Positions 1-64,000 of a stretch of DNA of 64,000 bases are shown piece after piece (positions within the stretch are counted from its first letter, which is position 1; every line of letters starts with the position of its first letter). The stretch is from contig NZ_CP114286.1 in the NCBI RefSeq assembly GCF_027111275.1, forward strand, positions 1,178,001 through 1,242,000, written 5' to 3'. Position numbers and translations under genes: made by a program. The DNA is from Flavobacterium luteolum (lineage in GTDB: Bacteria; Bacteroidota; Bacteroidia; Flavobacteriales; Flavobacteriaceae). The notes beneath the pieces are model-generated. The model did no database searches. It had not been told where the DNA came from and was given only the letters and a program-made list of their open reading frames with translations.

Positions 1-591
1 TTCAATATCCATGTGGTTTGTTGGCTCATCTAGCAATATCAAATCTGGCTTTCTCAATAAAATCTTCGCTAACTCAATACGCATTCTCCATCCTCCTGAA
101 AATTCTGAAGTTTGACGTGCGAAATCTTCTCTTTCAAAACCTAAACCAACTAATATTTTCTCAACTTCTGCTTCGTAGTTTACTTCTTCAATAGCATAAA
201 ATTTCTCGCTTAAATCAGAAACTCTTTCGATCAATTTCATGTATTCGTCACTTTCATAATCAGTACGAACTGTTAACTGTTCATTGATCTCATCTATTTC
301 AGATTTCATTTTAAAAATCTCACTGAAGGCTTTTGATGCTTCTTCCATAACAGTAGCACCATCTTCGGTAAGCAAATGCTGAGGCAGATATGCAATTACA
401 GCTTCTTTCGGAGCAGAAATACTTCCCGTTGAAGGTTTGTTTGCTCCTGCAATAATCTTTAAAAGTGTAGATTTTCCCGCACCATTTTTACCCATTAGGG
501 CAATTTTATCATTTTCATTAATAGCAAAAGAAACATCGCTAAAAAGTGTAGTTCCACCAAATTGAACCGAAATATCGTTAACTGTAATCAT
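1..591 (-). CDS. ABC-F family ATPase, N-terminal part (runs off left edge)
   Basis: Soluble ATPase of the ABC-F family (EttA/Uup relatives), which act on ribosomes rather than in membranes. Only the first 197 residues lie in the window. Translating the minus strand from the ATG at 591 gives Walker A GKNGAGKST at residues 34-42, an ABC signature FSGGWRMRIELA near 163-175 and Walker B LILLDEPTNHMDIE at the very edge. The DEPTNH sequence after Walker B is typical of ABC-F proteins, which have two ATPase domains and no membrane segments; the second domain would lie left of position 1. The subfamily cannot be decided from this half. It is divergent from the PepSY-like gene at 922, with a repeat-filled spacer between them. 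Confidence 0.9.
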   Translation of the reverse strand, partial: MITVNDISVQFGGTTLFSDVSFAINENDKIALMGKNGAGKSTLLKIIAGANKPSTGSISAPKEAVIAYLPQHLLTEDGATVMEEASKAFSEIFKMKSEIDEINEQLTVRTDYESDEYMKLIERVSDLSEKFYAIEEVNYEAEVEKILVGLGFEREDFARQTSEFSGGWRMRIELAKILLRKPDLILLDEPTNHMDIE

Positions 592-668
592 TTGTGTTTG
601 TGAATTTTGTTTAATCGGTTAATCGTTTGACTGACTACCCATTTTTTTCGTGCTGCAAAGATAGATTT

Positions 669-725
669 AATTAGATAATGTCCCAATTTGATAATTAGAT
701 AATTTTGAAAATGTGACAATTAAAT
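669..725. repeat. 8-nt-period array, AATTAGAT family
   Basis: Units begin with AAT or AATT at 669, 677, 685, 693, 701, 710 and 718, that is six steps of 8 and one of 9. Typical units are AATTAGAT and AATTTGAT. The same family recurs around the terminator at 1422-1461. It is not coding, because an 8-nt period breaks every reading frame. Confidence 0.75.
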
Positions 726-736
726 ATATTTTTTTT

Positions 737-823
737 GCCACAGATTAAAGGATTTTCACTGATTATTTTTTTTACTGAGAATACATATTCTAAAAAAATC
801 TTTTTAATCTTTTAATCTGTGGC
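737..823. repeat. Long inverted repeat, CACAGATT family
   Basis: Left arm GCCACAGATTAAAGGATT (737-754) is nearly complementary to the right arm ending at 823 (AATCTTTTAATCTGTGGC, 806-823). Inside the arms the GATT/AATC cores recur every 8-9 nt. The same arm sequence recurs at 9848-9874 and 10179-10206. Confidence 0.8.
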
Positions 824-921
824 AAAAAAAAAGAAGCTTGATTGATTTTTAAAGCTGCTCAGATTTTCCAATTTCAAAATTTTAATCTTACCTTGTATAA
901 TAATTTAAAAATCAGCAAAAT

Positions 922-1365
922 ATGAGAACGAAATTAAAACTGACCGTCTACTTAATTGCAGGATTACTATTTGGACTCACTGCAAATGCTCAAAAAACCG
1001 TAATTAAGAAGGAAGCTTTACCAGGAAATGCACAAACCTTCCTAAAAACACATTTCGGATCGAAAAAGCCAAGCTACATATTAGAAGACAAAGAAATTCT
1101 TTCTACAGAGTACAAAGTACAATATGACAACAAAATTGAAATTGAATTTGACAAGAAAGGAAACTGGAAAGAAGTAGATGCTAAAACTGGAAAAATTCCA
1201 AAATCTATTATTCCTAAAAAAATTGCTTCTTATATAAAATCAAATTTTCCCAAAGAAGATGTAACCAAAATCGAACTTGGAAGTTCTGGCTACGAAACAA
1301 AATTAACCAATGGTTTAGAATTAAAATTCAATTTAAAAGGAGATTTTATTAAGATTGACAAATAA
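922..1365 (+). CDS. Secreted PepSY-like protein
   Basis: Small exported protein of 147 residues. A signal peptide is obvious: basic MRTKLK, a hydrophobic stretch to about residue 20, then LTANA-Q as cleavage site. The mature part has two similar alpha/beta repeats (about 25-85 and 90-147), each with a segment like YKVQYDNKIEIEFDKKGNWK, the pattern of the periplasmic PepSY-like (DUF2874) family common in Bacteroidota. The molecular role of that family is not established; a binding or inhibitor role in the envelope is only an inference. It stands alone and ends in a strong terminator shared with the convergent GlmU-like gene. The ATG at 922 is the only start that keeps the signal peptide. Confidence 0.8.
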   Translation: MRTKLKLTVYLIAGLLFGLTANAQKTVIKKEALPGNAQTFLKTHFGSKKPSYILEDKEILSTEYKVQYDNKIEIEFDKKGNWKEVDAKTGKIPKSIIPKKIASYIKSNFPKEDVTKIELGSSGYETKLTNGLELKFNLKGDFIKIDK

Positions 1366-1369
1366 GTAT

Positions 1370-1495
1370 AATTAGGAAATGTGTCAATTAGGAAATTAGA
1401 AAATTCTCAAAACCATAAAATAACAAAACCCGACAGTTTTTAAAAACCTGTCGGGTTTGTTATAACTATCTAATTTTCAAATTGACTAATTATCT
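1370..1495. repeat. Octamer arrays flanking a terminator between convergent genes
   Basis: Left arm units start at 1370, 1378, 1386, 1394 and 1402 (AATTAGGA, AATGTGTC and similar). Right arm units start at 1464, 1472, 1480 and 1488 (AACTATCT, AATTTTCA and similar). Both arms have an exact 8-nt period and are inverted relative to each other, enclosing the terminator at 1422-1461. Confidence 0.75.
1422..1461. terminator. Bidirectional intrinsic terminator
   Basis: ACCCGACAG and CTGTCGGGT form a GC-rich stem flanked by A- and T-rich tracts. It serves the PepSY-like gene on the plus strand and the GlmU-like gene on the minus strand. Confidence 0.85.
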
Positions 1496-1497
1496 CA

Positions 1498-2673
1498 TTA
1501 ATCTTTTCTCCATTTTTTAGTTTCTTCGAAAATATGCTCCATAATTGCAGCTTCCGTTGCGTCGAACTCTATATTTCTTCGGCTCATCACTAACCTTGCT
1601 GTTTCAAAAGCTTTCTTAGTTACATAAGTCGTAAATCCTGCAGCGCCCCCCCAAGAAAAACTTGGAACAAAATTGCGAGGAAATCCACTTCCAAAAATAT
1701 TAGCACTTACACCAACCACTGTTCCCGTATTAAACATGGTATTGATTCCGCATTTACTGTGATCTCCCATCATTAAACCGCAAAACTGAAGTCCCGTTTT
1801 AGCAAAACCTTCTGTTTCGTAACTCCATAATTTCACTTCTTCGTAGTTGTTTTTTAGGTTTGAGTTATTAGAATCTGCTCCAATATTACACCATTCACCT
1901 AAAACAGAATCCCCTAAGAATCCTTCATGTCCTTTATTTGAATTTGCAAAAAGAACTGAATTTTTAACCTCGCCTCCTATTCTAGATCCAGGCCCAACAG
2001 TTGTTGCTCCATAAACTTTGGCTGACATTTTTACCATTGCATTTTCACACAAAGCGAATGGTCCGCGAATTACGGTTCCTTCCATAATTTCGGCATTTTT
2101 ACCTATATATATAGGACCAGTTGATGCATTTAAAGTTACAAACTCTAGTTTTGCTCCTTCTTCAATAAAAATATTTTCTGGCGAAATTACATTTACGCTT
2201 TTTGGAATAGGCTGCGATGTACGATCTTCAGTTAGATATTTAAAATCCTGACGAATTGCTGCATCATTTTTAGAGAAAATATCCCAAGTATGCTCTATTG
2301 TAATACAATCTTCATTGTACTGAATAATTTCATAAGAATCAAAATCGACTTCTTCCTGATTCTCGTTCGTAAAAAATGCTATTACATCTTCTCCTTTAAA
2401 AATCGCTTGGTTTTCAGTTAAATTAGAAACCATTTCAGCAAGAGTATCATTTGGCAAATACGCTGCGTTGATCATAACGTTTTCTTCCATTTCAACCATT
2501 GGAAATTTTTCAGACAAATATTCTTCGGTTATAGTAGTGATTGTAGAACCTAAATATTTTTCCCATTTCTGGCGGATTGTCATAATTCCAACCAAAATAT
2601 CCGCTACTGGTCTTGTAAAAGTAAAGGGTAATAAAGCATTCCGAACGGGGCCGTCGAAAAGAATGTAGTTCAT
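1498..2673 (-). CDS. GlmU-like sugar-phosphate nucleotidyltransferase/acyltransferase
   Basis: 391-residue protein of the Bacteroidota GlmU-like family: an N-terminal nucleotidyltransferase-like domain (MNYILFDG, FTRPVADILVGI near residues 18-30) followed by a left-handed beta-helix with hexapeptide repeats (about 170-340, for example GPIYIGKNAEIMEGTVIRGP). This domain order suggests synthesis of an activated sugar, such as a UDP-sugar for the envelope, but the classical N-terminal signature of GlmU is weak and the substrate cannot be read from the sequence. It is a single gene with its own TAACTTTG box 45 nt upstream. ATG at 2673 fits the family's N-terminus. Confidence 0.8.
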   Translation of the reverse strand: MNYILFDGPVRNALLPFTFTRPVADILVGIMTIRQKWEKYLGSTITTITEEYLSEKFPMVEMEENVMINAAYLPNDTLAEMVSNLTENQAIFKGEDVIAFFTNENQEEVDFDSYEIIQYNEDCITIEHTWDIFSKNDAAIRQDFKYLTEDRTSQPIPKSVNVISPENIFIEEGAKLEFVTLNASTGPIYIGKNAEIMEGTVIRGPFALCENAMVKMSAKVYGATTVGPGSRIGGEVKNSVLFANSNKGHEGFLGDSVLGEWCNIGADSNNSNLKNNYEEVKLWSYETEGFAKTGLQFCGLMMGDHSKCGINTMFNTGTVVGVSANIFGSGFPRNFVPSFSWGGAAGFTTYVTKKAFETARLVMSRRNIEFDATEAAIMEHIFEETKKWRKD

Positions 2674-2717
2674 AAATAATTGAGTGTTTGTTAAAATTTG
2701 ATTTGGTTACCTGGCTT

Positions 2718-2725
2718 CAAAGTTA
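2718..2725 (-). promoter_or_regulatory. -7 box of the GlmU-like gene
   Basis: TAACTTTG on the minus strand matches the Bacteroidota TAnnTTTG element. Transcription would start near 2712, leaving a leader of about 39 nt. No clear -33 TTG is seen. Confidence 0.55.
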
Positions 2726-2819
2726 CAAATATTTATGTGTTTGATTAAAAGTACTCTCATTCAAAATAAGAAAATAATTGCTTTTTGGCTAACATTTTTT
2801 TTTATATCGATAATCATTT

Positions 2820-2958
2820 AACCGCAAAGTGCGCAAAGTTTATATTATCAAGTTTTTATAAAAAATAAAGTTCGCAAAGATTTGTACAGATGCTAACTTT
2901 GCGAACTTTGTGTTTTCTAAACATAATGTCAGGTAAAATCTTTGCGCACTTTGCGGTT
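2820..2958. repeat. Nested inverted repeat, GCAAAG family
   Basis: The outer arms are a perfect 19-bp match: AACCGCAAAGTGCGCAAAG at 2820-2838 and its complement at 2940-2958. An inner pair, AAAGTTCGCAAAG near 2867-2879 and CTTTGCGAACTTT at 2897-2909, repeats the same GCAAAG core. The cores are 8-9 nt apart. Confidence 0.85.
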
Positions 2959-2978
2959 AGATTTTACAATTCCATAAA

Positions 2979-3006
2979 AAAAGCCTTCCAGAATTGGAAG
3001 GCTTTT
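2979..3006 (-). terminator. Terminator of rpmE2
   Basis: AAGCCTTCCA, loop GAAT, TGGAAGGCTT with A/T tracts on both sides, 20 nt after the rpmE2 stop. Confidence 0.85.
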
Positions 3007-3025
3007 GTATAATTTAAAACAGCTA

Positions 3026-3280
3026 TTATTTTTTAGCGTGTTTAGCATATTTAGTTTTGAATTTATCAATACGTCCTGCAGTATCGATAAGTTTAGATTT
3101 ACCAGTATAAAAAGGGTGAGATGTTCTAGAAATCTCCATTTTTACAACTGGATACTCAACTCCGTCAACTTCAATTGTTTCTTTTGTATCTGCAGTAGAT
3201 TTAGTGATAAAAACCTCATCATTCGACATGTCTTTAAATGCAACTAATCTGTAATTTTCTGGGTGAATTCCTTTTTTCAT
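3026..3280 (-). CDS. rpmE2: 50S ribosomal protein L31 type B
   Basis: 84-residue ribosomal protein of the large subunit, where L31 helps bridge the two subunits. It begins [17 protein letters not shown] and contains [20 protein letters not shown], the C-terminal signature of type B L31. It lacks the CxxC zinc motifs of type A L31, so it is the zinc-independent form; no second L31 gene is in the window. It is monocistronic, with its own promoter (3397-3426) and terminator. Confidence 0.97.
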
Positions 3281-3396
3281 CTTTTCTTTTATTTATTGTT
3301 TGGAGCACTTTTATTTTGAAGCTTTTTCATGGTTAGAAAAAGGTGTAAACAAATAATACTCTTTTTTGTTTAAAAATTTAATTATTTTTGAGTGTG

Positions 3397-3426
3397 CAAA
3401 TTTACAATTCTTTTTTAATAAACAAA
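3397..3426 (-). promoter_or_regulatory. Promoter of rpmE2
   Basis: On the minus strand, TTTG (3426-3423) is followed after 18 nt by TAAATTTG (3404-3397), a good Bacteroidota promoter. The leader would be about 110 nt, long enough for translational autocontrol, though I recognise no specific leader structure. Confidence 0.7.
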
Positions 3427-3494
3427 CAGTTAGCCTACTTTTTTTTAGTTTATTTCGAAAAGCTTTTTTTATATCCGATTATAGTGGGAATTAC

Positions 3495-3502
3495 TATATT
3501 TG
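3495..3502 (+). promoter_or_regulatory. -7 box of the DUF4199/glycosyltransferase operon
   Basis: TATATTTG 26 nt before the ATG at 3529; transcription start expected near 3508. Confidence 0.6.
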
Positions 3503-3528
3503 TGGATTAATTTTAAACATATCGAAAT

Positions 3529-4059
3529 ATGATTAATGAAGTTATAAAAAAGAACGGTATTACGTATGGTGTAATGATCGGAATTGCGTCGGCTTTGGTT
3601 ACTGCTACGATCTATGCTGTTGATTTAAACTTATTTACAGCTTGGTGGATGGGAATAATAGGAATCGTAATAAGTCTTACACTTAGTATTATTTTACTTT
3701 CTAAAACCAAAAGAGATTTAAACGGTGTTTTTCCTTTTAAAGACGCTTTTACTACTTATTTTATAGCGGCAGTAATTGGTATTTTAATATCTACAACTTT
3801 TAACATTGTATTGTTTAATGTAATTGATCCAGGTGCAAAAGATACTTTGAGCGAAATTATGATCAAATATACTATTGGTATGATGCAGAAATTTGGCGCA
3901 CCAGCCGCTTCTATTAATGAAGCTGTTGCCAAAATGAAAGAAAGCAATCCGTATTCTACTTTTGAATTATTAAAAGGATCAGTTTTTGCAATGGTTGTAA
4001 GCGCTATTTTCGGATTAATTTTCGCAGCATTTTTTAAAAGCAAATCTACACAAGAATAA
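3529..4059 (+). CDS. DUF4199 family membrane protein
   Basis: 176-residue inner-membrane protein with four hydrophobic segments (about 14-32, 38-58, 76-97 and 148-168), matching the DUF4199 family that is widespread in Bacteroidota. The function is unknown. It lies 8 bp upstream of a polyprenyl-phosphate-type glycosyltransferase and shares its promoter. The pair is recurrent in flavobacteria as far as I know, so a role as partner of the glycosyltransferase or in lipid-linked sugar handling is a reasonable inference, not shown by sequence. Confidence 0.8.
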   Translation: MINEVIKKNGITYGVMIGIASALVTATIYAVDLNLFTAWWMGIIGIVISLTLSIILLSKTKRDLNGVFPFKDAFTTYFIAAVIGILISTTFNIVLFNVIDPGAKDTLSEIMIKYTIGMMQKFGAPAASINEAVAKMKESNPYSTFELLKGSVFAMVVSAIFGLIFAAFFKSKSTQE

Positions 4060-4067
4060 AAATATAA

Positions 4068-5024
4068 ATGAATTTATCTATACTTATACCGCTTCTAAAC
4101 GAGGAGGAATCACTTAAAGAACTCTACACATGGATCATTAAAGTGATGCAGTCTAACAATTACTCTTATGAAATCATTTTTGTAGATGATGGTAGTACAG
4201 ATAATTCTTGGCAGATTATTGAAGGTTTCTCTAACGAAAATCCAAATGTAAAAGGAATTCGTTTCATGAAAAACTTCGGAAAATCTCAAGCTTTGCATGC
4301 TGGTTTTGCAAAAGCAAAAGGCGATGTTATTATTACAATGGATGCCGACTTGCAAGATAGTCCAGACGAAATTCCAGAATTGTATGAAATGATTACAGCT
4401 CAGAAATACGATTTGGTTTCAGGCTGGAAAAAGAAACGTTACGATTCTGTTGTAGCCAAAAATCTTCCTTCAAAATTATTTAACTGGGCAGCCAGAAAAA
4501 CTTCTGGTGTTGAGCTAAATGATTTTAACTGCGGATTAAAAGCCTACAAAAATGTTGTAGTCAAAAACATTGAAGTTTCTGGCGAAATGCACCGCTATAT
4601 TCCAGTTTTGGCTAAAAATGCTGGATTCGGAAAAATTGGAGAAAAAGTGGTAATTCACCAAGCTAGAAAATATGGTGAGACTAAATTTGGAATGGAGCGT
4701 TTTATAAACGGTTTTCTAGATTTAATTACTATCTGGTTTTTGTCAAGATTCGGAAAAAGACCAATGCACTTATTTGGCGCTATGGGCTCCTTAATGTTTA
4801 TTATAGGATTTTTAGCAGCTGGATATATTGGAGTTTCTAAACTATACCATATGTATACTGGAATGAAATACAGTCTGGTTACCAATAATCCATGGTTTTA
4901 TATTGCTTTAACTACTATGGTTCTTGGAACTCAGTTATTTCTAGCAGGATTCTTGGGTGAAATTATTTTAAGAACAAAAAATAACGAAGCAAGATATAAA
5001 GTAGCAAGAGAGGTTAATTTTTAA
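4068..5024 (+). CDS. Family 2 glycosyltransferase, DPM/ArnC-like
   Basis: 318-residue membrane-bound family 2 glycosyltransferase. The N-terminal catalytic domain shows VDDGSTDNSW (about 39-48) and the metal-binding ITMDADLQDSP (about 89-99). A conserved tail follows with GEMHRYIP and KFGMERFINGFLDL, and then two transmembrane helices (about 236-256 and 278-300). This layout is that of enzymes moving a sugar from a nucleotide donor onto undecaprenyl phosphate (DPM1, ArnC, GtrB relatives). The donor sugar is not deducible. It is the second gene of a two-gene operon with the DUF4199 protein. Confidence 0.9.
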   Translation: MNLSILIPLLNEEESLKELYTWIIKVMQSNNYSYEIIFVDDGSTDNSWQIIEGFSNENPNVKGIRFMKNFGKSQALHAGFAKAKGDVIITMDADLQDSPDEIPELYEMITAQKYDLVSGWKKKRYDSVVAKNLPSKLFNWAARKTSGVELNDFNCGLKAYKNVVVKNIEVSGEMHRYIPVLAKNAGFGKIGEKVVIHQARKYGETKFGMERFINGFLDLITIWFLSRFGKRPMHLFGAMGSLMFIIGFLAAGYIGVSKLYHMYTGMKYSLVTNNPWFYIALTTMVLGTQLFLAGFLGEIILRTKNNEARYKVAREVNF

Positions 5025-5146
5025 TTTTTTTTGTCTTTATGCAGTATTTTATAATCCGTTTTTAATTAAGGCATAAAAATATTGTATACAGCACCGTTAA
5101 CTCTCTGTAAAAATCTATTTTTAAATAAACAAAAACGAAATCAAAA

Positions 5147-6874
5147 ATGAATATAGCACCAAACATACTAAACGCAGTCAATGAATGGTTAACACCAACA
5201 TTTGACCAAGAAACGCAAGCTGCAGTTAAAGAATTAATGACCACTTCTCCAAAAGAACTGGAAGAGAGTTTTTACAAAAACTTAGAATTCGGAACTGGAG
5301 GAATGCGTGGTGTTATGGGTGTTGGTGACAATAGAATCAACAAATATACGCTTGGAAAAAACACTCAGGGATTATCTGATTACCTACATAAAGTTTTCCC
5401 AAACGAGCCTTTAAAAGTGGTTATTGCTTATGATTGTCGTCATAACAGCAATACTTTAGCAAAAGTTGTTGCTGATGTTTTCTCAGCAAACGGAATTCAG
5501 GTTTACCTATTCTCTGACTTAAGGCCAACACCAGAATTATCTTTTGCACTTAAATATTTAAAATGCCAGTGCGGAATTGTTTTAACAGCTTCTCATAATC
5601 CGCCAGAATACAACGGATACAAAGTTTACTGGCAAGACGGAGGACAAATTGTTCCTCCACAAGACAAAGAAATTGTCAATGTAATTGAAAGCTTAGGTTA
5701 TGATAAAATCAAATTCAATGCAAACGAGAGTTTAATTGAATACATTGATACAGAACTTGACAAAGCATTTATAAAATCATCTATCGAAAACGCAAGTTTT
5801 AATACTCCAGCTGAGGCTAAAGACAATCTTCATATTGTGTTTACTTCATTGCATGGAACTTCTATAAAATCAATTCCTGATGTTTTATCGCAAGCTGGAT
5901 ACAAAAATGTTCATATCGTTCCAGAACAAGCTGTACCAGACGGAGATTTCCCTACAGTAAAATCTCCAAACCCAGAAGAACCAGAAGCTTTGACTATGGC
6001 TTTGGCTTTAGCAGATAAAACAAATTCTGACATTGTAGTAGGAACAGATCCTGATTGTGATCGTTTAGGAGTTGCTGTTCGTAACAATGACGGCAAAATG
6101 ATTTTATTAAACGGAAACCAAACCATGGTTTTAATGACTTCTTTCTTATTGAAACAATGGAAAAAAGCAGGCAAACTTAACGGAAAACAATTCGTTGGCT
6201 CTACAATTGTTTCAACTCCAATGATGATGGAATTGGCAACAAGTTATGGCGTAGAGTGTAAAGTTGGGTTAACTGGCTTTAAATGGATTGCAAAAATGAT
6301 CAAAGATTTTCCTGAACTTGAATTTATTGGAGGTGGTGAAGAAAGTTTCGGATTTATGGTTGGTGACGCCGTTAGAGACAAAGATGCTGTTGCCGCAACC
6401 TTATTAATCTGCGAAGTTGCAGCTCAAGCTAAAGCAACGGGAAGCTCAGTTTACAAAGAACTTTTACAACTTTATGTTGAAAATGGTTTCTATAAAGAAT
6501 TCTTAGTTTCTTTAACTAAAAAAGGAATGGAAGGATTACAGGAAATCAATCAAATGATGATCGATTTACGCGAAAATCCTTTGAAAGAAATCAATGGCCA
6601 GCGTGTAATTATGGTTGAAGATTATCAATCTTCTATCGCTTTAAATTTATTGGACGGCTCAGAATCGACAATGGATATTCCGAAATCGAATGTATTAATT
6701 TATTATACTGAAGATGGTTCTAAAATTTGCGCAAGACCAAGCGGAACTGAACCAAAAATCAAATTCTATATCAGTGTAAATGCAGAAATAGAATCAGTTT
6801 CAGATTTTGACGAAGCAGAAAAATTCTTAGACGGAAAAATTCAGAACATTATCGCAGATATGAAGTTGAATTAA
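5147..6874 (+). CDS. Phosphosugar mutase (phosphoglucomutase/phosphomannomutase family)
   Basis: 575-residue cytoplasmic enzyme of the alpha-D-phosphohexomutase superfamily, converting hexose 6-phosphate to hexose 1-phosphate through a phosphoserine. All four signature motifs are present: active-site TASHNPPEYNGYKVYW (about 145-160), metal loop DPDCDRLG (about 302-309), sugar-binding GGEESFGFM (about 396-404) and phosphate-binding RPSGTEPKIKFYI (about 529-541). The length of about 575 places it with the PGM2-like bacterial enzymes rather than the 450-residue GlmM type. It probably feeds glucose 1-phosphate to nucleotide-sugar synthesis; the preferred hexose is not decided by sequence. It is monocistronic, followed by a strong terminator. 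Confidence 0.93.
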   Translation: MNIAPNILNAVNEWLTPTFDQETQAAVKELMTTSPKELEESFYKNLEFGTGGMRGVMGVGDNRINKYTLGKNTQGLSDYLHKVFPNEPLKVVIAYDCRHNSNTLAKVVADVFSANGIQVYLFSDLRPTPELSFALKYLKCQCGIVLTASHNPPEYNGYKVYWQDGGQIVPPQDKEIVNVIESLGYDKIKFNANESLIEYIDTELDKAFIKSSIENASFNTPAEAKDNLHIVFTSLHGTSIKSIPDVLSQAGYKNVHIVPEQAVPDGDFPTVKSPNPEEPEALTMALALADKTNSDIVVGTDPDCDRLGVAVRNNDGKMILLNGNQTMVLMTSFLLKQWKKAGKLNGKQFVGSTIVSTPMMMELATSYGVECKVGLTGFKWIAKMIKDFPELEFIGGGEESFGFMVGDAVRDKDAVAATLLICEVAAQAKATGSSVYKELLQLYVENGFYKEFLVSLTKKGMEGLQEINQMMIDLRENPLKEINGQRVIMVEDYQSSIALNLLDGSESTMDIPKSNVLIYYTEDGSKICARPSGTEPKIKFYISVNAEIESVSDFDEAEKFLDGKIQNIIADMKLN

Positions 6875-6942
6875 ATAAACTCATTTTTTTAAAGTACAAC
6901 CATTTACAAATAGCCTTTAAAAAGCAATGAGTTCCAACATTT

Positions 6943-6990
6943 AAAACTCTGATTTGCATTTATTAAAGATGCAAAATCAGAGTTTTTTTT
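6943..6990 (+). terminator. Terminator after the phosphosugar mutase
   Basis: AAAACTCTGATTTGCAT pairs with ATGCAAAATCAGAGTTTT, followed by a run of T. Confidence 0.9.
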
Positions 6991-7011
6991 ATAAAAAAAA
7001 CCTAAAAGAAA

Positions 7012-7040
7012 TTGAAAATAATCCAATTGGATTATTTTTG
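7012..7040 (+). promoter_or_regulatory. Promoter with a 24-bp perfect palindrome in its spacer
   Basis: TTG (7012-7014) and TATTTTTG (7033-7040) are 18 nt apart, a standard Bacteroidota promoter for the ABC exporter at 7141. The 24 bases 7015-7038 are a perfect palindrome with half AAAATAATCCAA. It fills the spacer and overlaps the -7 box, as expected of a repressor operator. Confidence 0.6.
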
Positions 7041-7140
7041 TGCAGTAAAAATCCACCAAAAACGGATTCATCATAACAAAAAAATATTCCCAAAATTCGA
7101 AAGAACATTACCACAGCAAAAAAATAACATCCGAAAATAA

Positions 7141-8970
7141 ATGAGTAATTTCAAAAAAATATTTCCTTTTATATACCCATATAAAAGATATGCATTCTTA
7201 AATATCTTTTTTAATATTTTATATGCACTTTTCAGCACACTTTCGTTCATGGCATTAATTCCCATGATTCAGGTTTTATTTGACAAAACCAAAAAAAATA
7301 CAGTGATGCCAACTTATGAAGGAATTGCGCACATAAAAGACTACGGAGAAAATTATTTAAGCTACTACATCACTACAAATACCGACACTCATAACCCAGG
7401 TTATGTGCTTTCTATAATGGTGGCCATTATTATTTCGATCTTCTTACTAAAAAACTTAGCCGATTATTTAGCCATGTTTTTTGTCACTTTTTTACGAAAT
7501 GGCGTTTTAAGAGATATGCGAAATGCGATGTACAAAAAAACACTTGAATTACCTTTATCATTCTATTCTGAAAAGAGAAAAGGAGATGTGATTTCAAGGA
7601 TTTCAGCAGACGTAAATGAGGTTCAAACTTCGTTTTTAGCAATTTTGGAACTTATTGTAAAAGAACCTTTAACAATTGTTTTTACTATTATCGCTATGCT
7701 GATAATCAGCGCTAAACTAACTTTATTTGTATTTATTTTTATTCCCGTTTCCGGTTATATCATTTCATTAATTGGAAAACAATTAAAAAAACAGTCCAGT
7801 AAAGCCCAAGAAGAACAAGGAACTTTCTTATCAACCATCGAAGAGACAATTGGAGGTCTTAAAGTTGTAAAAGGATATAATGCGGAAAATTATTTTAATA
7901 AACTTTTTCAAGATTCTACAGATCGCTTCTTTAGTTTATCAAACACAATTGGAAACCGTCAAAACTTAGCTTCTCCTGCCAGTGAATTTATGGGAATTAC
8001 AGTTATTGCCATTTTGCTTTGGTATGGCGGTCAAATGGTTTTAATTGACAAAACATTAGATGGCGCTTCTTTTATTGCCTACATGGGATTAGCTTATAAC
8101 ATTTTAACTCCTGCAAAAGCAATTTCTAAAGCTTCATACGGAGTAAAAAGAGGAAACGCTGCCGCAGAACGTGTTCTTGAAGTTTTAGACCAAGAAAACA
8201 CTATTGTTTCTAAAGAAAACGCAATCGAGAAAACAACATTTGATGACAATATTACTGTTCAAAATATCAATTTCAAATATGAAGACGAAAATGTATTAAA
8301 AGATTTTTCTCTTGAAATTAAAAAAGGACAAACTGTTGCGCTTGTTGGACAATCTGGAAGTGGAAAAAGTACAATTGCAAATTTATTGACTCGTTTTTAT
8401 GATGTAAACGAAGGCTCAATTTCTATAGACGGAATCAATATTAAAGACATAAATCTGCAATCGCTTCGCAGTTTAATGGGATTGGTTACTCAAGACAGCA
8501 TTTTGTTCAATGACACTATCAAAGCCAATATTTCTCTAGGAAAATTAGATGCTACGGATGATGAAATTATCGAAGCTTTAAAAATTGCCAATGCTTATGA
8601 ATTTGTCAAAGATCTTCCAAAAGGTATTTACACCAATATTGGAGACAGCGGAAACAAACTTTCAGGAGGTCAAAAACAGCGTTTATCGATCGCTCGCGCA
8701 GTATTAAAAAACCCGCCGATTATGATTCTAGACGAAGCAACATCGGCATTGGATACAGAAAGCGAAAAATTTGTTCAAGTAGCGCTCGAAAACATGATGC
8801 AGAACAGAACATCAATCGTAATTGCACACCGTCTTTCCACCATTCAAAAAGCAGATGTGATTGTCGTAATGCAGAAAGGAAAAATCGTTGAGCAAGGAAC
8901 CCACGATGAATTAATTGCAAAAAACGGAACTTACAATAAACTGGTAACAATGCAGTCTTTCGAATCGTAA
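7141..8970 (+). CDS. MsbA-like ABC exporter (fused membrane and ATPase domains)
   Basis: 609-residue half-transporter working as a homodimer in the inner membrane. Residues 1-340 form six membrane helices of a type I exporter fold. The ATPase domain follows with Walker A GQSGSGKST (about 403-411), Q-loop VTQDS, signature LSGGQKQRLS (about 507-516), Walker B IMILDEATSALD (about 528-539) and switch His in AHRLST (about 561). MsbA relatives flip lipid A core or other lipids, but sequence alone cannot separate lipid from drug export. It stands alone behind a promoter holding a perfect palindrome, which suggests control by a repressor and so perhaps an inducible export role. ATG at 7141; the leader is about 95 nt. 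Confidence 0.88.
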   Translation: MSNFKKIFPFIYPYKRYAFLNIFFNILYALFSTLSFMALIPMIQVLFDKTKKNTVMPTYEGIAHIKDYGENYLSYYITTNTDTHNPGYVLSIMVAIIISIFLLKNLADYLAMFFVTFLRNGVLRDMRNAMYKKTLELPLSFYSEKRKGDVISRISADVNEVQTSFLAILELIVKEPLTIVFTIIAMLIISAKLTLFVFIFIPVSGYIISLIGKQLKKQSSKAQEEQGTFLSTIEETIGGLKVVKGYNAENYFNKLFQDSTDRFFSLSNTIGNRQNLASPASEFMGITVIAILLWYGGQMVLIDKTLDGASFIAYMGLAYNILTPAKAISKASYGVKRGNAAAERVLEVLDQENTIVSKENAIEKTTFDDNITVQNINFKYEDENVLKDFSLEIKKGQTVALVGQSGSGKSTIANLLTRFYDVNEGSISIDGINIKDINLQSLRSLMGLVTQDSILFNDTIKANISLGKLDATDDEIIEALKIANAYEFVKDLPKGIYTNIGDSGNKLSGGQKQRLSIARAVLKNPPIMILDEATSALDTESEKFVQVALENMMQNRTSIVIAHRLSTIQKADVIVVMQKGKIVEQGTHDELIAKNGTYNKLVTMQSFES

Positions 8971-9100
8971 GAAATCATTAATACCAAATTAATAATGCAC
9001 AGATTAAGGAAATATTAAAACTCAGTTTAATTTCTTTAATCTGTGTTTATTTTTATAACTTTAGGTTAGTTAAAGATTGAAATCATTTAATCTAAAGAAA

Positions 9101-9802
9101 ATGTATCTTAACAACCCCAACATAAAACTTCCCGACGATCCCGATACTATTGTTTGGAAATATCTAGACTTATCTAAATTTCTTGATTTATTACTTTCTA
9201 AGAAGCTTTTCATGTCGCGTTCGGATAAGTTTGAAGACCAATACGAAGGCACTTTTAGCGAACCGACTTATGAAGAGATAAAAAAACTTGCCGCAGACAA
9301 TCCTGAGTTTTTAAATTACTACAAAACACATCGCGAAAAAGTAGCCATTAGCAGCTGGCATATTAACGAATATGAATCTTTTGCCATGTGGCAGATTTTT
9401 ACCAAAAACAATGAAGGTTTGGCCATTCAGTCCACCATTCGAAGGCTGCAGAAAGCGGTAAAACCTGAAAACAATTTTGACCAGTTTATAGGCGAAGTAA
9501 ACTACATTGATTACAAAAAAGAATATATTCCGTTTGATGATTTATTCTTTCCGTTTTTATTTAAAAGAAAAAGTTTTCAATACGAAAGAGAAGTTAGAAT
9601 TCTGAGTGACACTTCAAAAAGTGACATCAAATTAAACGACGGATTAAAAATCAACGTCGATATCAACCAATTAATCGAAAAAATATACATTCATCCAAAA
9701 TCTGAAAACTGGTACAAAAAACTAGTCATAGAATTAGTAGAACGCCTTGGTTTTGGTTTTGAAATCGAAAAATCGGATCTAGAAAGTGATATATTGATTT
9801 GA
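9101..9802 (+). CDS. DUF2971 family protein
   Basis: 233-residue cytoplasmic protein resembling DUF2971: an N-terminal WKYLDLSKFLDLLLSKKLFM segment, then SRSDKFEDQYEG, a central SSWHINEYESFAMWQIFTKN and a later YEREVRIL. The function of the family is unknown; it is often found in accessory regions. The open frame extends upstream to a TTG at 9077, but the ATG at 9101 is preferred. No partner gene is adjacent, and the gene ends next to the nested repeat block at 9803-10247. No signal peptide or membrane segment. Confidence 0.7.
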   Translation: MYLNNPNIKLPDDPDTIVWKYLDLSKFLDLLLSKKLFMSRSDKFEDQYEGTFSEPTYEEIKKLAADNPEFLNYYKTHREKVAISSWHINEYESFAMWQIFTKNNEGLAIQSTIRRLQKAVKPENNFDQFIGEVNYIDYKKEYIPFDDLFFPFLFKRKSFQYEREVRILSDTSKSDIKLNDGLKINVDINQLIEKIYIHPKSENWYKKLVIELVERLGFGFEIEKSDLESDILI

Positions 9803-10247
9803 AGTTGCTAAGGTTCTGAGAGGCTAAGATGCTAAGTTTTTTTTCTTGCCACAGATTAGAAGATTAAAAAGATTTTTTCAATATCTGATTATGTTCCGTA
9901 GGAACATTTCATCGGTAGAAAAAATTATATTGTTTTGGTTGATTTTACGTTCCATAGAAACGTTTGATTTCGATATATTTTTTTTAGCAATGCAACACTT
10001 CAAACGTTCCTACGGAACGAAAATTGATTGATCTTCATTTTTTTTCTACCAACCAGACATTCCTACGGAATGACGATTTGATGTATAAAAATGAAAAAAT
10101 GCTGTTTTCATTAATGAAAACAATTTAAAAAAAGAGAGGCTGTTTCAACTTATTGAAACAGCCTCTCTTTTTTTTTAAAATCCTTCTAATCCTTTTAATC
10201 TGTGGCAAAAAACTTAGAACCTTAGCCTCTCAGAACCTCAGAACCTT
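9803..10247. repeat. 445-bp nest of inverted repeats between convergent genes
   Basis: There are four layers from outside in. (1) CTAAG octamer arms, 9808-9839 and 10210-10241, 32 nt with about three mismatches. (2) CACAGATT arms, 9848-9874 and 10179-10206. (3) Inverted copies of an element with a 13-nt palindrome (GTTCC-GTA-GGAAC at 9893-9905, ATTCC-TAC-GGAAT at 10059-10071) followed by GGTAGAAAAAA, and a further GTTCC-TAC-GGAAC at 10006-10018. (4) Hairpins at 10103-10122 and 10131-10170. No gene is visible; a 61-codon open frame inside is repeat sequence. Confidence 0.85.
10131..10170. terminator. Bidirectional terminator inside the repeat nest
   Basis: AAAGAGAGGCTGTTTCAA pairs perfectly with TTGAAACAGCCTCTCTTT around a 4-nt loop, with A and T runs outside. 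It separates the convergent DUF2971 and lipoprotein genes. Confidence 0.9.
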
Positions 10248-10967
10248 TTAAATAGGTTTATAACTCTTCACTTCCCATTTTTTAGAAGCCAAATCTATAT
10301 AATTGTAGTGCAAAACATCATTTTTATCGAATTGACCATTTTGGTTAGTATCTTCAATTGTTCTAAAATACAAACGGTTTTTAGATTCAATTAAGTTCCA
10401 ATCTACCAATTCTTGTAAATCTGCTGAAACTTTCGTGAAATTCTCTCCGCTTATATCACTCAAGTATAAAGTTTTGATATCGCTAGTATCTATTTTACCA
10501 TCTTTATTGGTATCTGAATCTGTCAGCGTGTAAACCATCACATTATTATGTGTTCTATCTGCAACTGTTTTTAAATACGTTGCTGTTAAAATCAAAACTG
10601 GTTTGTCTGATAATGGTCGGATAGAATCTGAATCTACTTTTTGGAATTTTAAATTCTGAAGATATCCTGTAATTTCAAATTCGCCTAAATTAGAAATTGT
10701 AAAACTCACATCATTAACACTCGAAGAACCATAACGAGCTTTTGAGCCTCTTTCATAAACTCTTAAATCTCCAACCGGATGAATTAAATAATTAGTGCCT
10801 TCCAACTGAATAGGAAGATCTGCAATTTCAATTTGGGTCGTATCGGTTTTGGTAATACTTACTTTATTTGAAGCACCGTAGCTTACTTTGGGTTTTTGAA
10901 CTTCTTCTCGGCAGCTTATTACTGTTCCGATAAGTATAAGGGCGATATATTTAAAATACTTTTTCAT
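10248..10967 (-). CDS. Lipoprotein with calcium-loop (dockerin/EF-hand-like) motifs
   Basis: 239-residue unknown lipoprotein. The signal peptide MKKYFKYIALILIGTVIS is followed directly by the lipid-acceptor Cys (residue 19), so the protein is anchored in a membrane. The C-terminal half has two acidic loops, DSDTNKDGKIDTSD (about 150-163) and EDTNQNGQFDKND (about 208-220), which follow the DxDxDG pattern of EF-hand or dockerin calcium sites. The mid-part is rich in beta strands. I do not recognise a family. It lies 89 bp downstream of a TonB-dependent receptor on the same strand but has its own TATATTTG box, so it may be transcribed separately. Confidence 0.7.
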   Translation of the reverse strand: MKKYFKYIALILIGTVISCREEVQKPKVSYGASNKVSITKTDTTQIEIADLPIQLEGTNYLIHPVGDLRVYERGSKARYGSSSVNDVSFTISNLGEFEITGYLQNLKFQKVDSDSIRPLSDKPVLILTATYLKTVADRTHNNVMVYTLTDSDTNKDGKIDTSDIKTLYLSDISGENFTKVSADLQELVDWNLIESKNRLYFRTIEDTNQNGQFDKNDVLHYNYIDLASKKWEVKSYKPI

Positions 10968-10990
10968 CTACAATGATTATATACGATTAT

Positions 10991-10998
10991 CAAATATA
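10991..10998 (-). promoter_or_regulatory. -7 box of the lipoprotein gene
   Basis: TATATTTG on the minus strand, 23 nt before the ATG at 10967. Confidence 0.5.
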
Positions 10999-11056
10999 CT
11001 ATTTTTGATTGTATTTTTTGTTTTTATTGAATTTTACTGAACAATTGCGAAGCAGA

Positions 11057-13522
11057 TTACAACCTCGCATTTATCTTAACGTTAAAAACCCTCGAAGTCA
11101 TATAATTTGGAATCGCATATTGATTTTTTGAATACACATCACGAACCCAAGTATTCGTAATAGCGTTTTGATTATTGAAAAGATTGAAAATTTCCAATCC
11201 AACTGCTAATTCTTTAAAGTTTTTCAGCCAGCCTTTTTTTGTATTTTGCGTACTAGCATCTACAAAAACTTTTGCAAAACCAATATCAGCTCTTCTATAG
11301 TCATTCAATCGGTTTTGATATAAATACGGATCTGAATATGCTGGCGCACCACCAGGCAAACCGGTATTATAAACCAAATTCAAATATACTTTCACACTTG
11401 GAATATTTGGCATATAATCCTGAAACAGCATCGCAAATTTCAAGCGCTGATCTGTCGGACGGGCAATATAACCTTTGTCTTCGTAATTTTCTTCGGTTTT
11501 CAAATATCCAAAACTTATCCACGATTCTGTCCCCGGCACAAATTCTCCGTTTAGTCTAAAATCAAGACCTTGCGCATAAGCTTTTGCATAATTATTGGCA
11601 ACGTAACGAATTCGAACATTATCTATTGAATAAACATTGACATCTGAAAGTGATTTATAATACAGTTCCGTTACCCATTTAAATGGACGGTTCCACATTT
11701 TAAAATTATAATCATTACTCAAAACCACATGAACTGCTTCCTGAGCTTTTACATTTGGATTTACAACTCCTTCCAAATCTCGTAATTCTCGATAAAATGG
11801 CGGCTGATGATATAACCCTCCCGAAATTCTAAAAACCATATCGCTATCCCAATCTGGTTTTATCGCAAATTGTGCACGCGGACTTACTACAAATTGTGTT
11901 TTTTCTTCTTCTAGAGCTCCCGCAACATTCCAACCCTGAAAACGCGCTCCCAAATGATACCAGATCTGACTCGAACCAATTTCTGATTGTTTGTTCCATT
12001 GCGCATAACCTGAAAATCGATTTATGGTATTAAAATTGGTCGCCCGAATATTTTGATATGGCAAAAGCGGTCCCGTATAAGGTGTATAAGGCTGATTATT
12101 TTTAGGAAGAATAACCAACGGTGGATTAATAGAAAACCCTGCCGAATCAACAACTTCCCACTCCACTACTCGATCTCGAATAGATTCTCTGGTATATTTT
12201 AAACCAAATTCCAATTGGCTTTCTTTCCAATCTTTAATTCCTTTTAATTCGATATTTGCAATTAAAGCATCGAGATCATTTCGAGCATGATTCAGCTGAG
12301 AACCAATTCCGCGTGTAAAATCAACTGCAGAGGCATTTTCTGGATCTTCGGCATTTACATTTCCTAAACGATATTGTGCCAAAATATCAAAATGCTCTTG
12401 TTCTGTAGTATGAAATAAAGAACTAATCAATTTAAGAGTCAGTGAAGGCGATGCTTTATAAGTAGTTTTTAAAGCACCAAAATAAGTATCGTATTGATCT
12501 TTTTCTTGTCCATCATAATAAACCGCCAGTGCCATCGGCTGATCCGCTGTTCCAAAATTTGTTTGGCGGACTAAAGGTTGATACGAATATTTATTCTGAG
12601 AAATATTTCCTAAAAAGCTCATTTGCCATTTCTCAGAAATATCATAATTTATATTGGTCTGAATATCTGCAAAAGTTGGTTTGTAGTTCGTTTCTGTATC
12701 TTGACTATTTACCAAAAGACTATTGTTTCGGTAGCGGACTCCTGTTACGGCTGACCATTTTTTATTTTTCGAAACCAAATCAACTGCAGCGCTTCCTCCT
12801 AAAAAGCTTGCCTCAAAGGCAGCACCAAACTGAGTTGGCTTTCGATAGGTAATATCTAAAACCGAAGATAATTTATCTCCGAACTTCGCCTGAAATCCAC
12901 CAGCAGAAAATTCAACATTTTGAACCAAATCGGTATTGGTAAAACTTAAACCTTCCTGTTGTCCTGAACGAATTAAAAACGGACGATATACTTCTACTTC
13001 ATTTACATAAACTAGATTTTCGTCATAATTACCGCCACGCACCATGTATTGTGTGCTCAATTCATTATTTGAATTAACTCCAGGAAGTGTCTTTAGAATA
13101 TTTTCGATTCCAGCATTGGCACCTGGAATTTTTTTTATAGTTTCAGTATCAATTGATGTTATTCCCTGAACCCGTTTTCTATTTCCAGAAGAAACAAAAA
13201 CTTCTCCCATTTGTTCTTCAGAATTGCTCATGATCGGATTAAAAACAAAAACTTCATTCGTTTTTAAACTGACAGTCAAACTCATCATTTTTAAAGAAAG
13301 GTGAGTAAAAATCAGAGAAACTTTTTTGTTTGATGGAATTGCAATTTCATAAAATCCATTTGCATCAGACTGCACATAAGTTCCTTGCGAAGAGACATTT
13401 ACGCTTGCAACAGGATGTTTTTCTGCATCTAAAATCAGCCCTTTCACGCGAGCATTTTGAGCCAAAGCAATACAGCTGAAAAATAAAAAAAGAAAAGCGA
13501 ATGTAAACCTATTGTAACTCAA
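11057..13522 (-). CDS. TonB-dependent outer-membrane receptor with carboxypeptidase-regulatory-like domain
   Basis: 821-residue outer-membrane receptor for TonB-driven uptake. Signal peptide to about residue 21 (ALAQ), a CarboxypepD-regulatory-like beta sandwich (about 23-107), a plug domain (about 115-225, with LKTLPGVNSNNELSTQYMVRGG) and then a 22-strand barrel ending in an aromatic/basic C-terminus. It lacks the SusC signature and no SusD gene is adjacent, so it belongs to the non-SusC receptors; the ligand is unknown. It starts 12 bp after the M23 peptidase gene on the same strand, so the two are probably co-transcribed. Confidence 0.9.
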   Translation of the reverse strand: MSYNRFTFAFLFLFFSCIALAQNARVKGLILDAEKHPVASVNVSSQGTYVQSDANGFYEIAIPSNKKVSLIFTHLSLKMMSLTVSLKTNEVFVFNPIMSNSEEQMGEVFVSSGNRKRVQGITSIDTETIKKIPGANAGIENILKTLPGVNSNNELSTQYMVRGGNYDENLVYVNEVEVYRPFLIRSGQQEGLSFTNTDLVQNVEFSAGGFQAKFGDKLSSVLDITYRKPTQFGAAFEASFLGGSAAVDLVSKNKKWSAVTGVRYRNNSLLVNSQDTETNYKPTFADIQTNINYDISEKWQMSFLGNISQNKYSYQPLVRQTNFGTADQPMALAVYYDGQEKDQYDTYFGALKTTYKASPSLTLKLISSLFHTTEQEHFDILAQYRLGNVNAEDPENASAVDFTRGIGSQLNHARNDLDALIANIELKGIKDWKESQLEFGLKYTRESIRDRVVEWEVVDSAGFSINPPLVILPKNNQPYTPYTGPLLPYQNIRATNFNTINRFSGYAQWNKQSEIGSSQIWYHLGARFQGWNVAGALEEEKTQFVVSPRAQFAIKPDWDSDMVFRISGGLYHQPPFYRELRDLEGVVNPNVKAQEAVHVVLSNDYNFKMWNRPFKWVTELYYKSLSDVNVYSIDNVRIRYVANNYAKAYAQGLDFRLNGEFVPGTESWISFGYLKTEENYEDKGYIARPTDQRLKFAMLFQDYMPNIPSVKVYLNLVYNTGLPGGAPAYSDPYLYQNRLNDYRRADIGFAKVFVDASTQNTKKGWLKNFKELAVGLEIFNLFNNQNAITNTWVRDVYSKNQYAIPNYMTSRVFNVKINARL

Positions 13523-13534
13523 AGATTTTGGTTT

Positions 13535-15226
13535 TTATTTTTGTTGACTTCTAAAAAAACGAGTTTCAAAGATAGTAGTATTTCCTACATTATCAACAAC
13601 TTCAACCTTTAACACATTTTCACCTTCTGCTAAATATTGATCCTCAAAAGTATGCGTAATTCTTCTGGCTTTATTTTCGTATTCAAACAAAACCCAGCTT
13701 CCGTTTAGATAACCGTTATACGATTTTATTCCAGACAGAGAATCGCTTATTGTAAAATCAATTTTCTTTTGATCACTAATCCATTTTCCTTCAATTGGTT
13801 TTGCAATTTTAACAACTGGCGGAATCGTATCAAGAACTAAACCGTACGTTCCCAATATTTTTGCTTTCGCAGTAAAAACATCACCTTTTCTAATGGTTCC
13901 ATTAAAACTTGTTCCTTTACCAATATAAAGCTTATCTCTTAGAGATTCTGGATAAGTATCGTCTTTTATGGTAATAGTAAAATTAGAATGCACAGGAACC
14001 GTATCATCGTGAATATAAACTTTGTTATTTTTCACATCAAAATTCATATTAAAATCATCGTAAAAAGTTCCAGCTGGAAAGAAAACCGACATATTATCTT
14101 TCTCAAAATTAGCATCTCTATTATATTTGATAAAATATTTTCCATTAACCGACTCTGACTCCACAAGAGGTATCGCAGCATCATATTCAATTGGAACTGT
14201 AATCGAATTCATATTTCCAAAATAATCCGATACTTCAATTTTGTAATTTGAAGTTAAATTAGGCTCTGTTTTTACAATACCGCGAAGAGAATCTGTTTTG
14301 ATAATGCTTAATGCAAAAGGCGTTTTCATAAAAAGTTTCTGCACGCGCTGTCCCGATTTTTTATAACGAGAATAATCTATCAATGCATTTACATAACGCA
14401 TTTCATCAAAAGAATAGGTATTAAATTGATAGTTATAATTCTGATTTCCGTTTAAAAAAGTCGACACATTAAAAACCCCATTTTTATTATGCGATACATC
14501 ATCTGTATCTACCGCATTAATTCCGAAACCAATTTTTCCGTTTGCTTTCACTTTTGAAGCTAGATAAGTTCCGTCTTTTTGAAGCGCCATATTTACCAGC
14601 AAAGGCTGTTTAGACTGATTTACTGTAGCATTGTCCAATGGATAAACATACAAACTAGACAAAGTTGGCTTTTTGGTATCTTTAATATTTTGATCAAAGC
14701 CAAAGAAAATCGGGTTGATCACAAATTCTGTCTTGGTATCTCGAATTTCAAAATGAAGATGCGGCCCTTCTGATGAACCTGTATTTCCAGAAAGTCCAAT
14801 TATATCACCTTTTTTAACAGGAAGCTCATCTGGTTTTGGAAACATTTCAATTTCATACGCTTTTTCCTTGTAATGCGTTTTTTTTACATAATCCAAAATT
14901 GGTCCAACTGGCGTTTGCAAATGTCCGTAAACAGATGTATAGCCGTTTGCATGAGTTATATAAATGCATTTTCCGTTCCCGAAAGTCGAAATTTTTATTC
15001 TAGAAACATATCCATCAGCTATTGCGTGTACACTTAAGCCCTCTCTTTGATTTGTTTTTAAATCAAAGCCCGCATGAAAATGATTCGGCCTTAGTTCTCC
15101 AAAATTGCCCGAAAGCTGCATTGGAATATCTAATGGAGGTCGGAAATAATCTTTTGGATATTGTGCTTGAGCAAATATAAAATTACAAAACAGAAGGGTA
15201 AGTACAGAAAATCTCATAAACAACAT
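13535..15226 (-). CDS. M23 family zinc metallopeptidase
   Basis: 563-residue exported peptidase of the lysostaphin/LytM family, which cuts peptidoglycan cross-bridges or other Gly-rich peptides. A signal peptide covers about residues 1-21. The catalytic domain lies near the N-terminus: HFHAGFD (49-55) supplies the first zinc His and Asp, and GPHLHFE (about 154-160) supplies the last His pair. The remaining 400 residues are beta-rich and of unknown role, much longer than a minimal M23 enzyme; this N-terminal-peptidase, long-tail layout is common in Bacteroidota. All zinc ligands are intact, so it is likely active. It is upstream of the TonB receptor, 12 bp apart. Confidence 0.9.
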   Translation of the reverse strand: MLFMRFSVLTLLFCNFIFAQAQYPKDYFRPPLDIPMQLSGNFGELRPNHFHAGFDLKTNQREGLSVHAIADGYVSRIKISTFGNGKCIYITHANGYTSVYGHLQTPVGPILDYVKKTHYKEKAYEIEMFPKPDELPVKKGDIIGLSGNTGSSEGPHLHFEIRDTKTEFVINPIFFGFDQNIKDTKKPTLSSLYVYPLDNATVNQSKQPLLVNMALQKDGTYLASKVKANGKIGFGINAVDTDDVSHNKNGVFNVSTFLNGNQNYNYQFNTYSFDEMRYVNALIDYSRYKKSGQRVQKLFMKTPFALSIIKTDSLRGIVKTEPNLTSNYKIEVSDYFGNMNSITVPIEYDAAIPLVESESVNGKYFIKYNRDANFEKDNMSVFFPAGTFYDDFNMNFDVKNNKVYIHDDTVPVHSNFTITIKDDTYPESLRDKLYIGKGTSFNGTIRKGDVFTAKAKILGTYGLVLDTIPPVVKIAKPIEGKWISDQKKIDFTISDSLSGIKSYNGYLNGSWVLFEYENKARRITHTFEDQYLAEGENVLKVEVVDNVGNTTIFETRFFRSQQK

Positions 15227-15339
15227 TTTTGCTAAGATAAAAAATTAACAGGGTAAAACCGAGGAAAATCCCCATAAAAACACAATAACTTGAATTTCAT
15301 TTATTTGTCTATTTTTAATGTAAAAAAATCGATAAAAAA

Positions 15340-15369
15340 TTGCATTAATAAAAAGGAATACTAACTTTG
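15340..15369 (+). promoter_or_regulatory. Promoter of the orf96-zapA unit
   Basis: TTG (15340-15342), 19-nt spacer, TAACTTTG (15362-15369): a textbook Bacteroidota promoter 28 nt before the ATG at 15398. Confidence 0.75.
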
Positions 15370-15397
15370 TATGATTAAGTAATGAATAGGATGTATA

Positions 15398-15688
15398 ATG
15401 AGTGTAATTGCAGAAATAATTGATACTCTTGAATATAAAGTTGAAAAGCTATTTGAAAAATCAAAGGCTTTTGAACAAAACAATCAAGTATTACGATTAG
15501 AACTAGCCAAAGCTGCGCAAATTATCCAGAAACAATCTGAGGAAATGGAAGCTTTAAAGAAGCAAAATGAAACACTTAAGATAGCCAATTCGTTGCTTGG
15601 CAGCGACAATAACAAGAGAGAGACAAAGCTTAAAATAAATTCATTAATTCGCGAAATTGATTACTGTATAGCGCAACTATCAGATTAA
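15398..15688 (+). CDS. Coiled-coil protein upstream of zapA (ZapB-like in shape)
   Basis: 96-residue protein that is almost entirely heptad-patterned coiled coil (about 10-85; LRLELAKAAQIIQKQSEEME). No signal peptide. It precedes zapA by 4 bp and shares its promoter. The position and shape suggest a division-site accessory protein comparable to ZapB, but I see no specific sequence signature of that family, so the role is inference from context. Confidence 0.65.
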   Translation: MSVIAEIIDTLEYKVEKLFEKSKAFEQNNQVLRLELAKAAQIIQKQSEEMEALKKQNETLKIANSLLGSDNNKRETKLKINSLIREIDYCIAQLSD

Positions 15689-15692
15689 TAAT

Positions 15693-15986
15693 ATGGACGG
15701 AAAGCTTAGAATTAAAATATCAATTGCCGACCGCGTTTACCCACTTACGGTTGAACCGGCTCAGGAAGAAGGACTTAGAAGTGCTTCTAAAAAAATTGAT
15801 GCTATGATCAAGCAGTTCGAAGAAAATTACGCGGTTCGTGACAAACAAGATGTTCTAGCCATGTGTGCATTACAATTTGCATCGCAAGTAGAACAAAAAC
15901 AGATTGATAATGCAATCGATGGAGAGGAAACTATCGAAAGAATTAAAAGATTAAACACGCTTTTAGATCAATATCTCGAAAATTAA
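15693..15986 (+). CDS. zapA: Cell division protein ZapA
   Basis: 97-residue cytoplasmic protein that binds and bundles FtsZ filaments at midcell. The N-terminal globular part reads LRIKISIADRVYPLTVEPAQEE with a downstream LRSASKKIDAMIKQF, the usual ZapA fold; the C-terminal part is a dimerising coiled coil. Length and layout are typical of ZapA. It sits between the coiled-coil orf96 and a 6S-like RNA. The zapA-6S RNA neighbourhood is also known in enterobacteria, which supports both calls. Confidence 0.88.
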   Translation: MDGKLRIKISIADRVYPLTVEPAQEEGLRSASKKIDAMIKQFEENYAVRDKQDVLAMCALQFASQVEQKQIDNAIDGEETIERIKRLNTLLDQYLEN

Positions 15987-16010
15987 ACGTTCTTTACAGA
16001 AACTAAGATA

Positions 16011-16175
16011 CTGCCTACATTAGTTCACAATTGGTAAACTCAACACTAACAATTTAGAATGAGCAAATCGTCGCTACTATAGTATGCCCTCCTTTTGGCT
16101 GGGAAACTTGAACAGTGAGTTAGCTCAAAACTTGTCTTTACGAGTTTATACAAGCAATTAATGTAGGCTTTTTTT
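16011..16175 (+). ncRNA. ssrS: 6S RNA, flavobacterial type
   Basis: The 209-bp space between zapA and rny has no gene but is closed by a long stem: GCCTACATTA (16013-16022) pairs with TAATGTAGGC (16159-16168), followed by seven T. Further pairing lies inside, and a large central region is flanked by stems, as in 6S RNA, which mimics an open promoter and binds housekeeping RNA polymerase. Location downstream of zapA is the classical 6S position, and a flavobacterial 6S-type RNA family is known. I infer identity from position, size (about 165 nt) and shape; a covariance search was not possible. Confidence 0.75.
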
Positions 16176-16195
16176 ATATATAAACCCTAACAAAC

Positions 16196-17755
16196 ATGGA
16201 CATCATAACGATCATCATTGGTATTGTAGGTATTGCAGCAGGATTTGCAATAGCTAAAATTATCGAGAAAAGTAATATTTCAAACCTAATTAAAAACGCT
16301 AAAAAAGAAGCAGCTTCTATCTTAAAAGACGCTAATTTAGAGGCAGAAAACATCAAAAAAGATAAAATTCTTCAAGCAAAAGAGCGTTTTATCGAACTAA
16401 AATCAGAACACGAACAAGTTATTTTAGCACGTGACAAAAAAGTGGCTGAAGTAGAAAAACGCGTTCGCGATAAAGAATCTCAAGTTTCTAACGAACTTTC
16501 TAAAGCTAAAAAAGTAAACGACGATTTTGAAGCAAGAACAGCTGAATACGAAAACAAAATTGAAGTTTTAGACAAAAAACAAGCTGAAGTTGAAAAGCTT
16601 CACAAAAGCCAATTACAGCAATTAGAAGTAATCTCTGGTCTCTCTGCAGAAGAAGCAAAAGAGCAATTAGTAGAAGGCTTAAAAGCTGAAGCTAAAACAA
16701 AAGCAATGTCTCATATTCAAGAAACTATTGAAGAGGCGAAGCTTACTGCACAGCAAGAAGCTAAAAAAATCATCATCAACACTATTCAAAGAGTTGGAAC
16801 GGAAGAAGCAGTAGAAAACTGTGTATCTGTTTTCAATATAGAATCTGACGATGTAAAAGGTAGAATTATCGGACGTGAAGGACGTAACATTAGAGCGCTA
16901 GAAGCTGCAACTGGAGTTGAAATTATTGTTGACGATACACCAGAAGCAATTATCCTTTCTTGCTTTGATCCTGTTCGTAGAGAAATTGCGCGTTTGTCTC
17001 TGCACAAACTTGTAACTGACGGACGTATTCACCCAGCACGTATTGAAGAAGTAGTCGCTAAAACAGCGAAACAAATCGATGATGAGATTATCGAAGTTGG
17101 TAAACGTACCGTTATTGACTTAGGAATTCACGGTTTACATCCTGAATTAATTAAAGTTGTGGGTAGAATGAAATATCGTTCTTCTTACGGACAAAACTTA
17201 TTACAGCACTCAAGAGAAGTTTCTAAGCTTTGCGGTATTATGGCTGCAGAATTAGGATTGAATGTAAAACTGGCAAAAAGAGCTGGTTTATTACACGATA
17301 TCGGAAAAGTGCCAGATACAGAAAGTGATTTACCACACGCACTTTTAGGTATGCAGTGGGCTGAGAAATACGGCGAGAAAGAAGAAGTATGCAACGCGAT
17401 TGGAGCGCACCACGACGAGATTGAAATGAAATCTTTATTGTCTCCAATTATTCAGGTTTGTGACGCTATTTCTGGAGCTAGACCAGGCGCAAGACGTCAG
17501 GTTCTTGATTCTTACATCCAGCGTCTAAAAGATCTTGAAGATGTAGCTTACGGATTCAGTGGAGTTAAAAATGCTTATGCAATCCAAGCTGGTAGAGAAT
17601 TGCGTGTAATTGTAGAAAGTGAAAAAGTTTCTGATGACAACGCTGCAAACTTATCTTTTGAGATTTCACAAAAAATCCAAACAGAAATGACTTATCCTGG
17701 ACAAGTAAAAGTTACAGTTATTAGAGAAACTAGAGCTGTAAATATTGCTAAATAA
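16196..17755 (+). CDS. rny: Ribonuclease Y
   Basis: 519-residue membrane-anchored endoribonuclease that starts mRNA decay. One N-terminal transmembrane helix (about 3-22), a long coiled coil (about 35-190), a KH RNA-binding domain with [19 protein letters not shown] (about 222-240) and an HD phosphohydrolase domain with the metal ligands in [10 protein letters not shown] (about 365-374). Length and domain order match the family exactly. It follows the 6S-like RNA by 20 nt, so its transcript either reads through from zapA or starts inside or after the RNA gene. An independent terminator follows. Confidence 0.97.
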
Positions 17756-17776
17756 TCTAAGAAAAAATAAATAAAA

Positions 17777-17806
17777 ATAAAGGCTGTCAATTGACAGCCT
17801 TTATTT
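17777..17806. terminator. Bidirectional terminator between rny and the histidine kinase
   Basis: AAATAAAGGCTGTCAA and TTGACAGCCTTTATTT form a stem with essentially no loop spacing; the two genes converge here. Confidence 0.85.
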
Positions 17807-17825
17807 TTATCTACTATCTAAAGCT

Positions 17826-19346
17826 CTACATATCATTAAAAATGATTTTAAAGCTCGTTCCTACTCCTACTTCACTTTCTACTTCAACAGTTCCTTTCAT
17901 CGCTTCAATTTGATTTCTGGTGATATACAAACCTATTCCACGTGCTTCTTCATGTTTATGAAAAGTTTTATACATACCGAACAACAAATCACCATAGACT
18001 TTTAAATCGATTCCAAGTCCATTATCTGTAATCTTAAGTGACTTAAAACCTTCTGGCTCGATTGCAAAATCAAAAGTAATTTCAGGATCACGATTTGGAT
18101 GTGCATATTTGATTGCATTTGTGGTAAAATTCAACAAAACGCTCTCCATATAAGCCGGATTAAAATTAATCGTTAAATACTTAGGAACATTGTTTATAAT
18201 TGTCACTTTACGCTGTTTATCGTAGCCTTTGATCGTCGAAATAGTTTTTTCGATATACTCGCATAGTTTTAACGGAACCACAGCAATATTAATATTGCTC
18301 TGCGTTTTAACAATTTGGGTAAGATTTGAAATAGTGTCATTCAAATCGTTAGAAACGGCTCGCAAATATTCCAGCATTTCTGCTACAGTCTGTTTACTAA
18401 CATCGGCATCAATAAGATCTAAAATCGATTTTATATTTCCTGCCTGTGTATTTAAATTGTGAGAAACAATATGTGAGAAATTCAACAAACGGCTATTCTG
18501 ATCGCTATACAGTTTCATAGTTTTCATAAGCTCAAGTTCTTTTTCCTTTTGAGCCGAAACATCTGTATGCGTTCCAATTACACGTAAAGGTTTTCCATTT
18601 TCGTCACGTGCAATCACTTTTCCACGGTCCAAAATCCATTTATAATTACCACTAGAAGTCATTACACGATGATAATTTTCGTAAAACGGAATCTTATTAT
18701 CAAAATGATCATGAATATCTGAATAATATTTTGGGAGATCATCTGGATGCACAATTTTATCCCATCGCTCAGGATCGTCAAAAATATCAGCAGATTCTAG
18801 CTCCAAGATTTTAAGAGACAAAGAAGAATAAAAAACGCTATTTGTAACCATATCCCAATCCCAGATTCCAGCGGTAGAGGCATCGAGAGCAAATTGAAAA
18901 CGCTCTTCAGAAATTCGAAGCTTTTCTTCCTTATCTTTCAATTCGGTAATATCTGAAACATGTCCGTAAAAAATCACACTTCCATTTGCCGAAGATTCTG
19001 TTTTTGAAGAAACCCTAAACCAGCGAATTCCTTTTTTAGGAAGAGTCGCTCTAAACTCTATTTCCCAAGGTTTTATTTCTTTTCTAGCTTTGACCAAAGA
19101 TTGAAAAAAAAATTCACGATCCTGAGGTAAAATTCGATCGTAAACTATAAACTTCATATCGTTATTAAAATCTGCCGCAGAAAGTTCAAATATTTCATCT
19201 GCCGATTTACTTACAAGGGGAAATGTGTAATTATTATCCGCATCAATAACAAACTGAAAAAGCAGGTCGGGCATCTCGGCCAACAATTTTTTATAAAAAT
19301 TATTTACCTCTAAGCAATCGTCATTTCCATATAAATCAAAAACCAT
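17826..19346 (-). CDS. Soluble PAS-domain sensor histidine kinase
   Basis: 506-residue kinase without membrane segments, so it senses something inside the cell. Two PAS domains with PAC ends (about 20-135, and 145-275 with WKIxH-like VHPDDLPKYYSDI), then a dimerisation/phosphoacceptor helix with FSHIVSHNLNTQAGN (about 288-302), an N box NFTTNAIKYAHPNRDP (about 411-426), G1 DNGLGID and G2 RGIGLYITRNQIEAMKG. The H-box HNLN instead of HELR or HDLR is typical of the Bacteroidota PAS kinases. No response regulator is adjacent, so it is an orphan whose partner is elsewhere. Confidence 0.9.
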   Translation of the reverse strand: MVFDLYGNDDCLEVNNFYKKLLAEMPDLLFQFVIDADNNYTFPLVSKSADEIFELSAADFNNDMKFIVYDRILPQDREFFFQSLVKARKEIKPWEIEFRATLPKKGIRWFRVSSKTESSANGSVIFYGHVSDITELKDKEEKLRISEERFQFALDASTAGIWDWDMVTNSVFYSSLSLKILELESADIFDDPERWDKIVHPDDLPKYYSDIHDHFDNKIPFYENYHRVMTSSGNYKWILDRGKVIARDENGKPLRVIGTHTDVSAQKEKELELMKTMKLYSDQNSRLLNFSHIVSHNLNTQAGNIKSILDLIDADVSKQTVAEMLEYLRAVSNDLNDTISNLTQIVKTQSNINIAVVPLKLCEYIEKTISTIKGYDKQRKVTIINNVPKYLTINFNPAYMESVLLNFTTNAIKYAHPNRDPEITFDFAIEPEGFKSLKITDNGLGIDLKVYGDLLFGMYKTFHKHEEARGIGLYITRNQIEAMKGTVEVESEVGVGTSFKIIFNDM

Positions 19347-19396
19347 ATACTACTTCTTTTATGTAAATAAGATATTCAGAACTTATTCGGAAAAAG

Positions 19397-19404
19397 CAAA
19401 GATA
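19397..19404 (-). promoter_or_regulatory. -7 box of the histidine kinase gene
   Basis: TATCTTTG on the minus strand, 50 nt before the ATG at 19346. Confidence 0.5.
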
Positions 19405-19500
19405 AACTACAACGTTTTAGTGCTTTTTATTCAAATTAAGACAAAATTTTAACACAATATATAAATTTTCAAATCAAAAACATATCATACTGCAAAAAAA

Positions 19501-20397
19501 TTATTTTCTTGGATGAAAACTATACATTACTTCTTTCAAAAAACTGCGATCCAGATGCACATAAATTTCAGTTGTTGTAATTGATTCGTGACCAAGCATC
19601 AACTGAATTGACCTTAAATCGGCACCATTTTCCAGTAAATGTGTTGCAAAAGAATGACGCAGTGTATGCGGACTGATACTTTTTTTTAAACCCACTTTCT
19701 GAGCTAGATCTTTAATAATCGTAAATATCATAGCTCGAGTCAATTGACCTCCTCTTCTATTTAGAAATAAGGTATCTTCGGCTCCTTTTTTAATATTAAG
19801 ATTACAGCGGACAGCATTTCTATACAAATCAATATATTTCTGAGTTAAAGGTCCAATTGGAACAAAACGCTCTTTATTTCCCTTACCTGTAATTTTAATA
19901 AAACCTTCATCAAAGTAAAGATCCGAAATTTTGAGTGAAATCAGTTCAGAAACACGAAGTCCGCAACCATAAAGCGTTTCTAGCATTGCACGGTTACGCT
20001 CTCCTTCATTGGTACTTAAATCGATTGTTTCAATTAAAGTATCGATTTCCGGAAGCGATAAAGTATCGGGTAATTTGCGACCCGTTTTTGGAGCTTCAAT
20101 TAATTCTAAAGGATTATCATTTCGATAATCTTCAAAAACCAAATAATTAAAGAAACTTTTGAGTCCAGAAATAATCCTTGCCTGCGATCTTGGATTAACT
20201 TCTTTGGCTACCGTATAAATAAATTGCTGTAAAGTTTCGTCGGAAATTTTTATTGGAGAAACATCAATCTGATTGGTTTCTAAAAACAGACATAAACGTT
20301 CAATATCAAAGCTATAGTTTTCGATCGTATTTTTAGACAAACCTCTCTCAATCCTCAAATACGACTGATAATCTTTTATATATCTGCTCCAATTCAT
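19501..20397 (-). CDS. xerD: Site-specific tyrosine recombinase XerD
   Basis: 298-residue tyrosine recombinase resolving chromosome dimers at dif together with a XerC partner. The N-terminal SAM-like core-binding domain covers about 1-90. The catalytic domain holds Arg in LYGCGLRVSELISL (about 145-158), Lys in GKGNKERFVP, HTLRHSFATHLL, LGHESITTTEIY and the nucleophile Tyr close to the end. Size and motifs fit the housekeeping enzyme rather than a phage or conjugative integrase, and no mobile genes surround it. It starts 79 bp downstream of a PorT-like gene and has no obvious promoter of its own. Confidence 0.92.
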   Translation of the reverse strand: MNWSRYIKDYQSYLRIERGLSKNTIENYSFDIERLCLFLETNQIDVSPIKISDETLQQFIYTVAKEVNPRSQARIISGLKSFFNYLVFEDYRNDNPLELIEAPKTGRKLPDTLSLPEIDTLIETIDLSTNEGERNRAMLETLYGCGLRVSELISLKISDLYFDEGFIKITGKGNKERFVPIGPLTQKYIDLYRNAVRCNLNIKKGAEDTLFLNRRGGQLTRAMIFTIIKDLAQKVGLKKSISPHTLRHSFATHLLENGADLRSIQLMLGHESITTTEIYVHLDRSFLKEVMYSFHPRK

Positions 20398-20424
20398 ATT
20401 TACAAAGTAAGTGATTTTTTGGCA

Positions 20425-20457
20425 TAAAAAAACCTTCCGTTATCGGGAAGGTTCTTT
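20425..20457 (-). terminator. Terminator of the first barrel gene
   Basis: AACCTTCC, loop, GGGAAGGTT followed on the minus strand by a T run. It lies between the barrel gene and xerD. Confidence 0.8.
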
Positions 20458-20476
20458 AAATATTTAAAAATTCAGA

Positions 20477-21058
20477 TTAGAATTTGTAAGCCAAAGAAAT
20501 CTGGAAATTACCATTTTTCGCACTATCATACAAATCTTCTGAATCATCAATGTTGTCATCCCAAATAGGAGATAATCCCACAGTATAACGAAGACCAACT
20601 GAAAAATTATCAGTAAAACTATAACCTGCTCCGAAATTAAATCCAAAATCCACCGATTTCGTATCGTCTTTAATATCAAAACTATCAGATTTAGCTGATA
20701 GCAAAAAACCAAGTTGTGGACCCGCTTCTACGCTAAATTTTTTGTCAACAATATAATACTTCGCCAAAACTGGAACATTTAAATAGTTTAATTTTACATC
20801 CTCATTAGTTCCAAAAGGTCCATCAAATTTAGCTCCTTGAGTAGAGAATAAAAGTTCTGGTTGAATATAAAACTTTTCTACGACGTGGATTTCAGCTAAA
20901 CCACCAATATGAAATCCTACTAATGAATTAGCATCTCTCACATCACCACCAACAATACTTGAAATATTAAGACCTCCTTTTATTCCAAATCTTGTTTCCT
21001 GAGCATTTGAGAATGCAAAAGCCATAATTGCAATGGCAGATAAAATAATTTTTTTCAT
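20477..21058 (-). CDS. Small outer-membrane beta-barrel protein, PorT-like
   Basis: 193-residue predicted eight-stranded barrel. Signal peptide to about residue 19 (FSNAQ), then alternating strands starting RFGIKGGLNIS and ending with the aromatic FQISLAYKF typical of outer-membrane insertion signals. Belongs to the PorT/OmpW-like barrel group abundant in Bacteroidota; the role is unknown. It has the same layout as the plus-strand gene at 22112 (GIKGGLNIS versus GVKAGVNFA, both with a QPELLYST/QPELLFST strand), so the two are likely paralogs. Own promoter and terminator. Confidence 0.85.
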   Translation of the reverse strand: MKKIILSAIAIMAFAFSNAQETRFGIKGGLNISSIVGGDVRDANSLVGFHIGGLAEIHVVEKFYIQPELLFSTQGAKFDGPFGTNEDVKLNYLNVPVLAKYYIVDKKFSVEAGPQLGFLLSAKSDSFDIKDDTKSVDFGFNFGAGYSFTDNFSVGLRYTVGLSPIWDDNIDDSEDLYDSAKNGNFQISLAYKF

Positions 21059-21089
21059 TCTAATTTGTTTTGGGTTAAATTAATGAGTC

Positions 21090-21097
21090 CAAATATA
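21090..21097 (-). promoter_or_regulatory. -7 box of the first barrel gene
   Basis: TATATTTG on the minus strand, 31 nt before the ATG at 21058. Confidence 0.5.
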
Positions 21098-21204
21098 AAA
21101 ATATTCTTCATAAATCTATATTAGGAATTTAACAAATAAAATAGTAACTAATGTACTAATTGTTAATTTTCAATTAAGCCAATTTAAAAATTAGAGTTTA
21201 AACA

Positions 21205-21247
21205 TAAAAAAAAGACCTTCCTTAAAAATTAAGGAAAGGCCTTTAAA
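21205..21247 (-). terminator. Terminator of the second barrel gene
   Basis: GACCTTCCTTAA and TTAAGGAAAGGCC form a stem with long A and T tracts outside. Confidence 0.8.
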
Positions 21248-21268
21248 AAACTAACTAAATGTTTTTTA

Positions 21269-21823
21269 TTAGAATTTGTAAATTACACCAAATGCTACAT
21301 CTCTTAAATCAGTTCCAAAACCAAAAGTGTTAGTTTTGTCAGCACCATGTCCGCCATTGTTGTTTACGCTGTATCCTAAACCAAGCCAAGTAGCTTCAAT
21401 CGCAAAATGTTTAGACAAGAAATAGCTTAAACCTAAACCAATATTCGCACCAACTTCGTTCGCTTTATAATCACCGTTTTTTGAGTTTGTAAAATCAAGA
21501 CCAGCCTGACCATAAACAGAAAATTGAGAAACTGGAGTAAAATAATATCTACCAAATGCCCCAACTGTAAAATCATTAGTTTTGTCATCACCGATTTTTG
21601 TCGATCCAAAACCTAATTTACCTCCAATAGCAATATTTTCCGTTACAAAATAACCTACACTAGGAACAATAGTAAAGTTGTTTTGTTTAGCATCTCCTTC
21701 TTTAGTTGAACCTACATTGAAAGCCCCAGAAACAAATACATCACCTTTAGAAAATCCTTCTGTTTGTGCGTTTGCAAAACTAAACCCCATTACTGCAATA
21801 GCAGCCAAAACAATTTTTTTCAT
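21269..21823 (-). CDS. Small outer-membrane beta-barrel protein
   Basis: 184-residue barrel protein with signal peptide (FSFANAQ, cut near residue 19). The strand pattern is GDVFVSGAFNVGSTKEGD, FTIVPSVGYFVTENIAIGGKLG and a C-terminal FGVIYKF. It resembles the OmpA-barrel/OmpX-like family rather than the PorT-like neighbours, with only loose similarity to them. The function is unknown; an abundant structural envelope protein is plausible. It is transcribed alone on the minus strand, with its own terminator. Confidence 0.82.
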   Translation of the reverse strand: MKKIVLAAIAVMGFSFANAQTEGFSKGDVFVSGAFNVGSTKEGDAKQNNFTIVPSVGYFVTENIAIGGKLGFGSTKIGDDKTNDFTVGAFGRYYFTPVSQFSVYGQAGLDFTNSKNGDYKANEVGANIGLGLSYFLSKHFAIEATWLGLGYSVNNNGGHGADKTNTFGFGTDLRDVAFGVIYKF

Positions 21824-22059
21824 AATTTTTAAAATATTATTTGATTAATATTCCGTAAAACTAAGATTCCGCTTACAAAAAAACTCCACAATAAGTTTAA
21901 AAAGTATTAAAATAAGGCAAAAATAAAGTCAGCTTGGACTTGTTGAAAATCAAAACTTTAAAAGAGAAAAAGAAAGATTTTATAGATTAAAAATCAATTT
22001 GAGTGGGAATTTTAGTAATTATTTAATCCAAATTATAATGCAATAAAATGCTAAATATG

Positions 22060-22067
22060 TAGTTTTG
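22060..22067 (+). promoter_or_regulatory. -7 box of the third barrel gene
   Basis: TAGTTTTG 45 nt before the ATG at 22112. Confidence 0.45.
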
Positions 22068-22111
22068 AACTTGAATAACATTTTAAAATACCAATTTTTA
22101 AAAACCTTTTT

Positions 22112-22678
22112 ATGAAGAAAATACTTTTAGCAGCTGTTTTGTTTATTGCAACATCAGCGGCAGTACAAGCACAATTATTGAAATTAGGGGTAAAAGCCGG
22201 AGTTAACTTTGCAAGCCAGCCTGGTGATGCAACATTAAATGGTGTAGCGTTTGATAAAGATGGAATCACAAGCTTTCATGCTGGTGTAGTAGCTGAAGTA
22301 AAATTATTAGAAAAATTCGCAATTCAGCCAGAGCTTTTGTATTCTACTCAAGGAGCAACTTATAAATTTTCTGATGCTCAAAAAGATTTCGAAAATAAAT
22401 TAGCGTATTTATCGATTCCTGTAATGGCAAAAATCTACATGACTAAATCATTAAGCTTAGAGGTTGGTCCACAAGCCTCATTTTTATTAAGTCAAAAAAA
22501 TGATGTAAGATTTGACGATGCAAATACATTTGATTTTGCTCTTAATGCTGGTTTAGGTTTAAAAATTACAGAAAGCATTTTTGTTCAAGGGCGTTACAGT
22601 CTAGGATTAACAGACGCTTCTTCAAATGCAGACATTAGAAACTCAGTAGTTCAGCTTTCAGCTGGATTCATGTTCTAA
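22112..22678 (+). CDS. Small outer-membrane beta-barrel protein, PorT-like
   Basis: 188-residue barrel with signal peptide (AAVQAQ, cut near residue 21). The strands LKLGVKAGVNFASQPGD, FAIQPELLYSTQGATY and YLSIPVMAKIYMTKSLSLEVGPQ follow the same order as the gene at 20477, suggesting a duplication on opposite strands. Ends in SAGFMF, an aromatic barrel-assembly signal. The function is unknown. It is followed by a clear terminator before aroQ. Confidence 0.85.
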   Translation: MKKILLAAVLFIATSAAVQAQLLKLGVKAGVNFASQPGDATLNGVAFDKDGITSFHAGVVAEVKLLEKFAIQPELLYSTQGATYKFSDAQKDFENKLAYLSIPVMAKIYMTKSLSLEVGPQASFLLSQKNDVRFDDANTFDFALNAGLGLKITESIFVQGRYSLGLTDASSNADIRNSVVQLSAGFMF

Positions 22679-22702
22679 AAGAATAATATCACATACTTTT
22701 AT

Positions 22703-22736
22703 AAAAACCGCTCTAATTATTAGTGCGGTTTTTTTA
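22703..22736 (+). terminator. Terminator of the third barrel gene
   Basis: AAAAACCGC and GCGGTTTTTTT around a 13-nt loop. Confidence 0.8.
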
Positions 22737-22814
22737 TTTTTACACTTATGTGTGAAATGTCATTTATGAAATGTAAAATGCATCACATTACTTAATTAAA
22801 AACGAAATTACTTT

Positions 22815-23228
22815 ATGAAAATCTGCATTATCAACGGACCAAATTTGAATCTTTTAGGAAAACGCGAACCAGAAGTTTACGGAAGCCAGACTTTTGAAGA
22901 TTATTTTGAAACGTTGAAACAAAAATTCCCAAACATCGAACTTTCTTATTACCAAAGCAATATTGAAGGCGAACTGATTGGTAAAATTCAAGAATGCGGT
23001 TTTACTTTCGACGGAATTATTCTGAATGCTGGCGCTTACACACACACCTCAATAGGTTTGGGCGATGCTATGAAAGCTGTTACAACTCCCGTAATTGAAG
23101 TGCACATTTCAAATACTTACGCGCGCGAAAGTTTTAGACATCAATCCTATTTATCTGGAAATGCTAAAGGCGTTATTTTAGGTTTCGGTCTAAAAAGTTA
23201 TGAATTGGCTATACAATCCTTTTTATAG
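22815..23228 (+). CDS. aroQ: 3-dehydroquinate dehydratase, type II
   Basis: 137-residue cytoplasmic enzyme of the shikimate pathway, removing water from 3-dehydroquinate to give 3-dehydroshikimate; active as a dodecamer. Type II signatures are complete: INGPNLNLLGKREPEVYG (about 4-21, with the lid Arg and catalytic Tyr), LNAGAYTHTSIGLGDAM (about 70-86) and EVHISNTYARESFRHQSYLS (about 95-114). No other shikimate gene is near. Followed by a dispersed repeat at 23234-23296. Confidence 0.97.
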   Translation: MKICIINGPNLNLLGKREPEVYGSQTFEDYFETLKQKFPNIELSYYQSNIEGELIGKIQECGFTFDGIILNAGAYTHTSIGLGDAMKAVTTPVIEVHISNTYARESFRHQSYLSGNAKGVILGFGLKSYELAIQSFL

Positions 23229-23233
23229 TATAA

Positions 23234-23296
23234 TGTCATTTTGAGCAAAGTCGAAGGCCTTTAAGACTACTGACTTCGACTTTCCTCAATCAGACA
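23234..23296. repeat. Dispersed inverted repeat, GTCATTTTGAGC family
   Basis: Left arm GTCATTTTGAGCAAAGTCGA is roughly complementary to ACTTCGACTTTCCTCAATCA on the right, making an imperfect hairpin of about 60 nt. A shorter relative (AGCGAAGTC) is at 25931-25955. I believe this family is widespread in Bacteroidota genomes. Confidence 0.6.
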
Positions 23297-23349
23297 AACT
23301 CTCTCATTCAATTTAACAAATTATTAATAAGCTCAGATTTAACTTATTA

Positions 23350-23357
23350 TATTTTTG
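23350..23357 (+). promoter_or_regulatory. -7 box of the DUF5686 gene
   Basis: TATTTTTG 18 nt before the ATG at 23376. Confidence 0.5.
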
Positions 23358-23375
23358 TAAGATAACCACACCTGT

Positions 23376-25865
23376 ATGAGAAACTATACTTTATTTGCCT
23401 TTCTATTTTTTTCGCTTTCCAATTTTGCTCAAATAAGAGGAACTGTAACAGATGATAAGGGAAATCCGCTTCCATTTGTGTCCGTTTTTGAAGAAAACAC
23501 CTATTCTGGAACTACCACAAACGAACAGGGAAAATATCAGCTGAATGTAAAAGAAGTTGGAAGAAACAAAATCACTTTTCAATATTTAGGCTATAAAACT
23601 CAAAAAATAACCGTCTTAGCAGCAACGAAAATTGTCAATTTAGATGTTAAACTCCAGGAAGAAAGTTTCGCATTAAATGAAGTTATAATTGATCCTAAAA
23701 ACAATCCCGCAAACGACATCATAAAAAGTGCTATTGCGCATAAGAAAGAAAATCTAGGTAAAACAGGACGTTATACAGCCGATTTTTATTCAAAAGGAAT
23801 GTTTAAAGTAAAAGATCTTCCAAAAAAAATCCTCGGTAAAAAAGTAGAACTTGGTAATGATATGGGCGCAAATTTAGATTCTACAGGAACGGGTATTTTA
23901 TATTTGTCTGAAACTGTTTCAAAAGTTGCTCTTGAAAAACCAGACAAACTAAAAGAAAAAATTATTGCTTCAAAAATTTCTGGCAACAATCGAGGCTACA
24001 GCTATAACACGGCTGCCCTATCTAATTATGACTTCTACGACAACACTTTAGATTTTGATGTAAAACTCATCTCTCCTATTGCCGACAATGCTTTCAATTA
24101 TTACAAATACAAACTGGAAAGCACTTTTTATGATGACAATAACCAGCAGATTAATAAAATAAAAGTTATTCCGAGACGAGATAAAGAACCTGTTTTTGAA
24201 GGCTATATTTATATTGTAGACGACAGTTTTGCTATTTATGCCGTTGATTTAGATATCAAAGGGTATCGAATGAAAAATGAATTTACAGAAGTAATGAATC
24301 TAAAACAGAGTTTTAGATTCATTACTAAAAATAAAATCTGGTCTAAAAATGCACAGACTCTGTCTTTTAATGCCGGTATTTTTGGAATAAAGTTTTCTGG
24401 AAATTTCAATTATGTTTATTCTAATTATGAATTTCCTGATGCTTTCGACAAGAAAACTTTCGGAAATGAACTTGTAGCTTTTGAACTTAATGCCAACAAA
24501 AAAGATGATGCTTTCTGGAATGAAATCCGTCCCATTCCGTTAACAATTGAAGAAAGTAATGATTATGCTAAAAAAGACAGTTTGCAAACCATTAGAAAAT
24601 CAAAAAAATATACCGATTCTATTGATGCCAAAAACAATAAGTTTAAGGTTTGGGATATTTTAATGGGTTACGATTATAAAAATACTTTTAAGAAATATTC
24701 TTTTGATTATAAAGGTTTATTGAATGTTGCTTCTTTAAGTTTTAATACTGTGCAAGGTTTTAATTTGGATTCGGGTTTCTCTTTCAGAAAATGGGATGAA
24801 GAAAAAGGAACAAACACTTCTATAAGCACAACTTTTAACTATGGTTTTTCAGACGAACGCTTTCGCGTAATTGGCGAATTCAGCCATCGATTCAATACTA
24901 TAAATTATGCGACAGTTTGGGGTTCGGGAGGAACAAAAACGGCTCAGTTTAATAGTGCCGAACCTATTTCTAAACTGATCAACTCTGTAAGCTCCTTATT
25001 TTTTAAAGACAATTATATGAAGTTGTACAACTTGGAATTTGTTGAAATCAATTATGGGCAAGATATTGCAAATGGAATGAATCTTACGGGAAAAATTGGC
25101 TACGAACAACGAAAACCACTTTTCAACACAACTGATTATTCTTTCTTTAAAAAAGATGATGTTTATTCCTCTAATAATCCCTTGGCTCCAGACGATTTTA
25201 CAACACCTGCTTTTAATCAGCATCATTTGTTTAAAGCTCTTATAACAACTAGAATCAATTTTGGCAACAAATACATTTCTAGACCTGACGGAAGATTTAA
25301 TTTCAAAAACGATAAATACCCGACGGTTTACCTAGCTTTTGAAAAAACATTCGCAGCGAGCGAAAAAAAGTATGAATATGAAAGAATTGGAGCTTCTGTT
25401 CAATATGATTTATCACTTGGAAACAAAGGTCTTTTAGGAACCAATTTTAGAGGTGGAAAATTCTTTAACGCCGAAAACATTTCCTTTATAGATTACAGAC
25501 ATTTTAACGGAAACCAAACTCATATTGGAACAAGTGAACGTTATTTGAATGTTTTCAACATGATGCCGTATTATTCTAACAGCACAAACGATAGCTACTT
25601 TGAAATGCATACAGAATACAATGACACAGGTTTTATCATGAATAAAATTCCGTTACTAAATCTTTTAAAGTCAACTATGAATATTGGCTTTCATTCCCTT
25701 GCGATTCCAGATCGAAAACCATACTCTGAATTCACTATTGGTTTAGATAATTTAGGTTTTGGTAAATTCAAATTATTCCGAGTGGATTATGTGCATTCTT
25801 ACCAAGGCGGCATCCAACAAAATGGTGTTGTATTTGGATTGAAGATTTTGAATGCGTTGGATTAA
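23376..25865 (+). CDS. Outer-membrane DUF5686 protein with carboxypeptidase-regulatory-like domain
   Basis: 829-residue exported protein: signal peptide to about residue 18 (LSNFAQ), a CarboxypepD-regulatory-like beta sandwich (about 20-105; GTVTDDKGNPLPFVSVFEE), then a long DUF5686 region that reads as a beta-barrel to the C-terminus. It looks like a TonB receptor without plug, so it is not itself a receptor of the usual kind. The family is widespread in Bacteroidota; the substrate is unknown. It is monocistronic, and the 3' end runs into the octamer array flanking the next terminator. Confidence 0.85.
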   Translation: MRNYTLFAFLFFSLSNFAQIRGTVTDDKGNPLPFVSVFEENTYSGTTTNEQGKYQLNVKEVGRNKITFQYLGYKTQKITVLAATKIVNLDVKLQEESFALNEVIIDPKNNPANDIIKSAIAHKKENLGKTGRYTADFYSKGMFKVKDLPKKILGKKVELGNDMGANLDSTGTGILYLSETVSKVALEKPDKLKEKIIASKISGNNRGYSYNTAALSNYDFYDNTLDFDVKLISPIADNAFNYYKYKLESTFYDDNNQQINKIKVIPRRDKEPVFEGYIYIVDDSFAIYAVDLDIKGYRMKNEFTEVMNLKQSFRFITKNKIWSKNAQTLSFNAGIFGIKFSGNFNYVYSNYEFPDAFDKKTFGNELVAFELNANKKDDAFWNEIRPIPLTIEESNDYAKKDSLQTIRKSKKYTDSIDAKNNKFKVWDILMGYDYKNTFKKYSFDYKGLLNVASLSFNTVQGFNLDSGFSFRKWDEEKGTNTSISTTFNYGFSDERFRVIGEFSHRFNTINYATVWGSGGTKTAQFNSAEPISKLINSVSSLFFKDNYMKLYNLEFVEINYGQDIANGMNLTGKIGYEQRKPLFNTTDYSFFKKDDVYSSNNPLAPDDFTTPAFNQHHLFKALITTRINFGNKYISRPDGRFNFKNDKYPTVYLAFEKTFAASEKKYEYERIGASVQYDLSLGNKGLLGTNFRGGKFFNAENISFIDYRHFNGNQTHIGTSERYLNVFNMMPYYSNSTNDSYFEMHTEYNDTGFIMNKIPLLNLLKSTMNIGFHSLAIPDRKPYSEFTIGLDNLGFGKFKLFRVDYVHSYQGGIQQNGVVFGLKILNALD

Positions 25866-26118
25866 TAAGATACTAAGGTTCTGAGATGCTAAGATTCTAA
25901 GTTTTCTTTTAGTACTTAATAGTATTTTTTACCCGGCTAAGCGAAGTCAAAACCCAAGTGTAGCTTTTTAAACTTCAAAAAAAACTGCTTGATTTACAAT
26001 CTGGTTTCAATTAGATTGTAAATCAAGCAGTTTTTTAAATTAATCTTTGTCAAAGTTTAAAACTTTGACAAAGAAAAAAAACTTAGAATCTTAGCATCTC
26101 AGAACCTTAGAACCTCTT
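25866..26118. repeat. Perfect 32-bp inverted octamer arms enclosing two hairpins
   Basis: The left arm 25873-25904 (units CTAAGGTT, CTGAGATG and two more) is an exact reverse complement of 26079-26110. Between them lie a strong terminator (25981-26036) and a second hairpin (26045-26073, CTTTGTCAAAGTTT and complement). The genes on either side converge, as at 1370-1495 and 9803-10247. Confidence 0.9.
25981..26036. terminator. Bidirectional terminator with a 22-bp stem
   Basis: AAAACTGCTTGATTTACAA and the complement ending in AAGCAGTTTTTT; the loop is about 8-10 nt. Confidence 0.9.
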
Positions 26119-26994
26119 TCAATGATAATCATCTGGCTCTATATGAATCAAAACATTTCCTAACTGTGGAATTTGTTCTTTCAATTTATCTTGCAGTTTA
26201 TGAGATAAATCATGACCTTCTTTTACAGAAATTTTAGCCGAAACTATGGCGTGAAGATCAACATGATAACGCATTCCTGCTTTTCGGATATAGCATTTTT
26301 CTGTTCCAAGAATTCCTGGAACTGTCAAAGCAACGATTCGGATTTCTTCTACTAAATCATCGTTTAGGTTTTCATCCATGATTTCGCCAAGTGCAGGTCT
26401 GAAAATTTTGTAGCTGTTATATAAAATGAAAAAAGCCGCAAATAGTGCTGCCCAGTCATCAGCAGATTCGTAGCCTTTCCCCATGACCAAAGCAATGGAA
26501 ATTCCGATAAAAGCTGCTACAGAAGTTATAGCATCGCTTCTATGGTGCCATGCATCGGCTGCCAAAGAAGAACTATTGGTTTGTCGGCTACGTTTCATTA
26601 CCAAGCGAAAAGAATATTCTTTCCAGATAATAATTGCACCTAAAACATACAAAGTCCAAGATTTAGGTAAATCGTGTGAAGTTCCAATATTGGCGATACT
26701 TTCATAACCAATAATTGTTGCCGAAGTAATTAAGAACCCAACAACCAAAAAGGTAATTAGAGGTTCTGCACGGCCGTGACCGTAAGGATGATTTTCATCT
26801 GCCGGTTTATTCGAATATTTAATTCCAAACAGTACCAAAAATGACGCAAATATATCCGTCGTTGATTCAATTGCGTCAGCAATTAAGGCATAAGAATTGC
26901 CAAAAAAACCTGCGAGACCTTTTATAAGGGCCAGGCAGGTATTTCCTATTATACTAAAAATAGTAGCTTTTACAGCTTTTTGTTCGTTTGTCAT
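26119..26994 (-). CDS. Cation diffusion facilitator family transporter
   Basis: 291-residue inner-membrane metal efflux protein (Zn, Fe, Mn or Co) driven by proton exchange. Six membrane helices occupy about 1-200. Metal-site residues are seen in ALIADAIESTTD (helix 2) and SLAADAWHHRSDAITS (helix 5), and NHPYGHGRAEPL is the conserved His-rich turn after helix 2. The cytoplasmic ferredoxin-like tail (about 205-291) ends in HIEPDDYH. Metal preference cannot be read safely: helix 2 has D..D and helix 5 has H-H-x-x-D. Its stop is at the end of the 26 kb repeat nest. Confidence 0.9.
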   Translation of the reverse strand: MTNEQKAVKATIFSIIGNTCLALIKGLAGFFGNSYALIADAIESTTDIFASFLVLFGIKYSNKPADENHPYGHGRAEPLITFLVVGFLITSATIIGYESIANIGTSHDLPKSWTLYVLGAIIIWKEYSFRLVMKRSRQTNSSSLAADAWHHRSDAITSVAAFIGISIALVMGKGYESADDWAALFAAFFILYNSYKIFRPALGEIMDENLNDDLVEEIRIVALTVPGILGTEKCYIRKAGMRYHVDLHAIVSAKISVKEGHDLSHKLQDKLKEQIPQLGNVLIHIEPDDYH

Positions 26995-27011
26995 TTAAAG
27001 ACATTTTTTTA

Positions 27012-27123
27012 GCCACGAATTCACGAATTAAACGAAATTTAGAATTTATCTAATTTCTCTAATTTTTAAAATGAAATTAGTTTAATTTGACTTTAAAAAT
27101 TTTGAATTAGTTTAATTCGTGGC
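27012..27123. repeat. Inverted repeat, CACGAATT family
   Basis: GCCACGAATT at 27012-27021 is the reverse complement of AATTCGTGGC near 27114-27123, and pairing continues inward with interruptions. Left-arm units CACGAATT start at 27014 and 27022, then AAACGAAA at 27030: an 8-nt period. Confidence 0.8.
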
Positions 27124-27133
27124 AAATATTTTT

Positions 27134-28447
27134 TTAAGCTCTCACGATTTTTGCGCCGATTGCTCTTAAACGCTCATCTATACGCTCGTATCCACGATCG
27201 ATTTGCTCGATATTTTGAATTGTACTTGTTCCTTTTGCAGAAAGCGCAGCAATTAATAATGAGATTCCCGCACGAATATCAGGAGAAGACATTGTTGTTG
27301 CTTTTAATTGAGATTCAAAATTATGTCCCATAACCACGGCTCTGTGCGGATCACATAACATAATTTTCGCGCCCATGTCTATTAATTTATCCACGAAGAA
27401 TAAACGGCTTTCGAACATTTTTTGGTGAATTAAAACATCTCCTTTAGCTTGAGTTGCTACAACCAAAACAATACTTAACAAATCAGGCGTAAATCCAGGC
27501 CATGGAGCATCAGCAATTGTTAAAATAGAACCGTCGATATCAGTTTTTACTTCATACCCGTCTTTGTGAGCAGGAATATAAATATCATCATTACGTTTTT
27601 CAACTGTAATTCCTAGCTTTCTAAACGTATTCGGAATCAAACCTAAGTTTTCCCAGCTTACGTTTTTGATTGTAATTTCGCTTTTTGTCATAGCCGCAAG
27701 ACCAATCCAAGAACCAATTTCGATCATATCAGGAAGAATTCTGTGCTCACAACCTCCAAGACTTTCAACACCTTCGATAGTCAATAAGTTAGACCCAACT
27801 CCTGTGATTTTAGCTCCCATCGAGTTCAGCATTTTACATAACTGCTGTAAGTATGGCTCGCAAGCTGCGTTGTAAACTGTAGTTGTTCCTTTTGCTAAAA
27901 CAGCAGCCATCACAATATTTGCAGTTCCAGTTACAGACGCTTCATCCAAAAGCATATCTGTCCCTTTAAGACCTTCCTTAGGAGTTTCTACTCCATAAAA
28001 GTGATCTTCTCTGTTGTATCTAAATTTTGCACCAAGGTTAATAAAACCTTCAAAGTGAGTATCTAATCTACGACGTCCAATTTTATCTCCTCCAGGTTTT
28101 GGAATATATCCTTTTCCAAAACGAGCCAAAAGCGGACCAACAATCATAATCGAACCACGAAGCGCTCCTCCTTCTTTCTTGAAAGCTTCAGTTTCTAAAT
28201 ATCCAACATTAACTTCATCTGCTTGAAAAGTAATTGAACCTGGTTCGTTACGTTGAATTTTCACCCCTAAATTCCCCAACAAAGTGATTAATTTATTGAT
28301 GTCTATAATATCAGGAATGTTATTAATTTTTACTTTCTCTCCTGTTAGAAGCACGGCACATAAAATTTGTAATGCCTCATTCTTTGCTCCTTGTGGAGTG
28401 ATTTCTCCTTTTAAAGGAGTTCCTCCTTCGATTTTAAAAATTCCCAT
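27134..28447 (-). CDS. murA: UDP-N-acetylglucosamine 1-carboxyvinyltransferase (MurA) with Asp in place of the active-site Cys
   Basis: 437-residue cytoplasmic enzyme for the first committed step of peptidoglycan synthesis: enolpyruvyl transfer from phosphoenolpyruvate to UDP-GlcNAc. The family is clear from GEITPQGAKNEALQILCA (about 14-31), GPLLARFGKGYIPKPGGDKIG (split at 104-124), the later DMIEIGSWIG and SPDIRAGISLLIAALSAKG. In the active loop, Escherichia coli has PGGC (Cys115); this protein has PGGD, Asp at residue 121 (codon at 28085-28087). Asp here is known in other bacteria to keep activity but block covalent attack by fosfomycin. It is the last gene of the DUF493-DUF4290-murA cluster, separated from DUF4290 by repeats. 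Confidence 0.96.
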   Translation of the reverse strand: MGIFKIEGGTPLKGEITPQGAKNEALQILCAVLLTGEKVKINNIPDIIDINKLITLLGNLGVKIQRNEPGSITFQADEVNVGYLETEAFKKEGGALRGSIMIVGPLLARFGKGYIPKPGGDKIGRRRLDTHFEGFINLGAKFRYNREDHFYGVETPKEGLKGTDMLLDEASVTGTANIVMAAVLAKGTTTVYNAACEPYLQQLCKMLNSMGAKITGVGSNLLTIEGVESLGGCEHRILPDMIEIGSWIGLAAMTKSEITIKNVSWENLGLIPNTFRKLGITVEKRNDDIYIPAHKDGYEVKTDIDGSILTIADAPWPGFTPDLLSIVLVVATQAKGDVLIHQKMFESRLFFVDKLIDMGAKIMLCDPHRAVVMGHNFESQLKATTMSSPDIRAGISLLIAALSAKGTSTIQNIEQIDRGYERIDERLRAIGAKIVRA

Positions 28448-28475
28448 AGATCTTGTTTAGGTTCTTTCAAAGTTT

Positions 28476-28648
28476 CTAAGATTCTGAGATTCTAAGATTC
28501 TAAGTAAAAAAACTCAGCAACTTAGTAGCTTAGCAGCTTAGCAGCTTTTTTTTATTTTTGTTTTTGTTTATTTTTTAAGCATCTAAGTAAAAAAAACTTA
28601 GCAACCTAGTCCCGATAGCTATCGGGATAGCCTCTTAGTAGCTTTTTT
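28476..28648. repeat. Octamer arrays, CTAAG/CTTAG family, with TCCCGATAGCTATCGGGA palindrome
   Basis: Units CTAAGATT, CTGAGATT, then two more CTAAG units start at 28476, 28484, 28492 and 28500. Opposite-sense units (CTCAGCAA, CTTAGTAG and two CTTAGCAG) start at 28513, 28521, 28529 and 28537. Both have an exact period of 8. A second pair of arrays follows, with the perfect 18-bp palindrome TCCCGATAGCTATCGGGA at 28610-28627 inserted in it. It fills the 201-bp space between DUF4290 and murA. Confidence 0.85.
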
Positions 28649-29374
28649 TTACTTTTGATTATTATTTTTTTGAAATGTCTTTTTTTGACCGCCTTTGTTG
28701 TTGTTATTTTTGTTGTTCTGAATTTTTGGCTGTGCACCAGAAGCTGTTTTATTAGACATGCGTTTGTTTGTACGCATTAAGTCTGTTGTATTTAAAAGCT
28801 CTTCTGTGCTGTGTAATAAATTGATTTTACCTACAGATAATTCATATAAATGTTCAAAAATCACATCATCTTTTACGGTGTCTTTGTTCCAGCTTAAGAA
28901 AGATTTTTTCATGTGGTTGGCAATTACCATTACCAATGCATTTTTCATTTCGCCTTCTTCCCATTTATTGGCAACATCAATCATATATTTGATATTGTTA
29001 CCATAAAATCTATACTTTGGAAAGTTCTGTGGATACTGTAAAACATCTGGTTTTAACTCCAAAACTTCTCTTGACGGAATTGGATACGGAGATTCTACAT
29101 TCAATTTAAAATCAGACATAATAAAAAGCTGATCCCAAAGTTTATGCTGAAAATCTGGCACGTCACGCAAATGCGGATTCAGACTTCCCATAACCTGAAT
29201 GATATATTTTGCGGCTTTATTGCGCGTTTCATCATCTTCGATTGCAGTTGCCTGATCAATCAGTTTTTGTAAATGGCGACCATATTCTGGGATAATCAAA
29301 CGTTGTCTTTCAGAATTGTATTCTAAATTATACACAACGTCGCTTGCTGCTTCTCTTTTATATTTTTCGATCAT
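28649..29374 (-). CDS. DUF4290 domain protein
   Basis: 241-residue cytoplasmic protein of the DUF4290 family, which is restricted to Bacteroidota as far as I know. The body is helical (LNPHLRDVPDFQHKLWDQLFIMSDF near 70-95 is typical), and the C-terminal 30 residues are a low-complexity Lys/Asn/Gln tail. The function is unknown. It begins 4 bp after the DUF493 gene and precedes murA, an arrangement conserved in flavobacteria, so a link to envelope growth is possible but not shown. Confidence 0.88.
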   Translation of the reverse strand: MIEKYKREAASDVVYNLEYNSERQRLIIPEYGRHLQKLIDQATAIEDDETRNKAAKYIIQVMGSLNPHLRDVPDFQHKLWDQLFIMSDFKLNVESPYPIPSREVLELKPDVLQYPQNFPKYRFYGNNIKYMIDVANKWEEGEMKNALVMVIANHMKKSFLSWNKDTVKDDVIFEHLYELSVGKINLLHSTEELLNTTDLMRTNKRMSNKTASGAQPKIQNNKNNNNKGGQKKTFQKNNNQK

Positions 29375-29378
29375 AAGT

Positions 29379-29675
29379 TTATAATGAAACTATACCTTCA
29401 ATTGTAGAAACTTCTTTGTATTTACTAATCACATCGTCTGAGCTGTGCATCGTAACGTCTACAGAAACACTGGTAAATTTACCTGTTTTAGATTTTGTTG
29501 TTTTAATTACCGCACCCATTCGATCAAAAGCTTTTTCGACACGTTCTACATTGTCTGCTACAGAAGGCACAATAAATTTGTATAAATATTCTGCTGGCCA
29601 AGTATTTGCGTTATCTAGCTCTACTTTTAATCTTTCGTAAAATTCGGCGGTATTTTTTTCTTTATCGTTCTCCAT
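29379..29675 (-). CDS. DUF493 domain protein (YbeD-like)
   Basis: 98-residue small alpha/beta protein of the DUF493/YbeD family, ferredoxin-like fold (FYERLKVELDNANTWPAEYLYKFIVP, then a beta strand KFTSVSVDVTM). The family resembles allosteric ACT-type domains; no ligand is known. First gene of the DUF493-DUF4290-murA unit, with a TATATTTG box at 29695-29702. Confidence 0.88.
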   Translation of the reverse strand: MENDKEKNTAEFYERLKVELDNANTWPAEYLYKFIVPSVADNVERVEKAFDRMGAVIKTTKSKTGKFTSVSVDVTMHSSDDVISKYKEVSTIEGIVSL

Positions 29676-29694
29676 TCGTAATTAAAAATAAACG

Positions 29695-29702
29695 CAAATA
29701 TA
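29695..29702 (-). promoter_or_regulatory. -7 box of the DUF493-DUF4290-murA unit
   Basis: TATATTTG on the minus strand, 19 nt before the ATG at 29675, giving a very short leader. Confidence 0.55.
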
Positions 29703-29772
29703 CGGTTTTGATTTTAGACTTTTGAGTTTAGATTTTAGATTTTTTTGGGGCTTAAAACTTTGTTTTAAAGGA

Positions 29773-29936
29773 ACAAAGTTACAAAGGTGTAAAGGTGCAG
29801 AGAAAAAAGCAATCGAAGATTATTTCTTTGTAAAATTTACTGCTATATTTGAGAAAATAATCTGCCGAAATCTCTCGCAAAGTCGCAAAGAGATTTCTTT
29901 AAGTTTAAAACTTTGCGTCTTAGCGACTTTGCGAGA
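29773..29936. repeat. Octamer arrays, ACAAAGGT and GCAAAGTC families
   Basis: ACAAAGTT, ACAAAGGT and two related units start at 29773, 29781, 29789 and 29797. Separately, CTCGCAAA and GTCGCAAA (29874-29889) oppose CTTTGCGT, CTTAGCGA and CTTTGCGA (29911-29934) as an inverted pair. All steps are exactly 8 nt. An open frame over this stretch has no protein-like composition and is not called. Confidence 0.85.
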
Positions 29937-29952
29937 TTAAAAACACAATGCA

Positions 29953-30864
29953 ATGAAAAAATTCCTTTTACTTTTTATCGTCCTTATATTCAACAATATT
30001 CAAGCACAAGAAGTCAAAACACTGACTTATTTCCAAAACGACACTTTAAAACTAGATTTAGATCTATATCTGCCAAAGAAAAAAGCTGGTGAAAAAATTC
30101 CGCTGATTATGTTTGCTTTTGGTGGCGGATTTTCTGGCGGAGAGCGTACAAGTGAAAAAGATTTTGGAAAATTCATGTCGCAAAATGGCTATGCCGTTGC
30201 CAGTATTTCGTACAGTTTATATATGAAAGGAAAAGATTTTGGATGCAAAGGAACTTTAACCGAAAAAATAAAAGCAATCCAAATTGGTGTAAGCGACATG
30301 TGGCAAGCGACAGCTTTCTTAGTTGAGAATGCTGATAAATATAATCTTGATACTTCAAAAATCTTTATTTCTGGAATTAGCGCCGGTGCCGAAATTGGTT
30401 TTCATGCTTCATTCTGGGATTATAAATTAATGAACTTATACAAAAGTAATCTGCCTGAAAACTTTAAATACAAAGGTTTCATCGGAGGTTCGGGAGCAAT
30501 TCAGGATATTAATCTGATTACAAAAGAAAAAGCAATTCCGATGTTATTGGCTCACGGAAACAATGACGACACGGTTCCATACGCTGCAGGTTCGCATCGT
30601 TCTTGCCCGACAAATGCTTCGGGCTGGCTGATTCTTTTTGGCTCTTATGCGGTTTACAATCAAATGAACGATTTACATAAAGACATCGAACTAATCACTT
30701 TCTGTGGCGGTGGACATGAATTCTCTGGTTATCTTTTCCACCAAGGACAGCAATATGTTTTGGATTTTGTGAATGATGTTTTGAATGGTAAAAAATTCCA
30801 ATCGCATGTGATTGTTCCTTCTAAAAATGGGAAAAGTTCCGGAAAATATTCATTTTGTGAATAG
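29953..30864 (+). CDS. Secreted alpha/beta-hydrolase (esterase-like)
   Basis: 303-residue exported hydrolase. Signal peptide to about residue 18 (NNIQAQ). Alpha/beta-hydrolase features: oxyanion strand FAFGGGFSGGE (about 55-65, where esterases of the HSL group have HGGG), nucleophile elbow SGISAGAEIGFH (Ser near 143), Asp in HGNNDDTVP (near 200) and His in GGGHEF (near 256). The triad is complete, so it is probably active as a carboxylesterase or acetylxylan-type esterase in the envelope. The substrate is unknown and no polysaccharide genes are adjacent. Confidence 0.83.
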   Translation: MKKFLLLFIVLIFNNIQAQEVKTLTYFQNDTLKLDLDLYLPKKKAGEKIPLIMFAFGGGFSGGERTSEKDFGKFMSQNGYAVASISYSLYMKGKDFGCKGTLTEKIKAIQIGVSDMWQATAFLVENADKYNLDTSKIFISGISAGAEIGFHASFWDYKLMNLYKSNLPENFKYKGFIGGSGAIQDINLITKEKAIPMLLAHGNNDDTVPYAAGSHRSCPTNASGWLILFGSYAVYNQMNDLHKDIELITFCGGGHEFSGYLFHQGQQYVLDFVNDVLNGKKFQSHVIVPSKNGKSSGKYSFCE

Positions 30865-30913
30865 TTTTTTTGACTAAAGCCAGTTAAAACCAACGGCAAT
30901 TCAAATAAAAATA

Positions 30914-31125
30914 GCTCCCGCGGAGCAAAATGTTTATAGCAAATTTCAATTTCTCGCATATCAAAAGCTCCAGCGGAGCGGCATATAAATTATTCAAAAG
31001 GTGTCGCCCCGCTGGGGCTTTTTAATAAATAATCAATTTTGTTTTCTATAAATATGCAGCTCCTCCGGAGCTTTTTAACCTATGACGTCCCTATTTTCTC
31101 TATAAATATGTCGTCCCTTTGGGAC
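30914..31125. repeat. Cluster of 13-nt 5-3-5 palindromes
   Basis: Units: GCTCC-CGC-GGAGC (30914), GCTCC-AGC-GGAGC (30967), GCCCC-GCT-GGGGC (31006), GCTCC-TCC-GGAGC (31059) and GTCCC-TTT-GGGAC (31113). Each has 5 paired bases, 3 free bases and 5 paired bases. Several are preceded by TATAAATATG and followed by a T run. Related units are at 9893, 10006, 10059 and 55389. Confidence 0.85.
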
Positions 31126-31183
31126 TTTTTTGTTTCGTAAAATTATATTCATAAAATAATTCCAAAAACAAAACCATCTCTCC

Positions 31184-31276
31184 TTTTTAGCCCTGATGGT
31201 AGCGAAAATCCTTTTGCTTTTTTCTTTAAAAAGCAAAAGATTGGAGCGGACAGCAGGAACCCATGACTGCTAAAAA
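31184..31276. repeat. Structured element, possible non-coding RNA or palindromic repeat
   Basis: TTTTTAGC (31184-31191) pairs with GCTAAAAA (31269-31276). Inside, a long hairpin is formed by CTTTTGCTTTTT and AAAAAGCAAAAG. The unpaired strands are unusually GC-rich (CCCTGATGGTAGCG and GGAGCGGACAGCAGG). I recall similar TAGCCCTGAT...AGCGGA sequences elsewhere in flavobacteria. Orientation and transcription are unknown. Confidence 0.55.
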
Positions 31277-31330
31277 TGCCAAATCTTTCGCTTCAAGTAA
31301 ATATTCTTTTTAATTATAAATAAGTTTAGG

Positions 31331-31338
31331 TAAATTTG
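31331..31338 (+). promoter_or_regulatory. -7 box of the AAA ATPase gene
   Basis: TAAATTTG overlaps an in-frame TTG at 31336, which argues that the true start is the GTG at 31357. Confidence 0.5.
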
Positions 31339-31356
31339 CGCTTTATTTTTAGAATA

Positions 31357-31890
31357 GTGCAAAAAGAAATTATAGTCTTGCTTGGCGGACCTGGTACTGG
31401 AAAATCAACACTTATTAACGAATTGGTAGCTCGTGGCTTTTGCTGCTATCCAGAAATCTCTAGACAGGTTACCATGAAAGCACAACAGGAAGGCATTGAG
31501 CAGCTGTTTCTTGAACAGCCTCTTTTATTTAGCCAAATGTTGCTTGAAGGTCGTATTGAACAATACAAAAATGCTCTTGAAGAACCTGACAATGTGGTTT
31601 TTATTGACCGAGGAATTCCAGATGTTGTTGCTTATATGGATTATATTGGCGACGAATATCCGGAAAGTTTCGTTAAGGCTTGCGAGGACTATAAATATTC
31701 TAAAACTTTTATTCTGCCGCCATGGGAAGAAATTTACCAAAGCGATGCAGAGCGTTATGAAAATTTTGAACAGGCAGTTAAAATTCAGGAGCATCTTGTT
31801 GAGACCTATAAAAAATACGGTTACGAACTAATTGAGGTTCCAAAAGATACGGTTGAAAACAGAATTCTTTATATCTTAGACAAAATTTAG
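31357..31890 (+). CDS. P-loop AAA family ATPase/kinase-like
   Basis: 177-residue cytoplasmic P-loop protein with Walker A GGPGTGKST (about 10-18), EISRQVT, and a Walker B-like VVFIDRGIPDVVAYMDYIGD (about 83-102). It is of the AAA_28-type small ATPase family found in Bacteroidota; some relatives phosphorylate small metabolites or proteins, so a kinase role is possible but unproven. The open frame extends to a TTG at 31336, but that overlaps a promoter box; GTG at 31357 gives the usual short N-terminus before the P-loop. Followed by recQ after 65 bp. Confidence 0.75.
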   Translation: MQKEIIVLLGGPGTGKSTLINELVARGFCCYPEISRQVTMKAQQEGIEQLFLEQPLLFSQMLLEGRIEQYKNALEEPDNVVFIDRGIPDVVAYMDYIGDEYPESFVKACEDYKYSKTFILPPWEEIYQSDAERYENFEQAVKIQEHLVETYKKYGYELIEVPKDTVENRILYILDKI

Positions 31891-31955
31891 CAAAAGGTTT
31901 TAAAGTTGCAAAACTAGAAGCTGTTTTCTAAATTTTTAACTTTAAAACTTACGCA

Positions 31956-33851
31956 ATGCTCGGAGCGCAGGATATTCTTCTAAAATACTGGAAACACGAC
32001 AGTTTTAGACCGTTGCAAAAAGAAATTATCGATTCGGTTCTTGAAGGACAGGATACTTTTGCAGTACTTCCGACAGGCGGAGGAAAATCGATTTGTTTTC
32101 AGGTTCCAGCCATGATGCAGGAAGGAATCTGTCTTGTTATTTCTCCTCTGATTGCTTTAATGAAAGATCAGGTTGCCAATCTGCAGAAAAGAGATATTAA
32201 AGCAATTGCTCTTACGGGCGGAATTCACACCGAAGAATTGATTGATCTTTTGGACAATTGCCAATATGGAAACTATAAATTTCTCTACTTATCGCCAGAG
32301 CGTTTGCAGTCAGATTGGATTCTGGAGCGCATTAAAAACCTTCCCATCAATTTAATTGCTATTGACGAAGCGCATTGTGTCTCGCAATGGGGTCATGATT
32401 TTAGGCCTGCATATCTTAAAATTTCGGAACTGAAAAAGTTCTTCCCTAAAATTCCGTTTTTAGCTCTGACTGCTACAGCAACTCCGAGAGTTATTGAAGA
32501 TATCAGAACGCAGTTAGAATTAAAAAATCCGAGACATTTTCAGCAGTCGTTTGAGCGAAAAAATATCGCGTACATGGTTTTTGAAGTCGAAGATAAATTA
32601 TATCGTACCGAACAAATCCTTAAAAAGAATCCGCAGCCTTCTATTATATATGTACGAAATCGCAAAGCATGTTTGAACATGTCTTCTCAATTGCAATCTT
32701 TAGGTTTTACATCAACGTATTATCACGGCGGACTTTCGTCTAAAGAAAAAGACAAAAACATGCAGTTGTGGATGTCACAGCAAGCGCAGGTTATTGTGGC
32801 AACAAATGCTTTTGGAATGGGAATTGACAAAGACAATGTTAAAACCGTTATTCATACACAGCTTCCAGAAAACATAGAAAACTATTATCAAGAGTCTGGG
32901 AGGGCGGGACGAAATGGCGAAAAAGCTTTTTCGGTTTTGCTTTACAATAATTCAGACATGATCCAAACCGAACAGCAGTTTATAAACATTCTTCCCGATA
33001 AGAAGTTTTTAAAAACTATGTACATCAAACTCTGCAATTATTTTCAGATTGCATATGGCGAAGGTCTTGATGAATCTTTTTCATTCAAGTTGAATCACTT
33101 TTGCAATAAATACGACTTCCCTACCCTTAAAACGTACAATTCTTTACAATTTTTAAATCAGCAGGGAATTATTACGATGTCTCAAGAATTCTCAGAAAAG
33201 ATTAGCGCTCAATTTTTAATAGAATCTAAAGAAGTCATTCGATACATAAGTTTGAATCCGAATGACGAAGAGATTATACTGGCTATTTTGAGAACTTATC
33301 CTGGAATTTATGACGTTAAATCTAATCTGAATCTTGGTTTAATTGCTAAAAAATCTCATCACTCGGAAGAACAAGTTACAGCACTTTTAGAGAAATTAAG
33401 AGAGAAAGAAATTATAGAATACAAGTCTAAAAACAACGACGCTACTATATTATTTAATGAAATCCGCGAGGATGATCTTACTATAAATAGAGTTTCGAAA
33501 TATTTAGAGAAACAAAACGAGGTTAAAAAAGAACAGCTTTTGTCGGTTCTTCATTATATAAAGGATAACAAAACCTGTAAAAACAGATTGGTTTTGAATT
33601 ATTTCGGAGAAGAAACAACTGAAAATTGTGGCATATGTTCTTATTGCATTACACAAAAAGGAAAAATCACTGAAGCCGATTCGATTGCAGACAAAATCCT
33701 TTCTTTGCTCAAAACAGCTTCGTTGACTTCGAGAGAAATTGAAAATCAAATCAAAATGGACACAAAAGACATTATTACGGTTCTTCAAGAATTGCTCGAA
33801 AACAATCATATCATTATACAAGCGAATAATAAATACACTTTAAAATCATAA
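31956..33851 (+). CDS. recQ: ATP-dependent DNA helicase RecQ
   Basis: 631-residue 3'-to-5' DNA helicase for recombination repair. Helicase motifs: Walker A LPTGGGKSICFQVPA (about 38-52), DEAH box AIDEAHCVSQWGHDFRPAY (about 133-151), TATATPRV and motif VI YYQESGRAGRNGE (about 308-320). A zinc-binding RQC segment shows CKNRLVLNYFGE followed by CGICSYC (about 545-570). The tail ends in a winged-helix-like region, and an HRDC domain is not obvious. The stop overlaps the fmt start by one base, so the two are translationally coupled. Confidence 0.95.
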   Translation: MLGAQDILLKYWKHDSFRPLQKEIIDSVLEGQDTFAVLPTGGGKSICFQVPAMMQEGICLVISPLIALMKDQVANLQKRDIKAIALTGGIHTEELIDLLDNCQYGNYKFLYLSPERLQSDWILERIKNLPINLIAIDEAHCVSQWGHDFRPAYLKISELKKFFPKIPFLALTATATPRVIEDIRTQLELKNPRHFQQSFERKNIAYMVFEVEDKLYRTEQILKKNPQPSIIYVRNRKACLNMSSQLQSLGFTSTYYHGGLSSKEKDKNMQLWMSQQAQVIVATNAFGMGIDKDNVKTVIHTQLPENIENYYQESGRAGRNGEKAFSVLLYNNSDMIQTEQQFINILPDKKFLKTMYIKLCNYFQIAYGEGLDESFSFKLNHFCNKYDFPTLKTYNSLQFLNQQGIITMSQEFSEKISAQFLIESKEVIRYISLNPNDEEIILAILRTYPGIYDVKSNLNLGLIAKKSHHSEEQVTALLEKLREKEIIEYKSKNNDATILFNEIREDDLTINRVSKYLEKQNEVKKEQLLSVLHYIKDNKTCKNRLVLNYFGEETTENCGICSYCITQKGKITEADSIADKILSLLKTASLTSREIENQIKMDTKDIITVLQELLENNHIIIQANNKYTLKS

Positions 33852-34798
33852 TGGAGAAATTGAGAATTATATTTATGGGAACGCCAGAATTTGCCGTTGG
33901 CATTTTGGATACCATTATTAAAAATAACTATGACGTTGTTGGCGTAATTACTGCTGCAGACAAACCAGCGGGACGCGGACAAAAAATAAAATATTCAGCT
34001 GTAAAAGAATATGCGCTTGCCAACAACCTTACTCTGTTACAGCCAACCAATTTAAAAGACGAAAATTTTTTAGCAGAATTAAAAGCGTTAAATGCTAATC
34101 TACAAATCGTAGTTGCTTTTAGAATGCTGCCAAAAGTCGTTTGGGAAATGCCAAGTTTAGGCACTTTTAATCTTCATGCTTCTTTATTGCCAAATTATCG
34201 AGGAGCTGCTCCTATCAACTGGGCTATTATTAATGGAGAAACTAAAACTGGTGTTACAACATTCTTTATTGATGATAAAATTGATACCGGAGCTATGATT
34301 TTAAATTCTGAAATCAATATTGAACCAGAAGAAACGGCAGGACAACTGCATGATCGTTTAATGCATTTAGGAAGCACAACTGTAATTGATACTTTAAAAA
34401 TTATTGAAAACGGAAATGTAACCACAACAATCCAAGAAGATAGCGACGATATTAAAACGGCATACAAACTAAATAAAGAAAACTGCAAAATTGATTGGAC
34501 AAAATCTGGAGCAGAAATTAATAACTTGATTCGCGGTTTAAGTCCGTATCCTGCTTCTTGGTGCTATCTAAAAGACCAAAATGAAGAACTTAACATCAAA
34601 ATTTACGAGGCAAAACTACTCTCAGAATCACATTCTTATGAGACCGGAAAGTTAATTAGCGGTAAAAAAGAAATCAAGATTGCAATAAAAGAGGGCTTTA
34701 TTCAGTTATTAAGTCTACAATTTCCAGGAAAAAAGAGAATGCTTGCTTCAGAATTATTAAATGGAGTGAGTTTTTCAGATGCTGCAAAAGTGTATTAA
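33851..34798 (+). CDS. fmt: Methionyl-tRNA formyltransferase
   Basis: 315-residue enzyme adding a formyl group from 10-formyl-tetrahydrofolate to initiator Met-tRNA. The N-terminal fold begins LRIIFMGTPEFAVGILD. The signature HASLLPNYRGAAPINWAI (about 109-126) holds the catalytic His, and TGVTTFFIDDKIDTGAMI follows. The C-terminal OB-like domain is about 205-315. Normal length. ATG overlaps the recQ stop (TAATG-type overlap), so it is in one operon with recQ. Confidence 0.97.
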   Translation: MEKLRIIFMGTPEFAVGILDTIIKNNYDVVGVITAADKPAGRGQKIKYSAVKEYALANNLTLLQPTNLKDENFLAELKALNANLQIVVAFRMLPKVVWEMPSLGTFNLHASLLPNYRGAAPINWAIINGETKTGVTTFFIDDKIDTGAMILNSEINIEPEETAGQLHDRLMHLGSTTVIDTLKIIENGNVTTTIQEDSDDIKTAYKLNKENCKIDWTKSGAEINNLIRGLSPYPASWCYLKDQNEELNIKIYEAKLLSESHSYETGKLISGKKEIKIAIKEGFIQLLSLQFPGKKRMLASELLNGVSFSDAAKVY

Positions 34799-34904
34799 GG
34801 TCAGTAAAACAGGGGTTTGTACCTGTTTTTAATCGATAAACAACACTCTTTATGAACAAAAAAAGCAAGTTATTAACAATTTTTGCTAAAAATAAAGAAA
34901 ACAC

Positions 34905-34934
34905 TTGCACGCAACGGATTTCCTACTAAATTTG
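34905..34934 (+). promoter_or_regulatory. Promoter of the HU gene
   Basis: TTG (34905-34907), 19-nt spacer, TAAATTTG (34927-34934), 45 nt before the ATG at 34979. Confidence 0.8.
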
Positions 34935-34978
34935 TGTATTAACAATTTTTTTTAACCAACAATTAATAACTAATTATT

Positions 34979-35251
34979 ATGAACAAATCAGAATTAATCG
35001 ATGCTATCGCTGCTGATGCAGGAATTACAAAAGCTGCGGCTAAATTAGCTTTGGAGTCTTTTTTAGGTAATGTAGGAACTACTTTGAAAAAAGGAGGAAG
35101 AGTTTCATTAGTAGGTTTCGGATCATGGTCAGTATCTTCTAGAGCTGCTAGAGACGGTAGAAACCCTCAAACAGGAAAAACTATCAAAATCGCAGCTAAA
35201 AACGTTGTAAAATTTAAAGCTGGTGCTGAATTAGAAGGTGCAGTGAACTAA
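34979..35251 (+). CDS. hup: HU family nucleoid protein
   Basis: 90-residue DNA-bending histone-like protein acting as a dimer on the nucleoid. MNKSELIDAIAADAGITKAAAKLALESF (helices, about 1-28) is followed by the beta arm FGSWSVSSRAARDGRNPQTGKTI with the conserved RxxRxGRNPxTG tip that inserts into the minor groove. Full length and strong match. Own consensus promoter and terminator suggest high expression. Confidence 0.97.
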   Translation: MNKSELIDAIAADAGITKAAAKLALESFLGNVGTTLKKGGRVSLVGFGSWSVSSRAARDGRNPQTGKTIKIAAKNVVKFKAGAELEGAVN

Positions 35252-35283
35252 GTAAGAAAGTTCTCTAAACTTATAATATAATT

Positions 35284-35310
35284 AAAACCTTCCTTCTGGA
35301 AGGTTTTTTT
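35284..35310 (+). terminator. Terminator of the HU gene
   Basis: AAAACCTTCC, loop TTCT, GGAAGGTTTTTTT. Confidence 0.9.
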
Positions 35311-35379
35311 ATGCGGTTTAACGATTTTTTTTGTGATTTTAATTTTTTTATGATTAAATTTAATAAAAATTGTAACCGT

Positions 35380-35940
35380 ATGATTTCAGAAAAATTAAAA
35401 AAAGGACACCTGCTTATTGCCGAGCCTTCAATAATTGGAGATTTATCTTTTAATAGATCGGTAATTTTATTAGCAGACCATAACAAAGAAGGATCAATAG
35501 GTTTTATAATTAACAAGCCATTAAAATATACCATTAATGACTTGATTCCTGAGATTGATGCTAACTTTAAGATATATAACGGCGGCCCTGTAGAACAAGA
35601 CAACCTTTATTTTATTCACAATATTCCTGAGTTGATCCCAAATAGTGTTGAGATTTCAAACGGGATTTATTGGGGTGGAGATTTTGAGTCAACCAAAGAC
35701 TTAATAAACAACGGATCTATTAGTAAAAATAATATTCGTTTTTTCTTAGGTTATACTGGCTGGGAAGAAAATCAGCTTGAGAATGAGATGCAAGGAAACT
35801 CTTGGATTATTGCTGATAATAATTACAAAAATAAAATTATCGGAAAATCGACTACCCATTTTTGGAAAGAGCAGATTATTGAGCTTGGCGGTGATTATCT
35901 TATTTGGTCAAACGCACCAGAAAATCCATATCTGAATTAA
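35380..35940 (+). CDS. YqgE/AlgH family protein
   Basis: 186-residue protein of the YqgE/AlgH family. Family features: KGHLLIAEPSIIGDLSFNRSVILLADHN (about 6-33), GFIINKPL and YNGGPVEQDNLYFIHN. The biochemical role is not settled; the AlgH name comes from a link to alginate control in Pseudomonas. The open frame extends upstream to an ATG at 35311, directly after the HU terminator, but the extra 23 residues (Phe/Asn-rich) are not seen in the family, so the ATG at 35380 is used. The stop overlaps that of the convergent class IV aminotransferase. Confidence 0.9.
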   Translation: MISEKLKKGHLLIAEPSIIGDLSFNRSVILLADHNKEGSIGFIINKPLKYTINDLIPEIDANFKIYNGGPVEQDNLYFIHNIPELIPNSVEISNGIYWGGDFESTKDLINNGSISKNNIRFFLGYTGWEENQLENEMQGNSWIIADNNYKNKIIGKSTTHFWKEQIIELGGDYLIWSNAPENPYLN

Positions 35941-36773
35941 TTTTCAGAAATGGATTCGTTTAGTCGCTGCACTAATAAATGAGCCAGATTTGTTGTAAAC
36001 TCCTTTTTTCGATATTTAGTTATCGGCTGTATTCCCGTGATTACATTAGTCAGAAATAATTCGTCTGCTTTTTGAAGATCAAAAGGCGAAATTATGTCTT
36101 CTACAACTTCTATGCCTTCAACTTTTTTAGCCAATGCTAAAATTTGCTTGCGCATAATCCCGTTTAAAGCACCTTCTGAAACTGGAGGTGTAATAAGCTT
36201 GTTACCTGTTACCATAAAAATATTCCCCTGAAGTGCTTCTACAACATTTTTACTATCATTCAGTAAAATACAATTTGCAAGATCATTTTCACTTGCATAA
36301 ATACTTCCTGTAATATTGATCATCTTATTTGTTGTTTTAAGAGATGATAATAATTGTTTTGTTACATAGAAGTCTTTATACAAATCTACTTCGTATTCGT
36401 TTGTATTTATACTGTAGGCTTTATTTCCAAGAGAAATGGCGTTGATTAAGAATGAAATATCATTGCTTTTTGGAAGATACAAACCGCCATCATTTCTGAA
36501 AACAGTAATCCTTGCACGTGCTGAAGAGGCAATATTTAATTGATTAACCAAATTAAGAATTTGCTCTTCAAAATATTCCATTGTAAAATCCATAGGAATC
36601 GTCATTCTGACTACACGCATTGAAGCCATTAATCTAAAATAATGATCTTCAAGGAACAAGATTTTTCCGTTGACAATTTTTACTGTTTCGAATATTCCGT
36701 CACCATATAAAAAAGCGCGGTTTAGAGTTAGTATATTATCTTCCTTCGCTATATTTCCGTTAAAATTAATCAT
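35937..36773 (-). CDS. Class IV PLP aminotransferase (branched-chain or aminodeoxychorismate lyase-like)
   Basis: 278-residue fold-type IV PLP enzyme. FLYGDGIFETVKIVNGKILFLEDHYFRL (about 22-49) and the Lys in a segment near 145-150 (SLKTTNKMINITGSIYA) match the family, as does TPPVSEGALNGIMR (about 194-207). Members are branched-chain amino acid aminotransferase, D-amino acid transaminase or 4-amino-4-deoxychorismate lyase; this length and sequence do not settle which. Stop overlaps the YqgE stop by four bases. The start codon directly follows the T run of the upstream START-like gene's terminator. Confidence 0.88.
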   Translation of the reverse strand: MINFNGNIAKEDNILTLNRAFLYGDGIFETVKIVNGKILFLEDHYFRLMASMRVVRMTIPMDFTMEYFEEQILNLVNQLNIASSARARITVFRNDGGLYLPKSNDISFLINAISLGNKAYSINTNEYEVDLYKDFYVTKQLLSSLKTTNKMINITGSIYASENDLANCILLNDSKNVVEALQGNIFMVTGNKLITPPVSEGALNGIMRKQILALAKKVEGIEVVEDIISPFDLQKADELFLTNVITGIQPITKYRKKEFTTNLAHLLVQRLNESISEN

Positions 36774-36807
36774 AAAAAAACCCTGAATTTTGTTCAGGGC
36801 AAATATA
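36774..36807 (-). promoter_or_regulatory. Terminator fused with the promoter of the class IV aminotransferase
   Basis: On the minus strand: TATATTTG (36807-36800), then CCCTGAA, loop, TTCAGGG (36799-36781), then a T run ending at the ATG (36773). The hairpin ends the START-like transcript, while the -7 box would start transcription inside the hairpin. Confidence 0.65.
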
Positions 36808-36827
36808 AGGTATAAAATAGACTTTTA

Positions 36828-37220
36828 CTAAACAGATCCTATAAGATGTTTTAGATCTGAGATTTGATTCTCCCACAATTGTTTAGCTTCACCCAATTCA
36901 TCTTTATCGGCAAAATCAACTACCATAAGCGATACATCTTTAGTCAATTCATCTACTAAAATATGAAGTTCAAAAAAGTACTCAGTATCCTTACTGCTGT
37001 CATCAACCCATTTAAACTTTACTTTTTCTCCAGATTTTTTTGAAGCTAGACGCGCTTTTTCTTGTGAATCATTCCACATAAAGGTAAAAAACTCACCTCT
37101 TGAATTAACATTGTCAGCAAACCATTCTTGTAAACCTGACGGAGTTGATATATATTGATACAATAATTGCGGCGAAGAATTGATCGGAAACTCGATTTCG
37201 TAACGTATTTTTGAATCCAT
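36828..37220 (-). CDS. START-like domain protein
   Basis: 130-residue cytoplasmic protein resembling SRPBCC/START lipid-binding folds: YEIEFPINSSPQLLYQYISTPSGLQEWFAD (about 6-35) with SGEKVKFKWVDDSSKD and a C-terminal helix. The family is common in Bacteroidota; the ligand is unknown. Some relatives bind hydrophobic ligands in a cavity. It has its own TATATTTC-like box just upstream and ends before the terminator shared with the aminotransferase promoter. Confidence 0.85.
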   Translation of the reverse strand: MDSKIRYEIEFPINSSPQLLYQYISTPSGLQEWFADNVNSRGEFFTFMWNDSQEKARLASKKSGEKVKFKWVDDSSKDTEYFFELHILVDELTKDVSLMVVDFADKDELGEAKQLWENQISDLKHLIGSV

Positions 37221-37307
37221 GTGCTACTTTTAATTTTTTCGAAATATAAGAATATATGTCCAAAAACAATGCATTTTTAAAAATATTTTTTTTTCTTCAT
37301 TTTATGC

Positions 37308-37337
37308 TTGTATGCTTTAATAATATTTATATCTTTG
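37308..37337 (+). promoter_or_regulatory. Promoter of tRNA-Met
   Basis: TTG (37308-37310), 19-nt spacer, TATCTTTG (37330-37337), 33 nt before the tRNA. Confidence 0.75.
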
Positions 37338-37370
37338 CACCCGCAATCAGGAATTCATGATAGCAGTCCA

Positions 37371-37444
37371 GGCGAGGTAGCTCAGTTGGTTAGAGCGCAG
37401 GATTCATAACCCTGAGGTCACGGGTTCAACTCCCGTCCTCGCTA
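37371..37444 (+). tRNA. tRNA-Met (CAT anticodon)
   Basis: 74 nt folding as a cloverleaf: acceptor GGCGAGG/CCTCGCT (G-T at the first pair), D arm GCTC/GAGC, anticodon stem CAGGA/CCCTG with loop TTCATAA, T arm ACGGG/CCCGT with loop TTCAACT, discriminator A. The CCA end is not encoded. The base pair next to the anticodon loop is an A-C mismatch. The first-pair G-T and lack of three G-C pairs below the loop argue for elongator rather than initiator Met; a lysidine-modified tRNA-Ile2, which also has CAT, is not excluded. Confidence 0.9.
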
Positions 37445-37453
37445 CTAGAAGGT

Positions 37454-37487
37454 AAAACCCTTAGACAGAAATGTTTAAGGGTTTTTT
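37454..37487 (+). terminator. Terminator of tRNA-Met
   Basis: AAAACCCTTA and TAAGGGTTTTTT, just after the tRNA. Confidence 0.85.
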
Positions 37488-37519
37488 ATTATTTTTAAAT
37501 AAAAAACAATCCTAATTTT

Positions 37520-37930
37520 ATGGAAGGAGAAATTAATTTAAGTACTATTTTAAAGAATCTTAATCCTGTTCTTAATGAAGGAAAATATGTTTTTACAAAA
37601 GTTGATGCTCTAGATCAGATTCCTTTTTCAAAGATTTTGTTTCTATTTAAAGAAAAAGAAGGAATCACTTTAGTATTAGAAAAACACTTTGCAGAAGAAC
37701 TAAATCTTACTTTCTCTTATATTGCTTCTTGGATAACTTTAGAAATTCATTCTTCTTTGGCCGCTGTAGGTTTAACTGCTGCGTTTTCTCAAGCATTAGG
37801 AAATGCAAATATTAGCTGCAATGTTGTCGCGGCATATTTACACGACCATATCTTTGTTGATGAGAATGATGCTGTGAAAGCAATGGAAGTACTCCTGAAA
37901 TTAAAACAAGAAAGTAAAAATTCTTTGTAA
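37520..37930 (+). CDS. ACT domain-containing protein
   Basis: 136-residue cytoplasmic protein with two ACT-like halves: an N-terminal YVFTKVDALDQIPFSKILFLFKEKEGITLVL (split here over about 22-52) and a C-terminal SLAAVGLTAAFSQALGNANISCNVVAAYLHDHIFVDE-like segment (about 78-115). ACT domains bind amino acids and control linked enzymes; a free-standing pair like this may sense an amino acid. The partner enzyme is unknown. No operon partner within 70 bp. Confidence 0.8.
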   Translation: MEGEINLSTILKNLNPVLNEGKYVFTKVDALDQIPFSKILFLFKEKEGITLVLEKHFAEELNLTFSYIASWITLEIHSSLAAVGLTAAFSQALGNANISCNVVAAYLHDHIFVDENDAVKAMEVLLKLKQESKNSL

Positions 37931-38001
37931 TTAAAAAATCAAAAAATAACCGCAATAACTCCCATTAAAATAGTTATTTTGCAGATGCAATTTTATAACA
38001 T

Positions 38002-38259
38002 ATGGACATAGTAAAATTTAAGATCACATCTAAAACGATCAAAGTAGAAGTACGCAATTCTAACAATTATGTTTTTAATTTCAATACTGCTTTGGATATT
38101 GCCAAAGAAGATAAAGATGTTTTATTAAAACTTTACAATGCATTAGATCTTCTTTTTAAGAAAGAGCAAATTAGCGAAAACAAAAATTACATTTCGCCAA
38201 ATCAGACTAATATATTAGACCAGATTTCTGCCGCAGATTTGGAAAAGGAAAACCAATAA
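38002..38259 (+). CDS. Small conserved-looking protein of unknown function
   Basis: 85-residue cytoplasmic protein, MDIVKFKITSKTIKVEVRNSNNYV at the N-terminus, a helical middle (about 30-58; DIAKEDKDVLLKLYNALDLL) and an acidic tail. No signal peptide or membrane segment, and I recognise no family. A clear terminator (38303-38343) follows. Codon use and composition are like the neighbours, so it is probably a real gene; moderate confidence only because it is short. Confidence 0.6.
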   Translation: MDIVKFKITSKTIKVEVRNSNNYVFNFNTALDIAKEDKDVLLKLYNALDLLFKKEQISENKNYISPNQTNILDQISAADLEKENQ

Positions 38260-38302
38260 TTGTTTTTATTGTCCTTTCCTTAATACTTAATTAAAAGAAT
38301 AC

Positions 38303-38343
38303 CAAAAGTCCTTGAATAAAACATTCAGGGACTTTCTTTTTTT
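38303..38343 (+). terminator. Terminator after the 85-residue protein
   Basis: AAAAGTCCTTGAAT and ATTCAGGGACTTT followed by a T run. Confidence 0.85.
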
Positions 38344-38380
38344 CCTGCTATTTTCTCTTCTCGTCAAAAAGCAGTAATTT

Positions 38381-38445
38381 TATCTGTATCCATAAAAAAA
38401 GCATTTTCTGTATCTGTACCCAAATTTTTAATAGCAATAATTTTG
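38381..38445 (+). promoter_or_regulatory. Candidate MocR-type operator and promoter
   Basis: Two direct copies TATCTGTATCC (38381-38391) and TATCTGTACCC (38411-38421), 30 nt apart, lie upstream of a TAATTTTG -7 box (38438-38445). There is no -33 TTG, which suggests activator dependence. MocR proteins of the PLP group commonly bind such direct repeats, and the MocR gene is second in the operon. Confidence 0.45.
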
Positions 38446-38456
38446 CTAAAAAAGAT

Positions 38457-38825
38457 ATGGAACCTAAAGCAGTAACACAGAAAAAAACAACATTTAGAGA
38501 AGTTTATGTATTTGATATGGAGATTCTGCAAAACATCTTCATTCAGAACATGCGTGAAAAAGCTGAAGATAAAATGATTTTTGGAATGCCTTTTCTTCTC
38601 TGCGAAAAAGACAATGAAATAAATTCGTTTGCCAGTTTAGTATTGGATGAAAATAATGAAATCGGATTTAAAATTTATGATAACGGAAGTTTGACAAATG
38701 AAGACAAAGCAGCATTTAATGAATACATCAAAAATTTTCTAACGAAAAAAAGAAGTGCCAATTTTAATAATGCTGAACAACTAAAAAAAAGTACCGAACA
38801 TTTTATTCATTATTTAAACCTTTAA
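38457..38825 (+). CDS. Unknown protein at the head of the MocR operon
   Basis: 122-residue cytoplasmic protein, mixed alpha/beta with charged ends (MEPKAVTQKKTTFREVYVFDMEIL; FHYLNL-like C-terminus in the form HFIHYLNL). I do not recognise a family. It begins 12 nt after a -7 box and lies 19 bp upstream of the MocR gene, so the two are co-transcribed. It may be a target or partner of the MocR-controlled pathway. Confidence 0.6.
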   Translation: MEPKAVTQKKTTFREVYVFDMEILQNIFIQNMREKAEDKMIFGMPFLLCEKDNEINSFASLVLDENNEIGFKIYDNGSLTNEDKAAFNEYIKNFLTKKRSANFNNAEQLKKSTEHFIHYLNL

Positions 38826-38844
38826 ACGCTTAAGAAAAAGCACA

Positions 38845-40263
38845 ATGAAGAATCAAGAAACATTATATTTAAAAATTGCAAAAATCATTGAAGATCAAAT
38901 TCACACTGAAACTTTAATGCTTGGCGACAAACTGCCTTCTGTACGAAGTGCACAGAAACTATATAATGTTAGTCTTAATACCATTAAACAAGCGTATTTA
39001 GAACTCGAAAGCCGTTCTCTCATAGAATCTCGTCCAAAAACGGGATATTATGTAAGCAAAAGTTCACAACGCACAACAGCACTTCCAACAATTGCGAGTA
39101 TAAACAATCATGAAACAGAAAATACACCCGAGGAGCTTATTGATAAAGTTTTCGGTACCATCAATCAAACCGATGTAACACAATTTGCACTTGGATTACC
39201 TGGGAAAAATTTTCTTCCAATTGCAAAACTTAACAAAGGAATCATCAATGCTGTACGAAATAGAAGTGACGCCGGCACAACCTATGAACCCGTTCAAGGA
39301 TCTGAAGAACTTCGACGTGCCATTGCAAAATGGGCACTTGTTATGGAAGGAAAAATTACAGAAGATGATCTTGTAATTACTTCTGGCGCTATGCACGCCA
39401 TGTACAATGCGCTTATGGCCACGACATCTCCTGGAGATAGCGTTGCTGTAGAAAGTCCTGCTTATTTTGGAATACTTCAAGCCATTAAGGCATTAGGTTT
39501 AAAAGCTGTTGAAATTCCGACCCATCCTTTGTATGGAATAGATCTCGACGCTTTAAAAAAAGTAATACCTGAAATAAAGGCCTGTTGTTTTGTTACCAAT
39601 TTTAATAATCCGATGGGGTTTCAAATGCCTGATGAAAACAAACAAGAACTGGTACGACTGATAACACAATATAATATTCCATTAATTGAAGACGATATTT
39701 ACGGTAATCTTTACTTTGGTTCAGAGCGCCCGAAACCTTGTAAATTTTATGACGAAGCTGGTTTGGTTTTGTGGATCGGATCTGTCTCTAAAACTCTCGC
39801 ACCAGGTTATCGTGTTGGATGGATTGCTCCTGGAAAATTTAAAGATAAAATTATACGTCAAAAGTTGGTTCAAACGGTTTGTAATTCATCTTTATACTCA
39901 GATGTTATCGCAGATTTCTTAGAGCATGGACGTTACGATCATCATCTGAGGTCTTTTAGAAATAAGCTTTACAATAATTACCTTCAGATTAGTCGTGCCG
40001 TAGAATCTTATTTTCCAGACAACACCAAAATAGCGCAACCTAAAGGCGGTTTTATGTTATGGTTGGAATTGGATGAAAGAATTTCTACAACAGAATTATA
40101 CAACACTGCCCTAGCCCAAAAAATCGTCTTTGCGCCAGGAAGAATTTTTTCGCAGTACAATCAATACAACAACTGCATGCGATTAACCTATGTCTTAGAA
40201 TGGAATGAACGAGTAGATTCTGATTTGGAAAAATTGGGCAGAATAATAAAAAACAGTATTTAG
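38845..40263 (+). CDS. MocR family regulator (GntR winged helix fused to aminotransferase)
   Basis: 472-residue transcription regulator: an N-terminal GntR winged helix-turn-helix (about 1-75; KLPSVRSAQKLYNVSLNTIKQAYLELESR) joined to a fold-type I aminotransferase domain (about 110-470). The PLP Lys is seen in IGSVSKTLAPGYRVGW near 315. Such proteins sense PLP or an amino compound rather than catalyse metabolism. It is 19 bp after the unknown protein and 7 bp before a GNAT gene that is broken by one extra base. A second MocR with a GNAT pair is at 50-52.6 kb. Confidence 0.9.
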   Translation: MKNQETLYLKIAKIIEDQIHTETLMLGDKLPSVRSAQKLYNVSLNTIKQAYLELESRSLIESRPKTGYYVSKSSQRTTALPTIASINNHETENTPEELIDKVFGTINQTDVTQFALGLPGKNFLPIAKLNKGIINAVRNRSDAGTTYEPVQGSEELRRAIAKWALVMEGKITEDDLVITSGAMHAMYNALMATTSPGDSVAVESPAYFGILQAIKALGLKAVEIPTHPLYGIDLDALKKVIPEIKACCFVTNFNNPMGFQMPDENKQELVRLITQYNIPLIEDDIYGNLYFGSERPKPCKFYDEAGLVLWIGSVSKTLAPGYRVGWIAPGKFKDKIIRQKLVQTVCNSSLYSDVIADFLEHGRYDHHLRSFRNKLYNNYLQISRAVESYFPDNTKIAQPKGGFMLWLELDERISTTELYNTALAQKIVFAPGRIFSQYNQYNNCMRLTYVLEWNERVDSDLEKLGRIIKNSI

Positions 40264-40270
40264 CAGCATT

Positions 40271-40754
40271 ATGAAGAATAAAGATCAAGTAGAAATAACA
40301 ACTTACAACCCCAAATATCAAAAAAGTTTTAAGGACTTAAATATAGAATGGATTTCAACTTATTTTGAGGTTGAACCCAATGATGTAAAAGCGCTCGATC
40401 ATGCCGAAGAATATATTATAAACAAAAGGCGGCGAAATATTTTCTGCAATCTTAGACAATGAAGTTTTAGGCGTCTGTGCTTTAATTAAAAGTGACGGAA
40501 AAAGTTATGATTACGAATTGGCAAAAATGGCTGTAAGTCCGAAAGCGCAAGGAAAAGGTGTCGGATTATTACTCGCTGAATCGGCAATAAAATGGGCTAC
40601 TGAAAAAGGCGCTTCAAGAATCTATCTGGAAAGCAACACCAAACTGAAACCTGCTATCAAATTATATGAAAAATTAGGTTTTAAAGAAGTAGAAGGTCTT
40701 TCTTCGTCTTACAATAGAGTAGATATTCAGATGATGCTTGCACTTACCTTTTAG
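40271..40754 (+). pseudogene. GNAT acetyltransferase with a +1 frameshift
   Basis: Read in two frames, this encodes one GNAT of about 160 residues: residues 1-53 in one frame (HAEEYIIN...) and the rest in the other, with acetyl-CoA signature PKAQGKGVGLLLAE (the Q/RxxGxG/A loop) and a normal C-terminus YEKLGF. The break is in AACAAAAGGCGGC (40421-40433): removing one A of the run at 40424-40427 restores the frame. This may be a sequencing error in a homopolymer, a recent mutation or, less likely, programmed frameshifting. It follows the MocR gene by 7 bp. Confidence 0.75.
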
Positions 40755-40810
40755 ATTTAATAGCTTTTATAACCCGCAAATTATCTTTACCAATCATTTT
40801 GTAGAAATTA

Positions 40811-40854
40811 AAAAAAGCCTCAAATTCAAATAAATGAATTTGTGGCTTTTTTTT
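40811..40854. terminator. Bidirectional terminator
   Basis: AAAAAAGCCTCAAATTCA pairs (with one interruption) with TGAATTTGTGGCTTTTTT between the convergent GNAT and DUF2339 genes. Confidence 0.85.
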
Positions 40855-40870
40855 AAACAAAATCCGCTCT

Positions 40871-43800
40871 TTAATCAAATCGCTCTTTATATTTTTTGAA
40901 CAAAGTATTCATTACTAAAAGCACTACTCCTACTCCCAATAAAACTAAGGCTCTTATTAAGAAATCGGCATTTGATAAATCGAAAAACATTAATCGAACG
41001 ACACAAACACCTACTAAGGAAAGTGAAACATAACGGAAGTATTTTTCTTTTAGAATAATTCCGAGTATCAACAATCCTAAAGATTCCAAAATCCAGAAGA
41101 AGGTCAAGATTCCTTTGTCGAATGTGAGATATAAAAATAATCCAATGCTAAAAGTTGCAGGATAAATAATAATACTGTTTTTGAATTGAAAATCTTCGAT
41201 AAACTTGTAAACGATAAAAATATACAGAGCAAGAAGTACAAATATAATGAGATACACAAACTCAAATTTGGATTCAAAATAGTTGAAACTAACAAAGGCC
41301 AAATGAAAATTAGCCAATAAATAATAAACAATACTGATTTCTTTTTTAGTGCTAATCTTTTTATAATAAAGCCAAGCATTTACAATCGCTGTTCCTGACC
41401 AAAATACTGGAAGCCATTTGTGCTCCAATTGTGAAAACATAATAATAGAAAGCCAAACGTTAATCACAATTTGATAATCGATCTGAAATGATTTTATAAA
41501 CTCTTTTTTGTGAATCAGGAAAGTTAAAACAATCAACAATGCTACTGCCGAAAGTTGCAAAATCCAATCCAGTAAAGAGAAATCATTAAGGTTTTTAATG
41601 TTATAAAAAACAGAAGCCAAAATAGCTAAAACTCCTATAACTAATACTGATTCTGATACTAATACTATTTTTTTATAAAGAATCAAACCAAAATTGACTA
41701 ATGCCAGAATCATAAACAGCAAGGGCAGATAAGCCATTTCTACCTGAATAAATAATAAAGCGATTACCCACAAATTTTGAACAATTGGCAAAACTGCAAT
41801 AAACATTCTACCTTCTTCTTTACGACTTTTAGTCTGCAGATATACATATACAGCAGACAATAAAACACTTATAGTTTCTATAACATAGAGAGTCCATTGA
41901 TTGTTTTTATTCAACTCAAAAGCACTTAAATAAATCGTTAGGAATACAGCAACAATTAAGAGTACAAAAGAGTAAATATTATAACGCTTGATATTTTCCA
42001 TTTTTTGAAAAACCCAAAAAGTAACCAATGCCAAAATACCTAAATAAACAGGAATATAATTCATCTCAATACAAGAAAAACCAAAAACCAAAGCATTAAA
42101 AAGAACAAAATCAGAGTTTAGAACGTTGAAATTTTTCCATCCTAAAATAATTTCATTCGATTTATTTCTGATTTTTTCTCCAAAGAAAATATAGATTTCA
42201 ATTGCAGAAAGTCCAACTGCGATTAAACCAATTTCGATATTATTGAAGAATCGCGTATTATACAAAAACACAAAACTTCCAAAAACAGAAAAAGCAAGAC
42301 AAAACCCATATAATAAAGTTTGATTTTCTACAGAAAGTGTTTTTCGTTTAAACTGAATCCATAAAAATTCATGATTTAGTAAAGCGATTACAAACAATCC
42401 GAAAATCTGAACGATATAATAAGCGGCTAAATATTTATACAAAAAGGAGATTAACAAAGCATTAATCCCTATTATTCCAATAGTCTTAACAATAGAATTG
42501 TCTTTATAAAAGAACTTCGCAAACCAGTTGAGCGTTGTTACAGCAATAATTCCTGATGCAAAAAGAATATCTAAATTAGATTTTGGCTCTATAAGAATCA
42601 AAGTTAATCCTACGCCGATCGAAATTAGCAAAAACACAAATCTGCCAAGATCAAAAGTATCTATTTTGAACTTGAATCGTAAAGAACACCACAATAAAGC
42701 CAGAAATACTAAAGGATAATAAAACGAAATTTCGATAGTATGATACCAGCTTATAAAAAACAAAAACGAAAGTAAAACAGAGAAAATTCCATTTAAACTC
42801 AAATCCTTCTTGACAATGAAAGAATCGATTTCTAAAAATTCTTTTTTTATGACACAAAAAACAGGAACTATTAACGCCATAAACATTACAACAATAATCG
42901 ACGCAAAAACATTAGTAACATTGGTCTGATTATAAGATGGATTAACATTGAGAATAAAAAAACCAAAAACAAACAAACATAAAATATGGTTGATGCCCAA
43001 AAATATTTTATGCAGTAAAATTTCTTTGCTTTTATAAACAATAAACAAACAAGTCAGAACAAGAAGATACAAGCCGCAGATAATAATATCAAAGCCAACT
43101 TTCCAATCATTAAGCATTATAATACTCAAAGCGAAGAGTACAAACGAAACCATTCCGTCTAAATGATACAGCCAAAAGATTTTTTTCTTTCTTGCAAAAA
43201 GAGCAGCAAAAAGACAAAGTATTCCCGCTACCAGCAAAACAAAAATTTTGATTTTACTGCCTGTTGAATGCAAAATTAAACCTGCCGCAAATAAAACCCA
43301 ATTGATGAGATGCGTTAAAAAAGCAATTTTATCAAAATGTGTATTTGCATAAATACTGCGATACTGCATGTACATACAACTTACAGAAACCAAAATAATT
43401 CCGAGTATAGCAAACAAATTTTCTGTTGCTGTCAAGGCATTTGCTCCCTGGGTAAACCAAATATCAAATAGGATAAAACCTGAAATAACGATCAATAAAT
43501 GATATTCCCATTTTTCTTTATACGATAAAACAATTCCAGCTGTTGCGGTTAATGATGCCAATAAAAATGTAACTAAAAGTTTTTCGGGAATTACACATAA
43601 AATTAAAATACTCAATATTACATGAAGCGATAAAAAAGTCTGTTGTTTGATAATATATCCAACATACAAATTGAGCGCAATTCCAAATCCAATAAGAGAA
43701 TAAGCAATTGGAATATTAGCAATAAAAGTCAATGCAGGAATTTGTGAAGCTCCAAAACAACCAAACAAAAATAAACTTGCTCCCGCACTGCGCAGCCAAA

Positions 43801-44500
43801 GTCCTGTTTTAAACCATTTTTCCTTTCTCTGAAGAAAGTAATATGATCCAACTAGAATTCCAGCATAAAGCCAAAGAATTAAAATTCTAAACATTGGCGA
43901 AACTTTCAAAGCTGTGTAAATGCTTAAATAGCCAATTCCTAAAACCATAATTGCAGTTCCAAGAATTCCTGTCCAATTTTCGACAAACTGCTGTTCGAGC
44001 TTTTTCATAAAAATCGAAAAAGCACTTTCTACGTAAACTTCTTCTTCTCGAACTTGCGTTTCAGATTGCGATTCAAGAGCATTAAATGAACTGGTTTCTA
44101 AAATTTCTTCCAGTTCTGGAGTTTCATTTTTATCCAATCTAGGAAGTGAAGCAGATTCGAAGCTCACAACTGGCTCGATTGACTCTTCAATAGCTTCTTT
44201 TTCGTTTTGAACTTCCTCAATAACCGCAAATGATTCTGAGACAACTGGCGAGAAAACTTCTTCAACAGGATCTAAAAAAATCTCTCGTTTCTCAATTACA
44301 GATTTAGAGTCATCAACAATAAAATCAGATTGTGAAAGTTGCTTTCTAATCTCAGCTAATTCATTTTTCAAAGTATTAAAATCATCTCTATTTTTTCTGT
44401 AAAGTGAATCCAGATGATCATTTTCTTCTTTTAATTTATTAAACTTATTAAACAAGACAACGATACCTACAATTAATGCAAAAAGAATAAAATTCTCCAT
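40871..44500 (-). CDS. Giant DUF2339 polytopic membrane protein
   Basis: 1209-residue inner-membrane protein. One short hydrophobic N-terminal segment (about 4-18), a coiled coil (about 18-66), an acidic spacer (about 67-160; rich in Glu and Val/Ser), then roughly 30 transmembrane helices to the C-terminus. This is the DUF2339 layout, found across many bacteria; the function is unknown. It is monocistronic and convergent with the GNAT gene. Size rules out most common transporters, and no catalytic motif is evident. Confidence 0.9.
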   Translation of the reverse strand: MENFILFALIVGIVVLFNKFNKLKEENDHLDSLYRKNRDDFNTLKNELAEIRKQLSQSDFIVDDSKSVIEKREIFLDPVEEVFSPVVSESFAVIEEVQNEKEAIEESIEPVVSFESASLPRLDKNETPELEEILETSSFNALESQSETQVREEEVYVESAFSIFMKKLEQQFVENWTGILGTAIMVLGIGYLSIYTALKVSPMFRILILWLYAGILVGSYYFLQRKEKWFKTGLWLRSAGASLFLFGCFGASQIPALTFIANIPIAYSLIGFGIALNLYVGYIIKQQTFLSLHVILSILILCVIPEKLLVTFLLASLTATAGIVLSYKEKWEYHLLIVISGFILFDIWFTQGANALTATENLFAILGIILVSVSCMYMQYRSIYANTHFDKIAFLTHLINWVLFAAGLILHSTGSKIKIFVLLVAGILCLFAALFARKKKIFWLYHLDGMVSFVLFALSIIMLNDWKVGFDIIICGLYLLVLTCLFIVYKSKEILLHKIFLGINHILCLFVFGFFILNVNPSYNQTNVTNVFASIIVVMFMALIVPVFCVIKKEFLEIDSFIVKKDLSLNGIFSVLLSFLFFISWYHTIEISFYYPLVFLALLWCSLRFKFKIDTFDLGRFVFLLISIGVGLTLILIEPKSNLDILFASGIIAVTTLNWFAKFFYKDNSIVKTIGIIGINALLISFLYKYLAAYYIVQIFGLFVIALLNHEFLWIQFKRKTLSVENQTLLYGFCLAFSVFGSFVFLYNTRFFNNIEIGLIAVGLSAIEIYIFFGEKIRNKSNEIILGWKNFNVLNSDFVLFNALVFGFSCIEMNYIPVYLGILALVTFWVFQKMENIKRYNIYSFVLLIVAVFLTIYLSAFELNKNNQWTLYVIETISVLLSAVYVYLQTKSRKEEGRMFIAVLPIVQNLWVIALLFIQVEMAYLPLLFMILALVNFGLILYKKIVLVSESVLVIGVLAILASVFYNIKNLNDFSLLDWILQLSAVALLIVLTFLIHKKEFIKSFQIDYQIVINVWLSIIMFSQLEHKWLPVFWSGTAIVNAWLYYKKISTKKEISIVYYLLANFHLAFVSFNYFESKFEFVYLIIFVLLALYIFIVYKFIEDFQFKNSIIIYPATFSIGLFLYLTFDKGILTFFWILESLGLLILGIILKEKYFRYVSLSLVGVCVVRLMFFDLSNADFLIRALVLLGVGVVLLVMNTLFKKYKERFD

Positions 44501-44804
44501 AGTTTATATTTTGGTTGGGGTAAATGTAGGAATTATTGGTTTAATTTTACTTTAAAAGAAAACATTTAAAAGGAAGAAAATCATTCTCCATTTCATAAAA
44601 TGACATTTGAAATGATCTTCACTCTAGATTTAAAAAAAATACTACATTAAGTGTAACATTTTCTAAGAACAGCGTCAAATCTTGAATTAAATTACGGTTC
44701 TTTGTAACTTATTACATTCTCACTTGAGTTTACTCAAATTCTGAATACAATAATATTGACTCCAATGAGTTTAGAACTAGGAATCTAGTCGCGATATTTT
44801 CGTT
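44501..44804. other. 304-bp divergent intergenic space upstream of the ECF sigma gene
   Basis: No gene is visible. A small palindrome TTGAGTTTACTCAA at 44724-44737 lies 68 nt before the sigma factor ATG. I see no good TAnnTTTG box, which would be expected if the sigma gene is transcribed by its own sigma factor. Confidence 0.5.
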
Positions 44805-45326
44805 ATGGACAATAAGAAATTTATTTTAAGTTTAAAAAAAGGTAATGAAGCAGCTTTCAAAGAAGTCTACTTCAGCTATTACGATAAACTTATAAATATT
44901 GCCAAACGATTTAACTCTTCTGTATTTACTCCCGAAGATTTTGTTCAAGAGACTTTTATAAGATTATATAATAAAAGAGAACTACTTAACGAAGAAGTGC
45001 TGTTCGACAAACAGATATTTGTTATCTGCAAAAACATCATTATTAATCACGTTAATAGAGAAAGTAAAATAATACAGCTTAATCCTGCTCAAGTTGACAT
45101 GCCTGAGGAAGAAACAGATTTGGGAATTTTTGAAGAAAGACAAGAAAAGCTTCAAAATTTTATTAGTCTGCTTCCGGAGCAGCAACAAAAAATATTCACT
45201 TTACACAAACTGGAAAACCTTAGCTATAAGGAGATTGCAGAAATAACGGATCTCTCTGAGAAGACCATTGCCAATCATATTTATCTCGCCAGTAAATTTA
45301 TTCGAAAAAAAATAGAAAACCATTAG
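44805..45326 (+). CDS. ECF sigma-70 factor
   Basis: 173-residue ECF sigma factor: region 2 (about 1-85; FKEVYFSYYDKLINIA and TPEDFVQETFIRLYNKREL, binding the -10 site) and region 4 (about 115-170; LSYKEIAEITDLSEKTIANHIYLASKFIR, a helix-turn-helix for the -35 site). No region 1.1 or 3, as usual. It heads a surface-signalling cluster: small ORF, FecR anti-sigma, TonB receptor and DUF4249 protein. Its target promoter is probably in this cluster, upstream of the receptor or of itself. Confidence 0.95.
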   Translation: MDNKKFILSLKKGNEAAFKEVYFSYYDKLINIAKRFNSSVFTPEDFVQETFIRLYNKRELLNEEVLFDKQIFVICKNIIINHVNRESKIIQLNPAQVDMPEEETDLGIFEERQEKLQNFISLLPEQQQKIFTLHKLENLSYKEIAEITDLSEKTIANHIYLASKFIRKKIENH

Positions 45327-45330
45327 GAAC

Positions 45331-45373
45331 TTTTTAGTTCTCGTTTGTTATACTTAAAAACAAGAACTAAAAA
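45331..45373 (+). promoter_or_regulatory. Hairpin covering the start codon of the small ORF
   Basis: TTTTTAGTTCT (45331-45341) is perfectly complementary to AGAACTAAAAA (45363-45373); pairing continues inward with GTTT/AAAC after one mismatch. The last base of the right arm is the A of the ATG at 45373. It may control translation of the small protein, or be a protein site in DNA. Confidence 0.5.
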
Positions 45374-45582
45374 TGCACATTGAAGCGTATAAAACTAATG
45401 TTAGAACAAAAAAAGACGCAAGCTTACTTGTAGCTCTTTTACAGTTTGTTATTTCTGACTGTATTATAAATTTTGATCGTCAGGGACAGGAAAATATCTT
45501 GAAAATCGAAACCAACCGCGACATTAAAGAAATGGTTTATCGTGTTTTTAATAAACACGGATTTCAGTGTCAAATCATTTAA
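45373..45582 (+). CDS. Small ferredoxin-like protein in the ECF cluster
   Basis: 69 residues, MHIEAYKTNVRTKKDASLLV at the start, then FVISDC and INFDRQGQENILKIE. Predicted order strand-helix-strand-strand-helix-strand, about the size of a metal-binding-like or ACT/HMA-type ferredoxin fold, but it lacks the CxxC of HMA domains. It has a recognisable relative at 57755 (shared KTxV, LL, NFD and NIL). The place between sigma and anti-sigma genes suggests a modulator. I do not recognise a named family. Confidence 0.65.
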   Translation: MHIEAYKTNVRTKKDASLLVALLQFVISDCIINFDRQGQENILKIETNRDIKEMVYRVFNKHGFQCQII

Positions 45583-45594
45583 TAGCTAAAAAAA

Positions 45595-46437
45595 ATGAAT
45601 CAAGAAAAATTTGATGAGGAATTTGAAAAGTTATGGAATGAAAAACCTGAAGCACATTCAGATAATGAAAAAGAAGCTTCCTGGGAACAATTTCATGCTA
45701 AAACATTTTCAGAGAAGAAAAGAAAATTTAAGCCTTGGCGTATTTATGCGGCGGCTTCGGTTTTGCTTTTTGTTCTTATTGGAACTGGAATTTATTTTAA
45801 CCAAGAACCTACTGCCGAAAACATAGTTCTTGCCGAAAACGTAATTGAAAATACTACCTCAGCAATAAAGTTTATTGTTTTACCAGATAGTTCAAAAGTC
45901 GAGTTAAGTCCGAAATCTAAAATTTCTTTCGGGCAAAATTTCGCTTCAAACAGAAAAATAGAAATTGTAGGCCAAGCTTATTTTAAGGTAAAAAAAGACA
46001 AACAGCATCCTTTTCAGGTTTTCTGCAACGAAACAACAACTACTGTTTTAGGAACTTCCTTTACAGTTAAAGAATCTGAAAACAGAGAAGTAACTGTTGA
46101 ACTTTTTGAAGGAAGTGTTCAAATGAATGTGAAAGGCAAAGATCAAAAATGGATCTTGAAACCAGGTGAAAAATTTACTTATGGAAACCAAATTGCTTCA
46201 GTAACAGAATTTAGCCGATTTGTAGATTTTGACAACGAAAACCTTTCTGCAGTAAGCCTTTATATTGAAGAAAACTATGGCTATAAGGTGATTCTTCCGA
46301 AAGAAAATATGAATCAGAAAATTACGATTCGCATCAATAAAAAAGAAGATTTAAAAACAATTGTACAATTATTATCAGAAATGTATAACCTAAACTTTGA
46401 AATAAATGAAGATTTAAAACAGATCACTTTTCAATAA
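45595..46437 (+). CDS. FecR-type anti-sigma factor
   Basis: 280-residue single-span regulator. Cytoplasmic N-terminus (about 1-45; binds the sigma factor), one membrane helix (about 47-65; IYAAASVLLFVLIGTGIYF), then a periplasmic FecR domain (about 95-205; IKFIVLPDSSKVELSPKSKIS, GQAYFKVKKDKQHPFQVF) and a DUF4974/STN-like C-terminal domain (about 215-280) that contacts the TonB receptor signalling domain. Standard length. Starts 12 bp after the small ORF and precedes the receptor by 100 bp. Confidence 0.93.
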   Translation: MNQEKFDEEFEKLWNEKPEAHSDNEKEASWEQFHAKTFSEKKRKFKPWRIYAAASVLLFVLIGTGIYFNQEPTAENIVLAENVIENTTSAIKFIVLPDSSKVELSPKSKISFGQNFASNRKIEIVGQAYFKVKKDKQHPFQVFCNETTTTVLGTSFTVKESENREVTVELFEGSVQMNVKGKDQKWILKPGEKFTYGNQIASVTEFSRFVDFDNENLSAVSLYIEENYGYKVILPKENMNQKITIRINKKEDLKTIVQLLSEMYNLNFEINEDLKQITFQ

Positions 46438-46447
46438 AAAACAAAAA

Positions 46448-46476
46448 AGGATGTAAGCCGCGAAACTACACATCCT
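46448..46476 (+). other. Small hairpin in the FecR-receptor spacer
   Basis: AGGATGT and ACATCCT pair around a 15-nt loop. Without a T run it is not a convincing terminator; it could weaken read-through into the receptor gene or be a binding site. Confidence 0.35.
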
Positions 46477-46537
46477 CCTAATTTTCAGGATAACACGAGG
46501 TTAATCCGTTTAATAATATTCAAAAATACAAAATTTC

Positions 46538-49156
46538 ATGAAGCATATAATTTCAGCGTGCTTTTTTTTATTCAGTTTATGTATGTCTGCTCAGAACGTT
46601 ACAGTAACTGTAGATCAAAATGTAACTTTAAAAGAATTCTTCAAACAAATCGAAAGTCAAACCGACTTTAAATTTGCTTTTACAGATCAGATTGATACTA
46701 ATAAAAAGTATTTTAATAAAAAAAGCACTTTTAAGAATACCGAAGTTAACAAGCTTATTGCGGAATTAAATCAAACTTCATCTGTACAATTTACGATCGT
46801 TGGCAGCAATATTTTTGTAAAGCAGAAATCTCAAGTTCAAAAACCAGCCAAAAAAAAAAGTAAGCTAACCGGTCACGTTTATGACGATGAAAGACAACCT
46901 GTTATTGGTGCCAACATTTACATAAAAGAATTAGAAACTGGTGTTGTTACAGATTCCGACGGAAAATATAGCATTGATGTACCAAACGGAAGTTATACTG
47001 TTCAGGTTAGTTATGTTGGATTTAAAAATGAGGAAAAACGTGTTTCTGTTTCCGATGATACCAAAATCAATTTCAATATCGATTCTGACAGCCAGCAATT
47101 GGGAGAAGTTATTATCATGAATAATAAGGCGGTTGACATTAAAAATACTCAAATGAGTGTTAATAAGCTTTCGATGCAGGAAATCAAAAAAATTCCTGTT
47201 GCAATGGGTGAACCTGATCCGTTAAAATCAATTTTAACTTTGCCAGGAGTTACCAATGCTGGAGAAGCTTCTTCGGGATTTAATGTCCGCGGTGGTGCTG
47301 CAGATCAGAATTTGATTCTTTTGGATGGCGCTCCTGTTTATGCAGACTCGCACATGTTTGGGTTCTTTTCTATTTTCAATGCCGATATTGTTAATGGTTT
47401 AGATTTATATAAAGGAGGAATTCCGTCAAAGTTTGGAGGACGTGTTTCTTCTGTTCTAGATGTTACCCAACAAACGGGAGATTTTGAAGAATATAAAGTA
47501 AACGGAGGAATTGGTTTAATCTCTAGCCGATTATTAGTTCAAGGTCCTTTAGAAAAAGAAAAAGGTTCGTTTATTCTTTCTGGACGTGCTTCGTACGCGC
47601 ATTTGTTCATGAAACTGGCTGACAATAATAACTCTGCCATGTTTTATGATTTGAATGCTAAATTGAATTATCGTTTTAATGCTAAGAATACATTGTCTTT
47701 TTCTGGTTATTTTGGAAATGATATATTCGATATCAATGATCGTTTTGCTAGCACTTACGGAAGCACAATGGGAATTTTAAGTTGGAAACATAAATTTTCT
47801 GATCGTTTGAACAGCAATCTATCTACTTTCTACAGTGATTATAGATTTAATTTAGAAATTCCGATTGAAAGTTTTAAATGGGATAGCAATATTGCGAGTT
47901 ATGGATTGAAGTACAATTGGAATTTCCAACAATCTGAGAAGTTTAAAATCAATTATGGTATTGATGGTTTGTATTATAATTTCAATCCTGGAGTTGTAAA
48001 ACCGACTTCGCCAGATTCTCAGTTTAATTATATGCAGCTGGACAAAAAATATGCTTTGGAGGCTTCTGCTTTTGTTGATTTTGAAAATCAGATTACAGAG
48101 AAACTGAACTTCCGTTACGGACTTCGTTACAGCATGTTTTACCGTTTAGGAGATGAAACTATCAGCACTTACGAAAATGGTCAGGCGGTAGTATACAATC
48201 CGTTATACAAAATCTATGAAGAGGGAACACCAAACGGAAGCATCTCATACGGAAAAGGAAAAACCATCAGCAAGTTCAATAATTTTGAACCTAGAGCTGC
48301 TCTTTCTTATGCTTTTAATGACGAAAATTCGATTAAAGCGAGCTACAACCGAATGGCACAATACATTCATATTTTATCAAACACACAGTCTCCGTTGCCA
48401 ATGAGCATCTGGACACCAAGCGGACCTTTTACAAAACCTCAGCTTTTGGACCAGTATGCGATGGGATATTTCAGAAATTTCAAAGACGGCGACTACTCTT
48501 TAGAAACAGAATTATTTTATAAAAATGTTCAAAATCGTATTGATTATATTGACGGCGCTGATGTCTTGGCTAACAACAATATTGAGCAGGTTATTCTAAA
48601 CGGAAAAGCCAGATCTTATGGTATGGAATTATTGTTTAGAAAAAATACTGGCGTTTTCACAGGATGGATTTCTTATACTTTGTCTAGAGCAGAACAAAAA
48701 ACTCCTGGAAGAACTCCAGAAGAACCAGGAATTGCAAATGGTGACTGGTATTTGTCAGGTTATGATAAACTGCATAATTTAAGCATTGTAGGAAGTTATG
48801 AACTGAATCCGAAATGGTCTTTTAATGGAAATTTCACTTTACAATCGGGTCAGCCGGTAACGTACGCAAATGGATACTACGAAATGGGAGGCATTCACAT
48901 TCCGAATTATTCTTTGAGAAATGAAAACAGATTACCGCTTTTCCATCACTTAGATGTTGCGGCAACTTACACGCCAAAACCAGATAAAAAGAAAGGATGG
49001 CAAAGCTATTGGGTATTTAGCCTTTACAATATTTACAACAGAAAAAATGCTGCTTCTATGAGTTTTACAACCAATGAAGATACGGGAGCAAATGAAACCA
49101 GAAGACTTTCTATTTTCGGAATTGTACCTGGAGTTTCTTATAATTTTAAATTTTAA
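46538..49156 (+). CDS. TonB-dependent receptor with STN signalling domain
   Basis: 872-residue outer-membrane receptor. Signal peptide to about residue 18 (LCMSAQ), an STN domain (about 20-95; TLKEFFKQIESQTDFKFAF) that talks to FecR, a CarboxypepD-regulatory-like domain (about 113-195; GHVYDDERQPVIGANIYIKE), plug (about 205-325; SGFNVRGGAADQNLILLDGAP) and barrel ending YNFKF. The STN plus upstream sigma/FecR genes indicate that ligand binding triggers its own expression. It is not a SusC (no SusD partner); a DUF4249 gene follows by 4 bp instead. Confidence 0.94.
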   Translation: MKHIISACFFLFSLCMSAQNVTVTVDQNVTLKEFFKQIESQTDFKFAFTDQIDTNKKYFNKKSTFKNTEVNKLIAELNQTSSVQFTIVGSNIFVKQKSQVQKPAKKKSKLTGHVYDDERQPVIGANIYIKELETGVVTDSDGKYSIDVPNGSYTVQVSYVGFKNEEKRVSVSDDTKINFNIDSDSQQLGEVIIMNNKAVDIKNTQMSVNKLSMQEIKKIPVAMGEPDPLKSILTLPGVTNAGEASSGFNVRGGAADQNLILLDGAPVYADSHMFGFFSIFNADIVNGLDLYKGGIPSKFGGRVSSVLDVTQQTGDFEEYKVNGGIGLISSRLLVQGPLEKEKGSFILSGRASYAHLFMKLADNNNSAMFYDLNAKLNYRFNAKNTLSFSGYFGNDIFDINDRFASTYGSTMGILSWKHKFSDRLNSNLSTFYSDYRFNLEIPIESFKWDSNIASYGLKYNWNFQQSEKFKINYGIDGLYYNFNPGVVKPTSPDSQFNYMQLDKKYALEASAFVDFENQITEKLNFRYGLRYSMFYRLGDETISTYENGQAVVYNPLYKIYEEGTPNGSISYGKGKTISKFNNFEPRAALSYAFNDENSIKASYNRMAQYIHILSNTQSPLPMSIWTPSGPFTKPQLLDQYAMGYFRNFKDGDYSLETELFYKNVQNRIDYIDGADVLANNNIEQVILNGKARSYGMELLFRKNTGVFTGWISYTLSRAEQKTPGRTPEEPGIANGDWYLSGYDKLHNLSIVGSYELNPKWSFNGNFTLQSGQPVTYANGYYEMGGIHIPNYSLRNENRLPLFHHLDVAATYTPKPDKKKGWQSYWVFSLYNIYNRKNAASMSFTTNEDTGANETRRLSIFGIVPGVSYNFKF

Positions 49157-49160
49157 TGCT

Positions 49161-50003
49161 ATGAATAAATTGAAAAAATATACAATAATGAACAGAGCAC
49201 TGGCATTAATAAGTCTTCTTTTTGTTTTTTCTTTTGCTTCTTGCGAAGATGTGGTCAATCTGGACCTGGAAACTGGTGAAACGAAACTGGTTATCGATGC
49301 CGAAATTATCTGGAAAAAAGGAACTGACGGAAAGGAACAAACTATAAAAATTAGTAAAACGGCTCCTTATTACAACAATTCTACGCCAAAAGTTTCTGGC
49401 GCGCAAGTACGAGTAGAAAACAGTAACGGAGATGTTTTTACCTTTAACGAAACCGAGGCTGGAGTTTACAAATGCACTAATTTTGTTCCTGTAATTGATA
49501 TGGATTACAAATTATTTATTACTGCTGAAGGACAAAGTTTTACCGCAACAGAAAAGTTAACTTCTACAACTCCAATCACTAAAATCGAACAAAATATCGT
49601 TCCCGATTTTGACGGAACAGATATCATTGAATTGACTTTTTATTACAATGACCCAGCAGATCAAACCAATTTTTACGTAACAGATTATCAAAGCTCATTC
49701 TTGATTTACCCAGAATATGAAATTACAAATGATGATTTTTATAACGGAAACGAAATTAGCACGAGATACTCTAAAGAAGACAAAATGAAATCTGGAAATA
49801 CAGTAAAAATTACCCATAGAGGCGTTTCTAAAAACTTCTATAATTACTGGAAATTAATTTTGGAAGCTTCCAGTTCAAATCCTTTTTCTGTACCTCCAGG
49901 AAATATTAGAGGAAATATTGTAAATACTTCTGATGCTAATAATTTCGCTTTTGGTTATTTTAGACTTTGCGAAGCTGATCAAATTGATTATTTAGTGAAA
50001 TAA
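49161..50003 (+). CDS. DUF4249 outer-membrane lipoprotein
   Basis: 280-residue lipoprotein of the DUF4249 family. Signal peptide with lipobox FASC (Cys near residue 28), then beta-rich EDVVNLDLETGETKLVIDAEI. The open frame extends to an ATG at 49074 inside the receptor gene, but the ATG at 49161 gives the proper lipoprotein signal. DUF4249 proteins are regularly next to non-SusC TonB receptors, so a surface-exposed ligand-capture partner, analogous to SusD, is the best inference. Confidence 0.88.
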   Translation: MNKLKKYTIMNRALALISLLFVFSFASCEDVVNLDLETGETKLVIDAEIIWKKGTDGKEQTIKISKTAPYYNNSTPKVSGAQVRVENSNGDVFTFNETEAGVYKCTNFVPVIDMDYKLFITAEGQSFTATEKLTSTTPITKIEQNIVPDFDGTDIIELTFYYNDPADQTNFYVTDYQSSFLIYPEYEITNDDFYNGNEISTRYSKEDKMKSGNTVKITHRGVSKNFYNYWKLILEASSSNPFSVPPGNIRGNIVNTSDANNFAFGYFRLCEADQIDYLVK

Positions 50004-50018
50004 AAAATCAATTGTAGG

Positions 50019-50064
50019 AAAAAGAGAAAAGCCTTAAACAATATGTTTAAGGCTTTTCTCTTTT
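50019..50064. terminator. Perfect bidirectional terminator
   Basis: A 21-bp perfect stem, core GAGAAAAGCCTTAAAC / GTTTAAGGCTTTTCTC, with a 4-nt loop, ends the DUF4249 gene and the convergent GNAT gene. Confidence 0.9.
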
Positions 50065-50586
50065 TCAGTCTTCTTTATTTATTTGATACACAAAATTCCA
50101 TTTTGGATTTTCTCCAAAATAAGCCACCTCCTCTTCAGCCACTTTTTCTGCTCCTACTCTTGAAATTGCAATTTGTGATCGGATATTTTCTGAACCAATA
50201 TGAAATTTCACTTTCGAGACATATTGAAAAAGATAATCCAGCATGGTCTTTTTCACACTTTGATTCACGCCTTTTCCCCAGCACGAAACAGCATAAAAAG
50301 TATAGCCTATAAAAATGCTGTCGTCTTCTTGATCAAAATCGTAAAATCGTGTACTTCCAAGAACATCTCCTGTTTCCTTATTTATAATTTTAAAAGCGCC
50401 TTTACTTTTCATGGCACCTTCAAAAAAGTTTTCAAAGACTTCTTTTTTCCATCTGTCTTTGTTTGGGTGCTGTTCCCAAATTTTAGGATCGGAAGCTACT
50501 TTATATAAAGCATCAAAATCTTTTTCTTCTAAAGGAGATAGAATGCAAAGATCATTTTCTAAAATGGGTTGTAAATTAAAATTCAT
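50065..50586 (-). CDS. GNAT family N-acetyltransferase (RimJ-like)
   Basis: 173-residue acetyltransferase. The N-terminus NLQPILENDLCILSPLEEKDFDALYKVASDPKIW is that of the RimJ/RimL side of the family. The acetyl-CoA binding segment is less canonical: SCWGKGVNQSVKKTMLDYLF (about 104-123). The upstream-most start is a TTG at 50601; the ATG at 50586 is preferred. The substrate is unknown; RimJ-like members acetylate protein N-termini or amino compounds. Downstream of the second GNAT on the same strand, 34 bp apart, so likely one operon. Confidence 0.85.
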   Translation of the reverse strand: MNFNLQPILENDLCILSPLEEKDFDALYKVASDPKIWEQHPNKDRWKKEVFENFFEGAMKSKGAFKIINKETGDVLGSTRFYDFDQEDDSIFIGYTFYAVSCWGKGVNQSVKKTMLDYLFQYVSKVKFHIGSENIRSQIAISRVGAEKVAEEEVAYFGENPKWNFVYQINKED

Positions 50587-50620
50587 ACGCTCAATTTTCA
50601 ATTTTAAAATTAATCAATAT

Positions 50621-51085
50621 TTAAAGATTCCATTCGTAGTTTAGCCAATCTTTGTTTTCGTTTGCTCCAAGCCTTTCATAAAACTTTTTCCCCGCATCAT
50701 TCCAAGGGGCAACAGTCCATTTAATTTGGCAACAATTACTCTTTTTAGCTTCTTCATATAAAGCATTCATTAATTGTTCTCCAATCTTCTGTCCTCTATA
50801 TTTTTCTTCAACATATAATTCTTTCAAATAAATAGCTGGTTTATTTACAGCAGTGTAAGGTAGAAAATAGTATACTAACATTCCTGCAATTTGTTCTGCA
50901 TCTTCTGCAACAATACAATAAAAATCGGGTGGACTTTTTCTAAATCCACTTTCGCGGACAATCTCCGGCGTAATTGCAAAAACATCAATATACTTTTCAA
51001 ACACTGCCAAATCTTGCATTAAAGCCCAAATTTTTTCAGCATCTTTTTCAAGAGCTTTTCTTATTATGATATTGAATTCATTCAT
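50621..51085 (-). CDS. GNAT family N-acetyltransferase (diamine-like)
   Basis: 154-residue acetyltransferase. The core has YLKELYVEEKYRGQKIGEQLMNALYEEA (split at about 85-112), with the R/QxxGxG/A acetyl-CoA loop RGQKIG, and a C-terminal WNDAGKKFYERLGA. It resembles the spermidine/spermine or thialysine N-acetyltransferase group, which also fits its divergent position to a PLP-dependent MocR regulator, but the substrate is inference. First gene of a two-GNAT operon, 69 bp from the MocR start, so promoter regions overlap. Confidence 0.85.
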   Translation of the reverse strand: MNEFNIIIRKALEKDAEKIWALMQDLAVFEKYIDVFAITPEIVRESGFRKSPPDFYCIVAEDAEQIAGMLVYYFLPYTAVNKPAIYLKELYVEEKYRGQKIGEQLMNALYEEAKKSNCCQIKWTVAPWNDAGKKFYERLGANENKDWLNYEWNL

Positions 51086-51121
51086 ACTATTTTATCTTTT
51101 AAACTTCAAAATTAAACTTAT

Positions 51122-51178
51122 ATTGGATTATATTTGTAGTCCAATTTACTTAAAATGAATAGTCCAATTTTAAAGATA
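51122..51178 (+). promoter_or_regulatory. MocR-type operator and promoter between GNAT and MocR genes
   Basis: ATTGGA (51122-51127) and TCCAAT (51140-51145) form an inverted pair around a TATATTTG -7 box (51129-51136), and a direct copy of TCCAAT lies at 51173-51178 inside the MocR gene. AGTCCAATTT occurs twice, 33 nt apart. This layout of one inverted and two direct half-sites suits a MocR-type regulator and suggests autocontrol. Confidence 0.5.
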
Positions 51179-52630
51179 ATTTTTAATGGTCTTCATCTTA
51201 ATTCAGATGGAGATAAACCTATATATCTTCAATTAGCTGAAGTTTTATTGCTTTCCATAAAACGAGGAAAACTTCAGACAGGGCAAAAATTGCCTTCTTC
51301 TCGAGATATAGCAGTTTTTCTTGGCATTAATAGAATTACGGTTTCTAAAGCATTTGAAGAATTACAAAATCAGGGTTGGCTTGAAAGTTTTACTGGACGT
51401 GGGACATTTGTATCTGCTCATATACCTGAGATAAAACCTGAAAAACTTCAGGATAAATCTAACAAAGCACAAAAAACAGCAGGTTTTACGGTTGAAAAAC
51501 TGCAATATTTAGAAAACTCTTATTTTGTTTCCACAGCTCAACTCCATTTTGATGATGGTTTTCCAGACCCGAAATTGGCTCCTTTAAAAGAACTTTACCG
51601 AGCTTATCGCAATCAATTAACTCGAAGCGGACTTTACGATAAATTTGGAAGTTACGGCAATCCCGATGGATCAGATTATTATAAAGAAGCTATTTCAAAA
51701 TATTTAAATGAAACACGTGGTTTAAAAACTACTTCCCGAAATATATTATCAGTACGAGGAACTGTTATGGGAGTTAACTTGGTCTGTAATGCACTTATAC
51801 ATCCTGGCGATATTATTGTATCTGGTGTTCCTGGATGGCGTCGTGCCGAAAACAATTTTCTTCATGCAAAAGCCCAACATATCAGAATTCCTGTTGATGA
51901 ATATGGTTTGGTTGTGGAAGAATTGAAAAAGATCTGCCAGAAGAATAAAATACGAATGGTATATATTACACCTCATCATCATTATCCGACAACTGTTGCG
52001 CTTCGTATTGACCGTCGATTAGAATTATTAGAACTCGCGAAAGAATACAGTTTTATTATTCTTGAAGATGATTATGACTTTGATTTTCATTACAACAATC
52101 GTCCTCTACTCCCTTTAGCAAGCGCTGATGAAAACGGAATGGTTATTTACTGTGGCTCTTTTAGTAAAAGTTTTTCTCCTGCTTTCAGAATGGGTTATTT
52201 GGCCGCTCCAGAAAATGTAATTGAACATTTGACAAATGTTCGAGTACTTTTGGACCGACAAGGCGATCACATACTTGATAATGCTATGGCGGAAATTATA
52301 AATGATGGAACTGTACAGCGATATCTTCGAAAATCTCTAACCATTTATGAAGAAAAACGAAATCAGTTCTGCAATTTATTAAATAGTGAATTAAAAAGTG
52401 CTGTTGATTTTTCTATTCTGCAAGGAGGCATGACGATTTGGACTAAATTTGATAAATCAATTAATTTAGAACTGTTAGCAAAAGAGGCCTATAAAAAAGG
52501 ATTGTATTTTTCTGACGGAAAAGTGCACCGATATTCAAATTATAATGAAAACGGAACTAGGCTAGGTTTTGCTTCTTCTTCTAAAGAGGAATTAGAAAAA
52601 GGAGTCGAAATATTGAAAAAACTAATCTAA
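51155..52630 (+). CDS. MocR family regulator (GntR winged helix fused to aminotransferase)
   Basis: 491-residue regulator, same architecture as the one at 38845 but clearly different in sequence: wHTH at about 10-80 (KLPSSRDIAVFLGINRITVSKAFEEL) and an aminotransferase domain (about 120-490) with the PLP Lys in CGSFSKSFSPAFRMGY near 338. It is divergent from two GNATs, and its stop is only 2 bp from the convergent MgtC gene. Likely to repress or activate the GNATs in response to a PLP-reactive metabolite. Confidence 0.9.
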   Translation: MNSPILKIIFNGLHLNSDGDKPIYLQLAEVLLLSIKRGKLQTGQKLPSSRDIAVFLGINRITVSKAFEELQNQGWLESFTGRGTFVSAHIPEIKPEKLQDKSNKAQKTAGFTVEKLQYLENSYFVSTAQLHFDDGFPDPKLAPLKELYRAYRNQLTRSGLYDKFGSYGNPDGSDYYKEAISKYLNETRGLKTTSRNILSVRGTVMGVNLVCNALIHPGDIIVSGVPGWRRAENNFLHAKAQHIRIPVDEYGLVVEELKKICQKNKIRMVYITPHHHYPTTVALRIDRRLELLELAKEYSFIILEDDYDFDFHYNNRPLLPLASADENGMVIYCGSFSKSFSPAFRMGYLAAPENVIEHLTNVRVLLDRQGDHILDNAMAEIINDGTVQRYLRKSLTIYEEKRNQFCNLLNSELKSAVDFSILQGGMTIWTKFDKSINLELLAKEAYKKGLYFSDGKVHRYSNYNENGTRLGFASSSKEELEKGVEILKKLI

Positions 52631-52632
52631 AA

Positions 52633-53262
52633 CTATAGCACTAATTCTTCAAAAATTGGATCTTGCAAAAGCGAAGCATACAAAGATTCTATAGCATGTT
52701 TAGAGCCGTGTATCTGCCATTCTAAAATAATATGATCTACAGTACGGTGTTGCACTAACAGTTTAGATTTTATACCATAAGTAGAAAAAAGTTCTTTGCA
52801 TCTTGCGTGTCCTGCGTCTGAACGTTTAAAGGTTATTCGAAGCGTTTTATGTTCGTTGATTAGGTCAATTTTATCTTGAAGAAAAGTTAGCATCGTTAGA
52901 ATTATAAGAATCATAAGTGCCGCGCAAGCCGAAGCAAAATAATAACCCGCTCCTACTCCCATACTAACCGCCGCAACCGACCATATTGTCGCTGCTGTTG
53001 TAATACCAGAAACATGATTGTCTGATCTAAATATTACTCCCGCACAAAGAAATCCTAAACCAGTAACAATATTAGAAGCGATTCTATCGGGATTTCCAGG
53101 CCCACCAATCCATTCTGACATTAAGGTAAAGAAACAAGCTCCAACAGAAATCATTATTGTAGTTCGCAAACCCGCAGCTTTTCCTCTATACTCTCTTTCG
53201 GCTCCGATTAGCGCTCCCCAAAATGCGGCTAAAAGTAATCTTATGACAATTTCTATTTCCAT
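52633..53262 (-). CDS. MgtC/SapB family membrane protein
   Basis: 209-residue inner-membrane protein. Four or five helices in the N-terminal 130 residues (RLLLAAFWGALIGAEREYRGKAAGLRT, VGACFFTLMS, NIVTGLGFLCAGVIF, GVGAGYYFASACAALMILII) match the MgtC/SapB family; a cytoplasmic ACT-like tail (about 140-209) follows. MgtC relatives act in magnesium limitation and modulate ATP synthase in pathogens; in environmental bacteria the role is less known. It is a single gene, with a terminator and GH2 gene upstream. Confidence 0.9.
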   Translation of the reverse strand: MEIEIVIRLLLAAFWGALIGAEREYRGKAAGLRTTIMISVGACFFTLMSEWIGGPGNPDRIASNIVTGLGFLCAGVIFRSDNHVSGITTAATIWSVAAVSMGVGAGYYFASACAALMILIILTMLTFLQDKIDLINEHKTLRITFKRSDAGHARCKELFSTYGIKSKLLVQHRTVDHIILEWQIHGSKHAIESLYASLLQDPIFEELVL

Positions 53263-53308
53263 TTATGTCTTTTAATTTTTCAAATTAAAATTAAGGAAAA
53301 AACATAAA

Positions 53309-53347
53309 AAAAACCTTCAAAATCAAAAATGACTTTGAAGATTTTTC
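53309..53347 (-). terminator. Terminator of the GH2 gene
   Basis: AAAACCTTCAAA and CTTTGAAGATTTTT form a stem followed on the minus strand by a T run. Confidence 0.75.
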
Positions 53348-53365
53348 ACTTTATCTAACTTTATC

Positions 53366-55168
53366 TTATTTATATTCTTCCTCTTTTTGTTTGTACCAAT
53401 CTTTCATTACATAAAAAGCTTTCTTTTTTATTCCGTTATTCGATATTAAACCTTTGCGATTAAAGAAATCCTGAATATCTGCAAGCTGTCTTCTTGGTGA
53501 TCTAAAGTCAACGAGAATCCAAGGTGAAACTCCGGCCAAACCTTCAATTCTATTAAACATTTGCGTGTTTTGAATGTACAATTCTTCCTGATACTCTTCG
53601 TTCCAGCGTTCTTTCTTATCTCCATGTAAACCTTGTAACGCTTCGCCACCAAATTCACTTATGATAACAGGCTTGTTGTACGGAATTACCCATTGCATGT
53701 CTTTACAAGATTCATTAGTTCCTCTGTACCAGCCCAAATATTGGTTAAAACTTACAATATCAACATATTCGTTCATATTATCATGAAGCGTATTGATATT
53801 ATTGGAACTCGAAGTAACTTCCATCGCCATACTTATTAAACGAGAATTATCTTGTGTGCGTGCGTATTTTGCTAATTTGCTTAAAAAAACATCACGATCA
53901 TCGCCATGAGGCGTTTCATTGGCAATTGACCAAATTACAATTCCGCAACGGTTTTTATCTCTGTAAATCATGTCATGCAATTGGCGTTCGGCATTGGCAT
54001 ACGTATCCGGATTTGTCCACGAAATGGTCCAATAAACTGGCACTTCAGACCAAATCATCAATCCCATTTTTTCGGCTTTTTTAACCATATTTTCGTTGTG
54101 TGGATAATGCGCCAATCGAACATAATTACAGCCCAATTCTTTTGCCCAAGTTAGCAATGTAATTGCATCTTCTTCAGACCAAGCTCTTCCAGATCTAGAA
54201 GGCGCTTCTTCGTGAATGCTGATTCCGCGTAAAAAGACTTTTTTCCCGTTTAAGAGAATTTCTTTGCCTTTAGTTTCAATAGTTCTAAAACCAATTTGAT
54301 CAGTAATATTTTCATCTGCTTTAGAAATGGTTACATCATATAATTTTGGCTTTTCAGGCGTCCATAAAACAGGATTGGCTTTGATTTCAAAATACGCTAT
54401 TCCTTTAGCATCGGTCGTAACGCTTTTTTTAATTTTCAATTCTGGAATGGAAACCGAAACTGTTTGATTTGCCGATTCGCTGTTTAGTTTTATCCAAGCC
54501 GAAATTTTTCCTTTTTCTTTTTTATCCAATTGAACCAAATAATCTTCGATATACGTATTCGGAACTTGAGCCAGAGTTACATCTCTTGTGATTCCGCCGT
54601 AATTCCACCAATCCATGTTTACCGTTGGAACGTTGTCTTTATGGCGTTTGTTATCGACTTTTACTACTACGAAATTGTTTCCTTCAACTAATAAATCGGT
54701 TACATCAAAATTGAAAGGTGTATAACCTCCAATGTGTGTTCCTGCCAATTTTCCGTTTACGTAAACTTTCGCATCATAATTGACTGCCCCGAAATGAAGA
54801 ATTCCTTTAGATTTTGCATCTTTTTTATAATTAAAGTCTTTCTGAAACCAAACCGTTCCTTCGTAAAAAAACAATCTTTCATCTTTCGAATTCCAATCAG
54901 ACGGAATATCCATTACTGCTGAGGTCGCAAAATTATATTCGCTCAGTTCTGTGGTGTTCCATTTTTTATTTTCAAAAAATCCGTTGTCTTTAAAAGGCTC
55001 TAATCGGTAATTAAAATATCCGTTTTCGAGAGGATCTACAATATATCTCCATTTTCCATTTAAAGTAATATTGTTTCGAGCTGAAATATTAGACACTAAC
55101 GGGATTTCCTGCGTCACAGCTTTTCCCATCAGCAAAAAAGCACAACACAGCATTGCAATTTTCTTCAT
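53366..55168 (-). CDS. Family 2 glycoside hydrolase, beta-glucuronidase-like
   Basis: 600-residue exported enzyme. The frame is open to 55213, but the ATG at 55168 gives a normal signal peptide (MKKIAMLCCAFLLMGKAVTQ). A GH2 sugar-binding domain (with YEGTVWFQKDF), an immunoglobulin-like domain, then a TIM barrel. The acid/base Glu is in SIANETPHGDD and the nucleophile Glu in VIISEFGGEA. Near the end FFNRKGLIS contains an NxK motif, which in Escherichia coli beta-glucuronidase (NKKG) holds the uronate carboxylate. A glucuronide or galacturonide substrate is therefore likely. Export suggests periplasmic use on plant or animal glycans. Confidence 0.87.
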   Translation of the reverse strand: MKKIAMLCCAFLLMGKAVTQEIPLVSNISARNNITLNGKWRYIVDPLENGYFNYRLEPFKDNGFFENKKWNTTELSEYNFATSAVMDIPSDWNSKDERLFFYEGTVWFQKDFNYKKDAKSKGILHFGAVNYDAKVYVNGKLAGTHIGGYTPFNFDVTDLLVEGNNFVVVKVDNKRHKDNVPTVNMDWWNYGGITRDVTLAQVPNTYIEDYLVQLDKKEKGKISAWIKLNSESANQTVSVSIPELKIKKSVTTDAKGIAYFEIKANPVLWTPEKPKLYDVTISKADENITDQIGFRTIETKGKEILLNGKKVFLRGISIHEEAPSRSGRAWSEEDAITLLTWAKELGCNYVRLAHYPHNENMVKKAEKMGLMIWSEVPVYWTISWTNPDTYANAERQLHDMIYRDKNRCGIVIWSIANETPHGDDRDVFLSKLAKYARTQDNSRLISMAMEVTSSSNNINTLHDNMNEYVDIVSFNQYLGWYRGTNESCKDMQWVIPYNKPVIISEFGGEALQGLHGDKKERWNEEYQEELYIQNTQMFNRIEGLAGVSPWILVDFRSPRRQLADIQDFFNRKGLISNNGIKKKAFYVMKDWYKQKEEEYK

Positions 55169-55388
55169 AATAAAAATCATTTTGGTTTCAATAGTTAATT
55201 CGTTTTTCATCAAAAAATGAAAACCATAAAGTTAAAAAGTTTCTCAAATGCAGAGGTAAACTACTGTCCTTTGATTAGCCAAAATAACCCATCAAATACT
55301 TATCAGTTTTATGTTAGAATGAGTATTCTTGTTGTTTGTGGACTGTATTTGTTTAAAAACTATATGTCTCGATAAAGATTAATGTGTC

Positions 55389-55401
55389 GCTCCTACGGAG
55401 C
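55389..55401. repeat. Single 5-3-5 palindrome unit GCTCC-TAC-GGAGC
   Basis: Same 13-nt form as the 30.9-31.1 kb cluster, with the flanking GTGTC on the left. It lies in the 263-bp space between the GH2 gene and the nucleosidase stop. Confidence 0.8.
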
Positions 55402-55417
55402 AACTTCCTAAAAAGAC

Positions 55418-55448
55418 AAAAGCCATTTCAATTAAGAAATGGCTTCTG
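55418..55448 (-). terminator. Terminator overlapping the nucleosidase stop
   Basis: AAGCCATTTC and GAAATGGCTT pair across the end of the coding region, followed on the minus strand by a T-rich stretch. Confidence 0.6.
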
Positions 55449-56037
55449 ATTCTTTTATCAAACCTAAAATTTTACCATAAGCAATTGCGGCTTTATGAAC
55501 TTGAACCGTCCAGTCTTCGGCGGCATTATCATCGGCTCCGTCAGAAATATATTTTAAGCTTAAGAAAGGAATATTTTCTTTCATGGCAATCATAGCAAGA
55601 GCGTAAGCTTCCATATCGACAACATTGTATGCATCTGAGCAATGTCCCATTTCGAAATTATCTCCAGTTCCGCAGATTCCTTCTTGAAGATCGTCCATTA
55701 ATAAACCATATTCTAAAACTGGCGGCAAACCCGAAAGAGGTGTTTCGTATAAAGCAAAACCCAAACCACGAACGTCCATATCTCTTTGAACAAATTTGGT
55801 ACAGCAGATGACATCTCCTTTTTGAAAACAGCTACTTCCTGCCGAACCCAAATTAATAATTACGGACGGCTTTTTCTTTTGAATCGATTTTGTCAATTCG
55901 TAAGCAGCATTTACTTTCCCGATTCCTGTAAATAAGACATTTTGGTCTTTAAAAACTTCTGCTGCTTCAGATTCAAGCGCAAAGCAGAATAATATATCTT
56001 CAACAGCAAATGATGCCGTTTGGTTAATTTGTATCAT
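55432..56037 (-). CDS. Nucleosidase (MTA/SAH nucleosidase or related phosphorylase fold)
   Basis: 201-residue enzyme of the purine nucleoside phosphorylase superfamily, nucleosidase branch. Motifs INLGSAGSSCFQKGDVICCTK (split over about 58-78), GICGTGDNFEMG and NVVDMEAYALAMIAMKENIPF with the catalytic D near 180. These resemble 5'-methylthioadenosine/S-adenosylhomocysteine nucleosidase and futalosine hydrolase; sequence alone does not choose. It has a TATTTTTG box at 56059-56066 on the minus strand. Confidence 0.82.
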   Translation of the reverse strand: MIQINQTASFAVEDILFCFALESEAAEVFKDQNVLFTGIGKVNAAYELTKSIQKKKPSVIINLGSAGSSCFQKGDVICCTKFVQRDMDVRGLGFALYETPLSGLPPVLEYGLLMDDLQEGICGTGDNFEMGHCSDAYNVVDMEAYALAMIAMKENIPFLSLKYISDGADDNAAEDWTVQVHKAAIAYGKILGLIKESEAIS

Positions 56038-56058
56038 GTGTAATTTATTTTCGGTTTA

Positions 56059-56066
56059 CAAAAATA
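56059..56066 (-). promoter_or_regulatory. -7 box of the nucleosidase gene
   Basis: TATTTTTG on the minus strand, 21 nt before the ATG at 56037. Confidence 0.5.
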
Positions 56067-56136
56067 CGCTTTAAAATTTACGCCGCTGTAACCTAAATTT
56101 AAAATCAAAAAAAGACGTTAAAGTCTGTTTTCTCTA

Positions 56137-56166
56137 TTGGATTTTATGATTTAAAAAATACTTTTG
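56137..56166 (+). promoter_or_regulatory. Promoter of the 56.2 kb gene cluster
   Basis: TTG (56137-56139), 19-nt spacer, TACTTTTG (56159-56166), 44 nt before the ATG at 56211. Confidence 0.7.
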
Positions 56167-56210
56167 CTACAACCAGAAAAAAATGTCTAAAAACCAGAAA
56201 GAATAACTGC

Positions 56211-56774
56211 ATGGATAATGAAAAATTTATTTTCTGCCTTGAAGGCGTTAAAGATATAGACGATCATACCCCGACCAATGTGGTAAAATGTCTGGAAGAG
56301 CTGGCTATTGACCAAGGCATTTCAAGCATCCATAAAACCTGCGACACGATTGAAGGTTTAGAAGAAAGCTTGAATATTTTACTTTACGAAGATCATAATT
56401 TCAAAGATTATGAGATTATTTATTTGGCAATGCCAGGTCAGGAAAACAATATCTGCCTTCACGATTATTATTACAGCATCGAAGAAATTGCCGAATTGTT
56501 TGAAGGTAAAATGAAAGGCAAAATCATTCATTTTGCCAATCTTAAGGTTTTAGATTTAAACGAAGAAGAAGCACAATATTTCTTAGATATTACTGGAGCA
56601 AGAGCCATTTCTGGCTATGGTTCTACTTATAATAAAATTGCCAGTTGCAGTACCATCGACAAAGCTTTTTTTAGTTTGTATCAGGAAAACGACAACTTAA
56701 TTGAAGTCGTTGAAGATCTTTACGCGAAACATTACAATTTATGCAAACTGCTTGATTTTAGATTGTATTATTAA
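56211..56774 (+). CDS. Unknown cytoplasmic protein (possibly DUF6642-like)
   Basis: 187-residue soluble protein, no signal peptide. FIFCLEGVKDIDDHTPTNVVKCLEEL begins it (split here), and IIYLAMPGQENNICLHDYYY, GKIIHFANLKVL and AQYFLDITGARAISGYGSTY recall the DUF6642 family in order of strands and the ITGARAISGYG motif; that assignment is from memory and weak. Relatives look like caspase- or hydrolase-shaped proteins without a defined function. It heads a four-gene cluster with an AraC regulator 1 bp downstream. Confidence 0.6.
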   Translation: MDNEKFIFCLEGVKDIDDHTPTNVVKCLEELAIDQGISSIHKTCDTIEGLEESLNILLYEDHNFKDYEIIYLAMPGQENNICLHDYYYSIEEIAELFEGKMKGKIIHFANLKVLDLNEEEAQYFLDITGARAISGYGSTYNKIASCSTIDKAFFSLYQENDNLIEVVEDLYAKHYNLCKLLDFRLYY

Positions 56775-56775
56775 A

Positions 56776-57693
56776 ATGAAAAAGCAGGCAGAGAAAATAA
56801 AAACCTATAATCCAAAAGGATTTCGAGAAAAGTTTCTGGGAGAAGACAATCCTATTCACTTACTTTTCAAATCGAATTCGGATCATTTTTTCTGTCTCGA
56901 AATCGAAGAAATGATGCAGATGCAGCATCCTGTTCCGCCTTCGAAACATTCTTGCCATACTTTGATTTTTATTTCGTCAGGTCAGCATGTTATGAAATTG
57001 GGTTATCAGGAATATGCCACGACCGATAACGAAATAATTATGGTTCCGGCTGGTCAGATTTTTTCGCTTGATAATGTTAACAATATTCATAAAGGATTTA
57101 TCTGCCAATTTCATCCTGATATTTTGATTCGGAAATATGGAAGTCGTGAACTTCTTAACGATTTTGATTTTCTAAAAATTTCGGGAGATCCAAAAATAAA
57201 ACTAGCAACTGAAGATGTTGGCGCCATAACCAATATCTTGGAACGATTGAAAAAGGAATATTCAGAAACTACAATTGCAGATTTGAATATTGTACAATCT
57301 TATCTCATTACTTTGTTTTATGAGATGAATAAAAATGCTGTGAAAACTGTGAAAAATATTTCGGCAGCAGAAGCAATCACAGCAAAGTTTAAAGAGCTAA
57401 TTCATGATCATATAAAAACACAGCATCAGGTTAATTATTATTCATCTCTACTAAATGTTACTCCAAACCATCTGAATAAATGTGTTAAGACCATAACAGG
57501 AAAATCTGCTGTTAAATGGATTGACGAAAACATATTGCTTGAAGCTAAATATTTATTGTTTCAAACCACACTTTCTGTAGGTGAAATCGCAACGCAAGTA
57601 GGCTTTGAAGATCAATCTTACTTTAGTCGTTTCTTTAAAAAAACAGAAGGAATTTCTCCTATTCGTTATCGAAAAATGATTGATAAGTCCTAA
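56776..57693 (+). CDS. AraC family transcription regulator
   Basis: 305-residue regulator. The N-terminal cupin-like sensor (about 40-150; QHVMKLGYQEYATTDNEIIMVPAGQIF) is followed by a C-terminal double helix-turn-helix (about 205-305) with LSVGEIATQVGFEDQSYFSRFFKK. The open frame extends to 56701 inside the preceding gene, but the ATG at 56776 gives the usual start. Co-transcribed with the unknown gene 1 bp upstream. Its target may be the genes around it. Confidence 0.92.
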   Translation: MKKQAEKIKTYNPKGFREKFLGEDNPIHLLFKSNSDHFFCLEIEEMMQMQHPVPPSKHSCHTLIFISSGQHVMKLGYQEYATTDNEIIMVPAGQIFSLDNVNNIHKGFICQFHPDILIRKYGSRELLNDFDFLKISGDPKIKLATEDVGAITNILERLKKEYSETTIADLNIVQSYLITLFYEMNKNAVKTVKNISAAEAITAKFKELIHDHIKTQHQVNYYSSLLNVTPNHLNKCVKTITGKSAVKWIDENILLEAKYLLFQTTLSVGEIATQVGFEDQSYFSRFFKKTEGISPIRYRKMIDKS

Positions 57694-57754
57694 TTATTGA
57701 TTAGAGAATCCTAACAAATATGTAGACGTTTTTCAGAAATTTGCTACCTCAAAA

Positions 57755-57964
57755 ATGCAAATTATGATTTATGTTTTTAAAACTTCCGTTGATAGCGAGG
57801 CCAAATTTGAATCGGCTTCTGCGCTTCTAAATGAATTATTACCTGATTCTTTGTGGAATTTTGACCTAGAAGATTGCGACAACATTCTGAGAGTCGACAG
57901 CGAATTGAATGTTGCAGCCTTACTTGAAAATAATCCTGTATTCGATTGTATCGAATTAGAATAA
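57755..57964 (+). CDS. Small ferredoxin-like protein, relative of the one at 45373
   Basis: 69-residue protein: MIYVFKTSVDSEAKFESASALLNELLPDS, then LWNFDLEDCDNILRVDSE and a C-terminal strand. It can be aligned by eye with the product at 45373 over its whole length (shared KTxV near the start, LL, NFD and NIL). The strand/helix pattern fits a ferredoxin-like fold without the metal Cys pair. Role unknown; here it lies 61 bp after an AraC regulator, and in the other case it is next to an ECF sigma factor. An alternative start is the Met at 57764. Confidence 0.65.
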   Translation: MQIMIYVFKTSVDSEAKFESASALLNELLPDSLWNFDLEDCDNILRVDSELNVAALLENNPVFDCIELE

Positions 57965-57989
57965 CTCTTACATGCCTTTTTAAATTTAT

Positions 57990-58562
57990 ATGGAATCAAA
58001 ATTATACCAAAACCGAACTTTTGAAACGATTGATTATTCGGATCAAAGTTTAGCCAATACCGAATTTGTAAACTGCGAATTCATAAACTGCAACTTTTCT
58101 AAAAGTGATTTGAGCCATAACGACTTTCTAGATTGCACATTTAAAAACTGCAATCTTTCGTTGACAACTTTGCGAAATACGGGATTGAAAAACATCAAAT
58201 TTATTGGCTGTAAATTAATGGGACTTGACTTTAGTGCCTGCAATAGTTTTTTGTTTTCAATGAATTTTGAAGATTGCGTTCTAGACTATTCTACTTTCAT
58301 TTACAAAAAACTAAAGAAAACCAATTTTACAGATTGCCTTTTAAAAGAAACTGATTTCTCAAATACCGATTTATCTTTTGCCGTTTTTAAAAATTGTGAT
58401 CTTTCTGGCGCCACTTTCGTGGAAAGCATTTTAGAAAAAACAGATTTTAGAAGTTCTAGAAACTATGCTTTTGATCCGTCAGAAAATAAGATTAAAGGAA
58501 CAAAGGTTTCGCATACGGCGCTTGCAGGTTTATTAGAAAAATTTGATTTATCTATTGAATGA
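57990..58562 (+). CDS. Pentapeptide-repeat protein
   Basis: 190-residue protein with about 25-30 repeats of the form A/C-[D/N]-[L/F]-x-x from about 12 to 160 (ANTEFVNCEFINCNFSKSDL), which fold as a right-handed four-sided beta helix. Such proteins can mimic DNA and bind gyrase (Qnr, MfpA), but the loops needed for Qnr activity cannot be judged here, and most Bacteroidota members have unknown roles. Unusual in ending with a non-repeat segment NYAFDPSENKIKGTKVSHTAL. Last gene of the 56.2-58.6 kb cluster; a pair of hairpins follows. Confidence 0.9.
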   Translation: MESKLYQNRTFETIDYSDQSLANTEFVNCEFINCNFSKSDLSHNDFLDCTFKNCNLSLTTLRNTGLKNIKFIGCKLMGLDFSACNSFLFSMNFEDCVLDYSTFIYKKLKKTNFTDCLLKETDFSNTDLSFAVFKNCDLSGATFVESILEKTDFRSSRNYAFDPSENKIKGTKVSHTALAGLLEKFDLSIE

Positions 58563-58654
58563 TTTTTTAGTTTTCAGTCTCAGTCACAGTTTTCAGCGAC
58601 TGAGACTGAAAACTAAAAAAGCGGGATTACAAAGTAAATTGTATCCCGCTTTTC
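58563..58654. terminator. Two stacked hairpins between convergent genes
   Basis: First a 23-bp perfect inverted repeat (58563-58585 with 58598-58620; core GTTTTCAGTCTCAGTC, loop 12 nt) whose CAGT cores recur every 6 nt at 58575, 58581 and 58587. Then a GC-rich terminator, AAGCGGGAT...ATCCCGCTT (about 58620-58654), serving both directions. Confidence 0.85.
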
Positions 58655-58677
58655 TCTATTTAATCAACCACGATTTT

Positions 58678-60249
58678 TTATTTTATCCAACGTGGATCTC
58701 CTACTTTTCTATCAATTAATGTTTGATTCTTAATAGTAAAATCACCCGTTGACGCACTTGTAAATTGAGGATCTAATACAGTTGCAGAAGCATCTGGTCT
58801 ATTGTTACTTGCTGTAGACTGTAAATTAGGCGAATTGAAATTATTATTATTTGAGAACGTCGGAACGGCTGTTGCAGTAGTATTTGTATAAACTGCTGAT
58901 CCAACATTTAATATCGTATTACGCACTATTAAAGCATTTGTAACAAAGCGTACATACAAGATTCTACTAGCAGCTGGAAGTGTTGGAGCATAAATTGTAC
59001 ATCCATCAATTAGCACATTGCTTGTTAATCCTGTTCCTGTTAGCCCTGCTGCTGCATCTAAACGTATGAAATCACGAGATGAACAAGTGTCAAATGTACT
59101 TTTTGTTAAAGATACATTTGCTACATAAGTAGTTCTGAAATCGATAAAATCAGCACCAGAAGCAGTATTTACATTTTTAATAATACTATTATCTACAGTG
59201 AACGATTTTAGTTTTGCCGATGCATTTCCATACATTAATTGAGATGGGAAATCATGAACATAACTGCCACTAATTAATACATCACCTAATTGTGTTGTAG
59301 CTGGCGAACTAATTGCAATCGCCCCACCAGTCGTTCCTGCTCCACTTAAATCGATATCAACTAAAGAGAAATTAACTACTTCGCTTGCATTATTAGGGTT
59401 GTTAGCAAGAGTGAAATTGAACTTAAGTTTTGGCTTATCGCCTGGTCTCAAACCTCTTAATGTCAATGTTTTATTTACTGCAATTGTCCCTGTTTGAGCT
59501 GTATAATCACCTGGCATGAAAACTAAAACAGATCCAGAAGGTGCGTTAGTAATTTTTTGAAGCACATCATCTCCTAATTTAACTAATATTCCAGTTCCAA
59601 TATCTATTCCTGTTGTAAATGTTGCATCACCTCTTTTCTTCGTACCGTTGTATAAAATTGCTGTATAAGCGGTTTCAGGTGTTAAGCCTGTTAAAGTAGC
59701 TACTCCAGCTGTTTTTTCAGCAGCTGTAATAGTATGCACGATATTTCCAGGCATAGCGGTAATTTGTGTCACAGCGCTATTTGGAACCCATCTTAATGTA
59801 ACTTGAGTTGCTTCAATATCTGCATCTTGAACAGGAAACATTATTTGTTCTGATAATGTCGTGGCAGTTATAACTGACCATTTTGAATCTTCTAATCCCG
59901 AAGTAACAGATTTTACTCTAATAGAATAAACTGTCTCTCCTTCTAGAGGCACTTGTATAGGAAGTTCTTTTGGTGCTACATTAATAGTTTTATAAATTGT
60001 ACTGAAACTAGGGTCATCGGCACTAAATTCTACTACAAAATGATCTGCATTTTCACCTTTTTTAACCGTCCAATCTAGTTCGACAATAGTTTTATTTCTA
60101 ATTGTTGCTTTAAGTCCAATTGGAGAAAATTCTCTTGTATTTCCTATATCGTCTAATAACGCTTCATTATAACTTTCACAGCCAGAAACAGCTACAGAAA
60201 GAAGTAATACGGTTATTAATCCTTTAAATATATTTATTGTTTTCATCAT
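58678..60249 (-). CDS. Surface lipoprotein of a polysaccharide locus (DUF5123/DUF4957-like, fibronectin type III)
   Basis: 523-residue lipoprotein: signal with lipobox SGC (Cys near residue 24), two fibronectin type III-like domains (about 45-130 and 140-215; KATIRNKTIVELDWTVKKGEN), and a right-handed parallel beta-helix (about 230-505), rich in short strands such as SFTVDNSIIKNVNT. This order matches DUF4957/DUF5123 proteins encoded beside SusC/SusD pairs, often in pectin-associated loci. It may bind a polysaccharide at the surface; catalytic residues of pectate lyases are not evident. Follows SusD by 26 bp. Confidence 0.82.
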   Translation of the reverse strand: MMKTINIFKGLITVLLLSVAVSGCESYNEALLDDIGNTREFSPIGLKATIRNKTIVELDWTVKKGENADHFVVEFSADDPSFSTIYKTINVAPKELPIQVPLEGETVYSIRVKSVTSGLEDSKWSVITATTLSEQIMFPVQDADIEATQVTLRWVPNSAVTQITAMPGNIVHTITAAEKTAGVATLTGLTPETAYTAILYNGTKKRGDATFTTGIDIGTGILVKLGDDVLQKITNAPSGSVLVFMPGDYTAQTGTIAVNKTLTLRGLRPGDKPKLKFNFTLANNPNNASEVVNFSLVDIDLSGAGTTGGAIAISSPATTQLGDVLISGSYVHDFPSQLMYGNASAKLKSFTVDNSIIKNVNTASGADFIDFRTTYVANVSLTKSTFDTCSSRDFIRLDAAAGLTGTGLTSNVLIDGCTIYAPTLPAASRILYVRFVTNALIVRNTILNVGSAVYTNTTATAVPTFSNNNNFNSPNLQSTASNNRPDASATVLDPQFTSASTGDFTIKNQTLIDRKVGDPRWIK

Positions 60250-60275
60250 AATAACTTCTAATTGATTATTAATTT

Positions 60276-62087
60276 CTAAAGATTTTCATAACCGTAATCA
60301 TTTTTTAATTGACCATTACTTGCACTAATAAACACTTGCCATATTGGCCAAAATTGTCTGTTATCAGGATTAACTCCTGGTTTGTACAATGAAGCTATCT
60401 TAGCATCAGCTGCTGTGCCTGTCCAAGTCCATGAAGTAGATGAATACAATACTCCCGGATTTGTAGTTTCTCCGCGATTAAGCCCGTAAATATCTAAACT
60501 TACATTATCCGCTTTATATTTATAATACAAAGTTGCTGGCACATCAGCATACTGTCCTGAGCGAGCTGATAGTTCTGTCATTTTTTGTTTTGCTTCGTCT
60601 AATTTTACTTTAAGCAAATTCCAACGGATAAGCGCTTGTTTACGCTCCATTTCTCCTGTAAACTCATATTTATTTTCCAAAACAAGAGCATTAAACATTG
60701 CATCCTTACTAGTTAAACCATCTACATAAGCGTCAACTTTTACAGCCTGATTAGCTGATGCAAATGATCTTCTGCGGATTTCTTTTAAATAAGGAGCTGC
60801 TGCACTTGGTCCTTCTAATTCGTTTGCCGTTTCAGCAGCAATTAAAAGCACCTCTGCATAACGCATGTACATTTTATTAACTCCGTCATCATTTGTAGAT
60901 GTCACATAACGTTTCATCCATTCGTAGCGGTATTTACCAAAATACCACGTATCTAATGAACCTAATTCTTGTTTTGCAATTCCATTAACTGCTGCACCAT
61001 ATTTATAAGGTACACAAGTAACATCTCTACGAGTATCTGCTTGATCGTAATCGTAGAAAACAAATGGCAATGGTCCAGCGACACCTCCACGGTTAGCGCC
61101 ATTAGCTTGAAATTGATCTGCAGCAGCAGTATGTTTTACAGCAAACGTAAATAACATTCTACCACGTCCGTCAGAAAAAGGAAGTTCCCATAGAGATTCT
61201 CCTCCAGCTGTAGTAACTTCTTCGTTGTATTTTCTCCATAATCCTTCAAAAGTAGATTCTAAACGGGCTGAGCCACTTTGGATTACTTCACGAGATTCTT
61301 TTAATGCCAATGCATACATAGAAGCAACTGAAAGATCTGGATCATTACTTCTTCTTACTCCATCAGGATATTGTTGGAAACCACTTGCAGCCAAAGCCAA
61401 ACGTGCTCTAAATCCTTTTACAAAAGCCTTATTAACGTGTTCTACTGTACTTGTATATGAAGTTTGATTAGGCCAAGCAACCAATGTAGAAGCTTCTCCT
61501 AAATCTGCAATTATTTGTTTGTAAATAACATCTCTACTTGATTTAGGCAAATATAAAGTTGCTGTAGATATTGGTTCAAAACGAGCTGGAACATCTCCCC
61601 AAGTTTTAAGTAAATCAGCATAATAAATTGCTCTTAGTGTTAAAGACTCTCCTAGTAATTGCCCCATTTCGCTACCAGGCACAGGGTTTCCATATTGACG
61701 TAAACCTACAATACAAATATTGGCACGCTCAATACCTTGATACATCATTGCATAAGCATTATTGGTAGTATTCATTTCGGTATTTGTTGGCTTAGGATCA
61801 TAAACGCAAAGATCTGCTTTGTCTCCTGCCGTTTGTGAAGCAGCAAACCATTCTACATCAGTATTAAGTCCGTAATATGGCAAAAATCTTCCTCTATAAG
61901 AATTTGTTTCAGCAAATGGCACTTTTATTCCATCAACAGCTCCTTTTGCAAGTGCTACTTCAGAAAAGATCAAAGATGGCTCTAGTGTCGATTTTGCAGG
62001 TGTATCTAGGTAATCATCTTCAAATTGCTGGCAAGAACTAAATAAACCCGAAATGATCAATCCTGCTATTATTATTTTATGTTTCAT
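60276..62087 (-). CDS. SusD/RagB family outer-membrane lipoprotein
   Basis: 603-residue surface lipoprotein that binds the glycan and caps the SusC channel. Signal peptide with Cys near residue 19 (GLFSSCQQFEDDYLD), a TPR-rich helical body (about 40-420) with ANICIVGLRQYG and LRAIYYADLLKTWGDVPARFEP (split here over 160-182), and the C-terminal SusD region with ETANELEGPSAAAPYLKEIRRRSF. Standard length. It follows SusC by 17 bp on the minus strand. Confidence 0.95.
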   Translation of the reverse strand: MKHKIIIAGLIISGLFSSCQQFEDDYLDTPAKSTLEPSLIFSEVALAKGAVDGIKVPFAETNSYRGRFLPYYGLNTDVEWFAASQTAGDKADLCVYDPKPTNTEMNTTNNAYAMMYQGIERANICIVGLRQYGNPVPGSEMGQLLGESLTLRAIYYADLLKTWGDVPARFEPISTATLYLPKSSRDVIYKQIIADLGEASTLVAWPNQTSYTSTVEHVNKAFVKGFRARLALAASGFQQYPDGVRRSNDPDLSVASMYALALKESREVIQSGSARLESTFEGLWRKYNEEVTTAGGESLWELPFSDGRGRMLFTFAVKHTAAADQFQANGANRGGVAGPLPFVFYDYDQADTRRDVTCVPYKYGAAVNGIAKQELGSLDTWYFGKYRYEWMKRYVTSTNDDGVNKMYMRYAEVLLIAAETANELEGPSAAAPYLKEIRRRSFASANQAVKVDAYVDGLTSKDAMFNALVLENKYEFTGEMERKQALIRWNLLKVKLDEAKQKMTELSARSGQYADVPATLYYKYKADNVSLDIYGLNRGETTNPGVLYSSTSWTWTGTAADAKIASLYKPGVNPDNRQFWPIWQVFISASNGQLKNDYGYENL

Positions 62088-62104
62088 TTTTGTAATCGTT
62101 TAAA

Positions 62105-64000
62105 TTAGAAATTAAGATTCATACCAAAAATCATTTGTCTGCTTCTTGGATAAGGACTCGAATCAACCCCAGGAGTAAGTGGAGTTTTTCTTTTTGTTGA
62201 AACTTCTGGGTCAGAGCCAGAATAGTTAGTCCAAACAAAAATATTGCTTCCTGTCAAGTAAAATCTCAATTTAGAAACTCCAAGTTTAGATGTAAACATC
62301 TCAGGCATTGAATACCCTAATGTTAAAGTATTTAATCTTAAAAACGATGCGTCTTCAACTGCCCAATCAGTAAAGATAGCTTGTCTCATGTATGGAGACC
62401 ACATAGTTGTATTTGCATTTAAATCTGCCAATGCTGTAGGATCTGTTACTAATTGACCCGTTGCAGGATCCAAGTTAGTCCATCTTTTTCCATCAGCCAT
62501 TGTAGAATTTAAGTTCTTATATTTTCCTGATGCTGTCGCTGTAGAAAATTCAATTTTATCCGCATTATAAACATCATTACCAATACTCCAGTTAAAAGCA
62601 GCCATTAAGTCAAAACCATAAGCGTTACCGTTAATAACAAAACCTCCTGAACTTTTAGGATTAACATTACCAATAACTGTTTTATCCTTACCATCTACTA
62701 CGTTATCTCCATTAACATCTTTAAGTTTCATGTCTCCAGGTTTAAGAGAACTTCCGTCACCAACCAAAGAAGTAGAAGTATTCACTACACCGCTTTTTAA
62801 GACATATTTTCCTCCAACATAATCAAAGTCTGAAACTTCATATCTTCCATCATTTTTGTAACCGTACATACTTCCTAAAGAAGAACCAACCGCTATAAGA
62901 TAATCATCTCCAATTTGTGAAGAAGCCCAATTAGTAGCTGCACCAAAATCACTCATAATACCCAATGAGTTAATACGGTTTTTGTTTACTGCCATGTTGA
63001 ATGAAAAATTCAATCCATATTTCGCTTTTTCAATTGCAACAACGTTTATAGTAGCCTCGAAACCTTTATTTTGGTTTTGTCCCATGTTACGGTATTGAAA
63101 ATCATATCCAACTCCTGAAACTGGGAAATTAAGCAATAAGTCGTTTGTTAGATTTTTATAGATATCAAAATTACCACTTAAACGATTTTTGAAAAATGCA
63201 AAATCTAAACCAATGTTCTGAGTAACTGTTGTTTCCCATTTCAAATCAGGATTAGGCATTGTTTTAGAAGGTGCCCAAACGCTAGTAACCCCATTAAGCC
63301 ATGTTGTTGGTGTCGATTGAAAAATTTGAATTTGCTGTCCAACAGGAATATTATTATTACCTGCTTCACCATAACTTGCTCTTAACTTTAAAAGGCTTAA
63401 CCAAGATTTATTTTTTAGCCAATTTTCTTCTGACATTTTCCATCCTGCTGCAAAAGCTGGGAAATATCCCCAACGGTTTGTTCCTAAAAATTTACTAGAT
63501 CCATCTGCACGGAATGTAGCTGAAAGTAAATAACGATTTTTGTAATCATAATTTGCACGTCCGAAGAAAGATAATAATCTATCATCAGGGCTGTAATAAT
63601 TATCTACTGCTTGAGGAGTACCTTGTGTGGTTAGAGTTTTTGCTTTTTCAAAATCAAAGAAACTTGGATATCCATGTATTGTACTTGTTACTGTATTTGT
63701 AGTATAGGTAATACTTTCTTCTCCAACAAGAGCAGTCAAATGATGATCCTCTCCCATTATTTTTTTGAAGTCGTAATTTAATGTATTAGCATTTCTAAAA
63801 CGTTTTTGTTTACCATCTGACATAATCATTGCAGGTAAACCTTGTAAAGTAGCTGTTGGCGAATTATTTACGTAATAAGTTGATCTTCCGTAAAAACGAT
63901 AATCTGTAATGTTAGAATTATCTAAACCTAAATCTACTTTCAATTTCAAATTATCAACAATTTCCCATCCAAAACTTCCTAACATATTAAAGTTTTTACG
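62105..64000 (-). CDS. SusC/RagA TonB-linked outer-membrane transporter (runs off right edge)
   Basis: C-terminal 631 codons of a SusC-type receptor; the frame is open to position 64000, so the N-terminal domains and plug lie outside. Visible features: barrel strands, LRASYGEAGNNNIPVGQQ, MPNPDLKWETTVTQNIGLDFAFF and a C-terminal PRSRQMIFGMNLNF. SusC and SusD together import oligosaccharides after surface capture, using TonB energy. The absence of regulator and hydrolase genes to the right is only because the window ends here. Confidence 0.95.
   Translation of the reverse strand, partial: RKNFNMLGSFGWEIVDNLKLKVDLGLDNSNITDYRFYGRSTYYVNNSPTATLQGLPAMIMSDGKQKRFRNANTLNYDFKKIMGEDHHLTALVGEESITYTTNTVTSTIHGYPSFFDFEKAKTLTTQGTPQAVDNYYSPDDRLLSFFGRANYDYKNRYLLSATFRADGSSKFLGTNRWGYFPAFAAGWKMSEENWLKNKSWLSLLKLRASYGEAGNNNIPVGQQIQIFQSTPTTWLNGVTSVWAPSKTMPNPDLKWETTVTQNIGLDFAFFKNRLSGNFDIYKNLTNDLLLNFPVSGVGYDFQYRNMGQNQNKGFEATINVVAIEKAKYGLNFSFNMAVNKNRINSLGIMSDFGAATNWASSQIGDDYLIAVGSSLGSMYGYKNDGRYEVSDFDYVGGKYVLKSGVVNTSTSLVGDGSSLKPGDMKLKDVNGDNVVDGKDKTVIGNVNPKSSGGFVINGNAYGFDLMAAFNWSIGNDVYNADKIEFSTATASGKYKNLNSTMADGKRWTNLDPATGQLVTDPTALADLNANTTMWSPYMRQAIFTDWAVEDASFLRLNTLTLGYSMPEMFTSKLGVSKLRFYLTGSNIFVWTNYSGSDPEVSTKRKTPLTPGVDSSPYPRSRQMIFGMNLNF

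What the first reader, a model, noticed from the sequence alone, without database searches (positions are those of the whole stretch)
669..29936. At least six unrelated intergenic repeat families share an 8-nt period
By direct reading, arrays with cores AATTAGAT (669-725, 1370-1409, 1464-1495), CACAGATT (737-823, 9850-9874), CTAAGATT (9808-9839, 25873-25904, 28476-28544), GCAAAGTC (29874-29934), ACAAAGGT (29773-29804) and CACGAATT (27014-27037) all step by 8 nt, with occasional 9. The sequences are unrelated, but the period and the inverted-arm layout are common. An 8-nt period fits neither codons nor the helix turn, so a shared generating or binding mechanism is implied. I recall similar strings in other Flavobacterium genomes, but I do not know a name or function.
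Basis: partly seen in the sequence, partly recalled or inferred. Interest (0 to 1): 0.75.

Follow-up and report, generated by a model that had tools for sequence, protein, structure and literature searches.

The report
Repeat-ended hairpin elements with small genes
The odd eight-letter repeats between genes look like the mirrored ends of a small, apparently mobile DNA element; fuller copies carry one small gene between the ends, and in other bacteria copies sit inside the coding sequence of another gene, so an overlooked class of mobile DNA may be at hand.

Summary
The periodicity is real: in a 20 x 20-kb sample of this genome, intergenic autocorrelation from lag 3 to 18 peaks only at 6-9 (lag 8, z 10.2) and 16. 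The period is 7, 8 or 9 by family. Most window arrays are inverted hairpin arms, some nested. By reading, all 8 four-helix-bundle (4HB) genes (PF05635, the '23S rRNA intervening sequence protein' family) and both full-length GxxExxY nuclease genes here lie between such arms, each with its own word. I read the window arrays as gene-less copies. Arm words track the encoded protein at unrelated loci; sites are gained, lost and replaced between species; 4HB genes beside 7-nt arrays occur in about a dozen phyla; in a methyltransferase gene the element replaces surface-loop codons in frame, with empty alleles known. Proposal: iteron-ended mobile elements recognised by their own protein. Not shown: transposition, target duplication, binding. 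About half of the elements fail my automatic tests; outside Bacteroidota the arrays are strong, but inverted arms pass in only 11 of 89. No reverse transcriptase was found here; several carriers lack a Y1 transposase match.

The parts
669..725 (.). AATTAGAT-type array (strongest 685-704); same word type as the arms of the 4HB element L007 elsewhere in this genome
729..754 (+). left arm, GCCACAGATT hairpin
   Evidence: 26 nt, 96% complementary to 806-831; same word as the arms of the GxxExxY element L010
806..831 (-). right arm, GCCACAGATT hairpin
1368..1412 (+). left arm, AATTAGGA/AATTAGAA array
   Evidence: pairs with 1457-1493, 74% complementary; region folds with z -7.1
1426..1458 (.). inner terminator-like hairpin nested in the loop of the AATTAGGA pair
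   Evidence: 16 nt arms, 94% complementary
1457..1493 (-). right arm, AATTAGGA type (weak array by itself)
9803..9842 (+). outer left arm, CTAAGGTT/CTAAGATG array
   Evidence: 40 nt, 88% complementary to 10207-10246
9842..9877 (+). inner left arm, GCCACAGATT type (weak array by itself)
   Evidence: 36 nt, 78% complementary to 10177-10212; adjacent to and inside the outer pair
9894..10070 (.). innermost inverted repeat (TTCCGTAGGAA/TTCCTACGGAA), a third type nested inside
   Evidence: arms 9894-9924 and 10040-10070, 81% complementary
10177..10212 (-). inner right arm, GCCACAGATT type
10207..10246 (-). outer right arm, CTAAG type
25868..25909 (+). left arm, CTAAGATT array
   Evidence: 42 nt, 93% complementary to 26074-26115; region folds with z -16.8
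25979..26036 (.). perfect 24-nt inverted repeat nested in the loop of the CTAAG pair
26074..26115 (-). right arm, CTAAGATT array
27009..27047 (+). left arm, GCCACGAATT type, between the cation-efflux gene and murA
   Evidence: presence varies at the orthologous junction
27096..27126 (-). right arm, GCCACGAATT type
28465..28504 (+). left arm, CTAAGATT array
28512..28547 (-). right arm: same CTAAG core, different spacers
   Evidence: relation read by eye; one search lists no inverted repeat here
28580..28640 (.). second CTAAG hairpin, with the palindrome TCCCGATAGCTATCGGGA (28610-28627) in its right arm
   Evidence: by eye; palindrome core
   Evidence: score 16
29767..29804 (.). ACAAAGGT array, no clear partner
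29873..29891 (+). left arm, TCGCAAAG hairpin
   Evidence: 19 nt, 95% complementary to 29918-29936; resembles the arms of the GxxExxY element L009
29918..29936 (-). right arm, TCGCAAAG hairpin

Best explanation
The arrays are the ends of a class of small mobile elements. A complete element is: 5' arm of about 4-5 iterons (a 4-5-nt core plus variable nt, period 7-9) - one small gene - 3' arm carrying the same word inverted. The gene encodes either a four-helix-bundle protein (PF05635/TIGR02436) or a GxxExxY PD-(D/E)XK protein (PF13366/TIGR04256). The window's arrays are copies that lack the gene. Shown: this anatomy, by reading, at 10 of 10 such genes here; word-protein coupling; a preferred polarity; presence/absence and replacement at orthologous sites; nesting; in-frame placement in a methyltransferase gene with empty alleles. 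Inferred: the element's own protein recognises the iterons at the DNA level. For the 4HB type, a pentameric ring with one iteron per subunit would explain about 4.5 units per array and the constant spacing; for the GxxExxY type, the nuclease would cut. Gene-less copies would be mobilised in trans. Insertion seems to replace a tolerated loop (short intergenic spacer, loop of another hairpin, surface-loop codons), as described for intervening sequences that replace rRNA tetraloops. How the DNA is copied and joined is unknown; a reverse transcriptase is not needed in the host and a Y1 transposase probably is not.
For: Own genome: 8 of 8 PF05635 genes and both full-length PF13366 genes between inverted arrays by eye; 7 of these 10 pass the automatic inverted-arm threshold. 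140 distinct elements of Bacteroidota genomes: inverted arms beyond 99% of shuffles in 44 of 99 4HB and 17 of 41 GxxExxY against 8 of 116 small genes of this genome; arrays scoring >=11 in 50 of 99, 8 of 41, 10 of 116, and 4 of 420 shuffles. Polarity: 5' arm G>C in 37, C>G in 3 of 44 4HB elements and 11 against 4 of 17 GxxExxY; 90 against 12 of 126 distinct 4HB words, other phyla included. Arm similarity rises with protein identity across loci without homologous neighbours (Mantel r 0.116 4HB, 0.345 GxxExxY, 0 of 2000 permutations each). At the ndpA junction 18 elements carry CTAAG or CAAAG cores, mostly the same in both arms; own partners match better than partners of other species (0 of 5000). 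30 gene-less arrays match this genome's own elements (mean 17.5) better than any of 200 draws of ten composition-matched elements of other genomes (mean 11.7, max 13.5). Orthologous sites. Other phyla and plasmids: 54 of 89 with arrays scoring >=12, 52 of period 7, against 1 of 445 shuffles. In-gene copies and empty alleles. Units per detected array: median 4.6 (period 7), 4.4 (period 8); 2GSC and 2RLD have 5 chains each; S23p of Xanthomonas is called a toroidal homopentamer in PMC4990558 (introduction). D67, E77, K79 in 40 of 40 GxxExxY proteins (one of 41 was lost by a duplicate name).
Against: No transposition, excision or target-site duplication was seen. 55 of 99 4HB and 24 of 41 GxxExxY elements lack significant inverted arms by score; in the set of other phyla and plasmids only 11 of 89 pass, partly because shuffles of such repetitive flanks raise the threshold to 28, so the inverted layout is not established there. 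GxxExxY arrays are weak (8 of 41). 11 of 30 gene-less arrays do not match an own element beyond shuffles. Carriers need not be rich in arrays (G058 and G162: none in 80 kb each). At the ndpA site the own partner is the single best match for only 4 of 18, and L172 has a CAAAG-type protein with CTAAG arms. The word-protein correlation is small for 4HB and rests on few close pairs (16 above 60% identity, 3 of them with excess >=6); opposite polarity also rises at the top (0.98 against 3.54 for 4HB, 2.73 against 5.17 for GxxExxY). Polarity counts include related loci and some coding flank. The unit count is conditioned on a score threshold that hides short arrays; some arrays have 9-20 units. A.C mismatches exceed G.U between arms, which I cannot explain.
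Confidence: 0.65

Rival explanations
1. RNA hairpins kept for their transcript structure: bidirectional terminators or processing stems, unrelated to mobility.
For: Several hairpins are flanked by T and A runs like bidirectional terminators (729-831); seven regions fold better than shuffles (z -2.1 to -16.8); several lie between convergent genes.
Against: If RNA pairing were selected, G.U pairs should exceed A.C mismatches between arms; they do not (4HB 103 GT against 139 AC in 82 elements; GxxExxY 23 against 44 in 19). Arms at 28465-28547 share the core but hardly pair. Some lie between divergent genes (729-831, 29873-29936) or inside coding genes.
Confidence: 0.13
2. Binding sites of a host nucleoid or global regulatory protein, as proposed for paired octa- and heptanucleotide arrays in Geobacter metallireducens (PMC2700814).
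For: Similar anatomy is described there: four tandem octanucleotides GTTGCTYN, three TCTCCGTS[Y], or five heptanucleotides MTYCTGA, in pairs on opposite strands, for the first two at a distance called variable (passages read).
Against: This genome has at least ten words, one per element gene; words covary with the element protein; presence at orthologous sites is erratic. A single host protein would be expected to keep one word.
Confidence: 0.07
3. Hairpins and genes are separate: arrays arise by slippage or another process, and 4HB or GxxExxY genes are passengers that home into hairpin loops.
For: Nesting of unrelated hairpins in the window, different hairpins at one site, and the tetraloop replacement described for rRNA intervening sequences all fit loop homing.
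Against: Passengers would not carry their word between loci; word similarity follows protein identity at unrelated loci, though weakly for 4HB, and 4HB and GxxExxY genes tend to different word types.
Confidence: 0.15

Closest known systems
Intervening sequences (IVS) of bacterial 23S rRNA with an S23p ORF
   Same: Stem-loop bordered by complementary arms, in some cases with an ORF of the same protein family (PF05635); sporadic distribution; insertion replaces a small loop (PMC4990558 introduction).
   Different: Not in rRNA: intergenic, or inside a methyltransferase gene. Arms are tandem 7-9-nt iterons with element-specific words. RNase III excision not tested; in the coding-gene case the host frame stays open through the element, so excision need not be assumed.
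Paired octa-/heptanucleotide arrays of Geobacter metallireducens (PMC2700814)
   Same: Tandem 7-8-nt units in pairs on opposite strands, several word classes in one genome.
   Different: Read there as regulator-binding sites; in the passages I read no link to 4HB or GxxExxY genes is made.
Heptameric repeats of Xanthomonas (GGGAATC) and Nostoc (PMC4692102); TAACTGA repeats of Beggiatoaceae (PMC4679880)
   Same: Intergenic 7-nt arrays; in Xanthomonas some in convergent inverted pairs.
   Different: Studied as G-quadruplexes or translational sites; no element gene is named in the passages I read. The solved 4HB 2GSC is named XCC0516, which I take from recall to be the Xanthomonas campestris protein, so its flanks are a direct test.
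Rickettsia palindromic elements (RPE)
   Same: Palindromic inserts found in frame inside coding genes (as described in PMC3733652, passage read).
   Different: No iteron arms and no ORF as far as I recall; other sequence.
REP/BIME with RAYT (Y1) transposase
   Same: Small intergenic palindromes in many copies.
   Different: Several 4HB-rich genomes have no Y1_Tnp match (G088 with 9, G061 with 6, G143 with 5 4HB genes).
Diversity-generating retroelements (Avd)
   Same: Avd is a distant relative of the 4HB protein (NF033474 E 1.5e-6, below cut-off; bAvd PF22296 E 8.3e-8, below cut-off).
   Different: No reverse transcriptase match in this genome.

Membership tests
23S rRNA IVS | located in an rRNA gene | tested here: not met
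   The 8 own 4HB loci lie between protein-coding sequence by reading. Rfam was run on the window only.
23S rRNA IVS | bordered by complementary sequences | tested here: met
   44 of 99 4HB elements beyond 99% of shuffles against 8 of 116 control genes; by eye in all 8 own ones; only 11 of 89 in the set of other phyla and plasmids
23S rRNA IVS | encodes S23p (PF05635) in the ORF-bearing form | tested here: met
   not for the GxxExxY type
23S rRNA IVS | excised from RNA by RNase III | not testable with these tools
   -
REP/BIME-RAYT | Y1 transposase in the genome | tested here: not met
   4 in the own genome, but none in G088, G061, G143, G166, G189, G123, G197 and others that carry 4HB genes
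REP/BIME-RAYT | GTAG or CGTC tag at the foot of the hairpin | not tested
   -
IS or MITE | terminal inverted repeats | tested here: met
   arms, but built of iterons; many elements miss the threshold
IS or MITE | target-site duplication | tested here: inconclusive
   filled and empty junctions read by eye are too diverged to define it
IS or MITE | encodes or is served by a known transposase | tested here: inconclusive
   the element genes tested match 4HB or GxxExxY families only; other transposases of the genome were not examined
Diversity-generating retroelement | reverse transcriptase | tested here: not met
   0 RVT_1 candidates in the own genome; RT in 46 of 116 4HB genomes and 12 of 32 others, hand tally of the tables
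Rickettsia palindromic element | in-frame insertion in coding genes | tested here: inconclusive
   met for the methyltransferase copies (sites A, C, D); not seen for elements of the window's genome, where only intergenic arrays were looked for

The most novel reading that the evidence does not exclude
A class of mobile elements without transposase or reverse transcriptase, spread over many bacterial phyla and perhaps archaea: a single small protein (a pentameric four-helix ring, or a PD-(D/E)XK nuclease) moves any sequence bracketed by inverted 7-9-nt iterons into tolerated loops of intergenic DNA, genes and rRNA. rRNA intervening sequences, the paired repeats of Geobacter, cyanobacterial and Xanthomonas heptamers and the Flavobacterium octamers would be members of this one class, each lineage having evolved its own recognition word.
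Probability: 0.37. Interest if true: 0.92.

Novelty: new variant of a known kind. Interest (0 to 1): 0.8.

Why it matters
It gives an origin to an abundant, unexplained repeat type, and a context to two widespread small-protein families of unclear role (PF05635 in 60 of 61 genomes of this genus and 116 of 148 of the phylum; PF13366 in 51 of 99). It would link rRNA intervening sequences, called selfish in PMC4990558, to elements elsewhere in the genome. Word and protein seem to evolve together, so recognition specificity could be read from sequence. Because copies enter a coding gene in frame, it is also a source of new protein loops.

Tried and rejected
Retroelement: rejected as necessary, no RVT_1 match in this genome. 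RAYT: unlikely, several carriers lack Y1_Tnp. RNA-stem selection: no excess of G.U over A.C. Universal period 8: rejected. Horizontal transfer of the element itself from 60-78% identity across phyla: not claimed, because many of those loci share the same methyltransferase gene, which may be what travels. First flank statistics were discarded because loci of minus-strand matches were not turned; one search replaces them. Three loci cut by contig ends were dropped (L042, L060, L114). The first arm-protein test was replaced because an orthologue (L052) escaped the neighbour filter. Of 30 ndpA loci 11 were not read; of 30 murA loci 4 were not comparable by my reading. Of 91 loci from other phyla and plasmids 89 were scored; of 23 plasmid records 11 were fetched; the 80 loci are the best of 155. 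In-gene count: 34 of 89 and 4 of 140 have an open host frame of at least 40 codons on both sides, but long open frames are common in GC-rich DNA, so only the methyltransferase cases are relied on; 17 of 25 loci given to one search showed at least one host motif. Controls are imperfect: the 116 control genes come from this genome alone, itself rich in arrays; the 66 comparison elements include some of the same genus; three of the five genomes without PF05635 are GC-rich (0.53-0.60) and the samples of those five hold only 4.6-9.1 kb of intergenic DNA each. Target-site duplication: read by eye, undecided. PDB search with a GxxExxY protein: no match at 0.1. Phage records: no 4HB match. Literature: ten searches in an open-access library; none of the listings or passages seen connects 4HB or GxxExxY genes with these arrays; subscription papers were not searchable.
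Full report
OBSERVATION. The window is part of a 5.36-Mb single-contig genome; the 60 other genomes searched as its genus are called Flavobacterium here after the finding and from recall. Intergenic autocorrelation against dinucleotide shuffles peaks at lag 8 only in the window (z 5.1) and at 6, 7, 8, 9 and 16 in a 400-kb sample; coding sequence shows the codon period. The pattern CTRAGNNNCTRAGNNNCTRAG has 167 forward and 188 reverse matches genome-wide (overlapping ones counted) against 40 and 2 for the pattern read backwards.

ANATOMY. Most window arrays are inverted arms. Two regions are nested: at 9803-10247 a CTAAG pair (40 nt, 88% complementary) encloses an adjoining GCCACAGATT pair (36 nt, 78%), which encloses a third inverted repeat; at 25866-26118 a CTAAG pair (42 nt, 93%) encloses a perfect 24-nt one. 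A unit is a 4-5-nt core plus variable letters: on average 3.9 of 7 or 4.4 of 8 phases are at least 90% identical within an array. At 28465-28547 the two arms share the CTAAG core but not the spacers.

THE GENE BETWEEN THE ARMS. From a remembered association I searched the genome for PF05635 and PF13366. Eight PF05635 genes and two full-length PF13366 genes exist; by eye all ten lie between inverted arrays, each with its own word: CTAAGGTT, AGTCGAA, AAGAAGC, AATTGTT, AATTGTG, AATTATG, AATTAGAA, GATTTTT, GCAAAG/CGCTAAGG, CACAGATT. A third, partial PF13366 match (L011, in a 359-aa frame) has none. Seven of the ten also pass the automatic inverted-arm test. Words of the window recur here: AATTAGAT and CTAAGATT types with 4HB genes, CACAGATT and GCAAAG types with GxxExxY genes; ACAAAGGT and CACGAATT have no gene-bearing copy among these ten. 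Thirty gene-less arrays of the random sample match these ten elements better (mean 17.5) than any of 200 draws of ten composition-matched elements from other genomes of the phylum (mean 11.7, maximum 13.5); 19 of 30 individually beat shuffles.

SURVEY. PF05635 occurs in 60 of 61 genus genomes and 116 of 148 phylum genomes, PF13366 in 51 of 99. For 140 distinct elements the tests separate both families from 116 small genes of this genome and from shuffles, although more than half of the elements miss the inverted-arm threshold and half of the 4HB ones the array threshold. Strong 4HB arrays have period 7 or 8; strong GxxExxY arrays are few (8 of 41), 5 of them period 9. The 5' arm is usually the G-rich one: 37 to 3 of 44 4HB and 11 to 4 of 17 GxxExxY elements, and 90 to 12 of 126 distinct 4HB words (other phyla included). 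Detected arrays have a median of about 4.5 units, a figure that the score threshold influences.

COUPLING OF WORD AND PROTEIN. Among pairs at unrelated loci (no homologous neighbour), arm similarity above shuffle expectation grows with protein identity: 0.16 below 25% identity to 3.54 above 60% for 4HB (16 pairs), 5.17 above 60% for GxxExxY (43 pairs); Mantel r 0.116 and 0.345, 0 of 2000 permutations for each. Opposite polarity lies between -0.30 and 0.28 for 4HB up to 60% identity and is 0.98 above; for GxxExxY it reaches 2.73. At the junction upstream of ndpA 18 elements carry mostly CTAAG or mostly CAAAG cores, in both arms; own arms match better than arms swapped between species (21.4 against 15.6; 0 of 5000), although the own partner is the single best for only 4; 17 of 18 follow the protein subtype by my reading, L172 does not.

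GAIN, LOSS, REPLACEMENT. At the murA/cation-efflux junction, by eye, 11 of 30 loci have the GCCACGAATT hairpin, 8 have no hairpin, 7 have a different one (ATCGTTTAAGTAAACC type), 4 are not comparable. At the ndpA junction 19 of 30 loci were read: 12 with a 4HB element (one with an internal stop), 1 decayed, 4 with a short gene-less AAGAGCC-type hairpin, 2 with a CCTCACCCC-type hairpin. The same site thus takes unrelated hairpins.

OTHER PHYLA AND GENES. A scan with one 4HB protein gave 80 loci whose titles span many phyla; with eleven plasmid loci, 89 were scored: 54 have arrays scoring at least 12, 52 of them of period 7 (shuffles 1 of 445). From the titles I place these arrays in about a dozen phyla (Cyanobacteria, Chloroflexota, Bacteroidota, Nitrospirota, Planctomycetes, Acidobacteria, Verrucomicrobia, Proteobacteria, Armatimonadota, Firmicutes, Omnitrophota, Gemmatimonadota and 'Deltaproteobacteria'); an ANME-1 archaeal contig scores 10.5, just below. 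Only 11 of 89 pass the inverted-arm test there. Three cyanobacterial plasmid copies lie between cas genes. Many loci share a DNA-methyltransferase gene (PF01555): the element sits inside it in another frame, and the host frame stays open through arms and 4HB gene. Ten homologues printed lack it and read FGEPDI-DILDADDGQI-QVKVNGVDVF (spelling varies slightly), while seven carriers have the element in place of the middle; the nearest empty homologue is 92% identical to the joined flanks of carrier P0068. Gene-less period-7 inserts sit at other loops of the same protein: 5 of 16 loci at site A, 6 of 9 at site C. In 22 in-gene copies the second 4HB codon position changes as often as the first (ratio 1.05 against 0.72 and 0.76 in two other sets), as expected if the host frame is also constrained; the in-gene pairs are more alike (67% against 45% and 49%), which may contribute.

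MECHANISM. If RNA pairing were what selection keeps, G.U should exceed A.C among arm mismatches; the reverse is seen. What is kept is the word, in inverted orientation, so I favour DNA recognition of iterons by the element's own protein. The ring model rests on the unit count, on five chains each in 2GSC and 2RLD and on the published toroidal homopentamer; it is inference. GxxExxY proteins keep D, E and K of the PD-(D/E)XK motif in 40 of 40. No reverse transcriptase is needed and Y1 transposase matches are missing from several carriers. The chemistry of movement is unknown.

KNOWN WORK. Rows are in Closest known systems. Papers: PMC4990558 abstract and introduction; PMC2700814, PMC4679880, PMC4692102, PMC3733652, PMC5524665, PMC8934634 passages only; others only as listings. 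None of what I saw connects arrays and genes; the library is open-access only.

OTHER GENOMES. In 80 kb from each of five genomes without PF05635, no segment had an array of 11 or more; among five further carriers G042 had 4, G036 6 (one a TTTG run), G010 1, G058 and G162 none. Three of the five non-carriers are GC-rich, so this contrast is only suggestive. The load of gene-less copies is lineage-specific, and the lag-8 excess is a trait of this genome rather than of the genus.

Noticed in passing
window 28610-28627; 67 sites genome-wide: Palindrome TCCCGATAGCTATCGGGA inside an array arm, and at a murA-site arm of another species (L124). Its core CCCGATAGCTATCGGG occurs at 67 places in this genome, the reversed control never. 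Looks like a second small inserted palindrome.
   Followed up: partly
window 9894-10070: A different inverted repeat with TTCCTACGGAA cores, nested inside two other hairpins.
   Followed up: no
L218, L223, L226 (cyanobacterial plasmids): 4HB genes beside 7-nt (L218, L223) or 8-nt (L226) arrays lie between cas6 and cas4 or between cas10 and cmr3.
   Followed up: no
L133, L134, L137, L138, L140, L142, L143 near murA: Another hairpin (ATCGTTTAAGTAAACC...GGTTTACTTAAACGAT type) at the site that holds the CACGAATT hairpin in other species.
   Followed up: no
L166, L170 (ndpA junction); L239, L252 (methyltransferase site B): Other insert families (CCTCACCCC...; peptides SPARGEGEKRA, HAREGGHP...RVRGND) use the same permissive sites.
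   Followed up: no
window 31185-31264 +: Rfam Flavo-1 RNA, 80 bits.
   Followed up: no
arms of 82 4HB and 19 GxxExxY elements: A.C mismatches between the two arms exceed G.T ones (139 to 103; 44 to 23); I have no explanation.
   Followed up: no
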